64,000 bases of DNA, taken from NCBI GenBank assembly GCA_900319225.1, contig ONNV01000001.1, positions 160,663 through 224,662 on the forward strand. Reading direction: 5' to 3'. Position numbers and translations under genes: made by a program. The number at the start of each line of letters is the position of its first letter. Position 1 is the first letter of the stretch. The stretch is from an uncultured Prevotellaceae bacterium (GTDB lineage Bacteria > Bacteroidota > Bacteroidia > Bacteroidales > Bacteroidaceae). The notes under the pieces were generated by a model. It did not search any database, was not told the DNA's origin, and saw nothing but the letters and a program-made list of their open reading frames with translations. Below are positions 1 to 64,000 of this stretch, piece after piece.

Positions 1-287
1 GCCTCAGGTACGGATACCTGCAGTATCACGTTGTTGCATGACGGGGTGCAGACGGTGAGCAGACCCACACCGGACCTTAGACAGGCCCTGGATGCCAGGA
101 CTGCGGCTCCTGCCATCCCCAGACTGCCGGCATAGAGTAGGGCATGGCCGTAGTCCCCTTTGTATGATCTGGGGTCACGGGGCCTGATAAGCTGCTTTAC
201 GGCGGGTGCGGTGACGGTGGTCACACTGCCTATTCCCTGTGCCGAATTCAGCTGACTTATGCACTCATCTATGACTTTCTTATCCAT
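1..287 (-). CDS. nnrD: NAD(P)H-hydrate dehydratase (NnrD/YjeF C-terminal family), partial
   Basis: The first 95 residues are visible; the rest lies beyond the left edge. From about residue 43 it reads KGDYGHALLYAGSLGMAGAA followed by a RACLRSGVGLLTV stretch, the characteristic start of the ribokinase-like NAD(P)HX dehydratase domain that repairs hydrated NAD(P)H using ADP or ATP. In most bacteria this domain is fused behind a YjeF_N epimerase domain. Here an ATG at 287 is preceded by an in-frame stop about 40 bases upstream and by a TAnnTTTG promoter at 308-315, so only a short leader of about 40 residues precedes the dehydratase domain. The gene is divergent from hpt. Family assignment is good; the lack of the epimerase domain is read directly from the upstream sequence. 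Confidence 0.8.
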   Translation of the reverse strand, partial: MDKKVIDECISQLNSAQGIGSVTTVTAPAVKQLIRPRDPRSYKGDYGHALLYAGSLGMAGAAVLASRACLRSGVGLLTVCTPSCNNVILQVSVPE

Positions 288-307
288 CAATTGGCAATTG
301 TACTTGG

Positions 308-315
308 CAAATGTA
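308..315 (-). promoter_or_regulatory. minus-7 promoter element for the NnrD-like gene
   Basis: TACATTTG on the minus strand fits the Bacteroidota TAnnTTTG consensus and lies 20 bases upstream of the ATG at 287. It supports that ATG as the real 5' end of the gene. Confidence 0.55.
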
Positions 316-400
316 CGCTTATTTTGTTAATAATGGACCATTGTCGGTAATGCGACATATAAAAATGGAACGTTTGGATTTAAAGCCGCTCTTTTTTGAG

Positions 401-408
401 TATATTTG
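401..408 (+). promoter_or_regulatory. minus-7 promoter element for hpt-adk-obg
   Basis: TATATTTG fits TAnnTTTG and lies 20 bases before the hpt ATG. A TTTG at 373-376 could serve as the minus-33 element. The three following genes are separated by fewer than 20 bases each, so this promoter probably serves all of them. Confidence 0.65.
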
Positions 409-428
409 CATAATTAATCGTAATCATT

Positions 429-965
429 ATGGAGACCATTCAGGTAAAGGACAGAATTTTTGAACCGTTCATCAGAGAGGAGGAACTCTTAAAGGAGATA
501 AAGAGGGTTGCATCAGAGATTAACCGTGACTATGTGGGTAAGGAACCTCTGTTCCTGTGCGTGCTTAACGGATCATTTATGTTTGCGGCAGACCTGCTCA
601 AGAACGTAAGCGTACCCTGTAATGTGTCATTCGTAAAGGTAGCTTCTTACTCAGGAACCGATACCACCGGAAAGGTCAAGGAGCTTATGGGCCTGCAGGA
701 GAATGTGGAGGGCCGTCATGTCATAATTGTTGAGGATATCGTAGATACCGGTTATACCATGCGTGACGTGCTGGATTCTCTCCATGACAAGAAGGCTGCA
801 TCAGTTCAGGTATGTGCCTTGCTCTGCAAGCCTGACAAACTTAAGGTTGACATCAACCTCAAGTATCTGGCACTGAACATACCTAACGGATTCATTGTAG
901 GTTACGGTTTGGACTATGACGGATTTGGAAGAAATACACGTGATATTTATAAAATTGTAAAGTAG
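429..965 (+). CDS. hpt: Hypoxanthine phosphoribosyltransferase
   Basis: A 178-residue cytosolic purine-salvage enzyme that joins hypoxanthine or guanine to PRPP to give IMP or GMP. The PRPP-binding loop is visible as VEDIVDTGYTM at about residues 101-111, and the N-terminal flexible region plus the C-terminal YGLDYDGFGRN segment match the family. Length is normal. It is the first gene of a run with adk (16-base gap) and obg (19-base gap), so nucleotide salvage, adenylate balance and a ribosome-assembly GTPase are co-transcribed. The ATG is placed 20 bases after a TAnnTTTG element. Confidence 0.95.
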   Translation: METIQVKDRIFEPFIREEELLKEIKRVASEINRDYVGKEPLFLCVLNGSFMFAADLLKNVSVPCNVSFVKVASYSGTDTTGKVKELMGLQENVEGRHVIIVEDIVDTGYTMRDVLDSLHDKKAASVQVCALLCKPDKLKVDINLKYLALNIPNGFIVGYGLDYDGFGRNTRDIYKIVK

Positions 966-981
966 AACTCTTGTTTATAAA

Positions 982-1551
982 ATGGACAACATAGTGATTT
1001 TCGGCGCTCCCGGATCAGGAAAGGGAACGTACAGTGCTGCCCTTGTTGAGAAGTTCGGATACAGTCACATATCTACAGGTGATGTACTCCGCGCCGAGAT
1101 AAAAGCGAACACTGAACTTGGCCGTATAGCTGAGGGTTATATAGAGAAGGGTCAACTCATCCCCGATGACCTTATCATTGACATGCTGGCAGAGGTTTAT
1201 GACACCATGCGTGACGGACCGGGCGTGATTTTTGACGGTTTCCCGCGTACCATTGTCCAGGCTCAGGCCCTTAAGGATATGCTTGAACAGCGTGGTGAGG
1301 AGATAACCGTGACACTGAACCTTATTGTAAGCGAGGATGTGCTTATGGAGCGTCTGCTCAAGCGCGCAGAGATAGAGGGTCGTGCCGATGACAATGAGGA
1401 GACCATAAAGAAACGTTTCAACGTTTACTATACGCAGACCCATCCGCTTATAGAGTGGTTCAAGAAAGAGGGTGTCCTGTCCGAGTTTACCTTCAAGGGC
1501 GACAAGGACAAGATGATTGAGGAAATAATAGAGAAGGTGGAGTCACTTTGA
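982..1551 (+). CDS. adk: Adenylate kinase
   Basis: A 189-residue enzyme catalysing ATP + AMP = 2 ADP. The P-loop GAPGSGKGT is at residues 8-16, followed by the AMP-binding STGDVLRAEI stretch and the FDGFPRT motif. The LID region is the short, zinc-free type (RAEIEGRADDNEE), which accounts for the length below the 210-220 residues of the long-LID form. It lies between hpt and obg with short gaps on both sides. Confidence 0.95.
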   Translation: MDNIVIFGAPGSGKGTYSAALVEKFGYSHISTGDVLRAEIKANTELGRIAEGYIEKGQLIPDDLIIDMLAEVYDTMRDGPGVIFDGFPRTIVQAQALKDMLEQRGEEITVTLNLIVSEDVLMERLLKRAEIEGRADDNEETIKKRFNVYYTQTHPLIEWFKKEGVLSEFTFKGDKDKMIEEIIEKVESL

Positions 1552-1570
1552 TTCCACTTGACTTTTTAAT

Positions 1571-2743
1571 ATGGCAGAGAGCAATTTTGTTGATTATGTA
1601 AAGATATTTTGCCGCTCCGGCAAGGGTGGCAGAGGATCGGCGCACCTGCGTCATGACAAGTATATCCCCAACGGCGGTCCCGACGGCGGTGACGGCGGCA
1701 AGGGTGGCAGCGTAATACTCAAGGGTAACCGTAACTACTGGACCCTGCTGCACCTGCGTTATGAACGCCACGCATTTGCCGAGAACGGCGGTAACGGCGG
1801 CAGCAACAAGTGTTTTGGCAAGGATGGCCAGAACATAATCATTGAGGTGCCTTGCGGAACCGTGGCATATGACGCCGAGACCGGTGAGTACCTGTGTGAC
1901 ATCACTGATGACGGCCAGGAGGTGGTTCTGCTCAAGGGTGGACGCGGAGGTCTGGGTAACTGGCATTTCCGTACAGCTACACGTCAGGCACCCCGTTTTG
2001 CACAGCCCGGTGAGCCCGCCCAGGAACGTATGGTAGTGCTTGAACTCAAACTTCTGGCCGATGTAGGTCTGGTAGGATTCCCCAATGCCGGCAAATCAAC
2101 TCTGCTGTCGGCCATATCGGCAGCCAAACCCAAGATAGCCAATTATCCTTTCACCACACTGGAGCCCAATCTGGGTATCGTCTCATACCGTGAAGGCAAG
2201 TCATTCGTCATGGCCGATATCCCCGGTATCATTGAGGGTGCAAGTGAGGGTAAGGGCCTTGGACTCAGGTTCCTGCGTCATATTGAGCGCAACTCATTGC
2301 TGCTGTTCATGGTGCCCGCTGATACTGATGACATAAGGCGTGAATATGAGATCCTGCTCAACGAACTGGCGCAGTTCAATCCGGAGATGCTTGACAAACA
2401 ACGCGTTCTGGCTATCACCAAGTGTGATCTGATAGATGATGAACTCATGTCAATGCTTGAGGCCAATCTCCCGGCCGATATACCACACGTGTTCATATCG
2501 GGAGTGAGCGGTCTGGGTCTGCAGCAACTCAAGGATATCCTGTGGAAAGAACTGAACAGTGAGAGTAACAAACTGGAAGCCACCTGGAAGACAGAACATA
2601 TTGTTCACCGTTCAAAGGATGCCGGAGAGCTCCATAACGAGCTCGTGGCTGCCGGCGCCGATTTTGAGTTTGACTTTGATGACCTGCCCGATGACGATTT
2701 TGATGATGATGACCTGGAGGAGGTAGAGGTTGAACTTGATTGA
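1571..2743 (+). CDS. obg: Obg family GTPase, ribosome assembly
   Basis: 390 residues. The N-terminal glycine-rich Obg fold is clear ([15 protein letters not shown] region, [13 protein letters not shown]), followed by the G domain with P-loop GFPNAGKST at 169-177, switch DIPGIIEGA, and the NKxD-equivalent TKCD. The tail after the G domain is not a typical OCT domain but a strongly acidic segment ending [17 protein letters not shown], as in other Bacteroidota Obg proteins. Obg binds the large ribosomal subunit and couples assembly to GTP levels. It is the last gene of the hpt-adk-obg run; no clear terminator hairpin follows it. Confidence 0.95.
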
Positions 2744-2872
2744 CGTCATAAAATTTTTTCAAAAAAATCACATCTTCTATTTAACTTTCATTTTTGCCTG
2801 TTATATGATAGTAGAATGAATTTGTTTTGACAATTCACCTTTTACTAATTAATAACTAAAAAACAAACAAAA

Positions 2873-3532
2873 ATGAAAAAGATGTTTATGGCAGCTGCCC
2901 TCATGGCAGTAGTTTCTCTGGCCAACGCTCAGGCTCCGGCCGATGCTCCTTACGGAGTTAAGTCAGGTGTTTACACCATGTCAATGGCTTTCGGTGACAA
3001 CGAGATGGTTACTGAGTATTATTTTGACAACTATGGTCTCAAGACCGCTCAGGTTTCAGAGGGTGGTTTTGGTATGATGGGTGGCGGCCAGCAGGGCAAG
3101 ACCCGTACAATCACTGATAAGGATGGCTCTCAGATCCAGATCAACGACGAGGCTAAGACCGCTACCAAGATGCCGTCATTCGGTGGCATGGGCTTTGGCG
3201 GTGGCCGTGCTCAGATCAACTGGAACAAGCTGACCGATGAGGTTAAGAAGGCTAACAATATCAAGGAGCTGGGCAAGGAGACTATCGCCGGTAAGGAGTG
3301 CACCAAGTACTCTATGACCACTGAAGGTTTCCAGGGTCCCCAGGAGCAGACCGTATGGATCTACAAAGGCATCCAGCTCAAGAACGAGATGAGCTCAGAC
3401 TTCGGTACATTCGGTGCTACTTGCAAGAAGTTTGAGGAGAAGGACGTTCCCGCTTCAATGTTTGAGGTTCCCGCCGGTGTTAAGGTTGAGGAGCTTGACA
3501 TGTCACAGTTCGGCGGATTTGGTGGTTTCTAA
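2873..3532 (+). CDS. Secreted Gly/Met-rich protein of unknown function (DUF4412-like?)
   Basis: 219 residues with a clean signal peptide (MKKMFMAAALMAVVSLANA, cleavage before QAPADA). Two glycine/methionine-rich patches (GGFGMMGGG near 63-71 and FGGMGFGGG near 102-110) and a GGFGGF C-terminus flank a region with IAGKECTKYSM and VWIYKGIQLKNEM. Those phrases resemble the half-barrel periplasmic proteins of the DUF4412/LolA-like type, in which a probed cofactor or lipid is followed by a report on what the protein carries; this is a weak, by-eye resemblance. Codons are biased toward the set used by gapA and xylA here, suggesting high expression. It is monocistronic, with a strong terminator after it. 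Confidence 0.6.
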   Translation: MKKMFMAAALMAVVSLANAQAPADAPYGVKSGVYTMSMAFGDNEMVTEYYFDNYGLKTAQVSEGGFGMMGGGQQGKTRTITDKDGSQIQINDEAKTATKMPSFGGMGFGGGRAQINWNKLTDEVKKANNIKELGKETIAGKECTKYSMTTEGFQGPQEQTVWIYKGIQLKNEMSSDFGTFGATCKKFEEKDVPASMFEVPAGVKVEELDMSQFGGFGGF

Positions 3533-3549
3533 TCGAGCCTGAAAATAAA

Positions 3550-3578
3550 GAAAGGTCGCCTGATGGCGGCCTTTTTTT
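3550..3578 (+). terminator. Rho-independent terminator of the Gly/Met-rich protein gene
   Basis: Stem AGGTCGCC / GGCGGCCT with TGAT loop, followed by seven T residues, 20 bases after the stop codon. Confidence 0.9.
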
Positions 3579-3602
3579 ATTTTCAGACCCGGTTAGAAAC
3601 CT

Positions 3603-3640
3603 GTACCTTTTTTAGTTTGCCTCGCAAACGCTCCATTCCA
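3603..3640 (+). repeat. Short T-rich hairpin repeat, copy 1
   Basis: GTACC followed by a T run, then a TTTGCCTCGCAAA hairpin and CGCTCC. It matches the three copies at 6319-6548 and the copy at 36167-36226 in order of parts: T run, TTTCGC/GCGAAA-type inverted repeat, then CTCC. It directly abuts the gene remnant at 3645-3785. Confidence 0.55.
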
Positions 3641-3644
3641 TTCC

Positions 3645-3785
3645 TGGAACCCTAACGTCATTACGGACAGCGTAGGGCAGGCCACCGTAGAGTTCTACAA
3701 CAACTCAAGAACAGAACACTTTAACGTATCGGCCGCAGGTATTACATCTGGCGGTACTCCTTATGTCCTGGATACTGATTTCTGA
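3645..3785 (+). pseudogene. 3' remnant of a large secreted protein
   Basis: The frame ending at TGA 3783-3785 reads WNPNVITDSVGQATVEFYNN and continues through FNVSAAGITSGGTPYVLDTDF. This is the kind of C-terminus found on large Bacteroidota surface proteins with macroglobulin/TonB-plug-like domains. Upstream of the Trp codon the sequence runs straight into the T-rich repeat at 3603-3640, and no start codon, signal peptide or further homologous coding sequence is present. I therefore read it as the last 46 codons of a deleted gene. The parent family is an inference from phrase similarity. Confidence 0.6.
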
Positions 3786-3808
3786 GGAAAAATGTATTGT
3801 TGACTCAA

Positions 3809-3816
3809 TAAATTTG
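3809..3816 (+). promoter_or_regulatory. Possible minus-7 element for the blaI-like gene
   Basis: TAAATTTG lies 36 bases before the preferred ATG at 3853. A second, weaker candidate (TTTCTTTG) starts at 3818. No convincing minus-33 partner was found for either. Confidence 0.35.
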
Positions 3817-3852
3817 TTTTCTTTGTACCTGAAACATTTAAAACCGGAATTA

Positions 3853-4215
3853 ATGAGGAGACTGACACGTAAGGAAAGGATTATTATGGAGTATTACTGG
3901 ACATACGGAAAGATGTTCATTAAGGATCTGCAGGAAAAATATCCTGAGCCTAAGCCGTCTACCAATACGCTCTCCAATCAGGTGCGTACGCTTCAGGCTG
4001 ACGGCTTTATTGACCATAAACCGTATGGAACCAACTTTGAGTATTATCCTATTGTTAGCCGTGAGGAGTACAGCAAATTTGGACTTCGCGGTATCATTGA
4101 CGAGTTCTTTAACAGCTCATATGCACATGTGGTATCATCTTTCCTTAAGGATGACAAGATAACGGTAGATGAACTTAAGAAAATAATTGAGATTAAGGAG
4201 AAAGGAAAACTATGA
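3853..4215 (+). CDS. BlaI/MecI-type winged-helix repressor
   Basis: 120 residues from ATG 3853 (MRRLTRKERIIMEYYW). The sequence has the BlaI pattern: a winged helix covering LTRKERIIMEYYWTYGKMFIKDLQEKY, a recognition helix around PSTNTLSNQVRTLQADGFI, a wing (YGTNFEYYPIV), and a C-terminal dimerisation helix ending SSFLKDDKITVDELKKIIEI. An in-frame ATG at 3763 would add a stretch that overlaps the pseudogene and has no homology, so the later start is preferred. Its stop overlaps the start of the M56 peptidase gene by 4 bases (ATGA), the usual repressor/antirepressor arrangement. Expected role: repress an operon until the membrane peptidase inactivates it. Confidence 0.85.
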   Translation: MRRLTRKERIIMEYYWTYGKMFIKDLQEKYPEPKPSTNTLSNQVRTLQADGFIDHKPYGTNFEYYPIVSREEYSKFGLRGIIDEFFNSSYAHVVSSFLKDDKITVDELKKIIEIKEKGKL

Positions 4216-5810
4216 GTACTGTTGTACTGACCTATTTACTAAAGGTGGCAATGCTTGTTGCAGCGTTTTCGCTAATGTTCCACCTGTTTGTCCGCAAAGA
4301 TACATTTCATAGAGTAGGACGTTTGGTCCTGGTAGTTTCACTGTTTGCAGCATACGTCCTGCCGTTATGTACGGTAAAGAGACATATAGTCCAGAAAGTT
4401 CCGCAGGTTGAGGCAGCCCGTCAGTTGACTGCGTATCAGACTGAACATGCTGATTATATAAGTGCCAGGGACAGTGAGCCGGCAAGTGCCGCTGCTGTTC
4501 AGCCGGCCCAGACAATGCATAAGGGCATTAGCTGGTTACAGATAGCAATTGTAGTATATCTGGCAGGAGTGCTGTTTGTACTCTGCAGGATCGCGTTCTC
4601 TTATATGCGCGTTTATTCCATAATAAGAAGGTGCAGGAAAGTTTCAGAAACTGACAGTATGACGATCCTTGTATCGGATGATAACATACAGCCTTTCAGC
4701 TGGATGAACTGGATAGTATTGCCGGCTAAGGATATTGATAACCATGCCATCCTGGCTCATGAGAAGGTGCATGTTGCAATGCATCATTCCCGTGAACTGC
4801 TCATGGTTGATTTAATGTCTCTACTGCAGTGGTTCAATCCTGCAGTATGGATGCTGCGCCGTGATCTGTGCAGCCTGCATGAGTATGAGGCCGATGCGGG
4901 CGTGCTGGCATCGGGCTATGATATGGATGACTACCAGAATGTGCTTATTAACCGCGCTGTGGTTGCGGCTCCGGTTCCTTTTACCAACAGTTTCCATGCC
5001 AGCAGCCTCAGGGAGAGGATTACAATGATAAACCGCCGCGGTTCCAAACCGCGTGTATTGCTTAAGCTTGCATATATTCCGGTTATAGCTGGTTTATGGT
5101 TGGCCGCTACCTCGCTGACAGTCTATGATCCTGTGGTGGCAGAACCCGATATTAATCGTGAAGTGGGTCCCAACTGGGCTCCGTTTGACAGGAATGCCGG
5201 TCTGGACGCCGAAATGGAGAGAGCTACCGCACAACTGCGTGAGTCTCCGGAATTCAAGGCGTATATGGAACAGATGCATCGTCCTGTAGAGACTGCACCA
5301 GAGAACGGAGGCAAAGTGAACGGTCATATTCTGGATGTTAACGGAAATCCTATCCTGTACAGACCTGTAAAGGCATCGGAGCGGGATAAAGCCGGAAATA
5401 TTGTAAAACAGTGCATTGTAAGTGAGGGAGACGGTTATTTCCAGATTACAGGAATAGCCGACATTAAGCATGACCTTGTATTTGAGGCCGACGGATATGC
5501 GCCTCAGACATTTGCCTTTGACCGTGGCAATTATGAAATCAGGCTTAAGCCGGTACCAAGTACACTTAAAGCAGGTGATGCCATTAATGGGCAGGTGGTA
5601 CTGGGCCATTGGGCAAATCCCGGTGGAGTTCTGGTTCAGGAACTGGACGCCAACGGTAAGGAGGTAGCCCGCACCTATACGGATCAGGGTATGTTCAGCT
5701 TTAATGTGGTGAAACCGGGAAATACCATTAAGGTGTCAACGTCCGGTTTTGAGCCTTTCACAGCGCCTATAGATATTCCATATTACAGCATTGTGCTGAA
5801 TGAGAATTGA
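4212..5810 (+). CDS. BlaR1/M56-family membrane metallopeptidase with carboxypeptidase-regulatory-like C-terminal domain
   Basis: 532 residues. The N-terminal part has several hydrophobic segments (about 5-25, 33-52, 103-125, 285-303). The gluzincin motif HEKVH is at residues 183-187, followed by a conserved ELLMVDLMSLLQWFNPAVW helix and the third zinc ligand region HEYEADAGVL. After the last membrane segment comes a periplasmic tail with two Ig-like carboxypeptidase-regulatory-type units (NGHILDVNGNPI.. from about 370, and NGQVVLGHWANPGGVLV from about 457). Family knowledge: such peptidases sense an outside signal and trigger cleavage of the BlaI partner. The penicillin-binding sensor of true BlaR1 is absent and no beta-lactamase gene is nearby, so the signal and target are unknown. 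Confidence 0.85.
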   Translation: MSTVVLTYLLKVAMLVAAFSLMFHLFVRKDTFHRVGRLVLVVSLFAAYVLPLCTVKRHIVQKVPQVEAARQLTAYQTEHADYISARDSEPASAAAVQPAQTMHKGISWLQIAIVVYLAGVLFVLCRIAFSYMRVYSIIRRCRKVSETDSMTILVSDDNIQPFSWMNWIVLPAKDIDNHAILAHEKVHVAMHHSRELLMVDLMSLLQWFNPAVWMLRRDLCSLHEYEADAGVLASGYDMDDYQNVLINRAVVAAPVPFTNSFHASSLRERITMINRRGSKPRVLLKLAYIPVIAGLWLAATSLTVYDPVVAEPDINREVGPNWAPFDRNAGLDAEMERATAQLRESPEFKAYMEQMHRPVETAPENGGKVNGHILDVNGNPILYRPVKASERDKAGNIVKQCIVSEGDGYFQITGIADIKHDLVFEADGYAPQTFAFDRGNYEIRLKPVPSTLKAGDAINGQVVLGHWANPGGVLVQELDANGKEVARTYTDQGMFSFNVVKPGNTIKVSTSGFEPFTAPIDIPYYSIVLNEN

Positions 5811-5838
5811 CATTGGTTACAGGTAAGACACTTTTTTA

Positions 5839-5846
5839 TATCTTTG
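5839..5846 (+). promoter_or_regulatory. minus-7 promoter element for ssrA
   Basis: TATCTTTG, a perfect TAnnTTTG, 22 bases before the first base of tmRNA, with TTG at 5813-5815 as a possible minus-33 element. Confidence 0.7.
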
Positions 5847-5868
5847 CACCGGATATTACATACCGATT

Positions 5869-6261
5869 GGGGCTGTTTGGCTTTGACAGCAGGTAGAAAT
5901 GGTATGTAAGCAGGCAGTGCTCTGTCGGTCTGCACTATAAAAAGAACGTCAACAATTATCTGGCAACAACAACTTTGCTCTTGCTGCTTGATCGAAGTAC
6001 AGTAGATCTGCTTAATCACGGCACAAGGTGCTGTGACAAGACATCACCCGGAAGCTCTTGCTCCGAAGCTCGTCGATACGGTGGTGCAGTCAAATCGGGG
6101 ATAGTTTCTGATGGCTTCGCATCAGGAATGAAATTTTAGAAGATAAGGTTATGGCCCGGTTGCTTCGGCCAAGTCATTTCCCGACAATTCAATTGAAGCT
6201 AAGCCTGTAGAAAGCATATGGTTTCTCTGTTTGGACGAGGGTTCGACTCCCTCCAGCTCCA
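5869..6261 (+). ncRNA. ssrA: Transfer-messenger RNA (tmRNA)
   Basis: 393 bases. The 5' end GGGGCTG pairs with CAGCTCC near the 3' end to form the tRNA-like acceptor; GGTTCGACTCCC near 6239 is the T-arm. The mRNA-like part has an open frame ending in TGA near 5994; its last nine sense codons read GNNNFALAA, matching the Ala-Leu-Ala-Ala degradation tags of other Bacteroidales (GENNYALAA type is the pattern I recall). CCA is not encoded: the discriminator A at 6261 is followed by CATG. tmRNA with SmpB rescues stalled ribosomes and tags the truncated protein for proteolysis. Confidence 0.93.
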
Positions 6262-6266
6262 CATGC

Positions 6267-6301
6267 AAAAGAAAGACCACCTAACGGCGGCCTTTCTTTC
6301 G
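6267..6301 (+). terminator. Probable ssrA terminator
   Basis: AAGAAAG..CC.CC pairs with GG.GG.CTTTCTT around a TAAC loop, with two A-C mismatches. The descending arm is T-rich but the run is interrupted by C, so it may be a modest terminator. Confidence 0.6.
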
Positions 6302-6318
6302 TATGTGGAGCATGTGAC

Positions 6319-6382
6319 ATTTTTTTATTTCGCTAACGCGAAAGCGCTCCCTTTGGTCGCTTAGCGGCCCTCCGGGACCGCG
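6319..6382 (+). repeat. Short T-rich hairpin repeat, copy 2
   Basis: T run, then TTTCGCTAACGCGAAA hairpin, then GCGCTCCCTTTGGTCGCTT and a GCGGCCCTCCGGGACCGC inverted repeat. Almost identical in its second half to copy 4 at 6469-6548. Confidence 0.75.
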
Positions 6383-6410
6383 TAGCCCCCGACCGGGGGC
6401 GTTTTGTGGA

Positions 6411-6468
6411 GCTGGGGGAGTCGGGTACCTTTTTTTATTTCGCTTCGCGAAAAAAGCTCCTTCCAGTC
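6411..6468 (+). repeat. Short T-rich hairpin repeat, copy 3
   Basis: Begins GCTGGGGGAGTCGGGTACC, then a T run, TTTCGCTTCGCGAAA hairpin and AGCTCCTTCCAGTC. The opening 30 bases are repeated exactly at the start of copy 4, making a tandem pair. Confidence 0.8.
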
Positions 6469-6548
6469 GCTGGGGGAGTCGGGTACCTTTTTTTATTTTG
6501 CTTCGCAAAAGCGCTCCCTTTGGTCGCTTGGCGGCCCTCCGGGTCCGC
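6469..6548 (+). repeat. Short T-rich hairpin repeat, copy 4
   Basis: Same GCTGGGGGAGTCGGGTACC lead as copy 3, T run, TTTTGCTTCGCAAAA hairpin, then the GCGCTCCCTTTGGTCGCTT and GCGGCCCTCCGGGTCCGC parts shared with copy 2. The copies are thus built from exchangeable blocks. Confidence 0.8.
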
Positions 6549-6617
6549 GGTCTCGCTCCAGGCATTCGCTCGCACCAATACGCTTGAACCTGCGTTGGGG
6601 GGTCCAAATATATTGTC

Positions 6618-6625
6618 TATCTTTG
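6618..6625 (+). promoter_or_regulatory. minus-7 promoter element for the HD-domain gene
   Basis: TATCTTTG with TTG at 6595-6597 (20-base spacer). Only eight bases separate it from the ATG at 6634, so the transcript would be leaderless or nearly so. It also decides the start codon. Confidence 0.7.
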
Positions 6626-6633
6626 GTTGTGAT

Positions 6634-7257
6634 ATGAATAGGGAACTGGAGAGATATATAGAAGGCACGATCATTCCTATGTATGACGGGTTTGATGCGG
6701 GGCACGGACGGGAGCATGTACGGGCTGTTGTCCTTGAGGCGGTACGTCTGGCCGGGTTCTATGATGTGGATGTGGATATGGTTTATGCGGCGGCGGCATA
6801 TCATGATACGGGACTCTGTGTGGACCGTAAGACCCATCATCTGGAATCAGGGCGTATAATCCGTGAGGACAAGAGGCTGGGAGAGTGGTTCACTGCAGAG
6901 CAGATTGAAGAGATTGCCCAGGCGGCCGAGGATCACCGGGCGTCATCAGACCATGAGCCGCGCAGCATTTACGGTAAGATTATTGCCGAGGCTGACCGCC
7001 AGATTATACCTGAGAGCATAATCCTGCGTACCGTTCAGTACGGTTTCAAACACTACCCGGAACTTGACAAGGAGGGGCATTGGCTCCGTACCTGTGAGCA
7101 TATGGCCGATAAATATGATGATGGCGGCTATCTTAAGCTGTGGATTCCTGAGTCACGGAATGCTGCCGGACTGGCCCGCCTGCGTGAGATTATTCATGAT
7201 AAAAGCCGCCTCAGAGCTATGTTTGAAACGGCTTATTCTGAATGCAGCAAGGGTTAA
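6634..7257 (+). CDS. HD-domain phosphohydrolase-like protein
   Basis: 207 residues from ATG 6634. Metal-binding residues of the HD fold are visible: GHGREHVRAVVLEAV (first His), YHDTGLC (the HD pair, near 60), HHLESG, and a later EADRQI/D. Enzymes with this pattern hydrolyse phosphate esters of nucleotides or similar small molecules; the substrate cannot be told. A longer frame opening at 6406 merely runs through the repeats and is not part of the protein, because the promoter lies inside it. The gene ends 4 bases into the convergent lamin-tail gene. Confidence 0.8.
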   Translation: MNRELERYIEGTIIPMYDGFDAGHGREHVRAVVLEAVRLAGFYDVDVDMVYAAAAYHDTGLCVDRKTHHLESGRIIREDKRLGEWFTAEQIEEIAQAAEDHRASSDHEPRSIYGKIIAEADRQIIPESIILRTVQYGFKHYPELDKEGHWLRTCEHMADKYDDGGYLKLWIPESRNAAGLARLREIIHDKSRLRAMFETAYSECSKG

Positions 7258-10091
7258 GGGCGGTAGATGAATTTATGCCCGTCCTTTATGTAGACCTGAC
7301 CGGGTTGCGGGTTGGGTTCCGGCTTTCCAAGCAGATTATATATGACTCCTGATTTGCTGCGGGCTGCAAGTCTCCTTACAACAGTGATATTATCCCTGTC
7401 TGCCTTGTCATAACTGCTTAGGGTGTTGGCCTTTCCTATGCTGGGGCGGTTCATTACATATGACTTGTTGCCGCCGTCAGGGTAGAGTCCTACGCTCTGA
7501 TAGCCGGTATGGCTTGAATAGGTCAGGGTATCGGCCCATGAGTGGTCTCTTGCTGTGAGTACAACCACGCTGTTGTCCTTGTTGTCCAGCTTGAATGAGG
7601 CATGGATCTGTGTGCCATCCTCCTTGTCACACCATACTACCAGATGTCCGCCTGCGGGAATCACCGTACCCTGTGGCAGTGCATATTTCTCTGGGTTGGT
7701 GAGCTTGTCCGACAGGAACATGCCGCTTGCGTCATAGTCTGCGGATGTGGTGTTGTAGAGCTCAATCCAGTCATGCTTCTTGAATGCGTCATTTATGAAA
7801 ACGCTGTTAGAGGCGCTTATCTCATTTATCCTTACGGGGCGCTGTACTGTACTGTCGGCAACGAAACTGGCCATGAGATACTCATAAGACCTGCTTACCT
7901 GGTATTCTGCGCTGGTTGATACTATGTTGCCGTTACGGTCTTTCCAGCCGGTGAACGTGTATCCTACAGGTGCAGTGGCCTTGACCGTTGCAGGCAGGAA
8001 TACGTACCAAATGAACTTGTTGGTAGGTATGGGTGCTCCGTTGATGGTAAGCACGGCCTGTGGGATATTTGACGATATGTTTTTCTGGGCCTTTTTGGCT
8101 GTCGTGCCAAGTTGGGCCGATGGCCAATCAGTAAGCTGTTTGAACCTGTTTGACTTATAATCGTAGGTTATGGTGTTGCGGATAAGGTCCGCATCACGCT
8201 TGGGTGACTCTCCCTTGAACGCCATCTCTCTCTCAGCCCTTGCCTCCAACTCATCCACGATCTCCTTTACACGGTCAGTATCAAATATTGAGCCGATGGC
8301 AATGCAGAATGCGTCTATGAACTTACGGCGGAAAGAGTCATTACTTAACATGTTATGGAATAAGGTCACCATTGCTGATTTGTAGCCGGTCTGGTCACCC
8401 GTGTAATACTCCTCCGAGTCAAAGAATGAAAACGGATTCACGCTTGTAGCCTCATTTATTGCGCCGAACGCATGGTCCAGGTCAAATACCACAAAGCGGA
8501 ACCGTCCGTCGGTGCTGTTGCGGTGCGCCTTTATGTTGTTTCTGGGCCAGTCCTGGTTGTACAGAAACAGCTCTATGGCCATGTAGTTGGCAAACTCATC
8601 CACGTCAACAATCTGACAGATGCGGTTGTAGATGGATTCGTCGGCTGCATTGGCCGATAGGGTAACCCACTCATCCCACGGGTCACGGCTGCCCTCGGTA
8701 AGCACGAAACCTCCGTTGCCAAAGTTGTGGTCCAGTTTGAAACAATCCACCTCATCCTCATCAAATCCGTAGTTGGAGTATGCGTAGTCCTTATTGTTGG
8801 GCTCACGGATGTTGATGATGCCTTTATACACACCGTTTATGTAATGATGTACAGGCTGGTATGACTGGCAGTCCAGATTGAATCCGGAACGCAGTATTAT
8901 CTGCTGCAGGGCGGCATCCTTAAGTCTTGTGGTGTAGTTGTTGCCGCCGCTCCTCATCTTTAAGGATTTGTATTTGTTATAGGGCTTGTCCTCAAACGGC
9001 GTGAATCCGAAATAGGTGTTATAGCCGTATTTCTTCTTGGCGCCAATCTTGAACGGATGCGGATCATATGCGCGGCTGTATCGGCCCGACGGGGTAATCT
9101 CGGCCTCCTGGTTAAGTATCATGTTGCCGTTCACGTCAAAGATTTCAATATTCACGGAGCGGTCCCAGTCACGGTTCCAGTTGCAGAGATCCGTCTGTCC
9201 GTTGCCGGCCTTGCCGTGAGGGCCTTTTGCCCACATTCCGTAGCCGGATGACTCAAGACCTGCCTTATCGGTTACGATTGATACTACGGGTACACCGTAG
9301 TCGTTTGACGTTTTTATGAATGAACGGGTGGTGACAGGGCTGGGCAGCATGCCCTCCTTGTATAGACGGAAACGGTATATCTTGGTTCCTGATACTGTAA
9401 AGTTGCCGTCACTTGTCTTGGCCGTCTTGTCGGTAAGGAATGGGGTGGAACCGTTATCGGTGTAGTAGAGGGTGGCTCCGTCAGGTATGGTGACGGTAAA
9501 GCTGAGTGAGCCGGTAAAGATTCTGGAATCCATGCTTACCACAGGGGCCTCTAGCTGCTCAGTGGCAAACAGGCTGCCTGCGTTCGTGGCGCCCGGAGTA
9601 GGGGTGGATGTAAGGCCCCAGTCCTGTGATCCGTCGGTTACTCTGGCCAGCGATATGCGTGCTGGTATGACGCCATATGTAGCACTGCATACTACGCTGC
9701 CGTTTGGGCGGGCCAGAGTTACGGTGCCTCCGTCATAATCCAGACTCATGTCTATCTGCTGCATGCAGTAGTCATCCTGATGTCCGAACCATAAGGTCAG
9801 GAATCCACCGGCTTTCACAATGCGTGAGTAGCTGCCCAGCGGATACTGCCTGCTGTCGGCGGGGTCTGTACTCAGGTACCAGCCGCTGATGTCTATATCG
9901 GTACTGCCGGGATTGTAGAGCTCTATCCAACTTCCATAGTTGTATGAAGGGTCCAGGATCATGTCCAGATTGGCTGTCATGATCTCATTAAAGACCAAAG
10001 CCGGCTCTTGTGTAGAGTCGGCTTTTATACTGGTGGTCGGCAAGGCTGCTGTCGCCAGTAGCAGTAGCTTATACAAACTCCTGCAGCTCAT
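7254..10091 (-). CDS. Secreted lamin-tail / CotH-kinase domain protein
   Basis: 945 residues with a signal peptide (MSCRSLYKLLLLATAALPTTSIKA). Domains in order: lamin-tail domain (VFNEIMTANLDMILDPSYNYGSWIELYNPG, about 33-140), an Ig-like chitobiase-C-type domain (TLYYTDNGSTPF, about 190-260), a CotH-kinase-like domain (KYKSLKMRSGGNNYT to FRFVVFDLDHAFGA, about 300-640), a bacterial-repeat-like linker (PVGYTFTGWKDRNGN), a second lamin-tail domain (RINEISASNSVFINDAFKKHDWIELYN), and a C-terminal YNLLGKPEPNPQPGQVYIKDG anchor-like motif. CotH proteins phosphorylate secreted proteins in spore formers; the role in Bacteroidales is unknown. It starts 10 bases after rny ends, suggesting readthrough. 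Confidence 0.85.
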   Translation of the reverse strand: MSCRSLYKLLLLATAALPTTSIKADSTQEPALVFNEIMTANLDMILDPSYNYGSWIELYNPGSTDIDISGWYLSTDPADSRQYPLGSYSRIVKAGGFLTLWFGHQDDYCMQQIDMSLDYDGGTVTLARPNGSVVCSATYGVIPARISLARVTDGSQDWGLTSTPTPGATNAGSLFATEQLEAPVVSMDSRIFTGSLSFTVTIPDGATLYYTDNGSTPFLTDKTAKTSDGNFTVSGTKIYRFRLYKEGMLPSPVTTRSFIKTSNDYGVPVVSIVTDKAGLESSGYGMWAKGPHGKAGNGQTDLCNWNRDWDRSVNIEIFDVNGNMILNQEAEITPSGRYSRAYDPHPFKIGAKKKYGYNTYFGFTPFEDKPYNKYKSLKMRSGGNNYTTRLKDAALQQIILRSGFNLDCQSYQPVHHYINGVYKGIINIREPNNKDYAYSNYGFDEDEVDCFKLDHNFGNGGFVLTEGSRDPWDEWVTLSANAADESIYNRICQIVDVDEFANYMAIELFLYNQDWPRNNIKAHRNSTDGRFRFVVFDLDHAFGAINEATSVNPFSFFDSEEYYTGDQTGYKSAMVTLFHNMLSNDSFRRKFIDAFCIAIGSIFDTDRVKEIVDELEARAEREMAFKGESPKRDADLIRNTITYDYKSNRFKQLTDWPSAQLGTTAKKAQKNISSNIPQAVLTINGAPIPTNKFIWYVFLPATVKATAPVGYTFTGWKDRNGNIVSTSAEYQVSRSYEYLMASFVADSTVQRPVRINEISASNSVFINDAFKKHDWIELYNTTSADYDASGMFLSDKLTNPEKYALPQGTVIPAGGHLVVWCDKEDGTQIHASFKLDNKDNSVVVLTARDHSWADTLTYSSHTGYQSVGLYPDGGNKSYVMNRPSIGKANTLSSYDKADRDNITVVRRLAARSKSGVIYNLLGKPEPNPQPGQVYIKDGHKFIYRP

Positions 10092-10101
10092 ACCGTTGGA
10101 T

Positions 10102-11631
10102 TTATCGTGCGTAGTTTACGGCACGGGTTTCACGTATTACGGTAATCTTAACCTGACCGGGATAGGTCATCTCATTCTGGATCTTCTGTGCAATCTCAGC
10201 TGAGAGTTGCTCAGTCTGCTTGTCATCAATCTTGTCGGCACCTACAATCACGCGCAGCTCACGGCCGGCCTGGATGGCGTAGGTCTTGGTGACACCGGGA
10301 TAGGAGAGGGCAATCTTCTCAAGGTCATTCAGACGCTTGATGTATGCCTCTACAATCTCACGGCGGGCACCGGGACGTGCACCTGAGATGGCATCGCAGA
10401 TCTGTACGATGGGAGCTATGAGGCTGGTCATCTCAATCTCCTCATGGTGAGCACCGATGGCGTTGCAGATATCGGGTTTCTCCTTGAACTTCTCAGCCAG
10501 GTGCATACCGTACTCGGCGTGTGCCATCTCGGTCTCCTCATCGGGCACCTTACCTATATCATGAAGCAGACCGGCACGCTTGGCCTTCTTGGGGTTGAGA
10601 CCCAGCTCTGCGGCCATGACGGCGCAAAGGTTTGCAGTCTCACGTGCATGCTGCAGCAGGTTCTGTCCGTATGATGAACGGTATTTCATCTTACCGATAA
10701 GGCGGATGAGCTCAGGATGCAGACCGTGGATACCCAGGTCAATGGTGGTGCGTTTACCGGTCTCGATGATCTCATCCTCAACTTGTTTCTGTACCTTGGC
10801 AACAACCTCCTCGATACGGGCGGGATGGATACGGCCGTCGGCTACCAGCTGATGCAGGGCCAGACGGGCAATCTCACGGCGAACGGGGTCGAAGGCTGAT
10901 ATTACGATAGCCTCGGGGGTGTCATCAACCACGATCTCAACGCCGCAGGCGGCCTCGATTGCACGGATGTTACGTCCCTCACGGCCTATGATTCGGCCCT
11001 TCATCTCATCGTTCTCAATGTGGAATACGGTAACAGAGTTCTCAATGGCGGTCTCAGTACCTATTCTCTGTATGGTCTGGATGACAATCTTCTTGGCCTC
11101 CTTGGTGGCGGTCATCTTGGCGTCATCCATAATCTCGTTGATATATGATGCAGCCTCTGTCTTGGCCTCCTCCTTGAGTGACTCTACAAGGCGGTTCTTG
11201 GCCTCCTCGGCTGACAGACCGCTTATTACCTCAAGCTTTTCACGCTCCTGCATCTGGAGTTTCTCAAGCTCCTCCTTCTTGTCCTCAATTACTGACATCT
11301 GGGCCTCCAGGTTCTCGCGTACTGCATCGGCCTCCTGATGTTTGCGCTGCAGGTCTCCCTGACGCTGGTTGAGCTGCATCTCTTTCTGACGCAGGCGGTT
11401 CTCATTCTGCTGCAGTTTCTGGTCACGCTGCTGTACCTCCTTTTCAAGTTCTGCCTTTTTATTGAGGAATTTCTCCTTTACCTCCAGCAGCTTGTCGCGC
11501 TTTATGGCCTCTGCCTGATTCTCCGCCTCCTCCAGACGACTCTGGACTTTCTTATTTAATTTGCTGTTTGACAGGATGTAAGCAACTACTGCACCTACAG
11601 CCAATCCAATGATTAGAAAAATGTATTCCAT
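10102..11631 (-). CDS. rny: Ribonuclease Y
   Basis: 509 residues. One N-terminal membrane helix ([19 protein letters not shown]), a long coiled coil (about 25-195), a KH RNA-binding domain ([22 protein letters not shown] then [12 protein letters not shown], about 205-270) and an HD nuclease domain with [12 protein letters not shown] near 350 and GAHHEE near 390. Length and order are standard for this membrane-anchored endonuclease that starts mRNA decay. It lies downstream of zapA with a 118-base gap that holds a structured RNA candidate. Confidence 0.95.
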
Positions 11632-11664
11632 ATATGTCCTCCCTTTTATGATGTATATATAAAA

Positions 11665-11719
11665 CGCACTGCCCTGCTACGGAAGGATTGGGAGACCACC
11701 CTTCTGACAGGAAAGTGCG
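11665..11719 (-). ncRNA. Structured RNA candidate between zapA and rny
   Basis: On the minus strand CGCACT and AGTGCG form an outer stem, CCTG/CAGG a second helix and GAAGG/CCTTC an inner helix, giving a 55-base interrupted hairpin in a 118-base intergenic space. No T run follows, so it is not an ordinary terminator. It could be an RNase Y processing site or rny leader, or part of a 6S-like RNA (zapA is next to 6S RNA in Proteobacteria), but the hairpin is short for 6S. Confidence 0.4.
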
Positions 11720-11749
11720 CGTAAACCTCAAATTTGATTTTGTCTGGAA

Positions 11750-12070
11750 TCACTCCGCAGGCTGATCGCCTTCAACGCCCAGGATGGAGTCAAGCTCCTT
11801 GTCCAACAGCCTGATCTTATCCTTATACGGAGCCGTATCATTGAAATTCTCCCACATGATATTGACCATCGATATATGCACGGCGGCCATCACGTAGTAT
11901 TTCTCCTCGCTCAACTGCGGATAACGCTCGCGGTATCTGTTGAGCTTATCATTGATACGTCTGGCAGCTTCACGATACAGTCCCTCATCTTTTCTGCGTA
12001 TTGTAAGAGGGTAGTATGTTCCGCCTACCATCAGCTTGATTTCAAACAAATCATCCATTGCCTCTGCCAT
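11750..12070 (-). CDS. zapA: Cell division protein ZapA
   Basis: 106 residues. The N-terminal dimer head reads FEIKLMVGGTYYPLTIRRKDEGLYREAARRINDKLNRYRERYPQ in the full sequence, with the ZapA-typical IxxxxYPL and EExxxRxAAxxIN pattern, then a C-terminal helix for the coiled coil. ZapA crosslinks FtsZ filaments at midcell. The gene starts four bases after the upstream coiled-coil gene, and the pair precedes rny. Confidence 0.85.
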   Translation of the reverse strand: MAEAMDDLFEIKLMVGGTYYPLTIRRKDEGLYREAARRINDKLNRYRERYPQLSEEKYYVMAAVHISMVNIMWENFNDTAPYKDKIRLLDKELDSILGVEGDQPAE

Positions 12071-12074
12071 AAAT

Positions 12075-12368
12075 CTACACGTTTAAGAGTTTGATGCAAT
12101 GGTCTATCTCGCGCACCAGTCCTGATACTCTACGTTTGGTGTCATCTATGTCATGACCCGAAACCTCAAGAACTTTAGACCGTTTCAAATTCTGGTAGGA
12201 CTCTTTCAACTGCGTGAGTTCCTGATTCAGACGGTTTATCTCCTCATCCTTGGCATCCAGCTGGCTGCGAAGGTCTGAGTTGCTGCATTTTACAGTATCA
12301 TAGAGATCCACAAGCTTGCGGATCTTACCCTCAAACTGCTCAATGAGCTTTGAATCATCCTCTGTCAT
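12075..12368 (-). CDS. Small coiled-coil protein, probable ZapA partner
   Basis: 97 residues, almost entirely heptad-rich helix (LRSQLDAKDEEINRLNQELT and following), with a short C-terminal segment TKRRVSGLVREIDHCIKLL. This arrangement of a small coiled-coil protein directly before zapA is common in Bacteroidota and the product is often taken as a ZapB-like division factor. That function is inferred from position and shape, not from sequence identity to ZapB. First gene of the zapA-rny run. Confidence 0.65.
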   Translation of the reverse strand: MTEDDSKLIEQFEGKIRKLVDLYDTVKCSNSDLRSQLDAKDEEINRLNQELTQLKESYQNLKRSKVLEVSGHDIDDTKRRVSGLVREIDHCIKLLNV

Positions 12369-12398
12369 GAAATGACTGACCTATCAGTATTTGATGTA

Positions 12399-12406
12399 CA
12401 AATATA
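12399..12406 (-). promoter_or_regulatory. minus-7 promoter element for the zapA-rny run
   Basis: TATATTTG on the minus strand, 30 bases upstream of the ATG at 12368. Confidence 0.65.
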
Positions 12407-12446
12407 CTCAAAAATGTTTTAAAAAATAAAACCAGCGGACTGATTT

Positions 12447-13100
12447 TTATCTGTTTTTGAGCATTTCCCTGGCTGCCTCCAGATCCTCCTTCTTGCGCGG
12501 CTCCTTCTTGGCCAGTATCAGGGTGTTGAACGCATACTCTGTCATCCAGGCCTCAGAGAAACCCAGGTGCTGCTGGTACTGACGGATGCTGAACACAGTC
12601 TTGTAGCTGGCCTCATCCTTCCAGGTGTTGTTGGTCATTACCTTGTGTACGGCGTCCTGTGTCATGGTCTTGAGGGCACCGCGCATAAAGCTGGGAACGC
12701 GGAACTTCCACTTGAGGATTGTGCCCACCTGCATCATCAGGTCTGAGCTGAATCCCTGGAACTGGAACATGAACGGCTGTAGCATGTTCACGTTGCGGCA
12801 GTTCTTGCGTATGCATGCGTCAATCTCCTTGAAAAAGCCGTCTGAGATACCGTACATCTGACCCATCATCTTCTTGCAACGTGCCTTCTCAGCTACGCCA
12901 AGCTTGTTTCCCTGAGTCTGTATCTTCAGACCGCGCTTGAATGTGGCCAGGTCCGGGAGCATATTAATATTGGTGATGCCCAGGTTACCGGCTATCTCTG
13001 CCTGCAGATAAACGCGGATGAGAGTCATAAAGTCCTCCATTCCACCGACGTTTTCCACCTCTTCTTTTTTCTTTCCGAATAGTTTGCTCAGTAAGCCCAT
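12447..13100 (-). CDS. Conserved hypothetical cytoplasmic protein
   Basis: 217 residues, not recognised at family level. It starts MGLLSKLFGKKKEE, a basic amphipathic opening without a signal peptide, then a mostly helical body with several short hydrophobic/aromatic stretches (NMLQPFMFQFQGFSSDLMMQ, WKFRVPSFMRGA, FSEAWMTEYAFNTLILA) and a charged end (KKEPRKKEDLEAAREMLKNR). Basic residues are abundant. The gene stands alone between the divergent gapA and the zapA run and has no recognised promoter element. Its coding-quality codon use and lack of frame breaks support a real gene. Confidence 0.7.
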   Translation of the reverse strand: MGLLSKLFGKKKEEVENVGGMEDFMTLIRVYLQAEIAGNLGITNINMLPDLATFKRGLKIQTQGNKLGVAEKARCKKMMGQMYGISDGFFKEIDACIRKNCRNVNMLQPFMFQFQGFSSDLMMQVGTILKWKFRVPSFMRGALKTMTQDAVHKVMTNNTWKDEASYKTVFSIRQYQQHLGFSEAWMTEYAFNTLILAKKEPRKKEDLEAAREMLKNR

Positions 13101-13146
13101 ATTCTAATACCTTATTTTCTTAAACTTTTTAACCTTAATAGTTCCG

Positions 13147-13154
13147 TAATTTTG
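13147..13154 (+). promoter_or_regulatory. Upstream tandem promoter element for gapA
   Basis: TAATTTTGCGC, repeated with exactly 30-base spacing at 13177. This outer copy is 88 bases from the gapA ATG. Confidence 0.5.
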
Positions 13155-13176
13155 CGCGAAAGTAAAAAGAATTTCT

Positions 13177-13184
13177 TAATTTTG
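13177..13184 (+). promoter_or_regulatory. minus-7 promoter element for gapA
   Basis: TAATTTTG, 58 bases before the ATG, leaving a leader that contains AAGGAGAAAGAG and an A-rich stretch typical of strongly translated Bacteroidota genes. Confidence 0.7.
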
Positions 13185-13215
13185 CGCCGTTTTTAAGGAG
13201 AAAGAGAATTTCTAG

Positions 13216-14241
<1,026 letters not shown>

Positions 14242-14263
14242 GAATCATAATCACTCAATAAGA

Positions 14264-14296
14264 AAAATCCTCGCAGCAATGCGGGGATTTTTTTTT
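14264..14296 (+). terminator. Rho-independent terminator of gapA
   Basis: AATCCTCGCA / TGCGGGGATT stem with a GCAA tetraloop, followed by nine or more T. Its T tail overlaps the start of the next promoter element. Confidence 0.92.
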
Positions 14297-14303
14297 ATCT
14301 TTG
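14296..14303 (+). promoter_or_regulatory. minus-7 promoter element for miaA
   Basis: TATCTTTG immediately after the gapA terminator T run and 10 bases before the miaA ATG; gives a very short leader. Confidence 0.65.
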
Positions 14304-14313
14304 GCATCAGTAT

Positions 14314-15231
14314 ATGGGTAAGTATGACCTTATAACAGTGCTTGGTCCCACGGCCTGCGGCAAAACGCGCCTGGCTGTGGCTCTGGCTGACCGTATAGGC
14401 GGTGAGATCCTCAGCGCCGACAGCCGTCAGGTTTACCGCGGTATGGATATCGGCACCGGAAAGGACCTGGCCGATTATGAGATAAACGGTCACCGTATAC
14501 CTTACCACCTTATAGATATTGCGGAGCCCGGAAGCAAATACAATGTATATGAGTTCCAGGGTGATTTCCTCAAGGCTTACCGTGATGTAACGGAGCGCGG
14601 CGTGCAGCCCATAATGTGCGGTGGAACGGGACTTTATCTGGAATCCGTGCTGCGCGGATACCGCCTGATTCCGGTGCCTGAGAACCCGGAGCTGCGCCGG
14701 TCGCTTGAGGGCAAGACGCTGGCAGAGCTTACCGAGATTCTCAAAGGCTATAAGACACTGCACAACACTACCGATGTGGATACCACAAAGCGTGCCATCC
14801 GTGCCATTGAGATAGAGGAGTGCTACCGCAATACTCCGGTCGAAGCGGGAAAATTCCCCGATATAAAGAGCCTTAACATAGGTATAGACATAAGCCGTGA
14901 CATGAGGCGTGACCTGATTAGCAGCCGCCTTGAGAAACGAATCAATGAGGGTATGGTAGATGAGATAAAAGGGCTTTTGGCCCGCGGCATCCCTGCCGAA
15001 GACCTTATCTATTATGGCCTTGAGTACAAGTATGTCACACTCTATGTTACCGGGCAACTGGAGTATAAGTATCTGCTGCAGGAGCTGGAGGTGGCAATCC
15101 ACCAGTTTGCAAAGCGCCAGATGACCTGGTTCCGCGGTATGGAACGCCGTGGCATAAAGATTGAGTGGATACCTTTTGAGTGGTCCATGCAGGATAAGGT
15201 GGACCGTATTGTTGAACTAATGCAAGAATGA
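14314..15231 (+). CDS. miaA: tRNA dimethylallyltransferase
   Basis: 305 residues. P-loop GPTACGKT at 11-18, SADSRQVYRGMDIGTGK and the GGTGLYLESVL segment are diagnostic. The enzyme adds the isopentenyl group to A37 of tRNAs reading UNN codons. It heads a run with the diacylglycerol kinase-like gene (4-base gap) and kdsA (6-base gap). Confidence 0.95.
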   Translation: MGKYDLITVLGPTACGKTRLAVALADRIGGEILSADSRQVYRGMDIGTGKDLADYEINGHRIPYHLIDIAEPGSKYNVYEFQGDFLKAYRDVTERGVQPIMCGGTGLYLESVLRGYRLIPVPENPELRRSLEGKTLAELTEILKGYKTLHNTTDVDTTKRAIRAIEIEECYRNTPVEAGKFPDIKSLNIGIDISRDMRRDLISSRLEKRINEGMVDEIKGLLARGIPAEDLIYYGLEYKYVTLYVTGQLEYKYLLQELEVAIHQFAKRQMTWFRGMERRGIKIEWIPFEWSMQDKVDRIVELMQE

Positions 15232-15235
15232 GAAT

Positions 15236-16159
15236 ATGACAGATGATTCTGAAAGATGGGGAATAGTATATGTACCCCGTGCCGGTGTAAGCAACTCGCT
15301 TAAGCGCTGGAATCAGATAAGGGAGTATCTGGAGTTCCGTAAGGTAAAGTATGACGTGGTTCAGTCAGGCGGTGAGGGCTCAATAGAGCGCATCACCCGT
15401 ATGCTGATTGACAGCGGACACCAGACAATAGTCATTGTGGGCGGTGACGAGGCTCTCAACGATGCCATCAACGCCATCATGTTCTCACCCCGTGAGGTGC
15501 GTCAGAACCTCTGTCTGGGTATAGTGCCCAACGGTATCGGTAATGACTTTGCCAGCTTCTGGGGGCTTGAGGTTGACGATTACAAGAAGGCCATACACAG
15601 CATAATAGAACGCCGTACCAAGAAGATCGATGTGGGATACTGCTCATATCAGGATGAGGGTTCGGAGCGTGTGCGTTATTTCCTTATGTCGGTAAACATA
15701 GGTCTGGGTGCCCAGGCAATACGTCTGTCTGATATCTGCAAGCGGTTCGGCAAGAAGAATCCGGCATATCTGATAGCCATATTCAGCCTCTTTAAGGAGC
15801 GCAAGCAGTACAAGATGCGTATCAAGGTCAACAGCGAGGAGATAAGTGACAAGATAATGACCATCTGTATAGGTAACTCACGCGGTTACGGTATGACACC
15901 GAGTGCAGTACCGTATAACGGCTGGCTGGATTTGTCGGTCGTTTACAGACCCAGGTTCTGGCAGACCATACGCGGACTCTACATGATCCTGCATAACCAG
16001 TTCCTGAATCATGAGCAGGTCCGTCCTTACCGTACCAAGCAGATTGAGATTCTGGATGCCGACGGCACTCTTACATGTATAGACGGCCGTACGCTGAACC
16101 ATACATTCCCGCTCAAGGTATCTCTGGAGCCGGCAGTCATTAACTTTATAATTCCCTGA
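15236..16159 (+). CDS. Diacylglycerol kinase-family lipid kinase
   Basis: 307 residues. The DAGK catalytic pattern is present: IVGGDEALNDAINAI (GGDGT-like loop with E-A in place of G-T), GIVPNGIGNDFASFWG (the PxGxGNDFA motif) and a C-terminal beta-sandwich domain. Such enzymes phosphorylate diacylglycerol or related lipids at the membrane. Note that the usual GGDGT reads GGDEA here, a substitution shared by some Bacteroidota members; activity is likely but substrate is unknown. Co-transcribed with miaA and kdsA. Confidence 0.85.
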   Translation: MTDDSERWGIVYVPRAGVSNSLKRWNQIREYLEFRKVKYDVVQSGGEGSIERITRMLIDSGHQTIVIVGGDEALNDAINAIMFSPREVRQNLCLGIVPNGIGNDFASFWGLEVDDYKKAIHSIIERRTKKIDVGYCSYQDEGSERVRYFLMSVNIGLGAQAIRLSDICKRFGKKNPAYLIAIFSLFKERKQYKMRIKVNSEEISDKIMTICIGNSRGYGMTPSAVPYNGWLDLSVVYRPRFWQTIRGLYMILHNQFLNHEQVRPYRTKQIEILDADGTLTCIDGRTLNHTFPLKVSLEPAVINFIIP

Positions 16160-16165
16160 TAGCAT

Positions 16166-16957
16166 ATGTCACTCTTTAAGGATTCCAGTAACTTTTTCCT
16201 GTTGGCAGGCCCTTGCGTGATAGAAGGCGAGGATATGGCCATGCGTATTGCCGATAAATGCGTAAACATAACATCCCGTCTGGACATTCCGTATGCATTC
16301 AAGGGATCGTTCAAGAAAGCTAACCGTTCACGCATCGATTCATTCACCGGAATAGGCGATGAAAAGGCGTTAAAGATACTTGCCCGTGTGCGCAAGGAGT
16401 TCGGTATTCCGGTAGTGACCGATATACACCGTGAGGAGGATGCAGTAATGGCTGCAGAGTATGTGGATATACTGCAGATACCGGCTTTCCTCTGCCGTCA
16501 GACAGACCTGCTGGTTGCTGCAGCACGTACCGGCAAGACCGTCAATATCAAGAAAGGTCAGTTCCTTGCTCCCGATGCCATGCAGTTCGCAGCCCAGAAG
16601 GTGGCCGATGCAGGTAACAAGAACATTATGCTGACTGAGCGCGGCACCACATTCGGATATCAGGACCTTGTGGTTGATTTCCGCGGCATTCCTGAGATGC
16701 AGCGTTTTGGCTATCCGGTAGTTGTGGACTGCACCCATTCCCTGCAGCGTCCCAACCAGACCAGTGGCGTTACCGGCGGACAGCCTGAACTCATAGAGAC
16801 CATTTCCAAAGCAGCTGTGGCAGTAGGTGCCGACGGCCTTTTCATGGAGACTCATGAGAATCCGGCAGAGGCTAAGAGTGACGGAGCCAACATGCTTCCG
16901 CTTGACCTTCTGGAGGGTCTGCTCACAAAACTGGTTCGCATTCGCGCAGCCCTGTGA
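16166..16957 (+). CDS. kdsA: 3-deoxy-8-phosphooctulonate (Kdo8P) synthase
   Basis: 263 residues. LAGPCVIEGEDMAMRIA, the FKGSFKKANRSR substrate loop, VVTDIHREEDA, KKGQFLAP and TERGTTFGY match KdsA throughout. Condenses phosphoenolpyruvate with arabinose-5-phosphate in the first committed step toward Kdo of lipid A/LPS, fitting a Gram-negative host. Last gene of the miaA run. Confidence 0.95.
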   Translation: MSLFKDSSNFFLLAGPCVIEGEDMAMRIADKCVNITSRLDIPYAFKGSFKKANRSRIDSFTGIGDEKALKILARVRKEFGIPVVTDIHREEDAVMAAEYVDILQIPAFLCRQTDLLVAAARTGKTVNIKKGQFLAPDAMQFAAQKVADAGNKNIMLTERGTTFGYQDLVVDFRGIPEMQRFGYPVVVDCTHSLQRPNQTSGVTGGQPELIETISKAAVAVGADGLFMETHENPAEAKSDGANMLPLDLLEGLLTKLVRIRAAL

Positions 16958-17002
16958 TGCTTTTTTTAACAATGTAATTCACGTAAGTTTGTGAAAATAA
17001 GG

Positions 17003-17010
17003 TATCTTTG
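17003..17010 (+). promoter_or_regulatory. minus-7 promoter element for the large lipoprotein gene
   Basis: TATCTTTG, 90 bases before the ATG at 17101. A second TAnnTTTG match (TAAGTTTG) lies at 16984-16991. Confidence 0.6.
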
Positions 17011-17100
17011 CAATCAAAAGGAATAATAATACGGTTATTCCTCATTTTGGATAGCATTCGGATGACCGTATGATTTTATAGTAAAAAGGACTGATTGATT

Positions 17101-18636
17101 ATGAAAATGAATCTTAGAAAGCTTACAGTGGCTCTCTGTGCCACAACGTTGTTATTTGCCGCTCCGTCATGTTCTGATGTGGAAAAAGTGAGTGATTCCA
17201 TTGGCGGCGATGATAGTGAGATAGAGGTTAAGCCTGCCAAGTACAGTGATTTCAAGCTCTATTCCGGCAAAACTATGCTTGCTACCGTCTACGGATCAAG
17301 TCAGGTGAACGTAAACGGCAACCAGTGGTATCTTAACTGGGAGCGTCCGGTAAATATTACCGATGATGAGCGTGCACGTGTAGTTGAGGAGTTCAGCAAG
17401 CCGCGTCCCGATTCCGTAAACCACATCCATGTCACCTGGAAAAACTTCTGGGTACAGCAGGTTTATAAGGGAACCGCCGAGTATGTTGACGGCTGGGGCA
17501 GCAACATCGGAAAGGGATCTGACCAGATGAACGTGCTGCAGGTGTTCACCAACCTTAAGAAGGAGGTTATAAGCTGGTGGCCGTATCAGGATACTTTGTA
17601 TGTCTATGATGGTGATTACCTGCATATTAACAATTTCAACAGCGGTAACAATACCACTGTCTATACCGATGATGTCACCGGCCAGCAGTACATCGGCACA
17701 ACCCTTATGACAGATATGGGTACTGACGGACGTGACAACCAGTTCGGATATCATAACTCCCGTGACAACCAGGTGCACTTTGAGTATATCATACTTAAGA
17801 TAGATGGTGCATACTACCTGGGATTTGACTATTATGGAGTTCATCCTGATGGTCAGGAGAACAATAAGAACATGGATGTGGAGCGTGACTGGATATTCAA
17901 TGACTGGATTGTAAAGATATCACCTGCACAGCCTCTGGGTGGCGAGCCGGTTGATCCGGACCTTGATGATGAAGATGAAGAAGATCCTATAGATCCCGAG
18001 GAACTGGAATATGATTTCTATCTTAAGGATCACGTTGAGGTCAATCTCTCCATCAATGACAAACATGAGGAGGGTGACTGGATTCATACCAAGCTGAGCA
18101 TCCATGTACGTTCAGTATCAGATGTTGAGATATTCATTCCCGTACCTAAGGAACTCTACCTGGACAAGGATGATATGGATATCGTGATCTCACACAGGCT
18201 TGACCTGGAGGAGTATATTCCTCAGCCTACCACTGAGTCATTTACAATCACCAACTGTGACAATGGTGATGAGTATGAGGTGAGCGCTACCGTCAAGTTT
18301 GAGAATGAGGGAATACGCATCACCACTCAGGGTATGACCGGTGATCTGCTTGCATATCTGCAGAAAACCTACGGTGACGGCCTGAATTTTGAAATCTGGA
18401 ACTACTATAATATAGATGAGGTTGACCGCGAGGCACTCAAGCCGTATCTGAATGCAACTACGGTAACATTCACTGCATCTCCTACGCTGTTTGTGAATGC
18501 ATTTGCCGCCATAGGTGAGGATAACCACCAGAATCCGTCGGATTGCGTGGTGACTCCGCCCGCCAGCTACTCAAAGTATCGCTTACGCACCTACGAGAAG
18601 CATGAGGATTACAACGTCATCTACAAACAACAGTAA
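17101..18636 (+). CDS. Large lipoprotein of unknown function
   Basis: 511 residues from ATG 17101 (MKMNLRKLTVALCA). A TTG two codons earlier is open but less likely. A lipobox ending in PSC|SDVE sends it to the envelope. The first half has aromatic-rich beta segments and a FEYIILKIDGAYYLGFDYYG stretch followed by WIFNDWIVKIS, resembling DUF4114/LruC-type extracellular proteins; I hold that loosely. An acidic linker (DPDLDDEDEEDPIDPEELE, about 281-299) separates a second beta-rich half. Preceded by its own promoter and followed by the inverted repeat at 18654-18746. Confidence 0.65.
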   Translation: MKMNLRKLTVALCATTLLFAAPSCSDVEKVSDSIGGDDSEIEVKPAKYSDFKLYSGKTMLATVYGSSQVNVNGNQWYLNWERPVNITDDERARVVEEFSKPRPDSVNHIHVTWKNFWVQQVYKGTAEYVDGWGSNIGKGSDQMNVLQVFTNLKKEVISWWPYQDTLYVYDGDYLHINNFNSGNNTTVYTDDVTGQQYIGTTLMTDMGTDGRDNQFGYHNSRDNQVHFEYIILKIDGAYYLGFDYYGVHPDGQENNKNMDVERDWIFNDWIVKISPAQPLGGEPVDPDLDDEDEEDPIDPEELEYDFYLKDHVEVNLSINDKHEEGDWIHTKLSIHVRSVSDVEIFIPVPKELYLDKDDMDIVISHRLDLEEYIPQPTTESFTITNCDNGDEYEVSATVKFENEGIRITTQGMTGDLLAYLQKTYGDGLNFEIWNYYNIDEVDREALKPYLNATTVTFTASPTLFVNAFAAIGEDNHQNPSDCVVTPPASYSKYRLRTYEKHEDYNVIYKQQ

Positions 18637-18653
18637 AAATTGAAATTGGGGAT

Positions 18654-18746
18654 GTGAAATTGGGGACTGTCCCCTTTTTCACGTGTAGAGGTTGGCTATA
18701 ATAGCTTACTTTACCACGTGAAAAAGGGGACAGTCCCCAATTTCAC
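18654..18746. repeat. Long inverted repeat with GGGGACAGTCCCC core (element A)
   Basis: Two perfect 32-base arms (18654-18685 and 18715-18746) flank a 29-base loop. Each arm contains the near-palindromic core GGGGACTGTCCCC plus T-rich and CACGTG parts. It fills the space between the convergent lipoprotein gene and serS. A partial extra copy of the arm start lies at 18641-18653. Confidence 0.9.
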
Positions 18747-18764
18747 ATTGCGAGCCTTTTTTTA

Positions 18765-20084
18765 TCAGTCGATGATTTCGAATCCTGTGTAAGGAACCAA
18801 GGCCTTGGGGATGCGGATGCCCTTGTCGGTCTGGTTGTTCTCCAGGATGGCGGCAACTATACGGGGCAGAGCCAGGGCTGAACCGTTCAGTGTGTGGCAG
18901 AGCTCGGCTTTCTTCTCGCCGGTCTTGCGGTAACGGCATTTGAGACGGTTTGCCTGATAGGTGTCAAAGTTTGATACTGATGATACCTCAAGCCAGCGGC
19001 CCTGTGCCTCTGAGTATACCTCAAAGTCATAGCAGATGGCCGATGTAAAGCTCTGGTCACCACCGCACAGACGCAGTATACGGTAGGGGAGTTCCAACTT
19101 CTGGAGCAGGCCCTCTACGTGAGCAAGCATCTCCTTGTGGCTCTCGGCTGAGTGCTCAGGGGTATCAATACGTACAATTTCAATCTTGGAGAACTCATGC
19201 AGACGGTTCAGACCGCGTACATCCTTGCCGTATGAACCGGCCTCACGACGGAAACACTGGGTGTATGCGCAGTTCTTTATGGGCAACTGCTTCTCATCCA
19301 GGATGACGTCGCGGTAGATGTTGGTCACAGGAACTTCGGCGGTGGGAATAAGATAGAGGTCATCAACCTCGCAGTGGTACATTTGGCCCTCCTTGTCGGG
19401 GAGCTGACCTGTACCGTAACCAGATGCCTGGTTTACAACTGTAGGAGGCATGATCTCTGTATAACCGGCCTTGTTAGCCTCGGCCAGAAAGAAGTTGATT
19501 AGTGCACGCTGCAGCTGGGCTCCCTTTCCAATATATACGGGGAATCCGGCGCCTGTAATCTTTACACCCAGGTCAAAATCAATAAGGTTATACTTCTTGG
19601 CAAGCTCCCAGTGAGGTACCTTGGCCTCACCGTTCTGGGGGTTGCATGTCCAGTTGCCTACTGTATCCTGTCCAATGACACACTCTTTCAGGTTTGACTT
19701 TACAACCCAGTTGTCCTCGGCGCAGGTGCCATCTGGTACCTCGGGGTAGGGTATGTTAGGAATTGTGCAGAGCAGAGCGGTAAGGTCATTCTCAGCCTGC
19801 TCCTTCTTGGCTTCAAGTTCTGTGGCCGCAGCCTTGAGCTCAGCAACACGTGCCTTGGCCTGATCGGCCTCTTCCTTGTTGCCGGCCTTCATGGCCTGTC
19901 CTATCTTGGCGGCAAGTGTCTTGCCCTCGGCAAGATTGTTATCCAACTGAGCCTGGGCCTTCTTTCTGGCATCGTTCAGGCTGATGGCCTGGGCAATAGC
20001 CTCCTCAGCATTCTTGAAATGCTTTTTCTTAAGACCTGCAATAACCAGGTCGGTCTGTTCTGTAATCTGTTTGAGTGTGAGCAT
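18765..20084 (-). CDS. serS: Serine-tRNA ligase
   Basis: 439 residues. The N-terminal antiparallel coiled-coil arm (about 25-110) that grips the long variable arm of tRNA-Ser is clear, followed by the class II core: TEVPVTNIYRDVI-type motif, FRREAGSYGKDVRGLNRLHEFSKIE (motif 2) and NGSALALPRIVAAILEN (motif 3). Starts only 19 bases after the rpmA terminator, so it may be expressed partly by readthrough from the rplU promoter. Confidence 0.95.
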   Translation of the reverse strand: MLTLKQITEQTDLVIAGLKKKHFKNAEEAIAQAISLNDARKKAQAQLDNNLAEGKTLAAKIGQAMKAGNKEEADQAKARVAELKAAATELEAKKEQAENDLTALLCTIPNIPYPEVPDGTCAEDNWVVKSNLKECVIGQDTVGNWTCNPQNGEAKVPHWELAKKYNLIDFDLGVKITGAGFPVYIGKGAQLQRALINFFLAEANKAGYTEIMPPTVVNQASGYGTGQLPDKEGQMYHCEVDDLYLIPTAEVPVTNIYRDVILDEKQLPIKNCAYTQCFRREAGSYGKDVRGLNRLHEFSKIEIVRIDTPEHSAESHKEMLAHVEGLLQKLELPYRILRLCGGDQSFTSAICYDFEVYSEAQGRWLEVSSVSNFDTYQANRLKCRYRKTGEKKAELCHTLNGSALALPRIVAAILENNQTDKGIRIPKALVPYTGFEIID

Positions 20085-20102
20085 ACGTTTACTCTTTAAA
20101 TT

Positions 20103-20130
20103 AAAAAAGGCTCACGCTGAAGTGAGCCTC
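20103..20130 (-). terminator. Terminator after rplU-rpmA
   Basis: Minus strand AGGCTCAC / GTGAGCCT hairpin followed by a run of six T. It stands between rpmA and serS, which continue in the same direction. Confidence 0.85.
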
Positions 20131-20149
20131 TTTTATTCTGTTTTGTTTA

Positions 20150-20422
20150 TCAGGCCTCAGCTTTCTCCTGAACGGGGATTACTGAAACATAGCTTCTGTC
20201 CTTGCGGCCCTTCTTGAACTGAACAACACCGTCGACCAGTGCGAACAGAGTGTGGTCTTTACCCATACCGATGTTCTCGCCAGGATTGTGCTGTGTGCCA
20301 CGCTGACGTACTATGATGTTACCTGCTTTTGCATACTGTCCACCCCAAATCTTAACGCCAAGGCGCTTGCTGGCAGACTCACGGCCGTTCTTAGAACTAC
20401 CTACACCTTTTTTATGTGCCAT
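20150..20422 (-). CDS. rpmA: 50S ribosomal protein L27
   Basis: 90 residues starting [20 protein letters not shown] with the N-terminal tail that reaches the peptidyl-transferase centre and the [11 protein letters not shown] and [10 protein letters not shown] segments. No extra N-terminal cleavable extension of the Firmicutes type. Partner of rplU, 19 bases downstream of it. Confidence 0.97.
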
Positions 20423-20441
20423 TTCTTTCTAATTTTTAGGG

Positions 20442-20759
20442 TTATGCTACTACTTCCTTAACCAGGAGCTCTGTGAACTGCTGGCGGTGACCGTTCAGCT
20501 TACGGTAACCTTTTCTTCTTCTCTTGTGGAATACAAGAACCTTGTCACCCTTAACGAGTGCTGTCTTGACCTCACATACTACCTTTGCGCCCTTAACGGT
20601 AGGAGCACCCACGGTGATCTTTCCGTCCTTGTCGGCGAGAAGGATTTTCTCGAACTCGATGCTTGCACCAGCCTCAATGTCCTGAATGTGGTGCACGAAC
20701 AGCTTCATTCCCTCTTCAATCTTGAACTGCTGTCCCTGAATTTCAGCAATAACGTACAT
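20442..20759 (-). CDS. rplU: 50S ribosomal protein L21
   Basis: 105 residues: [20 protein letters not shown], the [21 protein letters not shown] basic RNA-binding loop and the FTELLVKEV end are typical of L21. First gene of the rplU-rpmA pair, with a promoter at 20846-20853 and a structured leader. Confidence 0.97.
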
Positions 20760-20787
20760 TTAATGTTGCTTTTATTCGTTTCTCCGT

Positions 20788-20827
20788 GAGGTGGCCCGCA
20801 AACTCCTGCGAACGCTTCTCTGACCTC
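20788..20827 (-). promoter_or_regulatory. Structured leader of rplU-rpmA
   Basis: In the roughly 85-base leader, GAGGT/ACCTC and an inner CGCA/TGCG helix form a nested hairpin. Ribosomal protein operons often carry such leaders for autogenous control; that role is inferred. Confidence 0.4.
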
Positions 20828-20845
20828 ATCGGCACTAATCGGGCG

Positions 20846-20853
20846 CAAAATTA
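20846..20853 (-). promoter_or_regulatory. minus-7 promoter element for rplU-rpmA
   Basis: TAATTTTG followed by CGC on the minus strand, 86 bases upstream of the rplU ATG. Confidence 0.7.
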
Positions 20854-20909
20854 CTATTTTACCACGTCTCTACAAAATATTTCAGTTGTTTTTTTGCTGC
20901 TAAACAAAT

Positions 20910-20961
20910 GTCCCACAGCAACCACCGGGAGAGTCTCTTCCCGGTAGGTCTACTGTGGGAC
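20910..20961. repeat. Nested hairpin downstream of the small secreted-protein gene
   Basis: Outer stem GTCCCACAG / CTGTGGGAC (perfect, 9 bp), middle ACC/GGT and inner CCGGGAgAG / CTcTTCCCGG with single bulges. It follows the minus-strand gene at 20987 and may terminate it, although no clean T run follows. Confidence 0.7.
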
Positions 20962-20986
20962 TTTGAGGCAATATAAGGAGAGTTAT

Positions 20987-21475
20987 TCAGAAATAGAAGA
21001 ACATGTTGTTGAAAAGGTCCTCAATTGAGTTGTAGTGAATGAAATCCCTGAAAGGGAAGTAGTAATCAATGTAGGGCTTTGGAATGCATTCGAAGACTAC
21101 GTCCAGCCCCGTGGAAAAACCGGCAAGAGATTCATCTATAACGGATGTCTGATCCAGGTTAATATCATATTGCAGGCCTGTTATGGGCATTTTTACACCA
21201 TGGGAATTATTGTACAGGTTCTGCTTCTTTCTCATAAAGCATATTTCATTGTCGGGATTGACCAGACGGAATGAGAAATTGCCGTTTAAGTCTGTCTTTG
21301 TCTGCGCCATGATGCGCTCATTTGCGTTCCTCTCTATGACTATAGCACCGGCAACAGGACCGATGCTGTCTGTTACGGTACCGTAGATGATATCACCTTT
21401 TTGCGGCTTATCCTGAGCAAAAGCAGAAACGATGGTTGCTGCTGCTGACAATAACAATGCAAATATCTTTTTCAT
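20987..21475 (-). CDS. Small secreted protein with carboxypeptidase-regulatory-like domain
   Basis: 162 residues with signal peptide (MKKIFALLLSAAATIVSAFA). From about 28 it reads IIYGTVTDSIGPVAGAIVIE, then TKTDLNGNFSFRLVNPDNEICF, the pattern of the Ig-like CarboxypepD_reg fold that fronts many TonB-dependent receptors. Here the domain is nearly the whole protein; the remaining 60 residues are aromatic-rich (PYIDYYFPFRDFIHYNSIED) and end NNMFFYF. No plug or barrel follows. It could be a free-standing scaffold domain or an eroded receptor start; the frame is intact. Confidence 0.65.
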   Translation of the reverse strand: MKKIFALLLSAAATIVSAFAQDKPQKGDIIYGTVTDSIGPVAGAIVIERNANERIMAQTKTDLNGNFSFRLVNPDNEICFMRKKQNLYNNSHGVKMPITGLQYDINLDQTSVIDESLAGFSTGLDVVFECIPKPYIDYYFPFRDFIHYNSIEDLFNNMFFYF

Positions 21476-21498
21476 ATCCTATGGTGTTTGGTTTGAGG

Positions 21499-21506
21499 CA
21501 AAGGTA
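21499..21506 (-). promoter_or_regulatory. minus-7 promoter element for the small secreted protein
   Basis: TACCTTTG on the minus strand, 23 bases upstream of the ATG at 21475. Confidence 0.65.
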
Positions 21507-21613
21507 GACCGTAAGGCGTGCACAGCAAAGAAAAAAGCGTTGCAAACCTGTTGCAATTGAGCGAAGGCCTTCTGTTCCCCTTAAAATATTAAGGAGTCTA
21601 ATACAATATGCTT

Positions 21614-22789
21614 TTATCTGAGTTTGTGGGACTCAAAGTGGTTGCGGATGGAGGTGAAGTAGAAGGTCACTCCAAAGAGATTGACAAGCCAGGAGGCCCA
21701 GAAGGCGCTGTGGTAGCCCCAGAATTCACTGCATACGCCTCCGATAAGCACTCCCAGTCCCACACCGGCATCCCATGAGGTGAGGATGGAGGAGTTGGCG
21801 GTTCCGCGCTGTGAGTTGGGAGCCAGGTTAATGAACATGGTCTGGAAGGCCGGGTACATATGGCCGTTTCCAAGACCTACAATAAGTCCTGCTCCGTAAT
21901 AGCCAATGGGGTTATGTATGGCTGCAAAGAGGAAATAGCCTACCAGTGATACGCACATTCCCATGGAGGCGTTGCGTGACACCTTTCCGTCACGCAGGTA
22001 GCGTGCTCCGGTAAGGCGTGACAGGATAAGACCGATGGCACAAAGACCAAAGAAAAGTCCCGTTCCACCGGTGATTCCCAGTTCCTCCTTGCCGTAGATG
22101 GCTACGTAAGTGGAGAGTATGCCGTAGCTGAATGCAAAGCAAGTTATGCCGATGGCCTCACGCCAGCCTTCCAGCAGGAAGAAACGGTCCAGTGAGAGCA
22201 CCTTCTTTTCCGGCACATAATCACGTTTGGGCAGGCGTATTGACATCTCCAGCAGCAGTCCTATCAGGGATGCGGCAAGCGACACCCAGAAAAGAGCCTT
22301 GTAGCTGCCGCCAAATGCGCCCAAAAGTACAATGGCCAGAGCCGGTCCCAGAGCCATTGCCAGGTTGTTGCTCAGACCGTAGTAACCAATGGCCTCACCA
22401 CGGCGTGAGGATGGTACCACATCGATAGCTACGGTGCTGGCTGCTACTGTGGTGGCCCCGAACGGGGCGCCGTGAACGGTACGGAATATGGCGAATGCTG
22501 CCAGTGAACCGGCAGCCAGATAACCTGCAAAAATGCTGAAAAACAGAGCCCCGCAGATGACCAGTACGGTCTTCCGCGGGAAACTGTCAACCAGAAAGCC
22601 ACTGAACGGACGTACCGTCAGAGCCATTATTGAATAACCGGTGAGCACCATACCGATGGTATCCTTGGTGGCACCGAATGTTTCGCTAAGGTAAAGAGGA
22701 AGCAGTGGAACGATAAGCATAAAGGAGAAATGGACCAGAAAGTTTACTGTCCAGATCTTTATGTAGTTTGCGTTCCAGAGCTTCTCCAT
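21614..22789 (-). CDS. MFS transporter
   Basis: 391 residues with twelve predicted membrane segments, beginning WNANYIKIWTVNFLVHFSFM. The MFS motif A-like loop reads GFLVDSFPRKTVLV between helices 2 and 3, and a second-half RYLRDGKVSRNASMG loop follows helix 8. It falls in the YfcJ/arabinose-efflux-like group of drug/sugar exporters; the substrate cannot be assigned. It begins six bases after the stop of the upstream TldD-like gene and is probably co-transcribed with it. Confidence 0.85.
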   Translation of the reverse strand: MEKLWNANYIKIWTVNFLVHFSFMLIVPLLPLYLSETFGATKDTIGMVLTGYSIMALTVRPFSGFLVDSFPRKTVLVICGALFFSIFAGYLAAGSLAAFAIFRTVHGAPFGATTVAASTVAIDVVPSSRRGEAIGYYGLSNNLAMALGPALAIVLLGAFGGSYKALFWVSLAASLIGLLLEMSIRLPKRDYVPEKKVLSLDRFFLLEGWREAIGITCFAFSYGILSTYVAIYGKEELGITGGTGLFFGLCAIGLILSRLTGARYLRDGKVSRNASMGMCVSLVGYFLFAAIHNPIGYYGAGLIVGLGNGHMYPAFQTMFINLAPNSQRGTANSSILTSWDAGVGLGVLIGGVCSEFWGYHSAFWASWLVNLFGVTFYFTSIRNHFESHKLR

Positions 22790-22795
22790 AGTCTG

Positions 22796-25700
22796 TTATC
22801 TCCAGGCCGGATTGATGAGCTGGAACTCCTGGGCCTTGGTGGGTTTCTTGATATTCATCTCTACAGATTCCAGTATCATGGATTCAGGTGCAATCATTGT
22901 GGACAGGGTATTGCCGTTGAATATAGAACTCTGGATCTCCTCCTCCTTGGATGCCGTGATGACGTGCATCAGCTCGCGGCGCTCAAAAGCGGGAATATCT
23001 GCGTTGATGATGGTCTCCTGGCCGGTCTTGACATCGATACGGGTCAGGACATAGCAGTTGTACTCAATGTTGCGCAGCATGTATGTGTGGTCCAGACCGG
23101 CTTTCTTGGCCTCGGATATGAGCCGTGCCTTGATCTTGGATTGCGGAATGGTTTTGCTGCAGGTTACATGCATGATGCTCATCCTGTTGTTGCCTACAGT
23201 TGAATAATCCTGAATCATGGCGTGACCGGTAGCGCGGGGGGCGCCTGCGGCCGGATAACGTCCGCCTATGAGTCTCTTGAGCATACCGTTCTCGACCATT
23301 ACAAAGTCCGGATCGGGTTTGACACCGTCAAAGTCAACGTCATAGGCTCCTGCTATCTTCTTGCCCTTGTACTCCTTAAGGTCTGAGTAAAGGTGTATGC
23401 TCAGCTTGGTGTCAAGGAACCTCTTGCCAAGAAGCTGATAACCGGTAAGACTGGATTGTGAACTTGTAGTGTAACGGTACAGACTTGCATAAAGATCCCA
23501 TGTGTTGCGTGCCGTTCCGTAATTCTTGACTATGGTATGGAAGGATTCGGATACAGCCTCTTTCTCCAGCAGGATGGGGCCGATGTAGAAATCATCGACA
23601 GTCTCGGCATTGCTCTTTGTTACCATCATATCAGCAAATTCGCGAATACTTGCTGCAATCTTGTCGGCGTCATAATCCCTGGCATCAAACGGGATATCAT
23701 AGTTCTCAGTCAGTTCAACGCCGTCAGCGTTCCTGACAGAAACGACAGTCTCAATATAGCCGGGTGTGTAAGGCATGCGTATCTTGAGGCCCTCTGAGTT
23801 GAGGCGGTAAACATCAGTATACTGTATGCCCAGGTTTACATTGGTTTTGTAGAGCTGAGGATAATCCAGGTAGATGGCTGACAGCTTGTTTGCAAGCTCC
23901 TCAAGCTGGGCACGGTCTATCTGTACGTCCTGTACGCTCTCATAGATATATTCTCCTCCGGGCAATGAGATAATCTCCGGGATACTGGCCTCTGACTCCG
24001 GTTTGGGGTTGTTCTTGAGGGCGCCCTCTTTCTGGGCGTACATCCTGATGGCATTCTTGTATACATAGTCTCCAGCCTGCCAGAGGGTATGCCTGATGGC
24101 GTCATAGTCAACTTTGTTACCCATATTCATTGAGACGGATATGGGGCTGTTGGAGCAGATGCTGTCACCTACCTGCCAGTTAAGTGAACCGGTTACCTGG
24201 ATCGGGGTGTAAGTGCTGCTAACAAGTCCGCCAAGAACTGAGTTCAGTTCAAGTGACTTGCCTACGTTTACCCTGTAATCGGCATAGAAGGGCGGCTGCT
24301 GACCATCGGCCTTGAGACCTGTCATGGAACGGTCCATCTCATCCTTCATGGCCCTGAATATGATTTCCTGGTTACTGCCCTTGATATTACTGTACCCGGG
24401 CCGGTCAAGATACTGGGGCAGCTCATAACCAACCTCTGAGCGCTGTGTCTCAACCTTCTTGATATATATCATTGGTGAGATTGCGGTTACTGGAACCCAG
24501 CCTGACTCTGCACCGCAGTTGCCGGTGAATACATGTGGTGTCTGGCCGCCTGCTGCTATGCCTGAGAACATGGCAAGGGGCGTTCCGATAAGGGTCACTC
24601 CACGAACAAGCTCATCGGGACGGCCGTCGGCATAGACGCGGTAAACCTCAACCGGGTCAACATTGAATGAGTTGATGGATCCGCCGTCGCCCAGATATGT
24701 GAGGCCGCTGGTTGCTGTACGGAAATAGTATCCGTACTCCTTTTTCTCCTCCTTGACAGCCTTGATGAGCATCTGACGCAGCTGCTCATCGGTATAAGGA
24801 TTGGTGGTTTCTATAAGCAGGTTTGACTGACGTGATACTGCATCATAGCCGGCAGCGGCACGTCCGTGTCCGTTACTCTTGTAGAATCCGTCTATGGGAG
24901 TGCGGTCAACCAGGAAGTTGGTCAGGACTCCGTCTTTAACGGCCTGTACGCGCTCAGCCTTGACACCCTCATCATCATAATCGTAATGACCGTAGAGTGA
25001 CGTGCCGGCATAATAGTCCAGGGTGGGGTCATCATAAACCTGGAAACTCTCGGGGAGAACCAGCTGACCGACCAGTTTCTTGAATGTCTGGCCGCCGCTC
25101 TTCATGCGGTGGGCCTCAAGACGGTGACCGAATATCTCATGGAAGAACACGCCGCTGGCAGAACCTGACATGATGGCCGGGCCGGCATAAGGCTCAGCGA
25201 TAGGTGCCTCGCGCAGGGCCAGCAGACGCTGTATCAGGTCTTTTGCGGTTTCAATCAGGACCTCATCAGTAGGCAGGTCATCAAGTGAGTATGAGAACCA
25301 GTCCTTATAGAGCGGGCAGGTCATACCGTCAGTGGCACGTATTACGGCATTAAGCATAAGACGTACGTTCCTGCGGTTCTGGACTACAGTGGAACCATCA
25401 GATGTAAGGACGTAGATACGCTCTACAGTGTAAACGATATTTGCGGTGCCCTGCTCAAGCTGGGGGCACTCCTTGAATACTGATGAGATACGGTCCATGC
25501 GCTCCTCCCAGTACTTGCGGTCAAATGTGTATGCAGACTGGGGCAGGGGCTGCTCATAATACTGCTCAACGGGGGCGTCGCTGAAACAGGGTGCTTTATC
25601 CTCATTGTCGGCGTTGGTCCTCATCTGTGAGAGAGCATCGTTGTAGTTGTTTACAGCAATGCTGTAGCGGTTCATGGTCTCACTCCAGATACCCTGACGT

Positions 25701-26101
25701 ACTGCCATGATGGCTCCGTCAGTGAACGGAACACGAACGCCCTGTGTTGATGAACTGTAGCTGTTGCGGTTACGGGTCTGGCTCTCAAACTTGAAGTTGT
25801 CAACCTCCGGTGAACCAACACGAACCTGCGGGGTAAGTACACGACTGCGGTCCTCTGTTACGATTGAGATGCCGAAATTACTGCTAACCTGTGCTTGATA
25901 GGTGTCATTCAGCCTGATTGACATGTGATAGGCCGGTACGGGGTTCTGTTTTAGCTGTTCCAGGTTGTAGTTCAACTCCTCACGCATGGCCTTGACCAGC
26001 GGATCGGTCTCAATGGACTGTGCAAAAACTGATGTGCAAACAAACAGGACAAGCAGAGTAAGGATAGACCTGCTTGATCCAAGAATACGTTTTCTGTTCA
26101 T
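22796..26101 (-). CDS. Exported double TldD/PmbA-family metallopeptidase
   Basis: 1101 residues, about twice the usual TldD length, with a signal peptide (MNRKRILGSSRSILTLLVLFVCTSVFAQ). The TldD zinc motif HExxxH is present as HEIFGH at 321-326, followed by TldD-like segments (DEGVKAERVQAVKDGVLTNFL, SNLLIETTNPYTD, FSGIAAGGQTPHVFTGNCG) up to about 560. A second, PmbA/TldD-like half follows (GKRFLDTKLSIHLYSDLKEY, FDGVKPDPDFVMVENGMLKR) without the HExxxH. Cytoplasmic TldD and PmbA form a heterodimer in E. coli; here both halves seem fused and sent outside the cytoplasm. Target unknown. Followed by an MFS gene. Confidence 0.8.
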   Translation of the reverse strand: MNRKRILGSSRSILTLLVLFVCTSVFAQSIETDPLVKAMREELNYNLEQLKQNPVPAYHMSIRLNDTYQAQVSSNFGISIVTEDRSRVLTPQVRVGSPEVDNFKFESQTRNRNSYSSSTQGVRVPFTDGAIMAVRQGIWSETMNRYSIAVNNYNDALSQMRTNADNEDKAPCFSDAPVEQYYEQPLPQSAYTFDRKYWEERMDRISSVFKECPQLEQGTANIVYTVERIYVLTSDGSTVVQNRRNVRLMLNAVIRATDGMTCPLYKDWFSYSLDDLPTDEVLIETAKDLIQRLLALREAPIAEPYAGPAIMSGSASGVFFHEIFGHRLEAHRMKSGGQTFKKLVGQLVLPESFQVYDDPTLDYYAGTSLYGHYDYDDEGVKAERVQAVKDGVLTNFLVDRTPIDGFYKSNGHGRAAAGYDAVSRQSNLLIETTNPYTDEQLRQMLIKAVKEEKKEYGYYFRTATSGLTYLGDGGSINSFNVDPVEVYRVYADGRPDELVRGVTLIGTPLAMFSGIAAGGQTPHVFTGNCGAESGWVPVTAISPMIYIKKVETQRSEVGYELPQYLDRPGYSNIKGSNQEIIFRAMKDEMDRSMTGLKADGQQPPFYADYRVNVGKSLELNSVLGGLVSSTYTPIQVTGSLNWQVGDSICSNSPISVSMNMGNKVDYDAIRHTLWQAGDYVYKNAIRMYAQKEGALKNNPKPESEASIPEIISLPGGEYIYESVQDVQIDRAQLEELANKLSAIYLDYPQLYKTNVNLGIQYTDVYRLNSEGLKIRMPYTPGYIETVVSVRNADGVELTENYDIPFDARDYDADKIAASIREFADMMVTKSNAETVDDFYIGPILLEKEAVSESFHTIVKNYGTARNTWDLYASLYRYTTSSQSSLTGYQLLGKRFLDTKLSIHLYSDLKEYKGKKIAGAYDVDFDGVKPDPDFVMVENGMLKRLIGGRYPAAGAPRATGHAMIQDYSTVGNNRMSIMHVTCSKTIPQSKIKARLISEAKKAGLDHTYMLRNIEYNCYVLTRIDVKTGQETIINADIPAFERRELMHVITASKEEEIQSSIFNGNTLSTMIAPESMILESVEMNIKKPTKAQEFQLINPAWR

Positions 26102-26146
26102 AATAAAGGTTTATAATTAGGTTAAAAAACTATTGCAATACAAGTT

Positions 26147-26154
26147 CAAACGTA
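26147..26154 (-). promoter_or_regulatory. minus-7 promoter element for the TldD-like gene
   Basis: TACGTTTG on the minus strand, 45 bases upstream of the ATG at 26101. Confidence 0.5.
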
Positions 26155-26170
26155 TGATAAACAAGTAGTA

Positions 26171-28516
26171 TCAAAGGCAGATCTGCTGCATGAGATGTGC
26201 CGTTTCCAACGCATCTTTTGAGTAGTATGTGGCGCCTATGGCGCTTGCAATATCAGGGGTCATCACCGCACCGCCTACAATTATGGGGCAGGTGATGCCG
26301 CTGGCACGAAGGTACTCGATGGTCTCCTTCATGGAATCAACGGTGGTGGTCATAAGCGCACTCAATCCCACGGCATCCGGGTTCTCGCTGCGGGCAGCCT
26401 CAAGTACAGTCTCCTTAGGCACGTCCTTACCCAGGTCAGTTACGGTGAATCCGTGGCTCTGAACCACAACCTTAACGATGTTCTTGCCTATGTCATGGAC
26501 ATCGCCCTTGACGGTGGCTATGATCATATGGCCCTTTGAGGGCTCGTCATCTCCCTTGGTGCTGAATTGCTCGGATAGTACGGCAAAAGCCAGCTTGGCG
26601 GCTTCGGCCGATCGGATAAGCTGGGGCATGAACACCTCATTGCGGGCAAACTTGGCGCCTACATCACCCAGGGCAGGTATGAGTATCTCATTAATGACCC
26701 TGTCTTTACCCAACTCCGGGAGCTCACGTTCCAGACAATCCTTGACACGGTCCTTGAGACCTTGCGATACGGCGTTGAAGAGGTTGTCAACGGTCTGTTC
26801 CTCTGTTGCCTGGGTGTTGAAATATATGAATCCTGCGCAACCGGGATCATTGCCTGTAAGGGCCATAGATGCACGTACTGTTGCAACCGTGTCGTGGTCA
26901 AGCGGGTTCATGATAGGCATGTCAAGTCCGCCCATGAATGCCATGGCCAGGAAGTTGCGGTTAAGTGTTCCGCGCTCGGGCAGGCCGAACGATACGTTTG
27001 ACAGGCCTACAGTGGTGAGTACACCCAGTTTCTTGAGCTCTGTGAGCGTATTTATGGTTATCTTGGCGTACTGCTGGTTTGATGAGATTGCCATTACCAG
27101 TCCGTCAAATACAAGCAGGCGGCGGTCAATGCCCATGCTCTCGGCACGGGCTATGATTACCTTGGCTATCTCAATGCGGGACTCAGTGGTCTCAGGTACT
27201 CCACGCTCATCAAGCGGCAGTGTCACAGAGGGGCACTGGTAGCGGGCAATGATGGGCAGCAGGCGTGACATGGATTCCTCACCTCCGTTCACGGAGTTGA
27301 TCATGGGCACGCCGTTATAGAGACGTATGGCAGCCTGTATGGCATCCGGATTTGACGAGTCAAGCTGCAAGGGAAGGTCACATACCTCCTGAACCTTGCG
27401 TACTGCTTGGCATAAAAGCGCCTTTTCATCGGAGTTCGGGACACCGCAGTTCAGGTCCAGGAAATCAGCTCCGGCATCTTTCTGTGACAGGGCTTCATGC
27501 TGCAGGTATTCAAAATTACCCTCGGCAAGGGCGGCCTTGAGCTTCTTCTTACCGGTGGGGTTAAGGCGCTCACCGCATATGAGTCCCTTGTCAAGCTTGA
27601 GCAGGACAGTCGATGAGCAGATATATGTGCCGTCCGGCTTGGATAATCCGGGGGCGGGGAGTCCCTTGTACTTTGAGATGGCCTTGATGGTCGTGGGTGA
27701 TGAACCGCAGCATCCGCCCAGAATGGAGGCACCGGCCTCAATCAGGTCCTTGGCAGCATCGGCAAACTGCTCATCGGTCCAGTTGTAGACCACCTCTCCG
27801 TCACGCATCTCGGGCAGACCCTTGTTGGGCTGAGCCAGGATGGGACAGTTTGCGAACGGTTTCATGCGGCGTACCACATCAATCACGCCGGCAGGGTTGG
27901 TGGAGCAGTTTACGCCCAGTGCGTCAACACCCAGCGATGACAGGGTCAGGGCCACGATCTCAGGGGTGGAACCGGTGAGTGTGCGGGCATGGTCATCGAA
28001 TGTCATGGTGGCGAATATGGGCTTGCTGCAGACATCACGGATAGCAAGAATGGCGGCACGCAGCTCATACAGGTCACTGAAGGTCTCCAGCAGGTAACCG
28101 TCTACACGCTCATGCGTATACTCCGCAACCTGACGGAAATTGTCATAGGCCTGCTCAAAGGTGAACTGGCCTACGGGCTCCATGAGCTGTCCCGATGTGG
28201 AGACATCAAACATGATCATGGCGCGGCCGGCAACGGCTGTGCGGGCGTTTTCTATGGCTGCATCAGCTATCTCCTGCCATGTATATTCTGTAGACTGCCA
28301 TTTGACGGGGTTGAGCTCGAATGAGTTGCAGGTTATATACTGGGCTCCGGCCTCGAGGTAGTCTGTGTGCATCTTCTGCACACGGGCGGGGTTGGTGAGG
28401 TTGAGTACGGCAACACCGTTATGCTTGGGCTTGCCTCCATCCGGTTCCTGCGGATGGGCATCGGCCAGTACGGTTCCCTGTGCTCCGTCAAATATCTGAA
28501 TCTTGTCTATCGTCAT
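26171..28516 (-). CDS. metH: Cobalamin-dependent methionine synthase, core form without reactivation domain
   Basis: 781 residues. Order: homocysteine-binding barrel (about 1-300, with GVNCSTNPAG and zinc cysteines in GGCCGSSP), methyltetrahydrofolate pterin barrel (about 310-565, GERLNPTGKKKLK, DLNCGVPN), cap helices, and the B12-binding Rossmann domain with DVHDIGKN (axial His at about 674) ending at residue 781. The AdoMet-binding reactivation domain of full-length MetH is absent; the reading frame closes right after the cobalamin domain. It is 16 bases after metF, so methyl-THF supply and use are co-expressed. Confidence 0.92.
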   Translation of the reverse strand: MTIDKIQIFDGAQGTVLADAHPQEPDGGKPKHNGVAVLNLTNPARVQKMHTDYLEAGAQYITCNSFELNPVKWQSTEYTWQEIADAAIENARTAVAGRAMIMFDVSTSGQLMEPVGQFTFEQAYDNFRQVAEYTHERVDGYLLETFSDLYELRAAILAIRDVCSKPIFATMTFDDHARTLTGSTPEIVALTLSSLGVDALGVNCSTNPAGVIDVVRRMKPFANCPILAQPNKGLPEMRDGEVVYNWTDEQFADAAKDLIEAGASILGGCCGSSPTTIKAISKYKGLPAPGLSKPDGTYICSSTVLLKLDKGLICGERLNPTGKKKLKAALAEGNFEYLQHEALSQKDAGADFLDLNCGVPNSDEKALLCQAVRKVQEVCDLPLQLDSSNPDAIQAAIRLYNGVPMINSVNGGEESMSRLLPIIARYQCPSVTLPLDERGVPETTESRIEIAKVIIARAESMGIDRRLLVFDGLVMAISSNQQYAKITINTLTELKKLGVLTTVGLSNVSFGLPERGTLNRNFLAMAFMGGLDMPIMNPLDHDTVATVRASMALTGNDPGCAGFIYFNTQATEEQTVDNLFNAVSQGLKDRVKDCLERELPELGKDRVINEILIPALGDVGAKFARNEVFMPQLIRSAEAAKLAFAVLSEQFSTKGDDEPSKGHMIIATVKGDVHDIGKNIVKVVVQSHGFTVTDLGKDVPKETVLEAARSENPDAVGLSALMTTTVDSMKETIEYLRASGITCPIIVGGAVMTPDIASAIGATYYSKDALETAHLMQQICL

Positions 28517-28532
28517 TATGGTGTTTCAGTGG

Positions 28533-29417
28533 TTATTTAAAGAAACCGGATGCTACATAGCCTATGTTGTCCATAAGCTTGCTAATGAATCCGCTCTTGT
28601 TCATGGAATAGATGTGAATGCCGTCTACGTCATTGGCCATGAGGTCAAGTATCTGGTAGCTGGTGAATATGAGTCCTATCTCCTCGATGGCTGCCTTGTC
28701 ATCCTTGTAGCGGTCAAACTGGTTGAGCAGTTTGAGAGGAACCTTGCAGCCGGTAACCTGCATCATACGGTCTATCTGAGAGTAGCTGGTTACAGGCATA
28801 ATACCCGGAATGATGGGTACGGTGATTCCGGCCTTGCGGGCTTTGAGAAGGAAGTGGTAGAATACCTCGTTGTCAAAGAAAAGCTGGCTGTCAAAGAACT
28901 CCATGCCTGCATCCTGCTTAACCTTGAGGAACTCTATATCGGTAGTGATGCTGGCTGCCTCGGGGTGTTTCTCGGGGTAGCAGGCTCCGGCCAGTCCGAA
29001 CTGTCCGTCATACTTGCTCTTTATGTATTTGGCCAGGTCACTTGCGTGCTTGTAGTCTGAGAATATGGGGGTGGTGGTATCCTTTGGGATATCGCCGCGC
29101 AGGGTCAGTATGTTCTCTACGCCGTAGCTCTTGAGTTCATCACATACGCTGTCAACCTTTTCACGGGTGGATGCCACGCAGGTAAAATGGGCCAGAGGCT
29201 CTGCGTCTGTATTCTCCTTGATGGTGCGGGCAATCATTGCGGTGTTGGAAAGGGTGTTGCCTAAAGCGCCGTATGTAACGCTCATGTAATCAGGCTTGTA
29301 ACTTGCCAGTTGCTTGATGGTCCTGTCAATCAGGGTAAATGTATCCTCCTCTCTCTTTGGGGGGAAAATCTCAAACGATAAAGTCTTCTTCTTGGCCAGA
29401 ATATCTGAAATCTTCAT
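28533..29417 (-). CDS. metF: 5,10-methylenetetrahydrofolate reductase
   Basis: 294 residues. LSFEIFPPKREEDTF, YKPDYMSVTYGALG, ILTLRGDIPKD and the IIPGIMPVTSYSQIDRM segment are typical of MetF. It reduces methylene-THF to methyl-THF, the methyl donor for MetH encoded next. A promoter at 29499 and a hairpin at 29426-29447 lie upstream. Confidence 0.95.
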   Translation of the reverse strand: MKISDILAKKKTLSFEIFPPKREEDTFTLIDRTIKQLASYKPDYMSVTYGALGNTLSNTAMIARTIKENTDAEPLAHFTCVASTREKVDSVCDELKSYGVENILTLRGDIPKDTTTPIFSDYKHASDLAKYIKSKYDGQFGLAGACYPEKHPEAASITTDIEFLKVKQDAGMEFFDSQLFFDNEVFYHFLLKARKAGITVPIIPGIMPVTSYSQIDRMMQVTGCKVPLKLLNQFDRYKDDKAAIEEIGLIFTSYQILDLMANDVDGIHIYSMNKSGFISKLMDNIGYVASGFFK

Positions 29418-29425
29418 TATTCTTT

Positions 29426-29447
29426 CCTGTCATAGTTTTTGGACAGG
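29426..29447 (-). promoter_or_regulatory. Hairpin in the metF leader
   Basis: On the minus strand CCTGTC and GACAGG (6 bp, 10-base loop) form a stem whose descending arm carries the AGGA just before the metF ATG. Further up in the same roughly 80-base leader, CCGG is repeated as a possible helix. It could hide the ribosome entry site; no known riboswitch consensus was recognised. Confidence 0.4.
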
Positions 29448-29498
29448 CTGGGGGTACCGGTCCGTGGGTTCAACAAATACTTTTTCCGGTTGGGGGTG

Positions 29499-29506
29499 CA
29501 AAGGTA
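29499..29506 (-). promoter_or_regulatory. minus-7 promoter element for metF-metH
   Basis: TACCTTTG on the minus strand, 81 bases upstream of the metF ATG. Confidence 0.65.
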
Positions 29507-29531
29507 ATACTTTTTGCGCAACCTTTATAAT

Positions 29532-30461
29532 TCACTTATTTAAATAACGTTCAGCCTCCATGGCAGCCTTGCAACCGCTGGCTGCGGCGCATATGGCCTG
29601 ACGGTAGGTGGGGTCTGCCACATCACCTGCGGCGAATACACCCGGAACGTTTGTGAGCGGACGTGCACCCTCGGTCTTGATATAGCCGTTTTCATCGGTC
29701 TCTATCCAGGGCTTGAATACGTCGGAGTTGGGTTTGTGTCCGATGGCCAGGAAGAATCCGTCAATGGGTATCTCGTAGTGGCTCTCAGAGGGCAGACCCA
29801 GGTCCTTGACCAGTTTTACGCCCTGAACCTTTGCGTCACCGGTAAGTCCCTCGGCGTTATGGCTGAACAGGACCTCTATCTTGGGGTTCTCAAGCACGCG
29901 CTTCTGCATTATGTCACTGGCGCGCAGGTAGTTCTTGCGGACTATCAGATATACTTTCTGGGCCAGGGTGGAGAGATATGCGGCCTCCTCACATGCGGTA
30001 TCTCCGCCACCTACTACGGCTACCGTTTTCTTGCGGAAGAAAAAGCCGTCACATGTGGCGCAGGCGCTTACACCGCGTCCTGCATATTTCTTCTCATCTT
30101 CAAGTCCCAGATACTTTGCTGTGGCACCGGTTGATATGATTACGGTATCGGCCTGGAGCTGTGTGCCGTCATCTACGGTCACGGTGTAGGGTGCTGAACC
30201 GAAATCAACTGATGTGATGATACCCATACGAATGTCGGCACCGAAACGGGTGGCCTGGGCACGCAGGTCCTCCATCATGTCATATCCGCTTACGCCCTGG
30301 GGGTAACCGGGGAAATTCTCCACAACTGTGGTGGTTATAAGCTGTCCGCCGGACTGTTGTCCCTCATAAAGTACTGGGGCAAGGTTGGCACGTGATGCAT
30401 AGATCGCTGCGGTGAATCCGGCAGGACCGGATCCGATGATAAGGCATTTTACTCTTTCCAT
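29532..30461 (-). CDS. trxB: Thioredoxin-disulfide reductase
   Basis: 309 residues. FAD-binding IIGSGPAGFTAAIYASRA at the N-terminus, redox pair in CATCDG (Cys134 and Cys137), NADPH-binding VVGGGDTACEEA, and FAAGDVADPTYRQ near the end. Transfers electrons from NADPH to thioredoxin. Last of the ftsK, lolA-like, trxB series with short gaps. Confidence 0.95.
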   Translation of the reverse strand: MERVKCLIIGSGPAGFTAAIYASRANLAPVLYEGQQSGGQLITTTVVENFPGYPQGVSGYDMMEDLRAQATRFGADIRMGIITSVDFGSAPYTVTVDDGTQLQADTVIISTGATAKYLGLEDEKKYAGRGVSACATCDGFFFRKKTVAVVGGGDTACEEAAYLSTLAQKVYLIVRKNYLRASDIMQKRVLENPKIEVLFSHNAEGLTGDAKVQGVKLVKDLGLPSESHYEIPIDGFFLAIGHKPNSDVFKPWIETDENGYIKTEGARPLTNVPGVFAAGDVADPTYRQAICAAASGCKAAMEAERYLNK

Positions 30462-30477
30462 ATTGTGTGTCTCTTTT

Positions 30478-31110
30478 TTATCTCAAATCAATGACCTCGA
30501 CATCATCATATTGACTGACGGGGCAGATGAAGGTCTTCTTGTCAAAAGTCTGTCCGGGATTGTAACCGGTTATCTTTACGTTGGCCGATATGTTGCCCAA
30601 CTCCTCGGCAAACACTATGCGGATGGTCTTGAATGCGTATGTAGTGGGGTCAACCTTTGCGGTTACGCTGTAGATTCCTGCTACGCTGTGTTCATCATTC
30701 GTGGCGGTGAGGGTAAAGGTGTCCGTGCCGTTGCCGCTCACGCTGAATCCCTGATGCTTGCTCAGCAGTGCTATGATGTCATAGCGGGCTTTCTCCTCAG
30801 GGGTGGGCTCCGATATGTATATCTCTTCAACGCCCTCTCCGAAATCATTGGCTCTCCACATGGTCTTTCCGTCAAACCACAGCATGTCATCCTCCTCCTT
30901 GACGTAGAAGCAGTTGCCCTGCAGCTTGAGCTCCATATCCACGATGTCAGTGCCGTTGTCATCCCTGATTTCGGCCTCAAGAGTGATGGCCAGAGCTCCG
31001 TCTTTCTGCATTTTTGAGACGGTTTTCTGCAGCAGCTGCTCAGCACTGTCCTGGGCGCTGACAGTCAGTACTGCCATGAGCGATATGATTGTGAACAGGT
31101 ATTTACGCAT
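30478..31110 (-). CDS. LolA-like periplasmic outer-membrane lipoprotein carrier
   Basis: 210 residues from ATG 31110 (MRKYLFTIISLMAVLTVSAQ signal peptide); the TTG two codons earlier overlaps the ftsK stop and is disfavoured. The body has the LolA half-barrel pattern (LLQKTVSKMQKDGALAITLEA, GNCFYVKEEDDMLWFDGKTMW, FKTIRIVFAEELGNISANVKI). LolA ferries lipoproteins from the inner to the outer membrane. It begins two bases after ftsK, an arrangement common in Bacteroidales. Confidence 0.8.
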   Translation of the reverse strand: MRKYLFTIISLMAVLTVSAQDSAEQLLQKTVSKMQKDGALAITLEAEIRDDNGTDIVDMELKLQGNCFYVKEEDDMLWFDGKTMWRANDFGEGVEEIYISEPTPEEKARYDIIALLSKHQGFSVSGNGTDTFTLTATNDEHSVAGIYSVTAKVDPTTYAFKTIRIVFAEELGNISANVKITGYNPGQTFDKKTFICPVSQYDDVEVIDLR

Positions 31111-31112
31111 GA

Positions 31113-33542
31113 TCAAAGCAGGTTATAGGTTTCAAGTATACGGTCCAGCTGAACCTCATCGGTTACCAGCACGGGACGCGGTTTGCTGCCGTCGGCCCTG
31201 CCTACTATGCCTGTGGCCTCCAACTGGTCCATAAGACGTCCCGCACGGTTGTAGCCTATGGAGAACTTGCGCTGTATGAGTGATGTGGATCCGGACTGGT
31301 TTACCACAACCAGACGTGCGGCCTCGGCGAACATGGGGTCAAACTTGCCCATCTCCATACCGCCGTCCATTGCTCCGGCCTCATTCTCGTCAACATACTC
31401 AGGCAGGGGGTATGCATCGGTGTAACCCTGCTGGTGGCTTATGTACTGGCAGATGGCGTTGACCTCGGGTGTGTCAACGAATGCGCACTGTACACGTACC
31501 GGGTCACTGCCTGACAGGAACAGCAGGTCACCGCGACCGATGAGCTGGTTGGCTCCCGGACGGTCCAGGATGGTACGTGAGTCTATCATTGAGCTTACAC
31601 GGAATGCCATACGGGCCGGGAAGTTGGCCTTGATGGTACCGGTTATGATGTTTGTTGTAGGACGCTGTGTGGCGATTATCATGTGCATACCCACGGCACG
31701 TGCCTTCTGGGCGATACGTGCTATAGGCATCTCTATGTCCTTGCCGGCGGTCATGATAAGGTCACCGAACTCATCGATTACAACGACAATGTAGGGCAGG
31801 TAACGGTGTCCCTTCTCGGGGTTGAGCTTGCGGTCCTTGAAGAGATTGTTGTACTCAATTACGGAACGTACGTTGGCGTTCTTGAGCAGCTCATAACGGT
31901 TGTCCATCTCTATGCAGAGGGACTTGAGGGTGTGTATTACCTTGGTGGTGTCTGTTATGATTGCATCGGTTTCATCGGGCATCTTGGCCAGGAAGTGCTT
32001 GACTATGGGGGCGTAGATGCTGAACTCAACCATCTTGGGGTCAACCATGACGAGCTTGAGCTCTGCCGGGTGTTTCTTGTAGAGCAGTGATGTGATTACT
32101 GCGTTAAGACCTACTGACTTACCCTGACCGGTGGCACCGGCAACCAGCAGGTGAGGCATCTTGGCCAGGTCAAACATGAATACCTCATTGGTGATGGTAC
32201 GTCCCAGGGCAACCGGGAGCTCCATCTTGGTCTCTGCAAACTTGCGGCTGTTCAGGATGGACTCCATGGATACCATCACGGGCTTGGCGTTAGGCACCTC
32301 GATGCCGATGGTACCCTTGCCGGGGATGGGCGCGATGATACGTATTCCCAGGGCGGCCAGACTCAATGCGATATCGGCCTCAAGGTTGCGTATCTTGGAT
32401 ATGCGTACGCCGGCGGCGGGAGTGATCTCATAGAGTGTGATGGTGGGACCTACCGTGGCGTTGATGGTATCTATCTCGATGCCAAAGTCCAGCAGGACCT
32501 TGATGATGCGCTGCTTGTTGGCCTCCTGCTCATTCTTGTCGATGGCGGGAGAGTCATTGTCATAGTGCTTGAGCAGGTCCAGGGTGGGGAACTTGTAGTG
32601 TGAAAGGTCCAGACGCGGGTCATAGGGCTCCTGGATCTTACCCTCGGCTTTCTGCTCTTCAGCGCCGGTGGTGATGGTCATCTCTATGTCTGTGGGCTCA
32701 TCGGCCTCAGATTCCTGCTTTACGGCTTTCTTGATCGTCTCCTGCTTGGTTTCCGGGCTCATCTCCTGCTCCTCATCATCGGCGATGGTCTCGTCGGGCT
32801 CAGGCTCGGTAACAGGGGCGGGTTCAAATATGGGCTCGTTATCATATTGCGGCTGCTGTTCCAGGGGCTCATCGGCCTGGTCCTGTGCAGGGGCATCGGG
32901 CTGCTCATGACGGCGCATTCCGCGCTTGAGGCTGTCGGCTCCGTCACGTATCACCTGTATGGTGCGGCGGGTTAGATAGATGCAGAACAGAAGCATGGTG
33001 AGCAGAAGCGACAGTATCACTCCCGGTACGCCGATGTAGTCATGCATGATGTTCAGGATGTTCATGCCGTGGCTGCCGCCCGGAACGATGAATGAGCTCT
33101 GCATTATGGGCGACAGGATGAACTGGAAGAATACCGACAGCCAAACCATGAGGAATGTGCATGCCACAAACCATCTGAATACCCTGAAATGGGTTATGCG
33201 CATCATGTTGAGACCGCACACGATCAGGAATACCGGAATGAGCAGGGATGAGAATCCGAACCATCCGTTAACTATCTTCTCGGACATGCTGGCACCCAGC
33301 TTGCCGGTGCTGTTCTCTATCTCCTGGACTCCGCTGAGCACTGCACTCTGGTCAGTACCTCCGGTAAACAGGAACGATATGTACGCAATGATGAAAAATA
33401 TTGCCAGTATGGTGAGTATGGCACCGCTCACAAACAGGAACGTCTCATTCCTGAAAGTATCGGCAATGCGGCTTATACTAAACTTGAATTCAGGTTTCTG
33501 AGTCCCTGTGCGGGGTTTTGTATCTTTTGCTTTGTCTCTCAT
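31113..33542 (-). CDS. ftsK: DNA translocase FtsK
   Basis: 809 residues. Four N-terminal membrane helices within about 35-190, a Pro/Glu-rich linker (about 205-300), the motor with Walker A GATGQGKS near 467-474, Walker B VVIDEFGDL, and the C-terminal gamma winged helix (QRKFSIGYNRAGRLMDQLE) that reads KOPS-type sequences. FtsK pumps chromosome ends through the closing septum and activates XerCD. Has its own promoter in the space divergent from the DUF5063 gene. Confidence 0.96.
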   Translation of the reverse strand: MRDKAKDTKPRTGTQKPEFKFSISRIADTFRNETFLFVSGAILTILAIFFIIAYISFLFTGGTDQSAVLSGVQEIENSTGKLGASMSEKIVNGWFGFSSLLIPVFLIVCGLNMMRITHFRVFRWFVACTFLMVWLSVFFQFILSPIMQSSFIVPGGSHGMNILNIMHDYIGVPGVILSLLLTMLLFCIYLTRRTIQVIRDGADSLKRGMRRHEQPDAPAQDQADEPLEQQPQYDNEPIFEPAPVTEPEPDETIADDEEQEMSPETKQETIKKAVKQESEADEPTDIEMTITTGAEEQKAEGKIQEPYDPRLDLSHYKFPTLDLLKHYDNDSPAIDKNEQEANKQRIIKVLLDFGIEIDTINATVGPTITLYEITPAAGVRISKIRNLEADIALSLAALGIRIIAPIPGKGTIGIEVPNAKPVMVSMESILNSRKFAETKMELPVALGRTITNEVFMFDLAKMPHLLVAGATGQGKSVGLNAVITSLLYKKHPAELKLVMVDPKMVEFSIYAPIVKHFLAKMPDETDAIITDTTKVIHTLKSLCIEMDNRYELLKNANVRSVIEYNNLFKDRKLNPEKGHRYLPYIVVVIDEFGDLIMTAGKDIEMPIARIAQKARAVGMHMIIATQRPTTNIITGTIKANFPARMAFRVSSMIDSRTILDRPGANQLIGRGDLLFLSGSDPVRVQCAFVDTPEVNAICQYISHQQGYTDAYPLPEYVDENEAGAMDGGMEMGKFDPMFAEAARLVVVNQSGSTSLIQRKFSIGYNRAGRLMDQLEATGIVGRADGSKPRPVLVTDEVQLDRILETYNLL

Positions 33543-33576
33543 AAATGTGTGTCAAGCCCTTTGTATGCTTAATGTG

Positions 33577-33584
33577 CAAAGTTA
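33577..33584 (-). promoter_or_regulatory. minus-7 promoter element for ftsK
   Basis: TAACTTTG on the minus strand, 34 bases upstream of the ftsK ATG; divergent from the element at 33643. Confidence 0.65.
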
Positions 33585-33642
33585 GTAATACTTTGTGATA
33601 ATAAAAAATGAAAATGGGGCGGGTTATAGCCGAAAAAGTGAG

Positions 33643-33650
33643 TAATTTTG
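33643..33650 (+). promoter_or_regulatory. minus-7 promoter element for the DUF5063 gene
   Basis: TAATTTTG followed by CGC, 21 bases before ATG 33672. Confidence 0.7.
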
Positions 33651-33671
33651 CGCCCTGAAAACTTATTGATA

Positions 33672-34190
33672 ATGGAAACATCTGCAGCTTTTAACAAGAA
33701 CACCGTTGAATTCGTGACAGTTGCCGCCGAGTACTGCGCCTTCCTGGAGCGTCTCATGGAGCAGGAACCGGACAGGATCGTAGATGTCCTGTGCAAACTC
33801 CTGCCTCTGGTTTATCTCAAGGCAACCATGCTTCCGGATGCCGAGCCTGAAGGCCTTTACCTTGAAGAGTCCGTTACGGAGCAGGATTATGACGATATTC
33901 GCATGCAGCTGGCCAGATTCCTCGGTGAAAAGGATGATTATCTGGAGGTTTTCGTGGAGGATATGAAATACAGCGACACCCCGGTACGCAAGTGCATATC
34001 GGAGGACCTGGCTGATATATATCAGGCACTCAAGAACTTTGTGCAGTCTTACCGCAGCGGGCTGGATGAGGTTATGACAGAGGCTGTTGCAGTATGTGCC
34101 GAGGGGTTCCGTACCTATTGGGGTCAGACACTGACCAACACCCTGCGTGCTATTCATAACGTAAGGTATGATGATGAGACCGATTTATGA
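33672..34190 (+). CDS. DUF5063 domain protein
   Basis: 172 residues from ATG 33672 (METSAAFNKNTVEFVTVAAEY); a TTG eight codons earlier falls inside the promoter and is rejected. The helical sequence (CKLLPLVYLKATMLPDAEPEG, YLEVFVEDMKYSDTP) matches the DUF5063 family as I know it, which has no assigned function. It overlaps the next gene by 4 bases (ATGA) and so is translationally coupled to an RNase D-like enzyme and an rRNA methyltransferase, hinting at an RNA-related role. Confidence 0.8.
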   Translation: METSAAFNKNTVEFVTVAAEYCAFLERLMEQEPDRIVDVLCKLLPLVYLKATMLPDAEPEGLYLEESVTEQDYDDIRMQLARFLGEKDDYLEVFVEDMKYSDTPVRKCISEDLADIYQALKNFVQSYRSGLDEVMTEAVAVCAEGFRTYWGQTLTNTLRAIHNVRYDDETDL

Positions 34191-34819
34191 TTGAACTGCC
34201 CGATAAAATAGACAAATCAGAACTGGCCGATAAACCCAGAGTTGCTTTTTCCGGCATTGTGGAGGAGATAGACACTGAGGAGAAAGCCCAGAAAGCCATT
34301 GAGACCCTGTCTAAGGAGATGGTGGTGGGTTTTGATACCGAGACAAGGCCCTCGTTTACCCGTGGCGTGGCTCACAAGATTGCGCTGCTGCAGCTCTCTA
34401 CAGACAGGAACGCCTATCTGTTCAGACTCAACAAGATGGGTATTCCGGACTGTGTGGCCGGGTTCCTGACCAATCCCGATATACTCAAGGTGGGTATATC
34501 CATCAAGGATGATTTCCACTCCCTCTCCAGCCGTCGCAAGATGGAGCCCAAGGGTTTTGTGGAGCTGCAGGAATTGTGCGGTGGAATGGGCATAGAGGAG
34601 AAGGGTCTGCAAAAGCTCTACTGCCTTCTGTTCAAGGAGCGCATCTCAAAGAACCAGCAGCTGAGCAACTGGGAGATAGACAGCCTTACCGAGAGCCAGC
34701 GTCAGTATGCGGCAATAGATGCATGGGCATGTCTTAAGATATATCATTACGTCACTGAACTCAAGCAGTCAGGCCAGTACAGGATAATAAAGAAATATGC
34801 AGAAGAGAGTAATACTTAA
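34187..34819 (+). CDS. 3'-5' exonuclease, RNase D/WRN type
   Basis: 210 residues. The DEDD exonuclease motifs are visible: VGFDTETRPSF (Exo I), GISIKDDFHSL (Exo II) and a C-terminal SQRQYAAIDAWACLKIY (Exo III with Tyr/Asp). It lacks the HRDC domains of full RNase D, as in other short Bacteroidota members. Substrate could be RNA or DNA. Sits between DUF5063 and an RlmI-like gene with overlaps on both sides. Confidence 0.9.
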   Translation: MIELPDKIDKSELADKPRVAFSGIVEEIDTEEKAQKAIETLSKEMVVGFDTETRPSFTRGVAHKIALLQLSTDRNAYLFRLNKMGIPDCVAGFLTNPDILKVGISIKDDFHSLSSRRKMEPKGFVELQELCGGMGIEEKGLQKLYCLLFKERISKNQQLSNWEIDSLTESQRQYAAIDAWACLKIYHYVTELKQSGQYRIIKKYAEESNT

Positions 34820-35978
34820 AAGAGGTAAGGAGGAGTCACTCCTGCGTTTCCATCCCTGGATATTCTCTGGGGCCATTGCAACCATTGAGGGTGCCCCTGA
34901 GGAGGGCGAGGTGGTTGAGGTGTTCACCCATGAGGGCAAGTTCATTGCCGTAGGTCATATCCAGGTGGGCAGCATAGCCGTACGCGTGCTCTCTTTCAAG
35001 CAGGAACCCATAGATGAGAATTTCTGGCTCAAACGTCTTACAGTTGCGTATGAACTGCGCCGCTCACTGGGTCTTACAGACCGCAAGGACCATAACATAT
35101 TCCGTCTGGTACACGGTGAGGGTGACAACCTGCCTGGTCTGGTGATTGACGTATACGGACATACGGCTGTGATGCAGGCACACTCGGTGGGTATGCATTG
35201 TGACCGTATGGCTATAGCTTCTGCTTTGCAGAAAGTTATGGGCAGCGCCATAACCGGCATCTACTACAAGTCTGAGACTACACTTCCGTTCAAGGCCGAT
35301 ATAGACCGCGGCAACGGATACATAATAGGAGGCCCATGTGATGATACGCCTCTGGAATACGGTATGAAAATGCCTGTAGACTGGATAAGCGGCCAGAAAA
35401 CAGGACTCTTTATAGATCAGCGTGAGAACCGCGCCCTGCTGGAGAGATACTCCAAGGGACGCTCGGTACTTAATATGTTCTGCTATACGGGCGGATTCTC
35501 TCTTGCCGCTCTCCGTGGCGGAGCCAAACTGGTACATTCTGTAGACAGCTCGGCCCGTGCCATTGAACTTACCGTAGGTGGAGTGGAGGATAATTTCCCG
35601 GGTGACAAGCGTCATGCTGCATTTGCCGAGGATGCTTTCAAGTATCTGGAGCGTATGGATCCCGTTTATGACCTTATTATATTGGATCCGCCGGCATTCG
35701 CCAAGCATAAGGATGCGCTTAAGCACGCCCTTATAGGATACCGCCGCCTCAACCAGAAGGCTATGGAGAAAATCCAGCCGGGAGGCATCCTGTTCACGTT
35801 CTCATGCTCACAGGTGGTAACCAAGGACCAGTTCCGTATGGCTGTGTTTACCGCTGCCGCTCAGGCCGGACGCAGTGTGAAGATTCTTTATCAGCTGCAT
35901 CAGCCTGCAGACCATCCCATTAACATTTTCCATCCCGAGGGTGAGTACCTGAAAGGATTGGTTCTCCAGGTGGAGTAA
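34797..35978 (+). CDS. RlmI-like 23S rRNA cytosine methyltransferase
   Basis: 393 residues: N-terminal PUA domain (LKRGKEESLLRFHPWIFSGAI), a central ferredoxin-like region (GLFIDQRENRALLERYSKGR) and a Rossmann SAM domain with LNMFCYTGGFSLAALRGGA, the LILDPPAFAKHK motif and FSCSQVV. This is the RlmI family that makes m5C in 23S rRNA; exact position is not provable. Starts 23 bases inside the preceding exonuclease gene. Confidence 0.88.
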   Translation: MQKRVILKRGKEESLLRFHPWIFSGAIATIEGAPEEGEVVEVFTHEGKFIAVGHIQVGSIAVRVLSFKQEPIDENFWLKRLTVAYELRRSLGLTDRKDHNIFRLVHGEGDNLPGLVIDVYGHTAVMQAHSVGMHCDRMAIASALQKVMGSAITGIYYKSETTLPFKADIDRGNGYIIGGPCDDTPLEYGMKMPVDWISGQKTGLFIDQRENRALLERYSKGRSVLNMFCYTGGFSLAALRGGAKLVHSVDSSARAIELTVGGVEDNFPGDKRHAAFAEDAFKYLERMDPVYDLIILDPPAFAKHKDALKHALIGYRRLNQKAMEKIQPGGILFTFSCSQVVTKDQFRMAVFTAAAQAGRSVKILYQLHQPADHPINIFHPEGEYLKGLVLQVE

Positions 35979-36042
35979 TGTGAAATAATGTTAATTGTAG
36001 AGATTTTTATTGTGAATAAGAGTTGCATATAATTTTAAAGCA

Positions 36043-36050
36043 TATCTTTG
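36043..36050 (+). promoter_or_regulatory. minus-7 promoter element for a possible small RNA
   Basis: TATCTTTG with TTG at 36023-36025 (17-base spacer) in the 331-base space between the convergent RlmI-like and DUF3256 genes. No open reading frame follows. Confidence 0.5.
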
Positions 36051-36056
36051 TGATGT

Positions 36057-36124
36057 GTTTTTCATGGTATTAGATTTAATTCGAAACCGAGTTGTCGTGA
36101 TGACAACTCGGTTTCTGCTTTTTG
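36057..36124 (+). ncRNA. Possible small RNA ending in an intrinsic terminator
   Basis: Predicted from the promoter at 36043 to a perfect 14-bp hairpin (GAAACCGAGTTGTC at 36083-36096, loop GTGAT, GACAACTCGGTTTC at 36102-36115) followed by TGCTTTTT. The descending arm is also the first arm of a second, 25-bp hairpin at 36105-36158 with one mismatch, so the two structures exclude each other. The orientation and ends are inferred. Confidence 0.45.
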
Positions 36125-36279
36125 AATAGCGAACTATCCAAAAAGCAGAAATCGAGTTTCTGACCTTATTTTATTTCGCTCTGCGAAAGAACTCCCTCCG
36201 GTCGTATTCGGGCTAAAGCCCTCAGGTAAATTATTTAAAAATTGGATAGAGGACTATCCAAAAGCGGAAACCGAGTTTA
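36105..36279. repeat. Inverted and direct repeat cluster after the RlmI-like gene
   Basis: Arms 36105-36129 and 36134-36158 pair around CGAA. The second arm recurs as a direct repeat at 36254-36279, where it is preceded by TTGGATAG so that TTGGATAG/CTATCCAA forms a small hairpin. The direct repeats enclose copy 5 of the T-rich repeat. Confidence 0.75.
36167..36226 (+). repeat. Short T-rich hairpin repeat, copy 5
   Basis: TTATTTTATTTCGC followed by CTCTGCGAAAG, then AACTCCCTCCGGTCG and a GGGCTAAAGCCC inverted repeat. Same part order as the copies at 6319-6548. Confidence 0.65.
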
Positions 36280-36309
36280 GATTCCTTTACTTAAATATAA
36301 AAAAATACG

Positions 36310-36942
36310 TTATTTGCGTTTGAAACGCTTGCCGGTCCAGGTGTAGATGATGGGATCGGATTTGATCCATGAACGGTATCTGTCAGCTTCCTCACCAATG
36401 TAGTCAAGTGATGTGTAACGGAACTCCAGAGTGTTGTCTGCTGGCGTAACAGACTGAAGTCTGAGTATGGAGAGTTTCATGAAATAGGAGAGCGAGTCCT
36501 GACGGAGAGCCTCCCTGGTGAGATAATCTTCAAGTTTGGGCAGTTCTATAAGCTGGTTGGCATCGACAGGTGTCCAGTCCTCATTGTAGAACGCAAGGCG
36601 AGAATCATCATATCGGGCGGTGACGGTCTTTATGATGCATATAAGGTTTGAACTGTTCTTGCGCGGAAGCAGCACCATGTCAAATCTTCCTGATCCGGAT
36701 GTGGTAACTGAAAGCATGCGCTCGGACAGTGCGGTCATCACGCTTTCACCTCCCAGTTTGTTTACGGCGCGTGCCTTCATGCCGCTGTCCATAAAATCAA
36801 GGAAATCCATTCGGTCACTCCTGGTGAGAGCGGGCATGACGGAGTCAGGCATGTTTATGAACAGGGCGCGCAGATCCTCTGCATGGGCTGGGCCCGATAC
36901 TGCAACGCATATAAGCAATATGGTAAGTATTCTCTTTATCAT
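36310..36942 (-). CDS. DUF3256 family exported protein
   Basis: 210 residues with signal peptide ([21 protein letters not shown]). The sequence ([42 protein letters not shown] in full) fits the Bacteroidales DUF3256 family, of unknown function and LolA-like size. Its start overlaps the end of truA by 4 bases, placing it last in a run with truA, rsmE and a bifunctional nuclease. Confidence 0.85.
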
Positions 36943-37688
36943 ATCTGGAAAAGATTGTCCGGGTACTCTATCTTATATAGGAACAGGCCCTGTGCCGGTG
37001 CCGAATCACCTGCGCTGCAACGGTCCTTGCTCTCAATTATCTGTCTGAATCCGTCAACGGTCAGTTTGTGGCGCCCTACATCCATTAGCGTGCCCACAAT
37101 GGCGCGGACCATATTACGTAGGAACCTGTCGGCGGTGATGGTGAATACCCATCGGCCGTCATCAAGTGGGGTCCAACAGGCCTCTGTCACGTGGCAGTCA
37201 TTGGTCTTGGTGTCAGTATGCAGCTTGCTGAAACTGGTAAAATCAACCGTTGAAATGAGCAGTCGGGCGGCCTCGTTCATGAGATCGAAATCGGGCTTGT
37301 TGGGCAGATACCACGAATAGCTGCGGTTGAATGCGGACTTGCCCAGTGTCACGTAATACTTATATGTCCTGGCGGTAGCGTCAAACCGGGCGTGGGCATC
37401 GGGTTTTACAGGCACTATGCGGTGCACGGCGATGTCCGGCGGCAGGATTCCGTTCAGCTTGTTTAGCATCCATGCGCAGTCCTGCGGCTCATCCAGGTCA
37501 AAATGGGCCACCATCTGTGCGGCGTGGACTCCGGCATCGGTACGTCCGGCACCTGTCACGCTTACCTTGGTGCGCAGGAACAGGGCCAGAGACTCCTCAA
37601 GAGTCTGCTGCACTGACGGCGAGTGGGGCTGGATCTGCCATCCGCTGTAGGCGGTTCCGTCAAACTCCAGATATATAAAGTATCTCAT
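36939..37688 (-). CDS. truA: tRNA pseudouridine(38-40) synthase
   Basis: 249 residues. [13 protein letters not shown] at the start and the catalytic GRTDAGVHA motif (Asp near 52) are diagnostic, and [17 protein letters not shown] near the C-terminus binds tRNA. Modifies the anticodon stem of tRNAs. Overlaps both neighbours by 4 bases. Confidence 0.95.
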
Positions 37689-38392
37689 TCTCTTCTCTGT
37701 CCGGCCAGGTTCATAATATGCACGGCCACCAGTGCGGCAGTCTCGGTCCTGAGACGTGACGGTCCCAGTGAAATGGGGCGGAATCCGGCCTTGAGCGCCA
37801 TCTCTATCTCGGTCGGGCTGAAATCACCTTCAGGGCCTATCAGTACCAGTGAGTCGTGTCCGGGAACCACCGCATCCTGCAGAAGGACCTTGGATCCCGG
37901 CTCACAATGGGCTATGAACTTGTCGCCGTCAAATCCTCTCTCTATGAGGTTGCGCAGCGTAGCCATGCCGTTAAGCACCGGGAGTGTTGCCTTCTGTGAC
38001 TGTTTCATGGCCGATACGGCTATCTTCTCAATTCGCTCCATCTTGACCACATCGCGTTCTGAGTGGTCTGTCTTAAGGAACGTAATCTCATCTACGCCTA
38101 TCTCGACTGCCTTTTCAACGAACCATTCGTTGCGGTCCATGAGCTTGGTGGGGGCAACGGCAATATGCAGATGTCCGTCCCAAAGGGGCTGCTGCACCTC
38201 CCGGCTCTCAATATGAACCATGCAGTGCTTGCCCGATACCGCACTTATGACGGCATCGTAAAAAGAGCCCTTTCCATCGGTCAAACGGATACGGTCACCC
38301 TCTTTCATGCGCAGTACGCGGATGCAGTGTCCGGCCTCCTCCTCGGGGAGCTGCATGTCATCCTGGATATCGGGAGTATAGAATAGCCACAT
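37685..38392 (-). CDS. rsmE: 16S rRNA (uracil-1498-N3) methyltransferase
   Basis: 235 residues. N-terminal PUA-like domain ([21 protein letters not shown]) and a SPOUT knot domain with [28 protein letters not shown] and [16 protein letters not shown]. Standard length. Three bases separate it from the nuclease gene upstream. Confidence 0.93.
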
Positions 38393-38395
38393 AAT

Positions 38396-38989
38396 TCAGA
38401 TTATATCCATGTCAGATTCGTCACTCTGGCCGCGGCTGTTTATCTCGTCACGCAGGCGGGCCGCGAATTCATAGTTCTCGGATGCGATGGCCTGCTCCAG
38501 GGCCTCCTTGAGCACCTTGGTGCTGGCGGTGGTTATGGGCAGGGTGTAGGCGCCGTCGGGCTGCAGGCGTACGCAGTTGCTCTCAAGCAGGCTCTCATCA
38601 ATGTAGATGGGGATGTTGCTGCGTACCGCCAGCGCAAGAGCGTCAGATGTACGGCAGTCTATGTACGTGGTGTTGCCGTCACGTTCCATGAACAGATGGG
38701 AGTAGAATATGCCGCCTTTTATCTTGTAGATATGGACGCTGCTCAGTTGGGCGTCAAAAGACTTGAGCGTGTTGATGTAGAGCTCATAGATTCCGGGATG
38801 CGGAATCTTGTGGCGGAACAGGCTTACTACAATGGCCTGAGCCTCAAGAGGACCAACCAGGACCGGCAGACAGCGCAAGCCGGGGCCCTGACAGTCTTTC
38901 TCCTTGAGGAGGGCTATCAGCGCCAGGTCGGATGGTTTCCTGTTCAGGATCTCACCGACAATAAGCTCTATCTTTCTGTCCTGATCCAT
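38396..38989 (-). CDS. Bifunctional nuclease family (DUF151) protein
   Basis: 197 residues. The DUF151 core is visible from LPVLVGPLEAQAIVV to DCRTSDALALAVRSNIPIYIDESLLE; a C-terminal UVR-like helix pair (LKEALEQAIASENYEFAARLRDEI) follows, as in many Bacteroidota members. Family members have reported RNase and DNase activity. First gene of the run with rsmE, truA and DUF3256. Confidence 0.85.
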   Translation of the reverse strand: MDQDRKIELIVGEILNRKPSDLALIALLKEKDCQGPGLRCLPVLVGPLEAQAIVVSLFRHKIPHPGIYELYINTLKSFDAQLSSVHIYKIKGGIFYSHLFMERDGNTTYIDCRTSDALALAVRSNIPIYIDESLLESNCVRLQPDGAYTLPITTASTKVLKEALEQAIASENYEFAARLRDEINSRGQSDESDMDII

Positions 38990-38998
38990 ATATCACTG

Positions 38999-39006
38999 CA
39001 AATATA
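38999..39006 (-). promoter_or_regulatory. minus-7 promoter element for the nuclease-rsmE-truA run
   Basis: TATATTTG on the minus strand, nine bases before the ATG at 38989: a near-leaderless arrangement. It touches the T run of the rpmE2 terminator. Confidence 0.6.
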
Positions 39007-39007
39007 T

Positions 39008-39037
39008 AAAAAAAAGCCGGCGCATCTGCACCGGCTT
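39008..39037 (-). terminator. Terminator of rpmE2
   Basis: Minus strand AAGCCGG / CCGGCTT stem followed by at least eight T, 23 bases after the rpmE2 stop. Confidence 0.9.
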
Positions 39038-39059
39038 AGAATGTATGGGAAGTTGACAA

Positions 39060-39317
39060 TTACTTGCCTCCTCTGCTCTTTGCGTAGCGGCTCATGAACT
39101 TGTCCACACGTCCTGCGGTATCAACCAGCTTAGACTTACCGGTGAAGAAGGGGTGTGAAGTGCTGGAGATTTCAAGTTTGATTACGGGGTAGGTCTGACC
39201 CTCGAACTCAATGGTCTCCTTTGTTGCACAGGTTGAACGTGACAGGAAGCAGTCACCGTTTGACATGTCCTTGAATACTACAGGACGATAACTTTCAGGA
39301 TGAATACCTTTTTTCAT
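39060..39317 (-). CDS. rpmE2: 50S ribosomal protein L31, type B (zinc-free)
   Basis: 85 residues: [49 protein letters not shown]. The CxxC zinc pairs of type A L31 are missing, so this is the zinc-independent form. Monocistronic between its promoter and terminator. Confidence 0.95.
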
Positions 39318-39395
39318 AACTTATTTTGTTTTTAATTACTCCATTTTGTGCCCGCCGGAATATAGGCGGAACCTGATTATGGGGGTTTCAGCGCG

Positions 39396-39403
39396 CAAAG
39401 ATA
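39396..39403 (-). promoter_or_regulatory. minus-7 promoter element for rpmE2
   Basis: TATCTTTG then CGC on the minus strand, 78 bases upstream of the rpmE2 ATG. Confidence 0.65.
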
Positions 39404-39440
39404 CATCTTTTTTGTTAAACTGCAATGAAAAAGGTTGTTT

Positions 39441-39533
39441 TTTGCACATGAGGGACTGTCCCCTTTTGTCACCTGATAAAAGTATGCGATTGCAGTTTTT
39501 TTCCGGCATGTGCAAAAGGGAACTGTCCCCAAT
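39441..39533. repeat. Inverted repeat with GGGACTGTCCCC core (element B)
   Basis: TTTGCACATG at 39441-39450 pairs with CATGTGCAAA at 39507-39516, and each side carries a core (GGGACTGTCCCC, and GGGAACTGTCCCC at 39518-39530). Arms are less perfect than in the other elements. It is the only copy lying between divergent genes, next to the ABC-operon promoter. Confidence 0.75.
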
Positions 39534-39557
39534 TGTACAATCAAGCAATAAAAAAGG

Positions 39558-39565
39558 TAAATTTG
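39558..39565 (+). promoter_or_regulatory. minus-7 promoter element for the amino-acid ABC operon
   Basis: TAAATTTG, 18 bases before the ATG at 39584. Confidence 0.6.
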
Positions 39566-39583
39566 CGAACTTGAATTGCATAT

Positions 39584-40264
39584 ATGCAGGGACTAAGTGA
39601 AAGTATATATTCCAACCTTCTGTATGAGGACCGTTGGCTGATGATGGCCGACGGGTTGCTGAATACCATCAAGGTTTCGCTGTGGTCTATCCTGCTTGCC
39701 ACCCTGTTTGGCGCAATTCTCTGCGCAATACGGATGAAAACTCGTAATTGGGTCAGGGGGTGCGTAAGGTTGTATGTGGACCTGATGCGCGCTATCCCTC
39801 TGCTGGTATTGCTGCTTCTGCTCTTTTATGTGATCCTGGCTGATTCCTTGCTCTCACCATTATGGATTGCCATTGTATGTTTTACACTCTATTTCAGCGC
39901 ATACTTCTGTGAGATATTCCGTTCGGCTATAGAGGGCGTGAACCGTGGGCAGTGGGAGGCGGGTCTTGCTTTGGGACTCAATCCCAGGCGTACATTCATG
40001 AACGTGATTATGCCGCAGGCTCTTAAAAAGATAATTCCGGTCTATAAAGGCCAGATGATAACGCTGGTCAAGAGCACATCGATTATAGGCTATGTGGCGG
40101 TCGTTGACTTGACCAAGGCCGGTGACCTGATACGCTCACGTACATTTGACGCGTTCTTTCCGCTGCTGCTTGTCGCTGCGGTCTATCTGTTGCTGACACT
40201 GCTATTGGGAGCATTGCTTGACCTGATTGAAAGGAGAATAACCCCCAAAAGCCGTAAGATATGA
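39584..40264 (+). CDS. Polar amino-acid ABC transporter permease
   Basis: 226 residues with five membrane segments. The HisM/GlnP-type EAA loop is seen as GQWEAGLALGLNPRRTFMNVIMPQALKKIIP (in full at about 125-155). The N-terminus MQGLSESIYSNLLYEDRWLMMADGLLNTIKVS is the family's usual entry. It overlaps the next gene by 4 bases and is a close paralogue of that gene's C-terminal half, so the two permeases may form a heterodimer. Confidence 0.9.
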   Translation: MQGLSESIYSNLLYEDRWLMMADGLLNTIKVSLWSILLATLFGAILCAIRMKTRNWVRGCVRLYVDLMRAIPLLVLLLLLFYVILADSLLSPLWIAIVCFTLYFSAYFCEIFRSAIEGVNRGQWEAGLALGLNPRRTFMNVIMPQALKKIIPVYKGQMITLVKSTSIIGYVAVVDLTKAGDLIRSRTFDAFFPLLLVAAVYLLLTLLLGALLDLIERRITPKSRKI

Positions 40265-41757
40265 GAAAACTCCGTTTTATACTGATTGCTGCTCTCTTGT
40301 TGCTGGACTCCTGTTCGGGACGCAGGGCTAAGGATTTGTCTGGGGTAAACGGCATTGAGGACCTGAAAGGGCATAGCGTGGCTGTTTCAATGGGCAGCTC
40401 ATATGACCTGATGCTTTCAGATATTGGAGGAATTGATGTCATAAGGATTGGTTTGGGTGAACTGCTCGTGGCTGTAGAGAAGGGAAGGGCTGAATTCTGC
40501 ATCATAGACCAGTATCAGGCCGCGATGCTTAATATGGAATCGCGCGGTCTGGAAATCAGATTCCGGAACATACTCAAGGGAACCGCCGGTGCGGGATTCC
40601 GGAAGGAGGACTCGCTGCTTTGCAATCAATTCAACGGATATCTGAATGGAATCAGGGGTTCAGGTGAGTATGACAGATGGCTTGATGAGTGGAAATCTGC
40701 ATCGGATTCAATGGCTTATGCGTCATTCCAGGTTCCGGTACATGATAAACAGCCCGGCGGGAGAGCGCTTCATGTGGGTATAACCATTAATTATCCCTAT
40801 CTTTTCCTTAAGGACAACCGTCTTACCGGTATAGAGGTTGACCTGTTCAACAGGTTCTGTGAGAGAATGGGGTATGCGGTGGATTATGAGATTTATGATT
40901 TCAGTGCCCTGATTCCGGCGTTGAATTCAGGGAAAATTGATGTGATCCTGTCACATATGCGAAGGACTGAGGAGCGTGCCAGGCAGGTGCTGTTCAGTGA
41001 TGCGTATATAGAGGGCGGCGGTGCTGCGGTATGCAGGAGCGCGGATGGAAAGGCGGTGGGAGTGCGTGCCGGTTTCCTGGAACGTATGAAAGAGAGTTTC
41101 AGGAACAATCTGGTTGAAGAGAGACGCTGGAAACTTATGGTTGACGGCCTCTGGGTCACAATCCGTATATCTATCCTCTCTATCCTGTCTGCCGTTATGA
41201 TAGGTATAGCTATGTGCAGGCTCCGTATGAGCAGAATGCGCGTGGTGAACCTGCCGGCAAAGATCCTGATTGACATCCTGCGCGGAATCCCGCTGCTTGT
41301 GGTCTTGATGCTTATGTTTTATGTGATATTCGCGTCGTCCAGGATGACAGGGACCTTGGTTACGGTTATGAGTTTCGGGGTCTATTACGGAGCTTATTTC
41401 AGTGAGGTGTTCCGGTCCGGCATGATGGGGGTGGACCGTGGACAATGGGAGGCCGGGTATGCTCTCGGGTTGAGAAAAATTCAGACATTCTATAAAGTTG
41501 TGCTGCCTCAGGCCCTGAGCCGGATCATACCGGTGCTCAAGGGTGAGGTGATAGCTCTCATAAAGATGACATCGGTAGTGGGTTATGTGGCCGTGATTGA
41601 CCTTACCAAGGCCAGTGATATTATCCGCTCACGTACTCTAGATGCCTTCTTTCCGCTTATTCTCGTATCTGCGGTGTATCTGCTGCTGTCTTGGCTGGCG
41701 GGCTGCGGGCTGGGTTTGATGGAGCACAGGATTAATCCGAAAAGCAGGAAGACATGA
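40261..41757 (+). CDS. Substrate-binding/permease fusion of an amino-acid ABC transporter, binding lobes in swapped order
   Basis: 498 residues. A lipoprotein-type start (LLLLDSCSGRR) is followed, at about 35-155, by a segment that resembles lobe 2 plus the return helix of a family-3 binding protein (IEDLKGHSVAVSMGSSYDLML to YLNGIRGSGEYDRWLDEW). Then about 167-265 reads as lobe 1 (LHVGITINYPYLFLKDNRLTG, IDVILSHMRRTEERARQVLFS). A permease follows from about 275 (MVDGLWVTIRISILSIL; GQWEAGYALGLRKIQTF). The normal order is lobe 1, lobe 2. The frame is open and codon use ordinary. Alternatives: two partial binding domains left from a tandem pair. Confidence 0.8.
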   Translation: MRKLRFILIAALLLLDSCSGRRAKDLSGVNGIEDLKGHSVAVSMGSSYDLMLSDIGGIDVIRIGLGELLVAVEKGRAEFCIIDQYQAAMLNMESRGLEIRFRNILKGTAGAGFRKEDSLLCNQFNGYLNGIRGSGEYDRWLDEWKSASDSMAYASFQVPVHDKQPGGRALHVGITINYPYLFLKDNRLTGIEVDLFNRFCERMGYAVDYEIYDFSALIPALNSGKIDVILSHMRRTEERARQVLFSDAYIEGGGAAVCRSADGKAVGVRAGFLERMKESFRNNLVEERRWKLMVDGLWVTIRISILSILSAVMIGIAMCRLRMSRMRVVNLPAKILIDILRGIPLLVVLMLMFYVIFASSRMTGTLVTVMSFGVYYGAYFSEVFRSGMMGVDRGQWEAGYALGLRKIQTFYKVVLPQALSRIIPVLKGEVIALIKMTSVVGYVAVIDLTKASDIIRSRTLDAFFPLILVSAVYLLLSWLAGCGLGLMEHRINPKSRKT

Positions 41758-42833
41758 TTAAGGTTAGACATTTGAAAAAGGTTTTCTTGACACCGTCCGG
41801 CCAGGAACTGACTGTGCTCAGAGATATAAACTGTGATATTCACAGAGGTGAGGTGATATCGGTGATAGGTCCTTCCGGAACCGGTAAAAGTACTTTCCTG
41901 CGCTGTCTGAACCGTCTGGAAGAACCTACGTCAGGAATGATAGAGGTTGACGGCATGGATATACTGAGCCGTAAGACCGATATCAGCATGGTGCGTCGCC
42001 GTATGGGTATGGTGTTCCAGAATTTTAACCTTTTTGAGCATCTTACTATCCTTGATAACGTAACCATGTGCCCCATGATCCTGTTGGGAAAGAGCCGCGA
42101 GGAGGCTGAAAGCCGTGGCATGGCACTGCTTGAGAACGTGGGTCTTCATGACAAGGCGGGTTGTCTGCCGGAGGAACTGTCGGGCGGGCAGAAACAGCGT
42201 GCTGCCATAGCCCGTTGCCTTGCCATGGAACCGGATATAATACTGTTTGACGAGCCTACATCCGCCCTGGATCCTACGATGGTAAGTGAGGTCCTGGCTG
42301 TGATACGGCATCTGGCAAGCCAGGGTATGACCATGTGCATAGTGAGCCATGAAATGCAGTTTGTGCGTGATGTGAGTACCCGTGTGCTGTTTCTCTATGA
42401 TGGAGTGGTGTATGAGGATGGTACTCCCGAACAGATATTTGACAACCCGCAGAAACCGGTCACTCAAGCATTCATAAACAGGATACGGACCTTTGATGTC
42501 ACTCTTGCCGACAGTCGTTTTGACCTTTATGGACTTATGGGAAATATCCGTACATTCTGCAATAAATACGGTGTGAGCTTGAGGACGATGGAGAAGGTGG
42601 AACATGTGACAGAGGAGATGCTCTGTCAGATTATTCCGTTTGACGCCCCTGTGAGATTTACGGTGGATTACAGTGAGAAAACCTCCCGGATACACATGGT
42701 TTTTGTCCTGGAGAATAGCCGTGGCAGCATACTGAGCGCTGTGCCCGATGATTCGCTGTCACTTATGATGGTCAGGGGCATGAGCGATTCCCTCTCTGAA
42801 CCCGAACCTGGCAGGATTTGTGTGGTAATCTGA
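41754..42833 (+). CDS. Amino-acid ABC transporter ATP-binding protein with C-terminal extension
   Basis: 359 residues. Walker A GPSGTGKST at 39-47, Q-loop FQNFNLF, signature LSGGQKQR, Walker B IILFDEPTSALDP and switch His in VSHEMQF: a GlnQ/HisP-type ATPase ending near 245. About 110 extra residues follow (VSLRTMEKVEHVTEEMLCQI, RIHMVFVLENSRGSILS), not seen in standard GlnQ and not recognised; they may form a small regulatory domain. Overlaps the fusion gene by 4 bases (ATGA). Last gene of the three-gene transporter operon. Confidence 0.9.
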   Translation: MIKVRHLKKVFLTPSGQELTVLRDINCDIHRGEVISVIGPSGTGKSTFLRCLNRLEEPTSGMIEVDGMDILSRKTDISMVRRRMGMVFQNFNLFEHLTILDNVTMCPMILLGKSREEAESRGMALLENVGLHDKAGCLPEELSGGQKQRAAIARCLAMEPDIILFDEPTSALDPTMVSEVLAVIRHLASQGMTMCIVSHEMQFVRDVSTRVLFLYDGVVYEDGTPEQIFDNPQKPVTQAFINRIRTFDVTLADSRFDLYGLMGNIRTFCNKYGVSLRTMEKVEHVTEEMLCQIIPFDAPVRFTVDYSEKTSRIHMVFVLENSRGSILSAVPDDSLSLMMVRGMSDSLSEPEPGRICVVI

Positions 42834-43019
42834 TACGGAATCTGCCGTTTTTGGGGCTGTTTGTATAGTGGAGTATGCAAAATACCTCTCATTGCCTTAA
42901 ACTTTGTGAAACGGTGGATAACTTTCCATGTCCCTAATAATGAAATAGGAGATTTAGGTTGTAATTTCGCGGCTGAAATCTGAAAGAGATTAATATTAAC
43001 TAAATAAAACTTCACTATT

Positions 43020-44027
43020 ATGGTAAGCTACAAAGATCTGGGTCTTGTAAATACCCGCGCAATGTTTGCCGCAGCCGTTAAGGGCGGATATGCTATCCCG
43101 GCATTCAATTTCAACACAATGGAGCAGATGCAGGCTATCGTTCAGGCTGCAGTTGAGACCAAGTCACCTGTTATCATGCAGGTTTCAAAGGGCGCTCGTA
43201 ACTACGCTAACGCTACTATCCTGCGTTACATGGCACAGGGTGCTGTAGAGTACGCCAAGGAGCTTGGCTGCGCTCATCCTGAGATCGTTCTCCACCTTGA
43301 CCACGGTGACAGCTTCGAGCTCTGCAAGGATTGCATCGACATGGGCTTCTCATCAGTTATGATCGATGGTTCAGCTCTTCCCTATGAGGAGAACATTGCT
43401 CTTACCAAGAAGGTTGTTGAGTACGCTCATAAGTATGATGTAACCGTTGAGGCTGAGCTGGGTGTCCTGGCCGGCGTTGAGGATGAGGTTGCAAGTGAGG
43501 TTTCACACTACACCAAGCCTGAGGAGGTTATCGATTTCGCTACCCGTACCGGTTGCGATTCACTGGCTATCTCAATAGGTACTTCACACGGTGCATACAA
43601 GTTCAAGCCCGAGCAGTGCACACGTGACCCCAAGACCGGCAAGCTGGTTCCCCCTCCATTGGCATTCGACGTTCTGCATGAGATTGAGAAGAAGCTCCCC
43701 GGATTCCCCATCGTACTGCACGGATCATCATCAGTTCCCCAGGATGAGGTTGACACCATCAACGCATACGGCGGCAAGCTGCCCGATGCAGTAGGTATAC
43801 CTGAGGAGCAGCTCCGCGAGGCTTCAAAGAGCGCTGTATGCAAGATCAACATTGACTCAGACTCACGTCTGGCTATGACTGCCGCTATCCGCAAGTATCT
43901 TGCTGAGAACCCCAGCCACTTTGATCCCCGTCAGTACCTCAAGCCCGCTCGCGAGAACATGAAGAAGATGTACATCCACAAGATTGTTGATGTACTTGGT
44001 TCAGACGGCAAGCTGCTCCAGAAGTAA
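43020..44027 (+). CDS. fba: Fructose-bisphosphate aldolase, class II
   Basis: 335 residues. FNFNTMEQMQAIVQAA, HLDHGDSFE (zinc His), EAELGVLAGVEDE, SIGTSHGAYKF and VLHGSSSVP (second zinc site) mark the class II zinc aldolase of glycolysis. Codon bias is as strong as in gapA. A TAATTTCG at 42962-42969 may be its promoter element. Monocistronic, with terminator downstream. Confidence 0.95.
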   Translation: MVSYKDLGLVNTRAMFAAAVKGGYAIPAFNFNTMEQMQAIVQAAVETKSPVIMQVSKGARNYANATILRYMAQGAVEYAKELGCAHPEIVLHLDHGDSFELCKDCIDMGFSSVMIDGSALPYEENIALTKKVVEYAHKYDVTVEAELGVLAGVEDEVASEVSHYTKPEEVIDFATRTGCDSLAISIGTSHGAYKFKPEQCTRDPKTGKLVPPPLAFDVLHEIEKKLPGFPIVLHGSSSVPQDEVDTINAYGGKLPDAVGIPEEQLREASKSAVCKINIDSDSRLAMTAAIRKYLAENPSHFDPRQYLKPARENMKKMYIHKIVDVLGSDGKLLQK

Positions 44028-44054
44028 GACAAACCATAAACACACATATATTGA

Positions 44055-44094
44055 TAATGGAGAGGACAAAGGCGTCTTCTCCATTATTTTTTTT
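44055..44094 (+). terminator. Rho-independent terminator of fba
   Basis: 13-bp stem TAATGGAGAGGAC / GTCTTCTCCATTA (one G-T pair) with AAAGGC loop, then eight T. Confidence 0.93.
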
Positions 44095-44146
44095 GCGTGC
44101 GCTTAAATAAAATAAGGTTCAAGGTGTTTAATCATTGAAAAATCAT

Positions 44147-44154
44147 TAAGTTTG
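44147..44154 (+). promoter_or_regulatory. minus-7 promoter element for the alpha-xylosidase-xylB genes
   Basis: TAAGTTTG, 12 bases before ATG 44167 and 18 before ATG 44173. Confidence 0.55.
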
Positions 44155-44166
44155 TGGACTTAAGTA

Positions 44167-47019
44167 ATGTGTATGAATCTACGGTCACTGTTCATGATCC
44201 CTGTCTGGGCGGTTGCCATATTGGCATCGTGCACTGAGAGGGAATACAAAATCCTGGATGACGGCGTTGTGGTCAACGTACGGGAACCTGCCGAGGGCGG
44301 TCCCCAGAAGGTGCGTCTGACCGTGATGTCTGACCATATCGTGCGCGTTACGGCAACCCCGGACAAGACTTTCCATGACCGCAACAGCCTTATAATCCTG
44401 CCCGATGCCAACAAGGATGCCGGATTCGTGGTACGCAACCACAAGGATGAGGTGGTGTTGCAGATGTCATCACTGAGCGCATTCGTAAACAAGACCGACG
44501 GCAGGGTACGTTTTACTGATGCCGGCGGCAATACCATTACACGTGAGACAGAGCCTGCATCATTCAGCCCCATAACTGTTGATGATACACATGGTTATTC
44601 TACCGTGAACCGTTTTGAGACCCAGGATGACGAGGGTATTTACGGATTGGGGCAGCATCAGTCCGATCAGTGGAACTACAACGGCCAGAACGAGGAACTC
44701 TATCAGTACAACACCAAGATTAGCATACCGTTCGTGATATCTTCACGCGGATACGGCATACTATGGGATTCATATTCCATGGGCCGGTTCGGCAATACAG
44801 AGCCGTACAAGCAGCTCAACCGCCTGTTCAAACTCTATGACAAGGAAGGGAAGCAGGGCTCTCTTACCGGAACCTATTACGGCGGCATGCGCGGCCGTAC
44901 CCAGGTCAGACAGGAGGATTCCATCTATTTTGTTGATTCTGAGACTGTAAAGAACCTGCCTCGTCTGGGCCAGAGGGTAGTGTATGAGGGCTCCATAGAG
45001 GCACCTGAGTCAGGCGTTTACAGCTTTATCCTCTACTACGCAGGTTACATCAAGGTATCCCTGGGCGGAGAGGAGGTAGTGGGAGAGCGCTGGCGTACAG
45101 CCTGGAACCCCAACTCATACAAGTTCAGCTTTGAGATGAAGCAGGGCCAGAGATATGACCTGAACATAGACTGGCGCCCCGACGGCAACCCGTCGTACTG
45201 CGGACTCCGTGCCTATGCCCCCGTGCCTGATGACCAGAAGGACAGACTCACCATGTGGAATGAGATGGTTCAGGAGTCTGACTATTATTTCATATCGGCC
45301 GATGACATGGACGGCGTGATAGGCGGGCTGCACTCACTTGTGGGCGGTCCCAATATGCTGCCTAAGTGGGCTATGGGTTTCTGGCAGAGCCGTGAGCATT
45401 ATGACAACCAGAATGAGGTGGTGCAGACCGTAAGTGAGTTCCGCCGCCGCGGCATAGGTCTGGACAACATAGTGCAGGACTGGAACTACTGGAAACAGGA
45501 TGACTGGGGCTCACATGAGTTTGACAAGACCCGTTATCCGGATCCTCAGGCAATGATGGACCGTGTCCATGACATGAACGCCCACCTTATGATTTCTGTA
45601 TGGCCCAAGTTCTATACCTCTACGGAACATTACAAGGAGTTTGACTCACACGGTTGGATGTACAAGCGTGCTGTCGAGGACAGCATCCGTGACTGGGTAG
45701 GCCCCGGTTATATAGGTTCATTCTATGATGCATACTCTGCAGGTGCGCGTGAGCTATTCTGGAACCAGCTCAAGGATCATCTGTACGGTTACGGCATAGA
45801 TGCCTGGTGGATGGATGCAAGCGAGCCCAATATTCGCGATTGCGTGCCTATGGATTACTGGAAGGCGCTTTGCGGACCTACTGCTCTGGGTTCATCGACA
45901 GAATATCTTATGGCCTATTCACTAATGAATGCACAGGCCATTTATGAGGGTCTCATGCGGGAGAACCCTGACAAGCGCGTGTTCCAGCTTACCCGTTCAG
46001 GTTTTGCTGGCTTGCAGCGTTACTCTACTGCATCGTGGAGCGGTGACATCGGTACCCGTTGGGAGGATATGCGCTCACAGATCACGGCCGGACTGAACTA
46101 TTCATTGTGCGGCAACCCTTATTGGACAATGGACATAGGCGGATTCTGTGTTGAGAACCGATATGCCAACGCACAGCGTTTCTATGACCGTTCACGTGTT
46201 GAGACCGCTGACCTTAAGGAGTGGCGTGAACTGCAGACCCGCTGGTATCAGTTCGGCACATTCTGCCCGCTGTACCGCGCACACGGCCAGTTCCCGCTGC
46301 GTGAGGTCTGGAACATTGCACCGCAGAACCATCCTGCATACCAGTCAATCGTCTACTATAACAGGATGCGTTACAGGCTTATGCCTTACATATACTCACT
46401 GGCAGGACAGGCCTGGCTGAACGGAAACATAATCATGCGTGGTCTTGTGATGGACTACCCGGAGGATGCCCGCGCCCGTGACGTATCGGACCAGTATATG
46501 TTCGGACCCTCCATAATGGTGTGCCCGGTATATGAGTATGGCGACACCGCCCGTAACGTATATCTGCCGGAGGGTAGGTTGTGGTATGATTATTACACTG
46601 ATTCAGTATTCGTGGGCGGACAGACCATATCGGCCGATGCTCCATACGAGCGTATCCCGCTGTTCGTTCCGTCGGGTGCCATCATAATCTCCGGACCTGA
46701 TATAAGGTACGTTGATGAGAAACCGGCCGATGAACTGACTATTGACTGTTATGCAGGCAGTGACGGTCAGGAGTTCCTTCTCTATGAGGATGACGGTAAC
46801 AGCAATGCCTATGAGGATGGCGCATATACGGTTATCCCCATGTCATTCAAGGAGGATGAGAACGGCTGTATATTTACGTTCGGTAAGCGTGAGGGCGCTT
46901 ATAACGGTATGTTACGCAAGAGGAAACTGGATATCCGGTATCACATGCCTGATACCACGGTCCAGGTGAGCGTGGATTATACCGGCAGACGGCTGGATTA
47001 TGCGTTGGAATTGAGATAA
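44167..47019 (+). CDS. GH31 alpha-xylosidase-like lipoprotein with PA14 insert
   Basis: 950 residues. A lipobox (AILASCTE) places it on an outer or periplasmic membrane face; ATG 44173 is an equally good start. After the N-terminal beta-sandwich, a PA14-type domain (about 230-345: VVYEGSIEAPESGVYSFILYY, IDWRPDGNPSYCGLRAYAP) interrupts the enzyme. The GH31 barrel carries the nucleophile in WMDASEPN (Asp550) and acid/base in WSGDIGTRWEDM (Asp627). PA14-containing GH31 lipoproteins in Bacteroidales release xylose from xyloglucan oligosaccharides. The next genes encode xylulokinase and xylose isomerase, which supports xylose as product. Confidence 0.88.
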   Translation: MCMNLRSLFMIPVWAVAILASCTEREYKILDDGVVVNVREPAEGGPQKVRLTVMSDHIVRVTATPDKTFHDRNSLIILPDANKDAGFVVRNHKDEVVLQMSSLSAFVNKTDGRVRFTDAGGNTITRETEPASFSPITVDDTHGYSTVNRFETQDDEGIYGLGQHQSDQWNYNGQNEELYQYNTKISIPFVISSRGYGILWDSYSMGRFGNTEPYKQLNRLFKLYDKEGKQGSLTGTYYGGMRGRTQVRQEDSIYFVDSETVKNLPRLGQRVVYEGSIEAPESGVYSFILYYAGYIKVSLGGEEVVGERWRTAWNPNSYKFSFEMKQGQRYDLNIDWRPDGNPSYCGLRAYAPVPDDQKDRLTMWNEMVQESDYYFISADDMDGVIGGLHSLVGGPNMLPKWAMGFWQSREHYDNQNEVVQTVSEFRRRGIGLDNIVQDWNYWKQDDWGSHEFDKTRYPDPQAMMDRVHDMNAHLMISVWPKFYTSTEHYKEFDSHGWMYKRAVEDSIRDWVGPGYIGSFYDAYSAGARELFWNQLKDHLYGYGIDAWWMDASEPNIRDCVPMDYWKALCGPTALGSSTEYLMAYSLMNAQAIYEGLMRENPDKRVFQLTRSGFAGLQRYSTASWSGDIGTRWEDMRSQITAGLNYSLCGNPYWTMDIGGFCVENRYANAQRFYDRSRVETADLKEWRELQTRWYQFGTFCPLYRAHGQFPLREVWNIAPQNHPAYQSIVYYNRMRYRLMPYIYSLAGQAWLNGNIIMRGLVMDYPEDARARDVSDQYMFGPSIMVCPVYEYGDTARNVYLPEGRLWYDYYTDSVFVGGQTISADAPYERIPLFVPSGAIIISGPDIRYVDEKPADELTIDCYAGSDGQEFLLYEDDGNSNAYEDGAYTVIPMSFKEDENGCIFTFGKREGAYNGMLRKRKLDIRYHMPDTTVQVSVDYTGRRLDYALELR

Positions 47020-47044
47020 TTACAAATAACAATACATATTTGAA

Positions 47045-48544
47045 ATGAAAAAATATCTGTTAGGTTATGACATAGGCAGCTCTTCAGTGAAGGCTAGCCT
47101 TGTGTCTATTGAGACTGGCAAAAGTGTAGCATCGGCTTTCTATCCTGACTCAGAGGCTCCTATCAAGGCGCTTAATCCCGGATGGGCAGAGCAGGAGCCT
47201 GAGGACTGGTGGAAGTATCTCAAGAACGTTACCGCAAAGGTAAAGGAGATGTCAGGTGCCAAGGGCAGCGACATTGAGGCTATCGGTATCTCATATCAGA
47301 TGCACGGCCTGGTTTGCGTTGACAAGGACGGCAAGGCCCTGCGTCCCGCAATCATATGGTGTGACTCCCGTGCCGTACCTTACGGTGAGAAGGCTTTCCG
47401 TGAGATAGGTAAGGGTCAGTGCCTTACAAATCTGCTCAATTCACCGGGTAATTTCACCGCCGCCAAGCTGGCTTGGGTTAAGGAGAACGAGCCTGAACTC
47501 TATGCCAAGATTGACAAGATCATGCTTCCCGGTGACTACATCGCAATGCGTCTTACCGGTACCACATGCACTACCGTATCAGGTCTGTCCGAGGGTATGA
47601 TGTGGAACTTCAAGGAGAATGATGTAGCTGAGTTCCTGCTGGATTACTACGGTATCAGCAAGAGCCTCATTCCTGAGATCAGACCTACATTCTCAGAGCA
47701 GGGTCGTGTATCTCTGGCTACCGCTAAGGAACTGGGCCTGGAGGCAGGTATCCCTGTTACATACCGTGCCGGTGACCAGCCTAACAACGCCCTTTCACTG
47801 AACGTATTCAATCCCGGTGAGATTGCCGCTACTGCCGGTACATCGGGCGTAGTATACGGTGTTAACGGTTCCGTTAACTTTGACCCGCAGTCACGAGTAA
47901 ACAACTTTGCCCATGTTAACCACACCGCCAAGCAGACCCGTCTGGGCGTTCTGCTGTGCATTAACGGAACAGGTATCCTGAACGCATGGACACGCCGTAA
48001 CATCATGCTTGAGGGCCTGTCATACGGTGATATGAACAAGATCGCACAGAGCATACCAGTAGGCTGCGACGGCGTATCAGTACTGCCGTTCGGTAACGGT
48101 GCTGAGCGTGTACTTGGTAACCGTAACGTAGGCTGCAGCATTCACGGATTCAACTTCAATATACATAACCGTAACCATCTGGCACGTGCCGTCCAGGAGG
48201 GTATCGTATTCTCATTCAAGTACGGTATGGACGTAATGGTTGAGATGGGTATGGAGATATCAAAGATCCATGCAGGAAACGCCAATATGTTCCTGAACCC
48301 CGTATTCCGCGAGACTCTGGCCGGAATCACCGGTGCTACCATCGAGCTTTATGATACAGACGGTTCTGTAGGTGCAGCCAAGGGTGCAGGTATCGGCGCA
48401 GGTGTCTATAAGGATCACGATGAGGCATTCGCATCACTGGAGAAGATCAATGTCATTGAGCCCGACATTAAACTCGTACCGCAGTATGAGGAGGCTTATG
48501 CACGTTGGAAACGCATCCTGAACATGTATATCAACGAGTTCTGA
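47045..48544 (+). CDS. xylB: Xylulokinase
   Basis: 499 residues of the FGGY kinase family: YDIGSSSVKASLV phosphate loop, ISYQMHGLVCVDKDG and IIWCDSRAV of xylulokinases, GDQPNNALSLN with catalytic Asp near 237, and the C-terminal GAAKGAGIGAGV. Phosphorylates D-xylulose for the pentose phosphate pathway. 25 bases after the alpha-xylosidase gene, so probably on the same transcript. Confidence 0.93.
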   Translation: MKKYLLGYDIGSSSVKASLVSIETGKSVASAFYPDSEAPIKALNPGWAEQEPEDWWKYLKNVTAKVKEMSGAKGSDIEAIGISYQMHGLVCVDKDGKALRPAIIWCDSRAVPYGEKAFREIGKGQCLTNLLNSPGNFTAAKLAWVKENEPELYAKIDKIMLPGDYIAMRLTGTTCTTVSGLSEGMMWNFKENDVAEFLLDYYGISKSLIPEIRPTFSEQGRVSLATAKELGLEAGIPVTYRAGDQPNNALSLNVFNPGEIAATAGTSGVVYGVNGSVNFDPQSRVNNFAHVNHTAKQTRLGVLLCINGTGILNAWTRRNIMLEGLSYGDMNKIAQSIPVGCDGVSVLPFGNGAERVLGNRNVGCSIHGFNFNIHNRNHLARAVQEGIVFSFKYGMDVMVEMGMEISKIHAGNANMFLNPVFRETLAGITGATIELYDTDGSVGAAKGAGIGAGVYKDHDEAFASLEKINVIEPDIKLVPQYEEAYARWKRILNMYINEF

Positions 48545-48592
48545 TGTTATAAAAAATAACGGCTGAAAGGTTGGTATATTGAATTATAAATG

Positions 48593-48600
48593 TAACTTTG
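48593..48600 (+). promoter_or_regulatory. minus-7 promoter element for xylA
   Basis: TAACTTTG with TTGG at 48571-48574 (18-base spacer). A GCCTTTC/GAAAGGC hairpin (48600-48620) lies in the leader. It gives xylA a transcript separate from xylB. Confidence 0.7.
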
Positions 48601-48665
48601 CCTTTCGCGCAGGGAAAGGCGTAAACTAGAGTATTTATTCACATTTTATAAATTAAAGATCAATT

Positions 48666-49976
48666 ATGGCAAAAGAGTATTTTCCCGGTTTGAAGAAAAT
48701 CAAATTCGAGGGTAAGGACAGCAAGAATCCTATGGCTTTCCATTACTATGACGAGAACAAGGTTATCATGGGTAAGACCATGAAGGATTGGCTGCGCTTT
48801 GCAATGGCATGGTGGCACACACTGTGCGCAGAGGGTGCTGACCAGTTCGGTGGTGGCACAAAGAGCTTCCCCTGGATGGACGCTGATCCTCTTCAGACCG
48901 CTAAGAACAAGGTTGATGCCGGTTTCGAGTTCATGCAGAAGCTGGGTATCCCTTATTTCTGCTTCCACGATGTTGACCTGATTTCTGAGGGCGCAAACGT
49001 AGCAGAGTATGAGAAGAACATGAAGGCTATCGTAGCCTACATCAAGGAGAAGCAGAAAGAGACCGGTGCCAAGCTGCTTTGGTCAACCGCTAACGTATTC
49101 GGTAACAAGCGTTACATGAACGGTGCTTCTACCAACCCTGACTTTGACGTTGTAGCTCGCGCTATCGTTCAGATCAAGAACGCTATCGACGCTGGTATCG
49201 AGCTGGGCGCTGAGAACTATGTATTCTGGGGCGGTCGTGAGGGTTACATGAGCCTTCTCAACACTGACCAGAAGCGTGAGAAAGAGCACATGGCTACCAT
49301 GCTGACCATGGCTCGTGACTATGCACGCGGCAAGGGATTCAAGGGTACATTCCTGATCGAGCCCAAACCATGCGAGCCTTCAAAGCACCAGTATGATGTT
49401 GACACCGAGACCGTTATCGGTTTCCTCAAGGCTCACAAGCTGGATAAGGACTTCAAGGTAAATATCGAGGTTAACCACGCTACTCTGGCTGGCCACACAT
49501 TTGAGCACGAGCTGGCTTGCGCCGTTGATGCTGGCATGCTCGGTTCAATCGACGCTAACCGCGGTGACTATCAGAACGGTTGGGATACCGACCAGTTCCC
49601 CATCGACCAGTACGAGCTTGTACAGGCTTGGATGGAGATCATCCGCAATGGTGGTCTGGGCACCGGTGGTACCAACTTCGACGCTAAGACTCGTCGTAAC
49701 TCAACTGATCTTGAGGACATCGCTATCGCTCACATCAGCGGTATGGATGCTATGGCTCGCGCTCTTGAGTCAGCTGCTAAGCTGCTTGAGGAGTCACCCT
49801 ACAAGAAGATGAAGGCTGAGCGTTACGCTTCATTCGACAGCGGTATGGGTAAGAAGTTCGAGGAGGGCAAGATGACCTTCGAGGAGGCTTACGAGTACGG
49901 CAAGAAGGTAGACGAGCCCAAGCAGACCAGCGGCAAGCAGGAACTGTACGAGGCTATCGTTGCCATGTACGCTTAA
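48666..49976 (+). CDS. xylA: Xylose isomerase
   Basis: 436 residues of the long class II type. Active-site His region [43 protein letters not shown], and metal ligands in [18 protein letters not shown] are all present. Converts D-xylose to D-xylulose for XylB. Codon use is of the highly expressed type, like gapA and fba. The stop is followed directly by inverted-repeat element C. Confidence 0.96.
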
Positions 49977-49979
49977 TAA

Positions 49980-50138
49980 GGGCGCAAAGGGGACGGTTGA
50001 CTTCGTCGAGCTAAACCTTCTATCTGTGCCCTTTATATAGAATAATGGCCGGACAGCTATTCAAACTGTCCGGCCATTATTGTTTTATATAGTTTGATTC
50101 ACTGGAAGGGCACAGATAGAACCGTCCCCTTTGCGCCC
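49980..50138. repeat. Triple nested inverted repeat with GGGGACGGTT core (element C)
   Basis: Three perfect stems, one inside the other: outer 19 bp (49980-49998 with 50120-50138, containing CGCAAAGGGGACGGTT), middle 15 bp (50019-50033 with 50106-50120) and inner 16 bp (50041-50056 with 50066-50081). It exactly fills the space between the convergent xylA and SDR genes. Confidence 0.92.
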
Positions 50139-50141
50139 TTG

Positions 50142-50936
50142 TTAGAGTTTGTAGTAGGAGGCCAGGATGCAGTCAAACCATTTGGAGGGGAGGATGGCTT
50201 TTAGCAGGACTGAGGCTTTCTGAACGGTAGTGGCGATGATGTAGCGGTTGCGGGGATGACGTTTGCGGACTATTCCGGAAATCTTCCTGGCCAGATGGTC
50301 GGGCTGGAGGCCGGAGCGCTCATCGCTCTCTATATCCTTCATTGAGTCTGCATAGCCGGGGTAGGCGGCCATGGCATCTGCGGTGAGGTTCTTGCTGCGG
50401 GCGGCGGTGAATCCGGTAAAGAAGTCTCCGGGGTTGATGGTGGTTACGTGTATGCCGAACTGGCGCAACTCAAGACGCAGAGCCTCACAGTAGCCCTCAA
50501 TGGCGAATTTGCTTGCAGAGTACATGCCCTGATACGGGAGTCCCATAAGACCTCCTATGGAGCTTATGCATATGATGTGTCCGTGACGCTGGGCTCTCAT
50601 TACGGGTACTACGGCGTTCAGGAAACGTACCATTCCCATGAAATTGACGTCCATCTGCATCTGTGCGTCCTCAAACGGGGTGAACTCCAGCGGTCCGCCT
50701 ATGCCCATGCCGGCATTGCTTATGAATACGTCTATACGGCCCTCGGCATCAAGCACGGCCTTTACGGTTGCATCTGCTGACTCCGGGTCCCGTACATCGG
50801 CCTTTATATAGGTTACTCCGGGTATGGGTTCACAATCCTTGCGGTGGGTGCCGTAGACTTTATGTCCGTCGGCCTGAAGCCGGCTGGCCATGGCACGGCC
50901 GAATCCTGATGTTATGCCGGTAATGAGTATGACCAT
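50142..50936 (-). CDS. Short-chain dehydrogenase/reductase
   Basis: 264 residues. NAD(P)-binding ITGITSGFGRAMA near the N-terminus, NAGMGIGG, and the catalytic SSIGG...YQGMYSASK (Ser, Tyr, Lys). GTHRK after strand 2 suggests NADPH preference. Family is sure, substrate unknown. One base separates its start from the stop of the mechanosensitive-channel gene. Confidence 0.9.
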   Translation of the reverse strand: MVILITGITSGFGRAMASRLQADGHKVYGTHRKDCEPIPGVTYIKADVRDPESADATVKAVLDAEGRIDVFISNAGMGIGGPLEFTPFEDAQMQMDVNFMGMVRFLNAVVPVMRAQRHGHIICISSIGGLMGLPYQGMYSASKFAIEGYCEALRLELRQFGIHVTTINPGDFFTGFTAARSKNLTADAMAAYPGYADSMKDIESDERSGLQPDHLARKISGIVRKRHPRNRYIIATTVQKASVLLKAILPSKWFDCILASYYKL

Positions 50937-50937
50937 A

Positions 50938-51861
50938 TCAGTTCTTTATGGTTACGTCCATATGAGGATAGGCAAACTGTATGCCTTTCTTGGGTAGGGC
51001 CTCATATATCTTCTTGTTCAGGTCAAACCTTACTGGCCAGTAATCGGCCGACTTTACCCATGACCTGGTTATGAATGATATGTTGCTGTCATTCATTGAC
51101 AACAGCGCAATGAACGGATCCTGGGCACCGCGGTGCTTTGAGTCCAGGACACGCTTATCCTCATTGATGATAGCGGTGAGCAGTTTTATGCACTTGTCGG
51201 CATCGGTCCCGTATTCTACCTGAACCTCTATGTCTACACGGCGCAGCGGCATGGCAGAGTAGTTGTCTATGTTGCCGTTTGAGAGTGTGCCGTTGGGGAT
51301 TACTATGACGCGGTTATCGGTAGTGATGATCTTGGTGTTTACTATGGTGACCTCTTTTACGGTTCCGCTGTAACCCTGTGCGGTGATAAAGTCACCGGCC
51401 TTGAAAGGCTTGAATACAAGCAGCATCAGGCCTCCGGCAAAATTTGATACGGTTCCGCTTAGCGCCATACCAATGGCCATACCTCCGGCGGCCAGGAGTG
51501 CTGCCAGGGATGTGGTGTTTATGCCAAGCGTACCTATGGTTATTACGATGAGCAGTACAGTGAGTGTGATGGATACCAGTGATGTGACGAACGTGGAGAG
51601 GGTAGCCTCAGTGTTACGTCTTACGAACATCTTGCCCATCCAGATCTTGACGCGCCTTATGAGCCATGCACCTATTATGTAGATGACGATGGCTGCAAGC
51701 AGCTTGAGACCGAACGCTATGGCGCTCTGAAGCAGCTCACGTACGAATGTGTCAGGATCCGCCTTAACCTTGTCAATGATTGTGCTGGTAACCGCCTTGA
51801 GCGAGTCATTTACGCTGATTATAGTATTGGGGTCAATGGGGGTGGTTTGCAGGAATGTCAT
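50938..51861 (-). CDS. Small-conductance mechanosensitive channel, MscS family
   Basis: 307 residues with three to four N-terminal membrane helices (about 50-165). The pore helix is seen as GGMAIGMALSGTVSNFAGGLMLLVFKPFKAGDFI, followed by the beta domain (TIVNTKIITTDNRVIVIPNG) and the C-terminal alpha/beta domain. Releases solutes on hypo-osmotic shock. Divergent from the TPR/HTH regulator. Confidence 0.93.
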   Translation of the reverse strand: MTFLQTTPIDPNTIISVNDSLKAVTSTIIDKVKADPDTFVRELLQSAIAFGLKLLAAIVIYIIGAWLIRRVKIWMGKMFVRRNTEATLSTFVTSLVSITLTVLLIVITIGTLGINTTSLAALLAAGGMAIGMALSGTVSNFAGGLMLLVFKPFKAGDFITAQGYSGTVKEVTIVNTKIITTDNRVIVIPNGTLSNGNIDNYSAMPLRRVDIEVQVEYGTDADKCIKLLTAIINEDKRVLDSKHRGAQDPFIALLSMNDSNISFITRSWVKSADYWPVRFDLNKKIYEALPKKGIQFAYPHMDVTIKN

Positions 51862-51914
51862 ATCAGGAACCTTTTTATGTGGTGTAAAAATAACGTTTTT
51901 TCCCGATAAATGGT

Positions 51915-51922
51915 TACTTTTG
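51915..51922 (+). promoter_or_regulatory. minus-7 promoter element for the TPR/HTH regulator
   Basis: TACTTTTG with only seven bases to the ATG at 51930. Confidence 0.6.
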
Positions 51923-51929
51923 GCACTAT

Positions 51930-53486
51930 ATGAAAAAGTATTGCCTTATATTCTCAATCCTGTTTGTCCTTGCAGGTTGCAGCAAGAGTGGATTTAACAG
52001 ACTCAAATCCATAGAGAAGATCCTGGACGTGAATCCGGTTGAGGCCGGAATTCGTCTTGACAGTATTGAACCGTCAAACCTGCATGGAAAGGGGCTGGCC
52101 ATGTATGCCATGCTCAGAACCCAGGCAGATTACCTTACAGGTAAAAGTTTTACGTCAGATTCCCTGGCCCGTATAGCTACCGGATATTGGAACTCCCGCA
52201 AGAAAGACTATCATGCCGCAATGAGCTGGTACTCACTGGGGTGTGTCTACTCGGACATGGGTAAGGATCCGGAGGCAATTTATGCGCTGCTCAAGGCAAA
52301 GGAGCTGTTTCCTGATACCCTGTCGGCCAATTATATGGGCTCATTGTATATGCTGGGCAAGCATTACAACAGCCGTAAGCTGTATGATGACGCCATCAAT
52401 TCATTTTCGGCCTGCAAGAGAGCATATGAGCGTATCGGTGACAGCCGGAATGTCTCACTCTCAGAGTATAACATCGGCATTTCATATTTTGGAAAGAAGG
52501 AGTACACCAAGGCCCGTGAGATATTTGAGCATCTGTTGACAGACAGTAACCTTGATGCCGATAACCGCAACTCCTGTTATCTCTATCTGGCCCATGTGGA
52601 GAACGGCCTTCACGGAAAGGAGGGTAACCGTAAGGAGCTGGAACTGGTAAATCTCTATCTGGACGGTTGTTCCGATGAGGAGTCAAGGATTCCGGGATAT
52701 GCGCTCAAGGGTATCGCATTATATTATTCGTATCAGACTGACTCTGCATTTGAGTATCTCAGGATAGCGCATGACGGCGCTCAGGACATGGATACCAGGA
52801 TCCTTGCAGTGAAGGGTCTTGAGTGGGTTGCAATCCAGATGAGAAACTATCAGGCGGCATGGAACGCAGAGATCCTGAACAAACAGTATCAGGAGGAACT
52901 TAACAAGATGTCAAATCTGTCTGAGATTACCCAGATCCAGTTGCAGCACAATGACGAGATACAGAACCAGAGGTTCCGCTCAAGAGTATCCAAGATAATT
53001 CTGGTGAGCATATCGCTTGTGATTCTTCTGATAGCTCTGGCCGTGATATTCAATATCCAGCGTGACCGTAAACGCGAGGCCTACTACCTTAAGAAATATG
53101 AGGACTTTGTCCAGAAACAGATGGAGGATAAGGCCACTGCCAAGGGTAACCGCCTTACTGAGGCATGTGAGGCTTTCCGCGGCGGTATCGCTTTCAATCT
53201 GGTTGGTGATGTGATAATGCAGCACCGTTCATTCCGCCAGGAGGAGAGGGATGTTGTGGTGCATGACATAAATCTCTATTTTGCGTCACTCATTGCCGCA
53301 TTGCGTGATGAGGCCGGCAGATTGGGACAGCAGGATATAAATCTGATATTCTGTACGTTGCTGGGCTTTGACCAGGAGGTGATTGCCGATATCATGTGCA
53401 CGTCACGCTCCAATCTGCGCAGCATAAAATCACGCCTCAGGTCAAAGATATCACCCGAGTCATTCTCACTCTATTTCAAGGAGTAA
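51930..53486 (+). CDS. Membrane-spanning TPR protein with C-terminal helix-turn-helix
   Basis: 518 residues. A lipobox-like start (FVLAGCSKSG) is followed by TPR-type helical pairs (about 40-330: AMSWYSLGCVYSDMGKDPEAI, YNIGISYFGKKEYTKAREIF), one membrane helix (about 352-374, IILVSISLVILLIALAVIF), a short coiled coil, and a C-terminal HTH (QQDINLIFCTLLGFDQEVIAD then SRSNLRSIKSRLRSK). It looks like a one-piece sensor: outside TPR domain, inside DNA-binding domain, a layout used by Bacteroidota regulators of unknown ligands. Target genes are not evident; neighbours are mscS (divergent) and DedA (convergent). Confidence 0.75.
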   Translation: MKKYCLIFSILFVLAGCSKSGFNRLKSIEKILDVNPVEAGIRLDSIEPSNLHGKGLAMYAMLRTQADYLTGKSFTSDSLARIATGYWNSRKKDYHAAMSWYSLGCVYSDMGKDPEAIYALLKAKELFPDTLSANYMGSLYMLGKHYNSRKLYDDAINSFSACKRAYERIGDSRNVSLSEYNIGISYFGKKEYTKAREIFEHLLTDSNLDADNRNSCYLYLAHVENGLHGKEGNRKELELVNLYLDGCSDEESRIPGYALKGIALYYSYQTDSAFEYLRIAHDGAQDMDTRILAVKGLEWVAIQMRNYQAAWNAEILNKQYQEELNKMSNLSEITQIQLQHNDEIQNQRFRSRVSKIILVSISLVILLIALAVIFNIQRDRKREAYYLKKYEDFVQKQMEDKATAKGNRLTEACEAFRGGIAFNLVGDVIMQHRSFRQEERDVVVHDINLYFASLIAALRDEAGRLGQQDINLIFCTLLGFDQEVIADIMCTSRSNLRSIKSRLRSKISPESFSLYFKE

Positions 53487-53487
53487 C

Positions 53488-53556
53488 GCAAAGGGGACGG
53501 TTCTAAACGCGTAGGGGACGGTTCTGTTCGCAAACAGAACCGTCCCCTACGCGTTT
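53488..53556. repeat. Inverted repeat with GGGGACGGTTCT core (element D)
   Basis: Perfect 24-base arms (53505-53528 and 53533-53556) with a four-base CGCA loop, plus an extra half copy of the core at 53488-53504. The right arm runs into the stop codon of the DedA gene. It occupies the whole space between convergent genes. Confidence 0.92.
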
Positions 53557-54191
53557 TATTTCTTGCGGCGGTTGCGGATAATGATAATAGCGATTGCCGC
53601 TACCACTATGGCTGCGATGGTGTAGCCTATTTCATGGCTGTAATGCTCAACTGTGGCAATGAGCTGGTCCTCGGGGACTGCCTTGCCCAGATAGTATCCA
53701 AGTAGAGCCAATACTGTGTTCCAGATTCCGGCACCGAGTGCGGTGAATGCTACAAAGCGGCCCAGAGGCATCTTGGCCAGGCCGGCGGGTATGGATATGA
53801 GCTGGCGTATGGCGGGAATGAGACGGCCTATGAATGTTGATACGGCACCGTGCTCATTGAAGTATTTCTCTGCATTATTTATCTTTTCACCGCTCAATAG
53901 GAGCATATGTCCCAGCTTGCTGTCGGCAAACCTGTATACCAGCGGCTTGCCAATCCACAGTGAAAGGAAATAGTTTACAAGTGCACCCAGAATGGCACCC
54001 AGAGTTGCAAACAGAACTATAAGGATGGCATTCATGTGGGCGGTTGACACAGAGTGGTAAACTGCCGGTGGAATCACTACTTCTGACGGGAAGGGTATGA
54101 ATGAACTCTCTATGGTCATGAGCATAGTGACGGTCCAGTAATTAAGGTGGTCAAAATACCACTGTATCAGAGGCTGAAAGATTTCTCCCAT
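53556..54191 (-). CDS. DedA-family membrane protein
   Basis: 211 residues with four to five hydrophobic segments. The family pattern is clear: FIPFPSEVVIPPAVYHS, FATLGAILGALVNYFLSLWIG, and FIGRLIPAIRQLISIPAGLAKM. DedA proteins take part in undecaprenyl-phosphate or lipid flipping and membrane energetics. Third gene of the glnS-TPR-DedA run. Confidence 0.9.
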   Translation of the reverse strand: MGEIFQPLIQWYFDHLNYWTVTMLMTIESSFIPFPSEVVIPPAVYHSVSTAHMNAILIVLFATLGAILGALVNYFLSLWIGKPLVYRFADSKLGHMLLLSGEKINNAEKYFNEHGAVSTFIGRLIPAIRQLISIPAGLAKMPLGRFVAFTALGAGIWNTVLALLGYYLGKAVPEDQLIATVEHYSHEIGYTIAAIVVAAIAIIIIRNRRKK

Positions 54192-54194
54192 AGC

Positions 54195-55310
54195 TTATTG
54201 TAGGTTGTTGTCGGTTAATAGGTCAGTTTCCTTATCAGGCAGTATATGTTGTGCAAGTTTCTTCAGGTCTTCATCATTGGGGTCCAGAGCCAGTCCCTGA
54301 TGCAGGAATGACTGCGCCTGCTGGGACTTGCCGGTCTTGTGTGAGCTCTCGGCCAGGTAGTAATAGAGTTCCACATACATCTCCTGCGGCACGTCGGGGT
54401 CAAGCATGAGCATTGCCAACGCATCCATGAAATAGTCATACGCTATGTCATACTGCATCATCTCATACTGGCATCGGCCGCAATAATAGAGCAGGGTATA
54501 GGATGTCTTGTCATCCTCAAGCAGTTCCTTGTATATCCTGAATGCCTCATCCCAGCTCTCCATGTTGAATATGCAGCTGGCTTTCATCATGCGGGCCGAT
54601 TTGTTGTCAGGGTCTATGGCCTCGATGAACTCAAAACACTCGCGTGCCTGGGCAAAGTCATTCTTCTCATAGTAGATACGGCCCAGCTGCTCCCAGTAGT
54701 ATGTGTCATATGCAAATTCATCCAGGAGGTGGTTGTACCACTCGATGGCGGTATCGGCCTGGTCTGTATCAAAAAAGAGGTCGGCCTGGAGCTCTATGAA
54801 ATTGCGGGAGTCAGGTGACAGCAGCAGAGCCATGTCCAGCCATTTCTGGCACAGATCATAGTTGCGGTTGTCCATATACTTGACTATGATGTCATTGAGC
54901 ATTCCGGGATCGTCATCACTCATCTGGACAGCCTGCGTAAAGTATGCATCGGCCTCATCCAGACGGTCAAAAGCCAGTTCTATCTCACCTTTCAGGTAGA
55001 GCAGCTCCTGATTGTCGGGGTCTGTGATGGATTCCGTGAGCACCCTGGCCTCATCCTTGAGACCGCGGCGCAGCAGGTTGTTGGCCTTGGATATGAGTAT
55101 GTCTGAGTCTGACGGGTGCAACTGCAGTCCGTACTCAATGGCGCTGTCTGATTTGTCCAGCTGTCCGTTCATGGAGTAGTACTCGGCAATGTTGGCTATG
55201 TCCATGCTGTCAAAATAGACGGAGCTACCATCTGACAGCATGTTCTCATACATGTCCAGAATCTCTATGAACTCCTGACTGTCAAAGTATGATGCCGAGT
55301 CGTCCCTCAT
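54195..55310 (-). CDS. Tetratricopeptide-repeat protein, cytoplasmic
   Basis: 371 residues without signal peptide; nearly all of it is TPR-type helical repeats (for example YSMNGQLDKSDSAIEYGLQLH, LGRIYYEKNDFAQARECFEFI, YYLAESSHKTGKSQQAQSFLH). Strongly acidic. Starts directly at the end of glnS with no intergenic bases, so it is expected to be co-translated. A scaffold or adaptor role is likely; partner unknown. Confidence 0.8.
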   Translation of the reverse strand: MRDDSASYFDSQEFIEILDMYENMLSDGSSVYFDSMDIANIAEYYSMNGQLDKSDSAIEYGLQLHPSDSDILISKANNLLRRGLKDEARVLTESITDPDNQELLYLKGEIELAFDRLDEADAYFTQAVQMSDDDPGMLNDIIVKYMDNRNYDLCQKWLDMALLLSPDSRNFIELQADLFFDTDQADTAIEWYNHLLDEFAYDTYYWEQLGRIYYEKNDFAQARECFEFIEAIDPDNKSARMMKASCIFNMESWDEAFRIYKELLEDDKTSYTLLYYCGRCQYEMMQYDIAYDYFMDALAMLMLDPDVPQEMYVELYYYLAESSHKTGKSQQAQSFLHQGLALDPNDEDLKKLAQHILPDKETDLLTDNNLQ

Positions 55311-57053
55311 TTAAGCCTTATCCTTGACCTTGTTCCAGGTATCCTTGAGTGATACGGTGCGGTTGAATATCAGATGATCGGGGGTAGAGTCCTTGTCAGT
55401 GCAGAAATAGCCTATGCGCTGGAACTGGAAGTGATCCAGAGGCTTGGTTCCGGCCAGATACTGCTCTACGTAGCAGTTCTCGCGTATCTGGAGTGAATCC
55501 GGGTTTTTCATCTGCTTGAGTGCCTCTACGGGATCCATACCCTCCTCACGCAGGCGGGCCAGCTCGTCACGCGGATTCTCAACCTTCCACAGACGGTCAT
55601 AGAGACGTACCTCGGCCTTGATGGCGTGGGCTGCGCTTACCCAGTGGATGGTACCCTTACACTTTCGGTTGCAGTCTGACTCACCGGTCTTGGTGTTGGG
55701 TATATACTCGCAGTAAACCTCCTCAATGGTACCGTCATCGGCCTTCTTGCAGCCGGTGCAGAGCACGATGTAGGCGCTCTTAAGACGTACCTCGCGGCCT
55801 TGTGACAGGCGGAAATACTTGGCGGGTGCATCCTCCATGAAATCATCACGCTCTATCCAGAGCTCGCGGCTGAATGTTATCTTGTGGCTGCCTGCCTCGG
55901 GATCCTCAGGGTTGTTGATGGCCTCAAGCTCCTCGGTCTTGCCCTCGGGGTAGTTGGTTACTATCAGCTTTACGGGATCTATTACGGCCGATACACGTGT
56001 GGCACGGCGGTTCAGGTCCTCGCGGATGGCAGACTCCATCAGGGCCATGTCATTAAGGGCATCGAACTTGGTGTAGCCGATGCGGTCCACGAACATGCGG
56101 ATGGACTCAGGTGTGTAACCGCGGCGGCGGTATCCGCAGATGGTCGGCATGCGGGGATCATCCCATCCTGATACCATTCCGTTCTGTACCAGAGCCAGCA
56201 GGTTACGCTTGCTCAAAAGCGTATAGTTCAGGTTCAGCTTGTTGAACTCAGTCTGACGCGGACGGTTGTCATCAAGGTCCTCGCCCTTCTTGAGCCAGTC
56301 TATGAACAGGTCATAGAGCGGACGGTGAGGCACGAACTCCAAAGTGCAGAGAGAGTGGGTGACACCCTCAAAGAAATCACTCTGTCCGTGTGCAAAGTCA
56401 TACATGGGGTATGCCTTCCACTTGGTTCCGGTGCGGTGATGGGGAGTCTTGACAATGCGGTATATGATAGGATCGCGGAACAGCATGTTGTTGTGAGCCA
56501 TGTCAATCTTGGCACGCAGTACCATTGATCCCTCCTCAAGCTCGCCGCTGTTCATCTTGTAGAACAGGTCCAGGCTCTCCTGGATGGGGCGGTCACGGTA
56601 AGGGCTGTTGATGCCGGGCTGGGTGGGAGTTCCCTTCTGTGAAAGGATGGTCTCCTGATCCTGCTCGTCAACGTAGGCCTTGCCCTCCTTGATAAGCTCT
56701 ATGGCAAAGTCCCAAAGCTGCTGGAAATAGTCTGATGCGTAGAACTCATTCGCCCACTGGAATCCAAGCCACTGGATATCCTCCTTGATGGCGTCTACAT
56801 ACTCTGTGTCCTCCTTGGTAGGGTTGGTGTCATCAAAACGCAGGTTGCAGATGCCGCCGTACTTCTGTGCCATGCCAAAATCCAGACAGATGGCCTTGGC
56901 GTGACCGATGTGAAGGTAACCGTTGGGTTCGGGCGGGAAACGGGTCTGTATCCTGCCTCCGTTCTTGCCTTCTGCCAGGTCCTTCTGGATCATATCCTCA
57001 ATGAAGCTCAGGCTCTTTTTCTCACTGTTTTCTGCTACGTTGTTCTCTGCCAT
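55311..57053 (-). CDS. glnS: Glutamine-tRNA ligase
   Basis: 580 residues from ATG 57053 (MAENNVAENSEKKSLSFIED); a TTG nine codons earlier lies inside the promoter and is rejected. Class I signatures: TRFPPEPNGYLHIGHAKAI (HIGH) and LSKRNLLALV (KMSKS-like, reading LLSKR). FDDTNPTKED fits the GlxRS group, and the C-terminal anticodon-binding beta-barrels follow. Direct charging of tRNA-Gln means an amidotransferase route is not required. Confidence 0.95.
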   Translation of the reverse strand: MAENNVAENSEKKSLSFIEDMIQKDLAEGKNGGRIQTRFPPEPNGYLHIGHAKAICLDFGMAQKYGGICNLRFDDTNPTKEDTEYVDAIKEDIQWLGFQWANEFYASDYFQQLWDFAIELIKEGKAYVDEQDQETILSQKGTPTQPGINSPYRDRPIQESLDLFYKMNSGELEEGSMVLRAKIDMAHNNMLFRDPIIYRIVKTPHHRTGTKWKAYPMYDFAHGQSDFFEGVTHSLCTLEFVPHRPLYDLFIDWLKKGEDLDDNRPRQTEFNKLNLNYTLLSKRNLLALVQNGMVSGWDDPRMPTICGYRRRGYTPESIRMFVDRIGYTKFDALNDMALMESAIREDLNRRATRVSAVIDPVKLIVTNYPEGKTEELEAINNPEDPEAGSHKITFSRELWIERDDFMEDAPAKYFRLSQGREVRLKSAYIVLCTGCKKADDGTIEEVYCEYIPNTKTGESDCNRKCKGTIHWVSAAHAIKAEVRLYDRLWKVENPRDELARLREEGMDPVEALKQMKNPDSLQIRENCYVEQYLAGTKPLDHFQFQRIGYFCTDKDSTPDHLIFNRTVSLKDTWNKVKDKA

Positions 57054-57077
57054 ATACGTCTTTTTATTTTGAGAGTG

Positions 57078-57085
57078 CAAAGTTA
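57078..57085 (-). promoter_or_regulatory. minus-7 promoter element for glnS-TPR-DedA
   Basis: TAACTTTG on the minus strand, 24 bases upstream of ATG 57053; back to back with the plus-strand element at 57121. Confidence 0.65.
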
Positions 57086-57120
57086 CCTTTTTTGGCTGTA
57101 AGAATTGAAACTTAAATAAC

Positions 57121-57128
57121 TAATTTTG
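57121..57128 (+). promoter_or_regulatory. minus-7 promoter element for the TIGR02757 gene
   Basis: TAATTTTG with seven bases before ATG 57136: near-leaderless. Confidence 0.65.
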
Positions 57129-57135
57129 CATAACT

Positions 57136-57864
57136 ATGATTCAGGAAACTAAAGAGCAGCTTATACGGTGGGCCGATAAGTGTGAATGCGCAGCATTCAT
57201 TGAGGGTGATCCGGTGCAGTTCCCGCACCGTTATGACTCTGACCGTGATATTGAGGTGTCGGCCTTTATATCGGCCTGGATGGCATACGGAAGCCGTAAG
57301 GTGTTTCTGGGTATTCTGGAACGGTTGCACGGCATGATGGATGCTGCCGGAGGACCGTACATGTATATCGTATCGGGAGCATGGCGTAGCCTGGACCATG
57401 ATGCGGGCAGTTGCCTGTACCGCTTCTACAAGTGGCATGATTTCAGCTTGTTATGTGAGCGGCTCAATGAACTCTATTCAACGGTGAAAAGCCTTGAATT
57501 CCTGTTTGAACCGGGTGAGCCGCTGGAGCAGGGGGTGAGCAGGTTATGCCATGCCTTTGAAGGAGTGAACGGCATTCCGGTTGAGGGCAGTACATCGGCC
57601 AACAAACGGCTCTATATGTTCCTGCGCTGGATGGTACGCAAGGGTAGCCCGGTTGATTTTGGCATATGGACACGTATTGACCCGTCAAGACTGCTGGTGC
57701 CGGTTGATACCCATGTCTATGCTACTGCAAAGGCGTTGGGGCTGACCTCCAGGAACAGCGCAGACCTTAAGACAAGCATTGAAATTACCGGTCAAATGGC
57801 ACAAATCTGGCCCGATGACCCGGCACGTGGCGATTTTGCCCTGTACGGAAGTCAGGTTATGTGA
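57136..57864 (+). CDS. TIGR02757/DUF2400 family protein
   Basis: 242 residues. The pattern FPHRYDSDRDIEVSAFISAWMAYG near the start, SANKRLYMFLRWMVRKG and LLVPVDTHVYATAKALGL match the TIGR02757 family, whose architecture recalls helix-hairpin DNA glycosylases (the VDTH segment is like their catalytic Asp region). No biochemical function is established. No signal peptide. Confidence 0.85.
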   Translation: MIQETKEQLIRWADKCECAAFIEGDPVQFPHRYDSDRDIEVSAFISAWMAYGSRKVFLGILERLHGMMDAAGGPYMYIVSGAWRSLDHDAGSCLYRFYKWHDFSLLCERLNELYSTVKSLEFLFEPGEPLEQGVSRLCHAFEGVNGIPVEGSTSANKRLYMFLRWMVRKGSPVDFGIWTRIDPSRLLVPVDTHVYATAKALGLTSRNSADLKTSIEITGQMAQIWPDDPARGDFALYGSQVM

Positions 57865-57872
57865 AAATTGTG

Positions 57873-57880
57873 TAATTTTG
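57873..57880 (+). promoter_or_regulatory. minus-7 promoter element for the DUF2279 gene
   Basis: TAATTTTG then CGC, seven bases before ATG 57888, and located right after the preceding stop codon. Confidence 0.6.
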
Positions 57881-57887
57881 CGCCGCA

Positions 57888-58916
57888 ATGTGTAAAAAGT
57901 ATTTATTGTTTCTTGCAGCTGTGATAGCCTGCATGCCGGCAAAATCCATGCCGGGAACCGAAACTGTCGATTCAGGACAGGATTCCATCAGTCATTATCA
58001 GAGAAATGTGGCACTGGTGCTTGGCACCGAAGGCGTTCTTGTGGGAGGTATCATGACATCCCTCTATAAATCCTGGTACTCAGGTTCTGAGACCGGCGGA
58101 TTCCATCTCTACAATGACAACAAGGAGTGGCTGCAGATGGATAAGGCTGGTCATGCCAACTCTTGCTATAACCTTGGTATCGTGGGATATGAGGCACTCA
58201 GGCTGGCCGGATGGGATGAAAAACACTCCATAATCTACGGCGGAACCTTGGGACTGGCCATCATGTCAGTTGTTGAGGTTTTTGACGGTCTGTCGGCCGA
58301 TTGGGGATTCTCCTGGGGGGATATGACCGCCAATCTTTTAGGAACCGGCCTTTTCATGGCACAGCAGGCCTTGTGGCATGAACAGCGTATTGCACTCAAG
58401 TACTCCTACCATAATTCAGGCTGTCCCAAATACAATGTAAGCAATCCGTTGACATTGGAGAGGGATTATATAATGGGTGAGGACTGGCTTGACCGTATCT
58501 ATGAGGATTACAGCGGAATTACCGTGTGGATGGCATTTGACATAAAGTCACTGTGCATGAAAAAGGATAGCCGTTTCCCGTCATGGCTGGGCCTTGCAAT
58601 AGGTTACGGAGCCGAGGGAATGACCGGTGAATATAACAATTTCAAGCCTGCAGGTCACGTGGGTGATGACGGTAACTGGGGACGCGGATGGGAATACGAT
58701 CCTGTAAACGCTCCGCATGACCTGAAATATATGCCCAATGATGCCCGTCACCGTCAGTTCTTTATAGCTCCCGATATAGACATCTCGCGTATTCCGTGCC
58801 GCAACAAGACTCTCAAGCACGTGCTGCGCGTGTTGAGTGCCATCAAGATACCTACGCCTACCCTTGAGTATCAGACCGGCGGAGTAGGATTCCAGTGGCA
58901 CTGGCTATATTTCTGA
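57888..58916 (+). CDS. DUF2279 family envelope protein
   Basis: 342 residues with a signal peptide (MCKKYLLFLAAVIACMPAKS). Beta-barrel-like or membrane-associated sequence with WLQMDKAGHANSCYNLGI, DGLSADWGFSWGDMTANLLG and a C-terminal aromatic end GGVGFQWHWLYF ending in Phe, as in outer-membrane proteins. Matches DUF2279 (predicted periplasmic lipoprotein/outer-membrane) in Bacteroidota. Function unknown. Confidence 0.8.
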   Translation: MCKKYLLFLAAVIACMPAKSMPGTETVDSGQDSISHYQRNVALVLGTEGVLVGGIMTSLYKSWYSGSETGGFHLYNDNKEWLQMDKAGHANSCYNLGIVGYEALRLAGWDEKHSIIYGGTLGLAIMSVVEVFDGLSADWGFSWGDMTANLLGTGLFMAQQALWHEQRIALKYSYHNSGCPKYNVSNPLTLERDYIMGEDWLDRIYEDYSGITVWMAFDIKSLCMKKDSRFPSWLGLAIGYGAEGMTGEYNNFKPAGHVGDDGNWGRGWEYDPVNAPHDLKYMPNDARHRQFFIAPDIDISRIPCRNKTLKHVLRVLSAIKIPTPTLEYQTGGVGFQWHWLYF

Positions 58917-58966
58917 TTTTATCCGATATTCATCGTCCTGTTTGCGTCAAGGTTCGCAAAAAGTGT

Positions 58967-58974
58967 TACTTTTG
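58967..58974 (+). promoter_or_regulatory. minus-7 promoter element for GT2-rarA
   Basis: TACTTTTG with TTTG at 58941-58944, 21 bases before ATG 58996. Confidence 0.65.
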
Positions 58975-58995
58975 CAGAGTAACGACCAACTGCTG

Positions 58996-59880
58996 ATGGA
59001 ATCACTTTCAATCCTTATTCCTGTCTACAACTGGGATTGCACCAAACTTATCAAGGACCTTCATTTCCAGGGTCTGGTGCTTGGTATTCCGTATGAGATA
59101 ATAGTGGCCGATGACTGCTCAACCGCCAAGGATCTGCTTGAGAAGAACCGAATCGTGGCTGAGAGTCATGAGAACTGCCGTTTCTTTGCGCTCCAGCATA
59201 ACATAGGCCGTGCCGCCATACGTAATTTCATGGCCGATCAGTCCAGGTATGAGAAACTGCTTTTCCTGGATTGTGACTCGGCTGTAAAAAGCAAGCAGTT
59301 CCTTAAGAAATATGTTGTTGCAGCCGATAAGGCATCGGTAGTATGCGGAGGCCTTATTCATCCCGATGAGATGCCGCAGCAGGGGGTGGAGTTGAGATAC
59401 CTCTATGAGAAGAGTGCCGCAAATGAGCGCTCGGCAGGTTTCAGAAGCAAGAACCCGTACCTGAGGTTTACGTCATTCTCATTCCTGATAGAGAAGTCTG
59501 TGTTCATGGCTATCAGGTTTGATGAGTCATATATAGGGTATGGTTATGAGGATGTGCAGTTCGGACATGAACTGGAGCAGAATGGCATCAGTATACTGCA
59601 TATAGACAATCCGATGGCTCATCTGGGACTTGAAGCCAGTGACGCATATCTTGCCAAGACCCGCCAAGCCGTACTGAATGCGTTTGAGCATAAGAAAGTG
59701 ATAGGTGACAGTTCCAAACTGCTTACCCATTACAATAAGGTCCTTAAATGGAAGATGAGATGGTTTTTCAGGATCATGTGGACATTCTTCCAGAAAAGTA
59801 TGGAGAAGAACCTGCTTGGCCCCAAACCCAAGCTCAGGGTCTTTTCATTGTATAAACTCTGTTACATCTGCCTGTTGTAA
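58996..59880 (+). CDS. Family 2 glycosyltransferase
   Basis: 294 residues from ATG 58996 (MESLSILIPVYNWDCTKLIKD); a TTG 18 codons earlier precedes the promoter and is rejected. GT-A features: IIVADDCSTAKDLLEKN, FLDCDSAV (DxD-like DCD), and GYGYEDVQFGHELEQNG (the ED acid pair). No membrane helix. It likely adds a sugar to a surface glycan or lipid; acceptor unknown. Sits 15 bases before rarA. Confidence 0.88.
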   Translation: MESLSILIPVYNWDCTKLIKDLHFQGLVLGIPYEIIVADDCSTAKDLLEKNRIVAESHENCRFFALQHNIGRAAIRNFMADQSRYEKLLFLDCDSAVKSKQFLKKYVVAADKASVVCGGLIHPDEMPQQGVELRYLYEKSAANERSAGFRSKNPYLRFTSFSFLIEKSVFMAIRFDESYIGYGYEDVQFGHELEQNGISILHIDNPMAHLGLEASDAYLAKTRQAVLNAFEHKKVIGDSSKLLTHYNKVLKWKMRWFFRIMWTFFQKSMEKNLLGPKPKLRVFSLYKLCYICLL

Positions 59881-59895
59881 CTAAAACCATAAAGG

Positions 59896-61161
59896 ATGCA
59901 ACCGTTAGCCGAAAGAATGAGACCCAGGTCTCTTGATGAATACGTAGGGCAGACGCACCTGGTCGGTCCCGGTGCAGTGCTGCGTCGCATGATAGACTCC
60001 GGCAGGTTGTCATCATTCATACTCTGGGGCCCTCCCGGAACCGGAAAGACCACTCTGGCTCAGATTGTGGCCACTAAACTGGATCTGCCGTTCAGCACTT
60101 TGAGCGCCGTTACGGCCGGAGTAAAGGAGGTGCGTGAGGTCATTGACCGCGCCCGCAGCAATCCTCTCTTCCGTACCAAGGGCAGTCCCATCCTTTTTAT
60201 CGATGAAATCCACCGTTTCAACAAGGCTCAGCAGGATTCACTGTTGGGTGCAGTGGAGCGCGGTGACATAACGCTTATAGGTGCCACTACAGAGAACCCG
60301 TCATTTGAGGTGATACGTCCTCTGCTGTCACGTATGCAGGTTTATGTGCTCAACTCACTTGAGAAAGATGACCTGCTCAAGTTGCTTGACCGTGCCATAA
60401 AGAATGATGTCATACTTAAGGAGCGTGACATTGAACTGCGTGAGACAACGGCTCTGCTGCGTTTCTCGGGTGGTGATGCACGCAAACTGCTCAACATCCT
60501 GGAACTTGTGGTTGAGGCCGACAGCTCCGACAAGGTGGTAATCACCGATGAAATCGTCAATGAGCGTCTGCAGCAGAATCCGCTGGCTTATGACAAGGAC
60601 GGTGAGATGCACTATGATATCATATCGGCTTTCATCAAATCAATACGCGGCAGCGACCCGGATGCCGCACTCTACTGGCTGGCCCGTATGGTTCAGGCAG
60701 GTGAGGATCCGGCTTTCATAGCCAGGCGTCTTGTCATATCCGCATCCGAGGATGTGGGCCTGGCCAATCCCAATGCCCTGCTTATAGCAAATGCTGCGTT
60801 TGACGCCGTCATGAAGATAGGTTGGCCCGAGGGACGTATCCCGCTGGCCGAGGCTACCGTATATCTGGCTACCAGCCCCAAGAGCAATTCGGCTTATCTG
60901 GGTATCGGCCAGGCGCTGGCTAAGGTCTCAGAGACCGGAAACTTGCCTGTTCCGCTGCATCTCAGGAATGCGCCTACATCACTTATGAAAGATCTGGGAT
61001 ATGGTGAGGATTACCGGTATGCACATGATTTTGCGGGGCATTTTGTGCGGCAGCAGTATCTTCCGGATGAAATCGCTGGGATGCGGTTCTGGGAGGCTCA
61101 GGAGAATGCTCAGGAGGAGCGGATCAAGGAGCGGATGGAGGCTTTGTGGGGAAAGAAATGA
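59896..61161 (+). CDS. rarA: Replication-associated recombination protein A (AAA+)
   Basis: 421 residues. Walker A GPPGTGKTT at 45-53, Walker B ILFIDEIHRFN, sensor 1 GATTENPSFEV, and the C-terminal MgsA tetramerisation region (RLVISASEDVGLANPNALL, PLAEATVYLATSPKSNSAY) are typical. Acts at stalled replication forks. Its stop codon TGA lies inside the left arm of element E. Confidence 0.94.
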   Translation: MQPLAERMRPRSLDEYVGQTHLVGPGAVLRRMIDSGRLSSFILWGPPGTGKTTLAQIVATKLDLPFSTLSAVTAGVKEVREVIDRARSNPLFRTKGSPILFIDEIHRFNKAQQDSLLGAVERGDITLIGATTENPSFEVIRPLLSRMQVYVLNSLEKDDLLKLLDRAIKNDVILKERDIELRETTALLRFSGGDARKLLNILELVVEADSSDKVVITDEIVNERLQQNPLAYDKDGEMHYDIISAFIKSIRGSDPDAALYWLARMVQAGEDPAFIARRLVISASEDVGLANPNALLIANAAFDAVMKIGWPEGRIPLAEATVYLATSPKSNSAYLGIGQALAKVSETGNLPVPLHLRNAPTSLMKDLGYGEDYRYAHDFAGHFVRQQYLPDEIAGMRFWEAQENAQEERIKERMEALWGKK

Positions 61162-61226
61162 CCCAATAGGGACAGTCCCCCTGTGCCATCTTGCATGGCA
61201 CAGGGGGACTGTCCCTATTGGGTCAT
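61158..61226. repeat. Perfect inverted repeat with AGGGACAGTCCCC core (element E)
   Basis: 32-base arms (61158-61189 and 61195-61226) with a five-base loop. The TGA stop of rarA (61159-61161) is in the left arm and the mirror-image TGA stop of the DUF5103 gene (61223-61225) is in the right arm, so one palindrome supplies both convergent stop codons. Confidence 0.95.
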
Positions 61227-62464
61227 TGGCTCATCAGCGTGCTGATGAGGCGGTCGTAGCGGGAGCCGCGCTGGCGGTAGTAGAGGAGGATGAGGTACTC
61301 GTTCCGGGTTTCATACCAGTCTCCTTCCATGGGTTTGGTCAGGGCGGCTGATGCGCCGTCGGGAACCCAGAGATATTGGTAATCATAGGCTCCCTGCTTG
61401 AGTAGGACGGTAGCCTGATATGCTTTCTCACTCTCGTCATACTCCATTTCATATCGGGAGGTCAGGTTTCCTCCGGTAAAATGGCCGTAAACGTATAGTT
61501 TGCCTCCGCTCAGACGATCGCTTGCCAGGTTGAAATGGACAAACAGGTAATCGGCCTCTGTGTCACTGTCATCAGCCTGGTTGTAACGTATCAGGTATCG
61601 GCCGTTATGGTCATAGTCAAACTTGTAGGCGTGACGGCGCGTATCCTGCATGAGGGTGGCGTGGTAGAACGGGTCATGGTAGCTGATACGGTCTACGTTA
61701 AGGAAGTAGTCATAGACATTGATCACCTCAAAACGGCGGAACTCACCTCCGGCCGGGAATATCAGCTTGCGGCAGTGCTCATAGGTGAGACTGTTGCCGG
61801 AGTCATAGGTGGGAGCGGGGTTGATGACAATATTGTCCGAGCGGCGGTTCTGCATGACCACGGTGTAGAGCTCCTTGGCGGGATCCCTTACCGTAAGGTT
61901 GCCGTAATTGACCTCCATATCAAGCTGCTGGTGTGACTCATGGGTGTCTATGTCCGTATTACCGGTCACGCTTGCGGTCAGGAAAGGCCTGCCCTCAGTT
62001 ATGCAGAACTTGAAATAGGCAACCTCGCGGTCATCCTCACGAATGGAGAGCCTGTAGTTGCCGGAGAGTTTCAGGTTTGCCTGACCGTTGGGCAATACCA
62101 GTTTGTAATGAGTGTAGTCAAACGTGGTGTTGAGCGAGTTCTGCCAGTTATCAATGGTTTCACCGTTGAATCCGTCCAGGTAATCGGACTCCAGGATGTC
62201 GGACGGCTGCCACTGTGCGTCACAGTGCTGGATATGATAGGTAAAGCGGTGATACTGGTGTGACATCTCGTCAAATGAGAACTCAATGCGGTCATCACTT
62301 TTCAGTCTTATGATTGCGGGCTGTTCCCAGTCTCCGTTTACAATTACACGCAGGGTGTTTATCATGTCGGATTTGCTTCCAAACCACTGGGCATGAATAA
62401 CTTGCGGTACCGTAAGCAGCGCGATTGCAAGTAATAGGACCGTATGTCTGATTCTTATTCTCAT
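61223..62464 (-). CDS. DUF5103 family exported protein
   Basis: 413 residues with signal peptide (MRIRIRHTVLLLAIALLTVPQVIHA). The N-terminal Ig-like domain (VIVNGDWEQPAIIRLKSDDR, HQYHRFTYHIQHCDAQW) and the phrases FNGETIDNWQNSLNTTFDYTHY and KLSGNYRLSIRED are typical of DUF5103 (type 9 secretion-associated beta-rich protein of unknown function). Its start overlaps the cation transporter stop by 4 bases. Confidence 0.85.
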   Translation of the reverse strand: MRIRIRHTVLLLAIALLTVPQVIHAQWFGSKSDMINTLRVIVNGDWEQPAIIRLKSDDRIEFSFDEMSHQYHRFTYHIQHCDAQWQPSDILESDYLDGFNGETIDNWQNSLNTTFDYTHYKLVLPNGQANLKLSGNYRLSIREDDREVAYFKFCITEGRPFLTASVTGNTDIDTHESHQQLDMEVNYGNLTVRDPAKELYTVVMQNRRSDNIVINPAPTYDSGNSLTYEHCRKLIFPAGGEFRRFEVINVYDYFLNVDRISYHDPFYHATLMQDTRRHAYKFDYDHNGRYLIRYNQADDSDTEADYLFVHFNLASDRLSGGKLYVYGHFTGGNLTSRYEMEYDESEKAYQATVLLKQGAYDYQYLWVPDGASAALTKPMEGDWYETRNEYLILLYYRQRGSRYDRLISTLMSQ

Positions 62465-63348
62465 TGGTCTGTAGGTTCCATGTGAATAGCCACGTGAGTA
62501 TTCTCACCGAAACGTTTCTTGAGCCTGCATTCTATGGCATCGGCATGGTCATGGGCACGGGCCAGCGTGATGTCTCCGTTCATGAGTATATGCAACTCAA
62601 TGGCGTAGAGGTTACCGATACGGCGGGTACGCAGGTCATGGGGTTCTATGACATCGGGTTCAGATTGGGCTATCTGCATGATCTCATCCTCGATGTCATC
62701 GGGCAGGGAGTGCTCCAGAAGGTCTCTCATACCCTGGATGATAAGCTCCACGGCCACCTTGACAATGAATGCGCCGACTACTACCGATGCCAGAGGATCA
62801 AGTACGGCCCAGCGTTTTCCAAGCAGAACGGCACCGCCAATACCTACGGCTGTTCCTATGGATGACAGGGCGTCACTGCGATGGTGCCATGCATTTGCCT
62901 CCAGTGCGGGAGAGTCCAGATTGCGGGCATTACGTATGGTGTAACGGTAGGTGAGTTCTTTCAGTATGATTGATACCAGTGCGGCCCAGAGCGCCAGCAT
63001 TCCGGGTGCCTGGAGCTCATCTCCACGCCACCATGCCGCTATGCGCAAGGCTCCGTTATGGAATATGCCTACTGCCACGATAACAAGAGCTATGCCTATG
63101 ATTGTAAGAGCCAGGGTCTCATACTTGCCGTGACCGTAATCATGTGACTTGTCCTGCGGCTTGCCGCTGATATGAACAAATATCAGCACTATGAGGTCGG
63201 TTACAAAATCAGAGAGGGAGTGTACGGCATCGGCAATCATGGCGGCACTATGGCCCAGAATACCGGCAATGAACTTGAATGCAAGCAAAACCACGTTGAC
63301 TGCTCCACCGGCCAGCGTTACCTTGAATATCTGTTTCTCTCTGTCCAT
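62461..63348 (-). CDS. Cation diffusion facilitator transporter
   Basis: 295 residues with six membrane helices. Metal site residues AMIADAVHSLSDFVTD in helix 2 and NAWHHRSDALSSIGT in helix 5, then a C-terminal cytoplasmic domain (VIEPHDLRTRRIGNLYAIELHI). The HxxxD pairs fit zinc or iron/manganese efflux; which one cannot be said. First gene of the pair with DUF5103. Confidence 0.92.
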   Translation of the reverse strand: MDREKQIFKVTLAGGAVNVVLLAFKFIAGILGHSAAMIADAVHSLSDFVTDLIVLIFVHISGKPQDKSHDYGHGKYETLALTIIGIALVIVAVGIFHNGALRIAAWWRGDELQAPGMLALWAALVSIILKELTYRYTIRNARNLDSPALEANAWHHRSDALSSIGTAVGIGGAVLLGKRWAVLDPLASVVVGAFIVKVAVELIIQGMRDLLEHSLPDDIEDEIMQIAQSEPDVIEPHDLRTRRIGNLYAIELHILMNGDITLARAHDHADAIECRLKKRFGENTHVAIHMEPTDQ

Positions 63349-63371
63349 GATACCTTTAACGGATTTAAACC

Positions 63372-63379
63372 CAAAAGTA
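63372..63379 (-). promoter_or_regulatory. minus-7 promoter element for the cation transporter
   Basis: TACTTTTG on the minus strand, 23 bases upstream of ATG 63348; 13 bases from the opposing plus-strand element. Confidence 0.6.
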
Positions 63380-63392
63380 ATACATCTTTTTA

Positions 63393-63400
63393 TATTTTTG
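63393..63400 (+). promoter_or_regulatory. minus-7 promoter element for the terminal esterase
   Basis: TATTTTTG, 49 bases before ATG 63450. Confidence 0.5.
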
Positions 63401-63449
63401 TAAAGCGAAAAAGTAAAACCGACATACTTTATTAATCAATTACTGACTT

Positions 63450-64000
63450 ATGAAAAAGATTCTGACATTGGTCACACTAGTGACATTTCTTGTGGCTCCG
63501 GCTGTGGCACAGGAGCTGAGTAATTTCAATCGCGGCAGACAGCAGGTCAAGTCACCCGAAATCAATGGTGAAAAGGTTACTTTCCGTCTTAGCGCCAATT
63601 CCGCTGCACAGGTCAGCCTACAGGGGAACTGGATGGAGAGAGGCAGCCTGCCTATGGAAAAAGGCCAGAACGGCGTCTGGGAGGTTACCATAGACACTCC
63701 GTCGCCCGAGATCTACACCTACAATTTTGTTGTTGACGGCGTATCCGTGAATGACCCTCAGAACTATATGGTACAGCGTGACGGTACCCGTTACCTGAAT
63801 ATGCTTATGGTGCCCGGAGAACGTACCGAGAACTATTTTGAGGCCAATCAGCGCGGAACAGTGACATACTGCTGGTATGACAGCAAGATACTTGGAATTA
63901 ACCGCCGTGTCACCGTCTATACTCCTTACGGATATGAGACCAGCGGCAAGAAATACCCGGTGCTCTATCTGCTTCATGGTGCAGGCGGTGATGAGGAGGC
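63450..64000 (+). CDS. Secreted CE1-type esterase with N-terminal E-set/CBM48-like domain, partial
   Basis: 183 residues visible, cut by the right edge. Signal peptide (MKKILTLVTLVTFLVAPAVAQ), then a starch-binding-like E-set domain (VTFRLSANSAAQVSLQGNW, YTYNFVVDGVSVNDPQN), then the start of an alpha/beta hydrolase (RRVTVYTPYGYETSGKKYPVLYLLHGAGG). This matches feruloyl or acetyl-xylan esterases of Bacteroidales, which strip side groups from plant xylan. The nucleophile lies beyond the window, so activity is not confirmed. Confidence 0.85.
   Translation, partial: MKKILTLVTLVTFLVAPAVAQELSNFNRGRQQVKSPEINGEKVTFRLSANSAAQVSLQGNWMERGSLPMEKGQNGVWEVTIDTPSPEIYTYNFVVDGVSVNDPQNYMVQRDGTRYLNMLMVPGERTENYFEANQRGTVTYCWYDSKILGINRRVTVYTPYGYETSGKKYPVLYLLHGAGGDEE

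Follow-up and report, generated by a model that had tools for sequence, protein, structure and literature searches.

The hairpins that mark gene ends in this DNA are probably REPIN-type non-autonomous repeats, copied by an enzyme of the TIRYT/RAYT group 1 type, which settle or survive behind stop codons and end or cap transcripts there. According to our model, the unit would consist of two inverted REP-like copies separated by a spacer, each with a conserved core (GGGGACGGTTCT or GGGGACAGTCCCC) inside a family-specific complementary stem. A Y1/HUH RAYT would most likely copy the elements through cleavage and transposition, recognizing the core in a single-stranded hairpin. Elements established directly behind stop codons would then act on transcripts arriving from the upstream gene, or from both genes where two converge, by ending or capping them, and the long form of one family (F3) would bring its own spacer hairpin with T-tracts on both strands.

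Hairpin families in the window and in the genome

We analyzed the window, the whole 64-kb stretch of DNA, for perfect inverted repeats with arms of at least 16 nt and loops of at most 160 nt (Table 1). A first-pass annotation, made from the sequence alone, had listed five hairpin loci. All of them were present and exceeded chance expectation; surrogate sequences generated from the window (first-order Markov, n = 20) contained no inverted repeat at these thresholds. As the annotation had implied, the arms were perfect at four of the loci, and its count of four convergent gene pairs with an element out of six was recovered with our own ad hoc, home-made gene calls. No sister copy of the fifth, degenerate pair was seen in its own genome. 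By eye, this pair resembles the TGTGCAATTGGGGACAGT element that follows serS in genome G007.

Table 1. Inverted-repeat features of the window
Feature	Position	Strand	Arms	Sequence and setting
F4-type inverted pair	18652..18748	.	34 nt	ATGTGAAATTGGGGACTGTCCCCTTTTTCACGTG; between convergent genes 17095-18636(+) and serS 18765-20084(-)
Degenerate GGGGACTGTCCCC-type pair	39441..39533	.	imperfect	divergent genes: ribosomal protein L31 on -, ABC-transporter permease on +
F2 inverted pair	49978..50140	.	21 nt	outer arms GGGCGCAAAGGGGACGGTT, inner arms TTCTATCTGTGCCCTT; encloses terminator-like hairpin; between convergent genes
Perfect inverted repeat	50018..50121		16 nt	
Terminator-like spacer hairpin	50041..50081	.	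16 nt	GGCCGGACAG-CTATTCAAA-CTGTCCGGCC; within F2 pair
F5 element	53488..53556	.		21-nt-period GGGGACGGTTCT repeats; convergent genes either side
F5 perfect inverted pair	53505..53556		24 nt	
F1 element	61157..61227	.	33 nt	71 nt; five copies in genome sample

GGGGACDGT cores occur 352 times in the genome, versus 31 times for the reversed pattern. Families were followed in a sample of 854,170 of the 2,533,828 bases (34%) of an assembly that is 85% complete. The sample was non-random: contig C5 was nearly whole, parts of C1, C3, C4, C6, C7 and C11 were chosen for hits or for the RAYT gene, and other stretches of C8 to C11 were taken blind. The annotation had described the arms as locus specific and had argued against simple dispersal. 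Neither claim survived this comparison. At least four of the five window elements belong to dispersed families with common arms, and near-identical full arms recurred elsewhere, an outcome that the annotation itself had named as counting against its view. Arms are thus family specific, and those of the window seem unique because it happens to display different families; a few dispersed families account for most of the pattern. In each of the five F1 copies, the two arms are complementary over 28 nt with at most one mismatch, and further families are likewise repeated. Copies share long common sequence between unrelated flanks, and families and copy numbers vary from genome to genome.

As expected of a discrete, REPIN-like unit, the core spacing of F3 in its own genome falls mainly at 43-44 and 97-100 nt; a few irregular or tandem cases were seen beside these two classes. 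By eye, no regular GT[AG]G was present at the hairpin foot in 31 F3 inverted pairs and the RAYT-flanking pair. GTAG occurred once at an F3 foot, at L217. Loci L209, L215, L218, L220 and L222 lay outside the F3 arm pattern there and were included in the analyses of the long form.

A RAYT gene bordered by the repeats

The annotation had named REP palindromes mobilized by RAYT enzymes as the closest class and had found no RAYT gene in the window. The window indeed lacks one, and the comparison pointed to the right neighborhood: a single RAYT gene was found on another contig (C11), bordered by these repeats. Its product scored 51 bits against PF01797 (cut-off 23) in a profile search, and the motifs NHVH (HUH) and YIHQNP (Y---NP) were read in its translation; against the NCBIfam model REP_Tyr_transpos it reached 51.8 bits, under the cut-off of 80. 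A 77-nt F3 hairpin lies on either side of the gene, the two being 96% alike.

The same arrangement was seen across the genus. Thirty RAYT loci were fetched, and 28 were retained after exclusion of a locus truncated at the end of its contig and of another that matched weakly. A GGGGAC, GGGGTC or GGGACGG core lies within 250 nt on both sides at 25/28, and a core-bearing perfect hairpin (arm of at least 12) on both sides at 14/28. Random placements in other loci of the genus gave both-side cores in 0.65% of 4000 and both-side hairpins in 0 of 800. Moreover, the median core enrichment was 2.70 in 22 genomes with a RAYT of this clade versus 0.77 in 15 genomes without (one-sided Mann-Whitney test, p = 0.004). 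Counterexamples exist on both sides: three of the 22 RAYT-positive genomes fell below 1.2, and four of the 15 RAYT-negative genomes were more than twofold enriched, for which incompleteness of the metagenome-assembled genomes may be the cause.

In the 85%-complete assembly, the sole RAYT is flanked by F3 alone, and no cognate RAYT was found for F1, F2, F4 or F5. F2-like arms border the RAYTs of G012, G021 and G005, and the clostridial homologues L082 and L084 have similar cores next to them. A C-terminal HTH was matched below cut-off in two clostridial homologues (HTH_26, E 0.004-0.006); the profile search detected no Pfam HTH in the RAYT protein of our genome. The structure model of the L084 homologue has a mean pLDDT of 60, with residues 191-246 at 76-94, and every Foldseek match to this model had E>0.01, with none at E <=0.001.

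Placement behind stop codons and terminator-like hairpins

Placement at gene 3' ends, proposed in the annotation for the window, proved strongly non-random across 64 sampled elements, a set from which 10 of the original 74 core clusters, each with just one hit, were removed. Forty-three of the 64 follow a stop codon at a distance of no more than 30 nt, whereas random intergenic placement gave a mean of 6.15 and a maximum of 15 in 300 runs. The proposed preference for convergent genes held in part. Convergent gaps are enriched (18/79 hold an element, against 3/77 divergent and 32/451 co-directional gaps), but most elements sit elsewhere, with 20 convergent, 34 co-directional, 4 divergent and 6 within a called gene; the gene caller missed genes, the coding fraction being 0.63 and 0.81 in two segments. 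At the F1 element of the window, the element's own TGA is the stop codon of the plus-strand gene (rarA/mgsA-like), and the minus-strand gene (T9SS plug-like) terminates inside the element.

Different families occupy the same 3' end in different species. This was seen behind serS (7 of 28 loci, one degenerate), a xylose-isomerase-like gene (5/29) and the rarA-like gene (2/29), and element-free orthologous sites also occur at all three. Truncated loci were L170 and L175 for serS, L205 for the xylose-isomerase-like gene and L246 for rarA; L171, L191 and L193, with a lone core-like word, were not scored as elements, and the L200 element, which falls outside the 170 nt compared, was noted in a separate comparison of the site. 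The G011 element did not match the single RAYT flank fetched from G011.

The long form of F3 is a unit of about 130 nt, and homology among the copies of our genome stops near its edges. A spacer hairpin with a stem of at least 9 pairs was present in all 19 copies read, and in 17 of them the hairpin is followed, on both strands, by at least five T within 9 nt. Among 598 random 75-nt intergenic windows, 119 had such a stem and 20 such T-tracts on both strands. An intrinsic (rho-independent) terminator is a stem followed by a T-tract. The long F3 hairpin resembles one on both strands but rides in a mobile inverted repeat, and judging from its sequence the long form is likely a portable bidirectional terminator. 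The 3' end formation suggested in the annotation is plausible, with support from the sequence for this form only; no T-tract was found in the arms of F1 and F5. A strict terminator rule applied to all families fired within the element at 6/28 convergent and 7/25 co-directional ends.

The inner hairpin of the long form keeps its location while its stem sequence varies, and it falls into three sequence types, so it may have been captured or exchanged. No compensatory change was seen among 12 aligned copies of the commonest hairpin. At the 49980 locus and at serS in G010, an alternative reading is that arms were added around native terminators; the fixed size of the long F3 unit holding a hairpin favors, for F3, a unit that carries its own, whereas in F2 either history may apply. 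Native terminators initially appeared to be missing at element-bearing ends (0/28 versus 20/78, p = 0.0014), but the signal was lost when equal masks were placed on element-free ends (none seen against a mean of 1.9 expected; 15% of simulations gave as few). The literature on REPs and REPINs with intrinsic or bidirectional terminators, mostly outside subscription journals, gave no title on a terminator-carrying REPIN among those listed, and the matches listed for bare core sequences appear unrelated.

Origin of the elements and known relatives

The two arms of an element vary together. In F3, 31 mismatches were counted within elements versus 66.9 with partners shuffled (p <= 5e-5; five irregular rows from our genome and three G012 rows of the 31 were removed first), and in F2, 16 versus 24.1 (p = 0.008). 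In F1, a change in one arm is matched by a compensating change in the other (CATTAG/CTAATG, CAATAG/CTATTG and CAAAAG/CTTTTG). Because arms vary together within an element, a step that copies or homogenizes the unit exists, and whole-unit copying of subfamilies may explain most of the co-variation. The annotation had preferred regeneration in place; in the version considered here, template switching or hairpin-templated copying perfects each palindrome at its locus independently of transposition. Co-varying and compensated arms agree with such a process, as do the constant site of the long F3 hairpin under changing stem sequences and the terminator loop at 50041-50081, whose orientation is reversed compared with the G011 ortholog of the site, next to a spacer that looks alike. 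However, subfamilies copied whole would equally yield co-varying arms, identical full arms recur at other loci, and F3 arms still differ within elements at 5.9% of sites, many toward the outer edge. The stretch that separates the arm from the inner hairpin lacks palindromic symmetry, so continuous outward copying from the terminator hairpin did not make the arms. Regeneration in place is not needed to explain the arms, and we regard it as unlikely.

Two other origins would dispense with a role for the RAYT. If the elements were MITEs of an unrelated transposase, with the RAYT a passenger that chances to be flanked by copies, their small size, dispersal and inverted repeats and the single RAYT of the assembly would all be expected; both-side cores at 25/28 RAYT loci versus 0.65% of controls, and similar cores adjoining L082 and L084, make this very improbable. 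Ordinary host terminators or 3' stabilizers, evolved in place, non-mobile and alike through selection, would suit the position behind stop codons and in convergent gaps and the terminator-like hairpins of some elements. They would hardly share long sequence amid unrelated flanks, border a transposase, differ in family and copy number between genomes or be missing from orthologous sites, and we give this origin almost no credence. We advance more tentatively, as possible but doubtful, that RAYT-driven portable 3'-end modules rewrite transcript boundaries across the genus and that arms and inner hairpin are matched through single-stranded hairpin copying. This picture comprises REPINs with a bidirectional terminator plus one family whose arms start with a TGA stop codon, and has mobile hairpins repeatedly taking over native gene ends.

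The closest known kind is the TIRYT/TIRtron repeats (RAYT group 1), with REPIN architecture. In that system a RAYT-like gene is flanked by long non-GTAG inverted repeats, many with GGGGWSAS, and moderately abundant dispersed families of these repeats occur as well, two of them in S. maltophilia K279a; most REPs in the study are located downstream of genes (Di Nocera et al. 2013, PMC3733652). Here, too, a RAYT gene is bordered by inverted repeats that are also dispersed as families. The main (F3) core, GGGGACGG, does not agree with GGGGWSAS at position 7, whereas GGGGACAG and GGGGTCAG, found in other families and in the flanks of some RAYTs of the genus, fit. In addition, F3 has a form with a terminator-like spacer hairpin, and none is described in the available portions of PMC3733652. 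TnpAREP subclass 2.1 is probably the same as the TIRYTs (Quentin et al. 2018, PMC6006769). It corresponds to RAYT group 1 and shares with our enzyme, a putative member, Y1/HUH, Y---NP, a C-terminal extension, low copy number and divergent copies; its C-terminal HTH is weakly supported here. In the accessible parts of that paper, no REP-like structures are reported around the genes of subclass 2.1, whereas hairpin pairs border many RAYT genes here. In REPINs and BIMEs, a pair of inverted REPs folds into one long hairpin and is spread together (Bertels and Rainey 2011, PMC3116915; PMC6006769). Our elements likewise join two inverted REP-like units into a long hairpin and a single dispersal unit, but they have no GTAG tag, and the conserved part is a core within family-specific stems.

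RAYT group 1/TIRYT is a large class of RAYTs whose DNA targets are poorly described. One genus here offers the enzyme, several families that share a core but differ in their stems, and both occupied and unoccupied orthologous sites, so that recognition (of the core or of the stem), the choice of targets and the consequences for transcript ends become directly testable. If our model is true, a mobile two-way terminator would be a concrete route by which dense genomes come to tolerate repeats or benefit from them.

Hairpin families in the window and the source genome

The five hairpins of the first-pass annotation were all recovered (see table). Perfect inverted repeats with arms of at least 16 nt, seen at four of them, numbered zero in 20 Markov surrogates of the window. 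Using a home-made ORF and hexamer caller, we called six convergent gene pairs and found an element in four, as had been reported. In the source genome (2.53 Mb, 85% complete), the core GGGGACDGT, a short conserved word inside the stem, occurs 352 times, versus 31 for the reversed pattern. A non-random sample of 854,170 bases (34%) of this genome contained 74 core clusters, with a perfect core-containing arm of at least 10 nt in 54 and at least 19 nt in 35. The arms had been described as locus-specific, which was not borne out: the clusters group into families with common arms (F1 to F5), and the arms in the window looked unique because its elements come from different families. For the element at 39441, no sister copy was shown in the 34% sample.

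Hairpin elements of the window (window positions) and repeat families of the source genome
Hairpin	Perfect inverted repeat, arms at least 16 nt	Family	Family sequence	Remarks
18654-18746	18652-18748	F4	ATGTGGAAAAGGGGACAGTCCCCTTTTCCACAT and relatives	
39441-39533				degenerate; between divergent genes
49980-50138	49978-50140	F2	GGGCACAAAGGGGACGGTTCTATCTGTGCCC	two more perfect inverted repeats inside
53488-53556	53505-53556	F5	array with 21-nt period	
61158-61226	61157-61227	F1	TGACCCaaTAGGGACAGTCCCCCTGTGCCAT	one of five F1 copies
		F3	GGRGCCAAAGGGGACGGTTCTRTTTGGCCCC	

The RAYT gene and its flanks

The first-pass annotation had also called for a search for a RAYT gene (a Y1/HUH transposase class linked to REP/REPIN repeats). 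One Y1_Tnp gene was found in the source genome, on contig C11; its predicted protein has the motifs NHVH and YIHQNP. An F3 hairpin stands on each side of this gene, as two 77-nt copies that are 96% alike. Close relatives are present in 22 of 37 genomes of the genus, excluding G030, whose sole match was weak. We analyzed 28 of the 30 RAYT loci fetched from the genus, leaving out L073, which a contig end truncates, and L074, a weak match. A GGGGAC, GGGGTC or GGGACGG core lies within 250 nt on both sides in 25/28, compared to 0.65% of random placements drawn from other genus loci, and a core-bearing perfect hairpin flanks both sides in 14/28, compared to 0/800. The hairpin stems vary from RAYT to RAYT. 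Outside the genus, at least one GGGGAC adjoined the gene in 8/44 homologues, in an uncontrolled count over 350 nt upstream and 600 nt downstream; two loci, L082 (Lachnospiraceae) and L084 (Eubacteriales), carry GGGGACGGTTC with a different stem.

Median core enrichment was 2.70 in RAYT-positive genomes (n = 22) versus 0.77 in RAYT-negative ones (n = 15; one-sided p = 0.004), though some genomes of each group ran against this trend. Across the 37 genomes, three family-specific patterns showed genome-specific copy numbers. The F3 pattern was detected in 10/37, with the highest counts in G015 (60) and the source genome (49). The GGGGTCGTTT pattern was wider (21/37) and failed to single out G011 and G015, where it was first noticed in RAYT flanks.

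Position behind genes and the F3 spacer hairpin

In 43/64 cases, the element starts no more than 30 nt downstream of a stop codon, compared to a mean of 6.15 and a maximum of 15 in 300 runs of random placement into gaps large enough for the element; 14 abut or overlap the stop codon. They occupy 18/79 convergent gaps, 32/451 co-directional gaps and 3/77 divergent gaps, one of these three containing the RAYT gene itself, missed by our caller (convergent versus divergent, p = 7e-4). In the window, the F1 element provides the TGA stop codon of a rarA-like gene, and the opposite gene terminates within the other arm.

Orthologous 3' ends were compared across the genus. Behind serS, 7/28 members have core elements, of which one is degenerate, and at least four stem/core types are represented; many ends lacking an element show a plain terminator by eye. 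In the source genome, half of a AAGGCTCGC..GCGAGCCTT terminator, found in six relatives, survives beside the element. The serS element corresponds to the genome's own RAYT-flanking repeats in G010, G021 and G005; comparison with own RAYT flanks was ambiguous in G016 and G031, and RAYT was not found in G019 and G007. A xylose-isomerase-like gene is followed by a core element in 5/29 members; that of G011, a counterexample to the serS matches, differs from the single RAYT flank fetched. Behind the rarA-like gene, where mere few bases separate the two genes in several relatives, 2/29 members (the source genome and G007) carry elements of differing families at the identical point.

Other repeats were also observed at these gene ends. 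Inverted AATTGAGAATT / AATTCTCAATT tandem arrays, behind the xylose-isomerase-like gene in L177, L185, L197 and L203 and the rarA-like gene in L228 and L231, flank a terminator-like hairpin on both sides and constitute a separate inverted-repeat family; they were absent beside the 22 RAYT genes tested. GCCAAAGCC/GCCAACGCC-type repeats adjoin the terminator behind the xylose-isomerase-like gene in L184, as an inverted array, and L189. Direct tandem repeats follow orthologous genes in L191 (TCGGTCCCTCTTGTTTCCAAG type), L193 and L164 (GGTGAGTGAAATGGGCTGTTTTGC type) and L250 (GGTGTGACTCGGCCGGCGGGTGAGTCACGCAAAGG type).

F3 core spacing falls into two main classes, 43-44 nt and 97-100 nt. Copies of the long form are dispersed as units of roughly 130 nt, with homology ending near the unit edges. 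We read 19 long copies (11 from the source genome, 8 from G015), picked on spacing alone. A spacer hairpin of at least 9 pairs was present in 19/19, compared to 119/598 random 75-nt intergenic windows, and at least five T within 9 nt after the hairpin, on both strands, in 17/19, compared to 20/598. Three hairpin types share one place: AAGCAGTGAAGG..CCTTCACTGCTT (12 copies), CAGCGAC- or CAGCAGC-like (5) and GCGTCTGG..CCAGACGC (2). Long copies thus retain a hairpin at a constant position, and the hairpin sequence varies by type; copies of the most frequent type share a conserved stem, with zero compensatory change. These sequence features make the long F3 form a candidate portable bidirectional terminator. 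Bidirectional 3' end formation, proposed earlier for the elements at large, gains a case for this form, one that does not cover every family. Under a strict terminator rule (a scan for a stem, then a T-tract), the element was positive in only 6/28 convergent and 7/25 co-directional element-bearing ends, and other terminators were not depleted at element-bearing ends beyond the masking effect.

Matched arms and relation to known systems

F3 pairs showed 31 arm mismatches, compared to 66.9 with shuffled partners (23 pairs); inner variable positions were nearly always concordant, unlike the outermost. F2 followed the same trend more weakly (7 pairs, p = 0.008). The simplest reading of co-varying arms is that subfamilies spread as units, each of whose start would need an occasional homogenising step. 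The terminator hairpin at 50041-50081 of the window recurs in L202 of G011 with the opposite loop orientation and arms of different families. This flipped loop could be one mark left by palindrome-mediated rearrangement.

Di Nocera et al. (2013, PMC3733652) named TIRYTs, RAYT-like genes between long inverted repeats; many of these repeats contain GGGGWSAS and some form dispersed families. Quentin et al. (2018, PMC6006769) consider TnpAREP subclass 2.1, which includes RAYT group 1, the probable counterpart of TIRYTs and describe a C-terminal HTH. Our system is similar to these, yet its main core deviates at one GGGGWSAS position, and the C-terminal HTH is weakly supported here. Because of these differences, we place the system, by resemblance, as a variant near TIRYT and REPIN (two inverted REP units spreading together) and not as a proven member.
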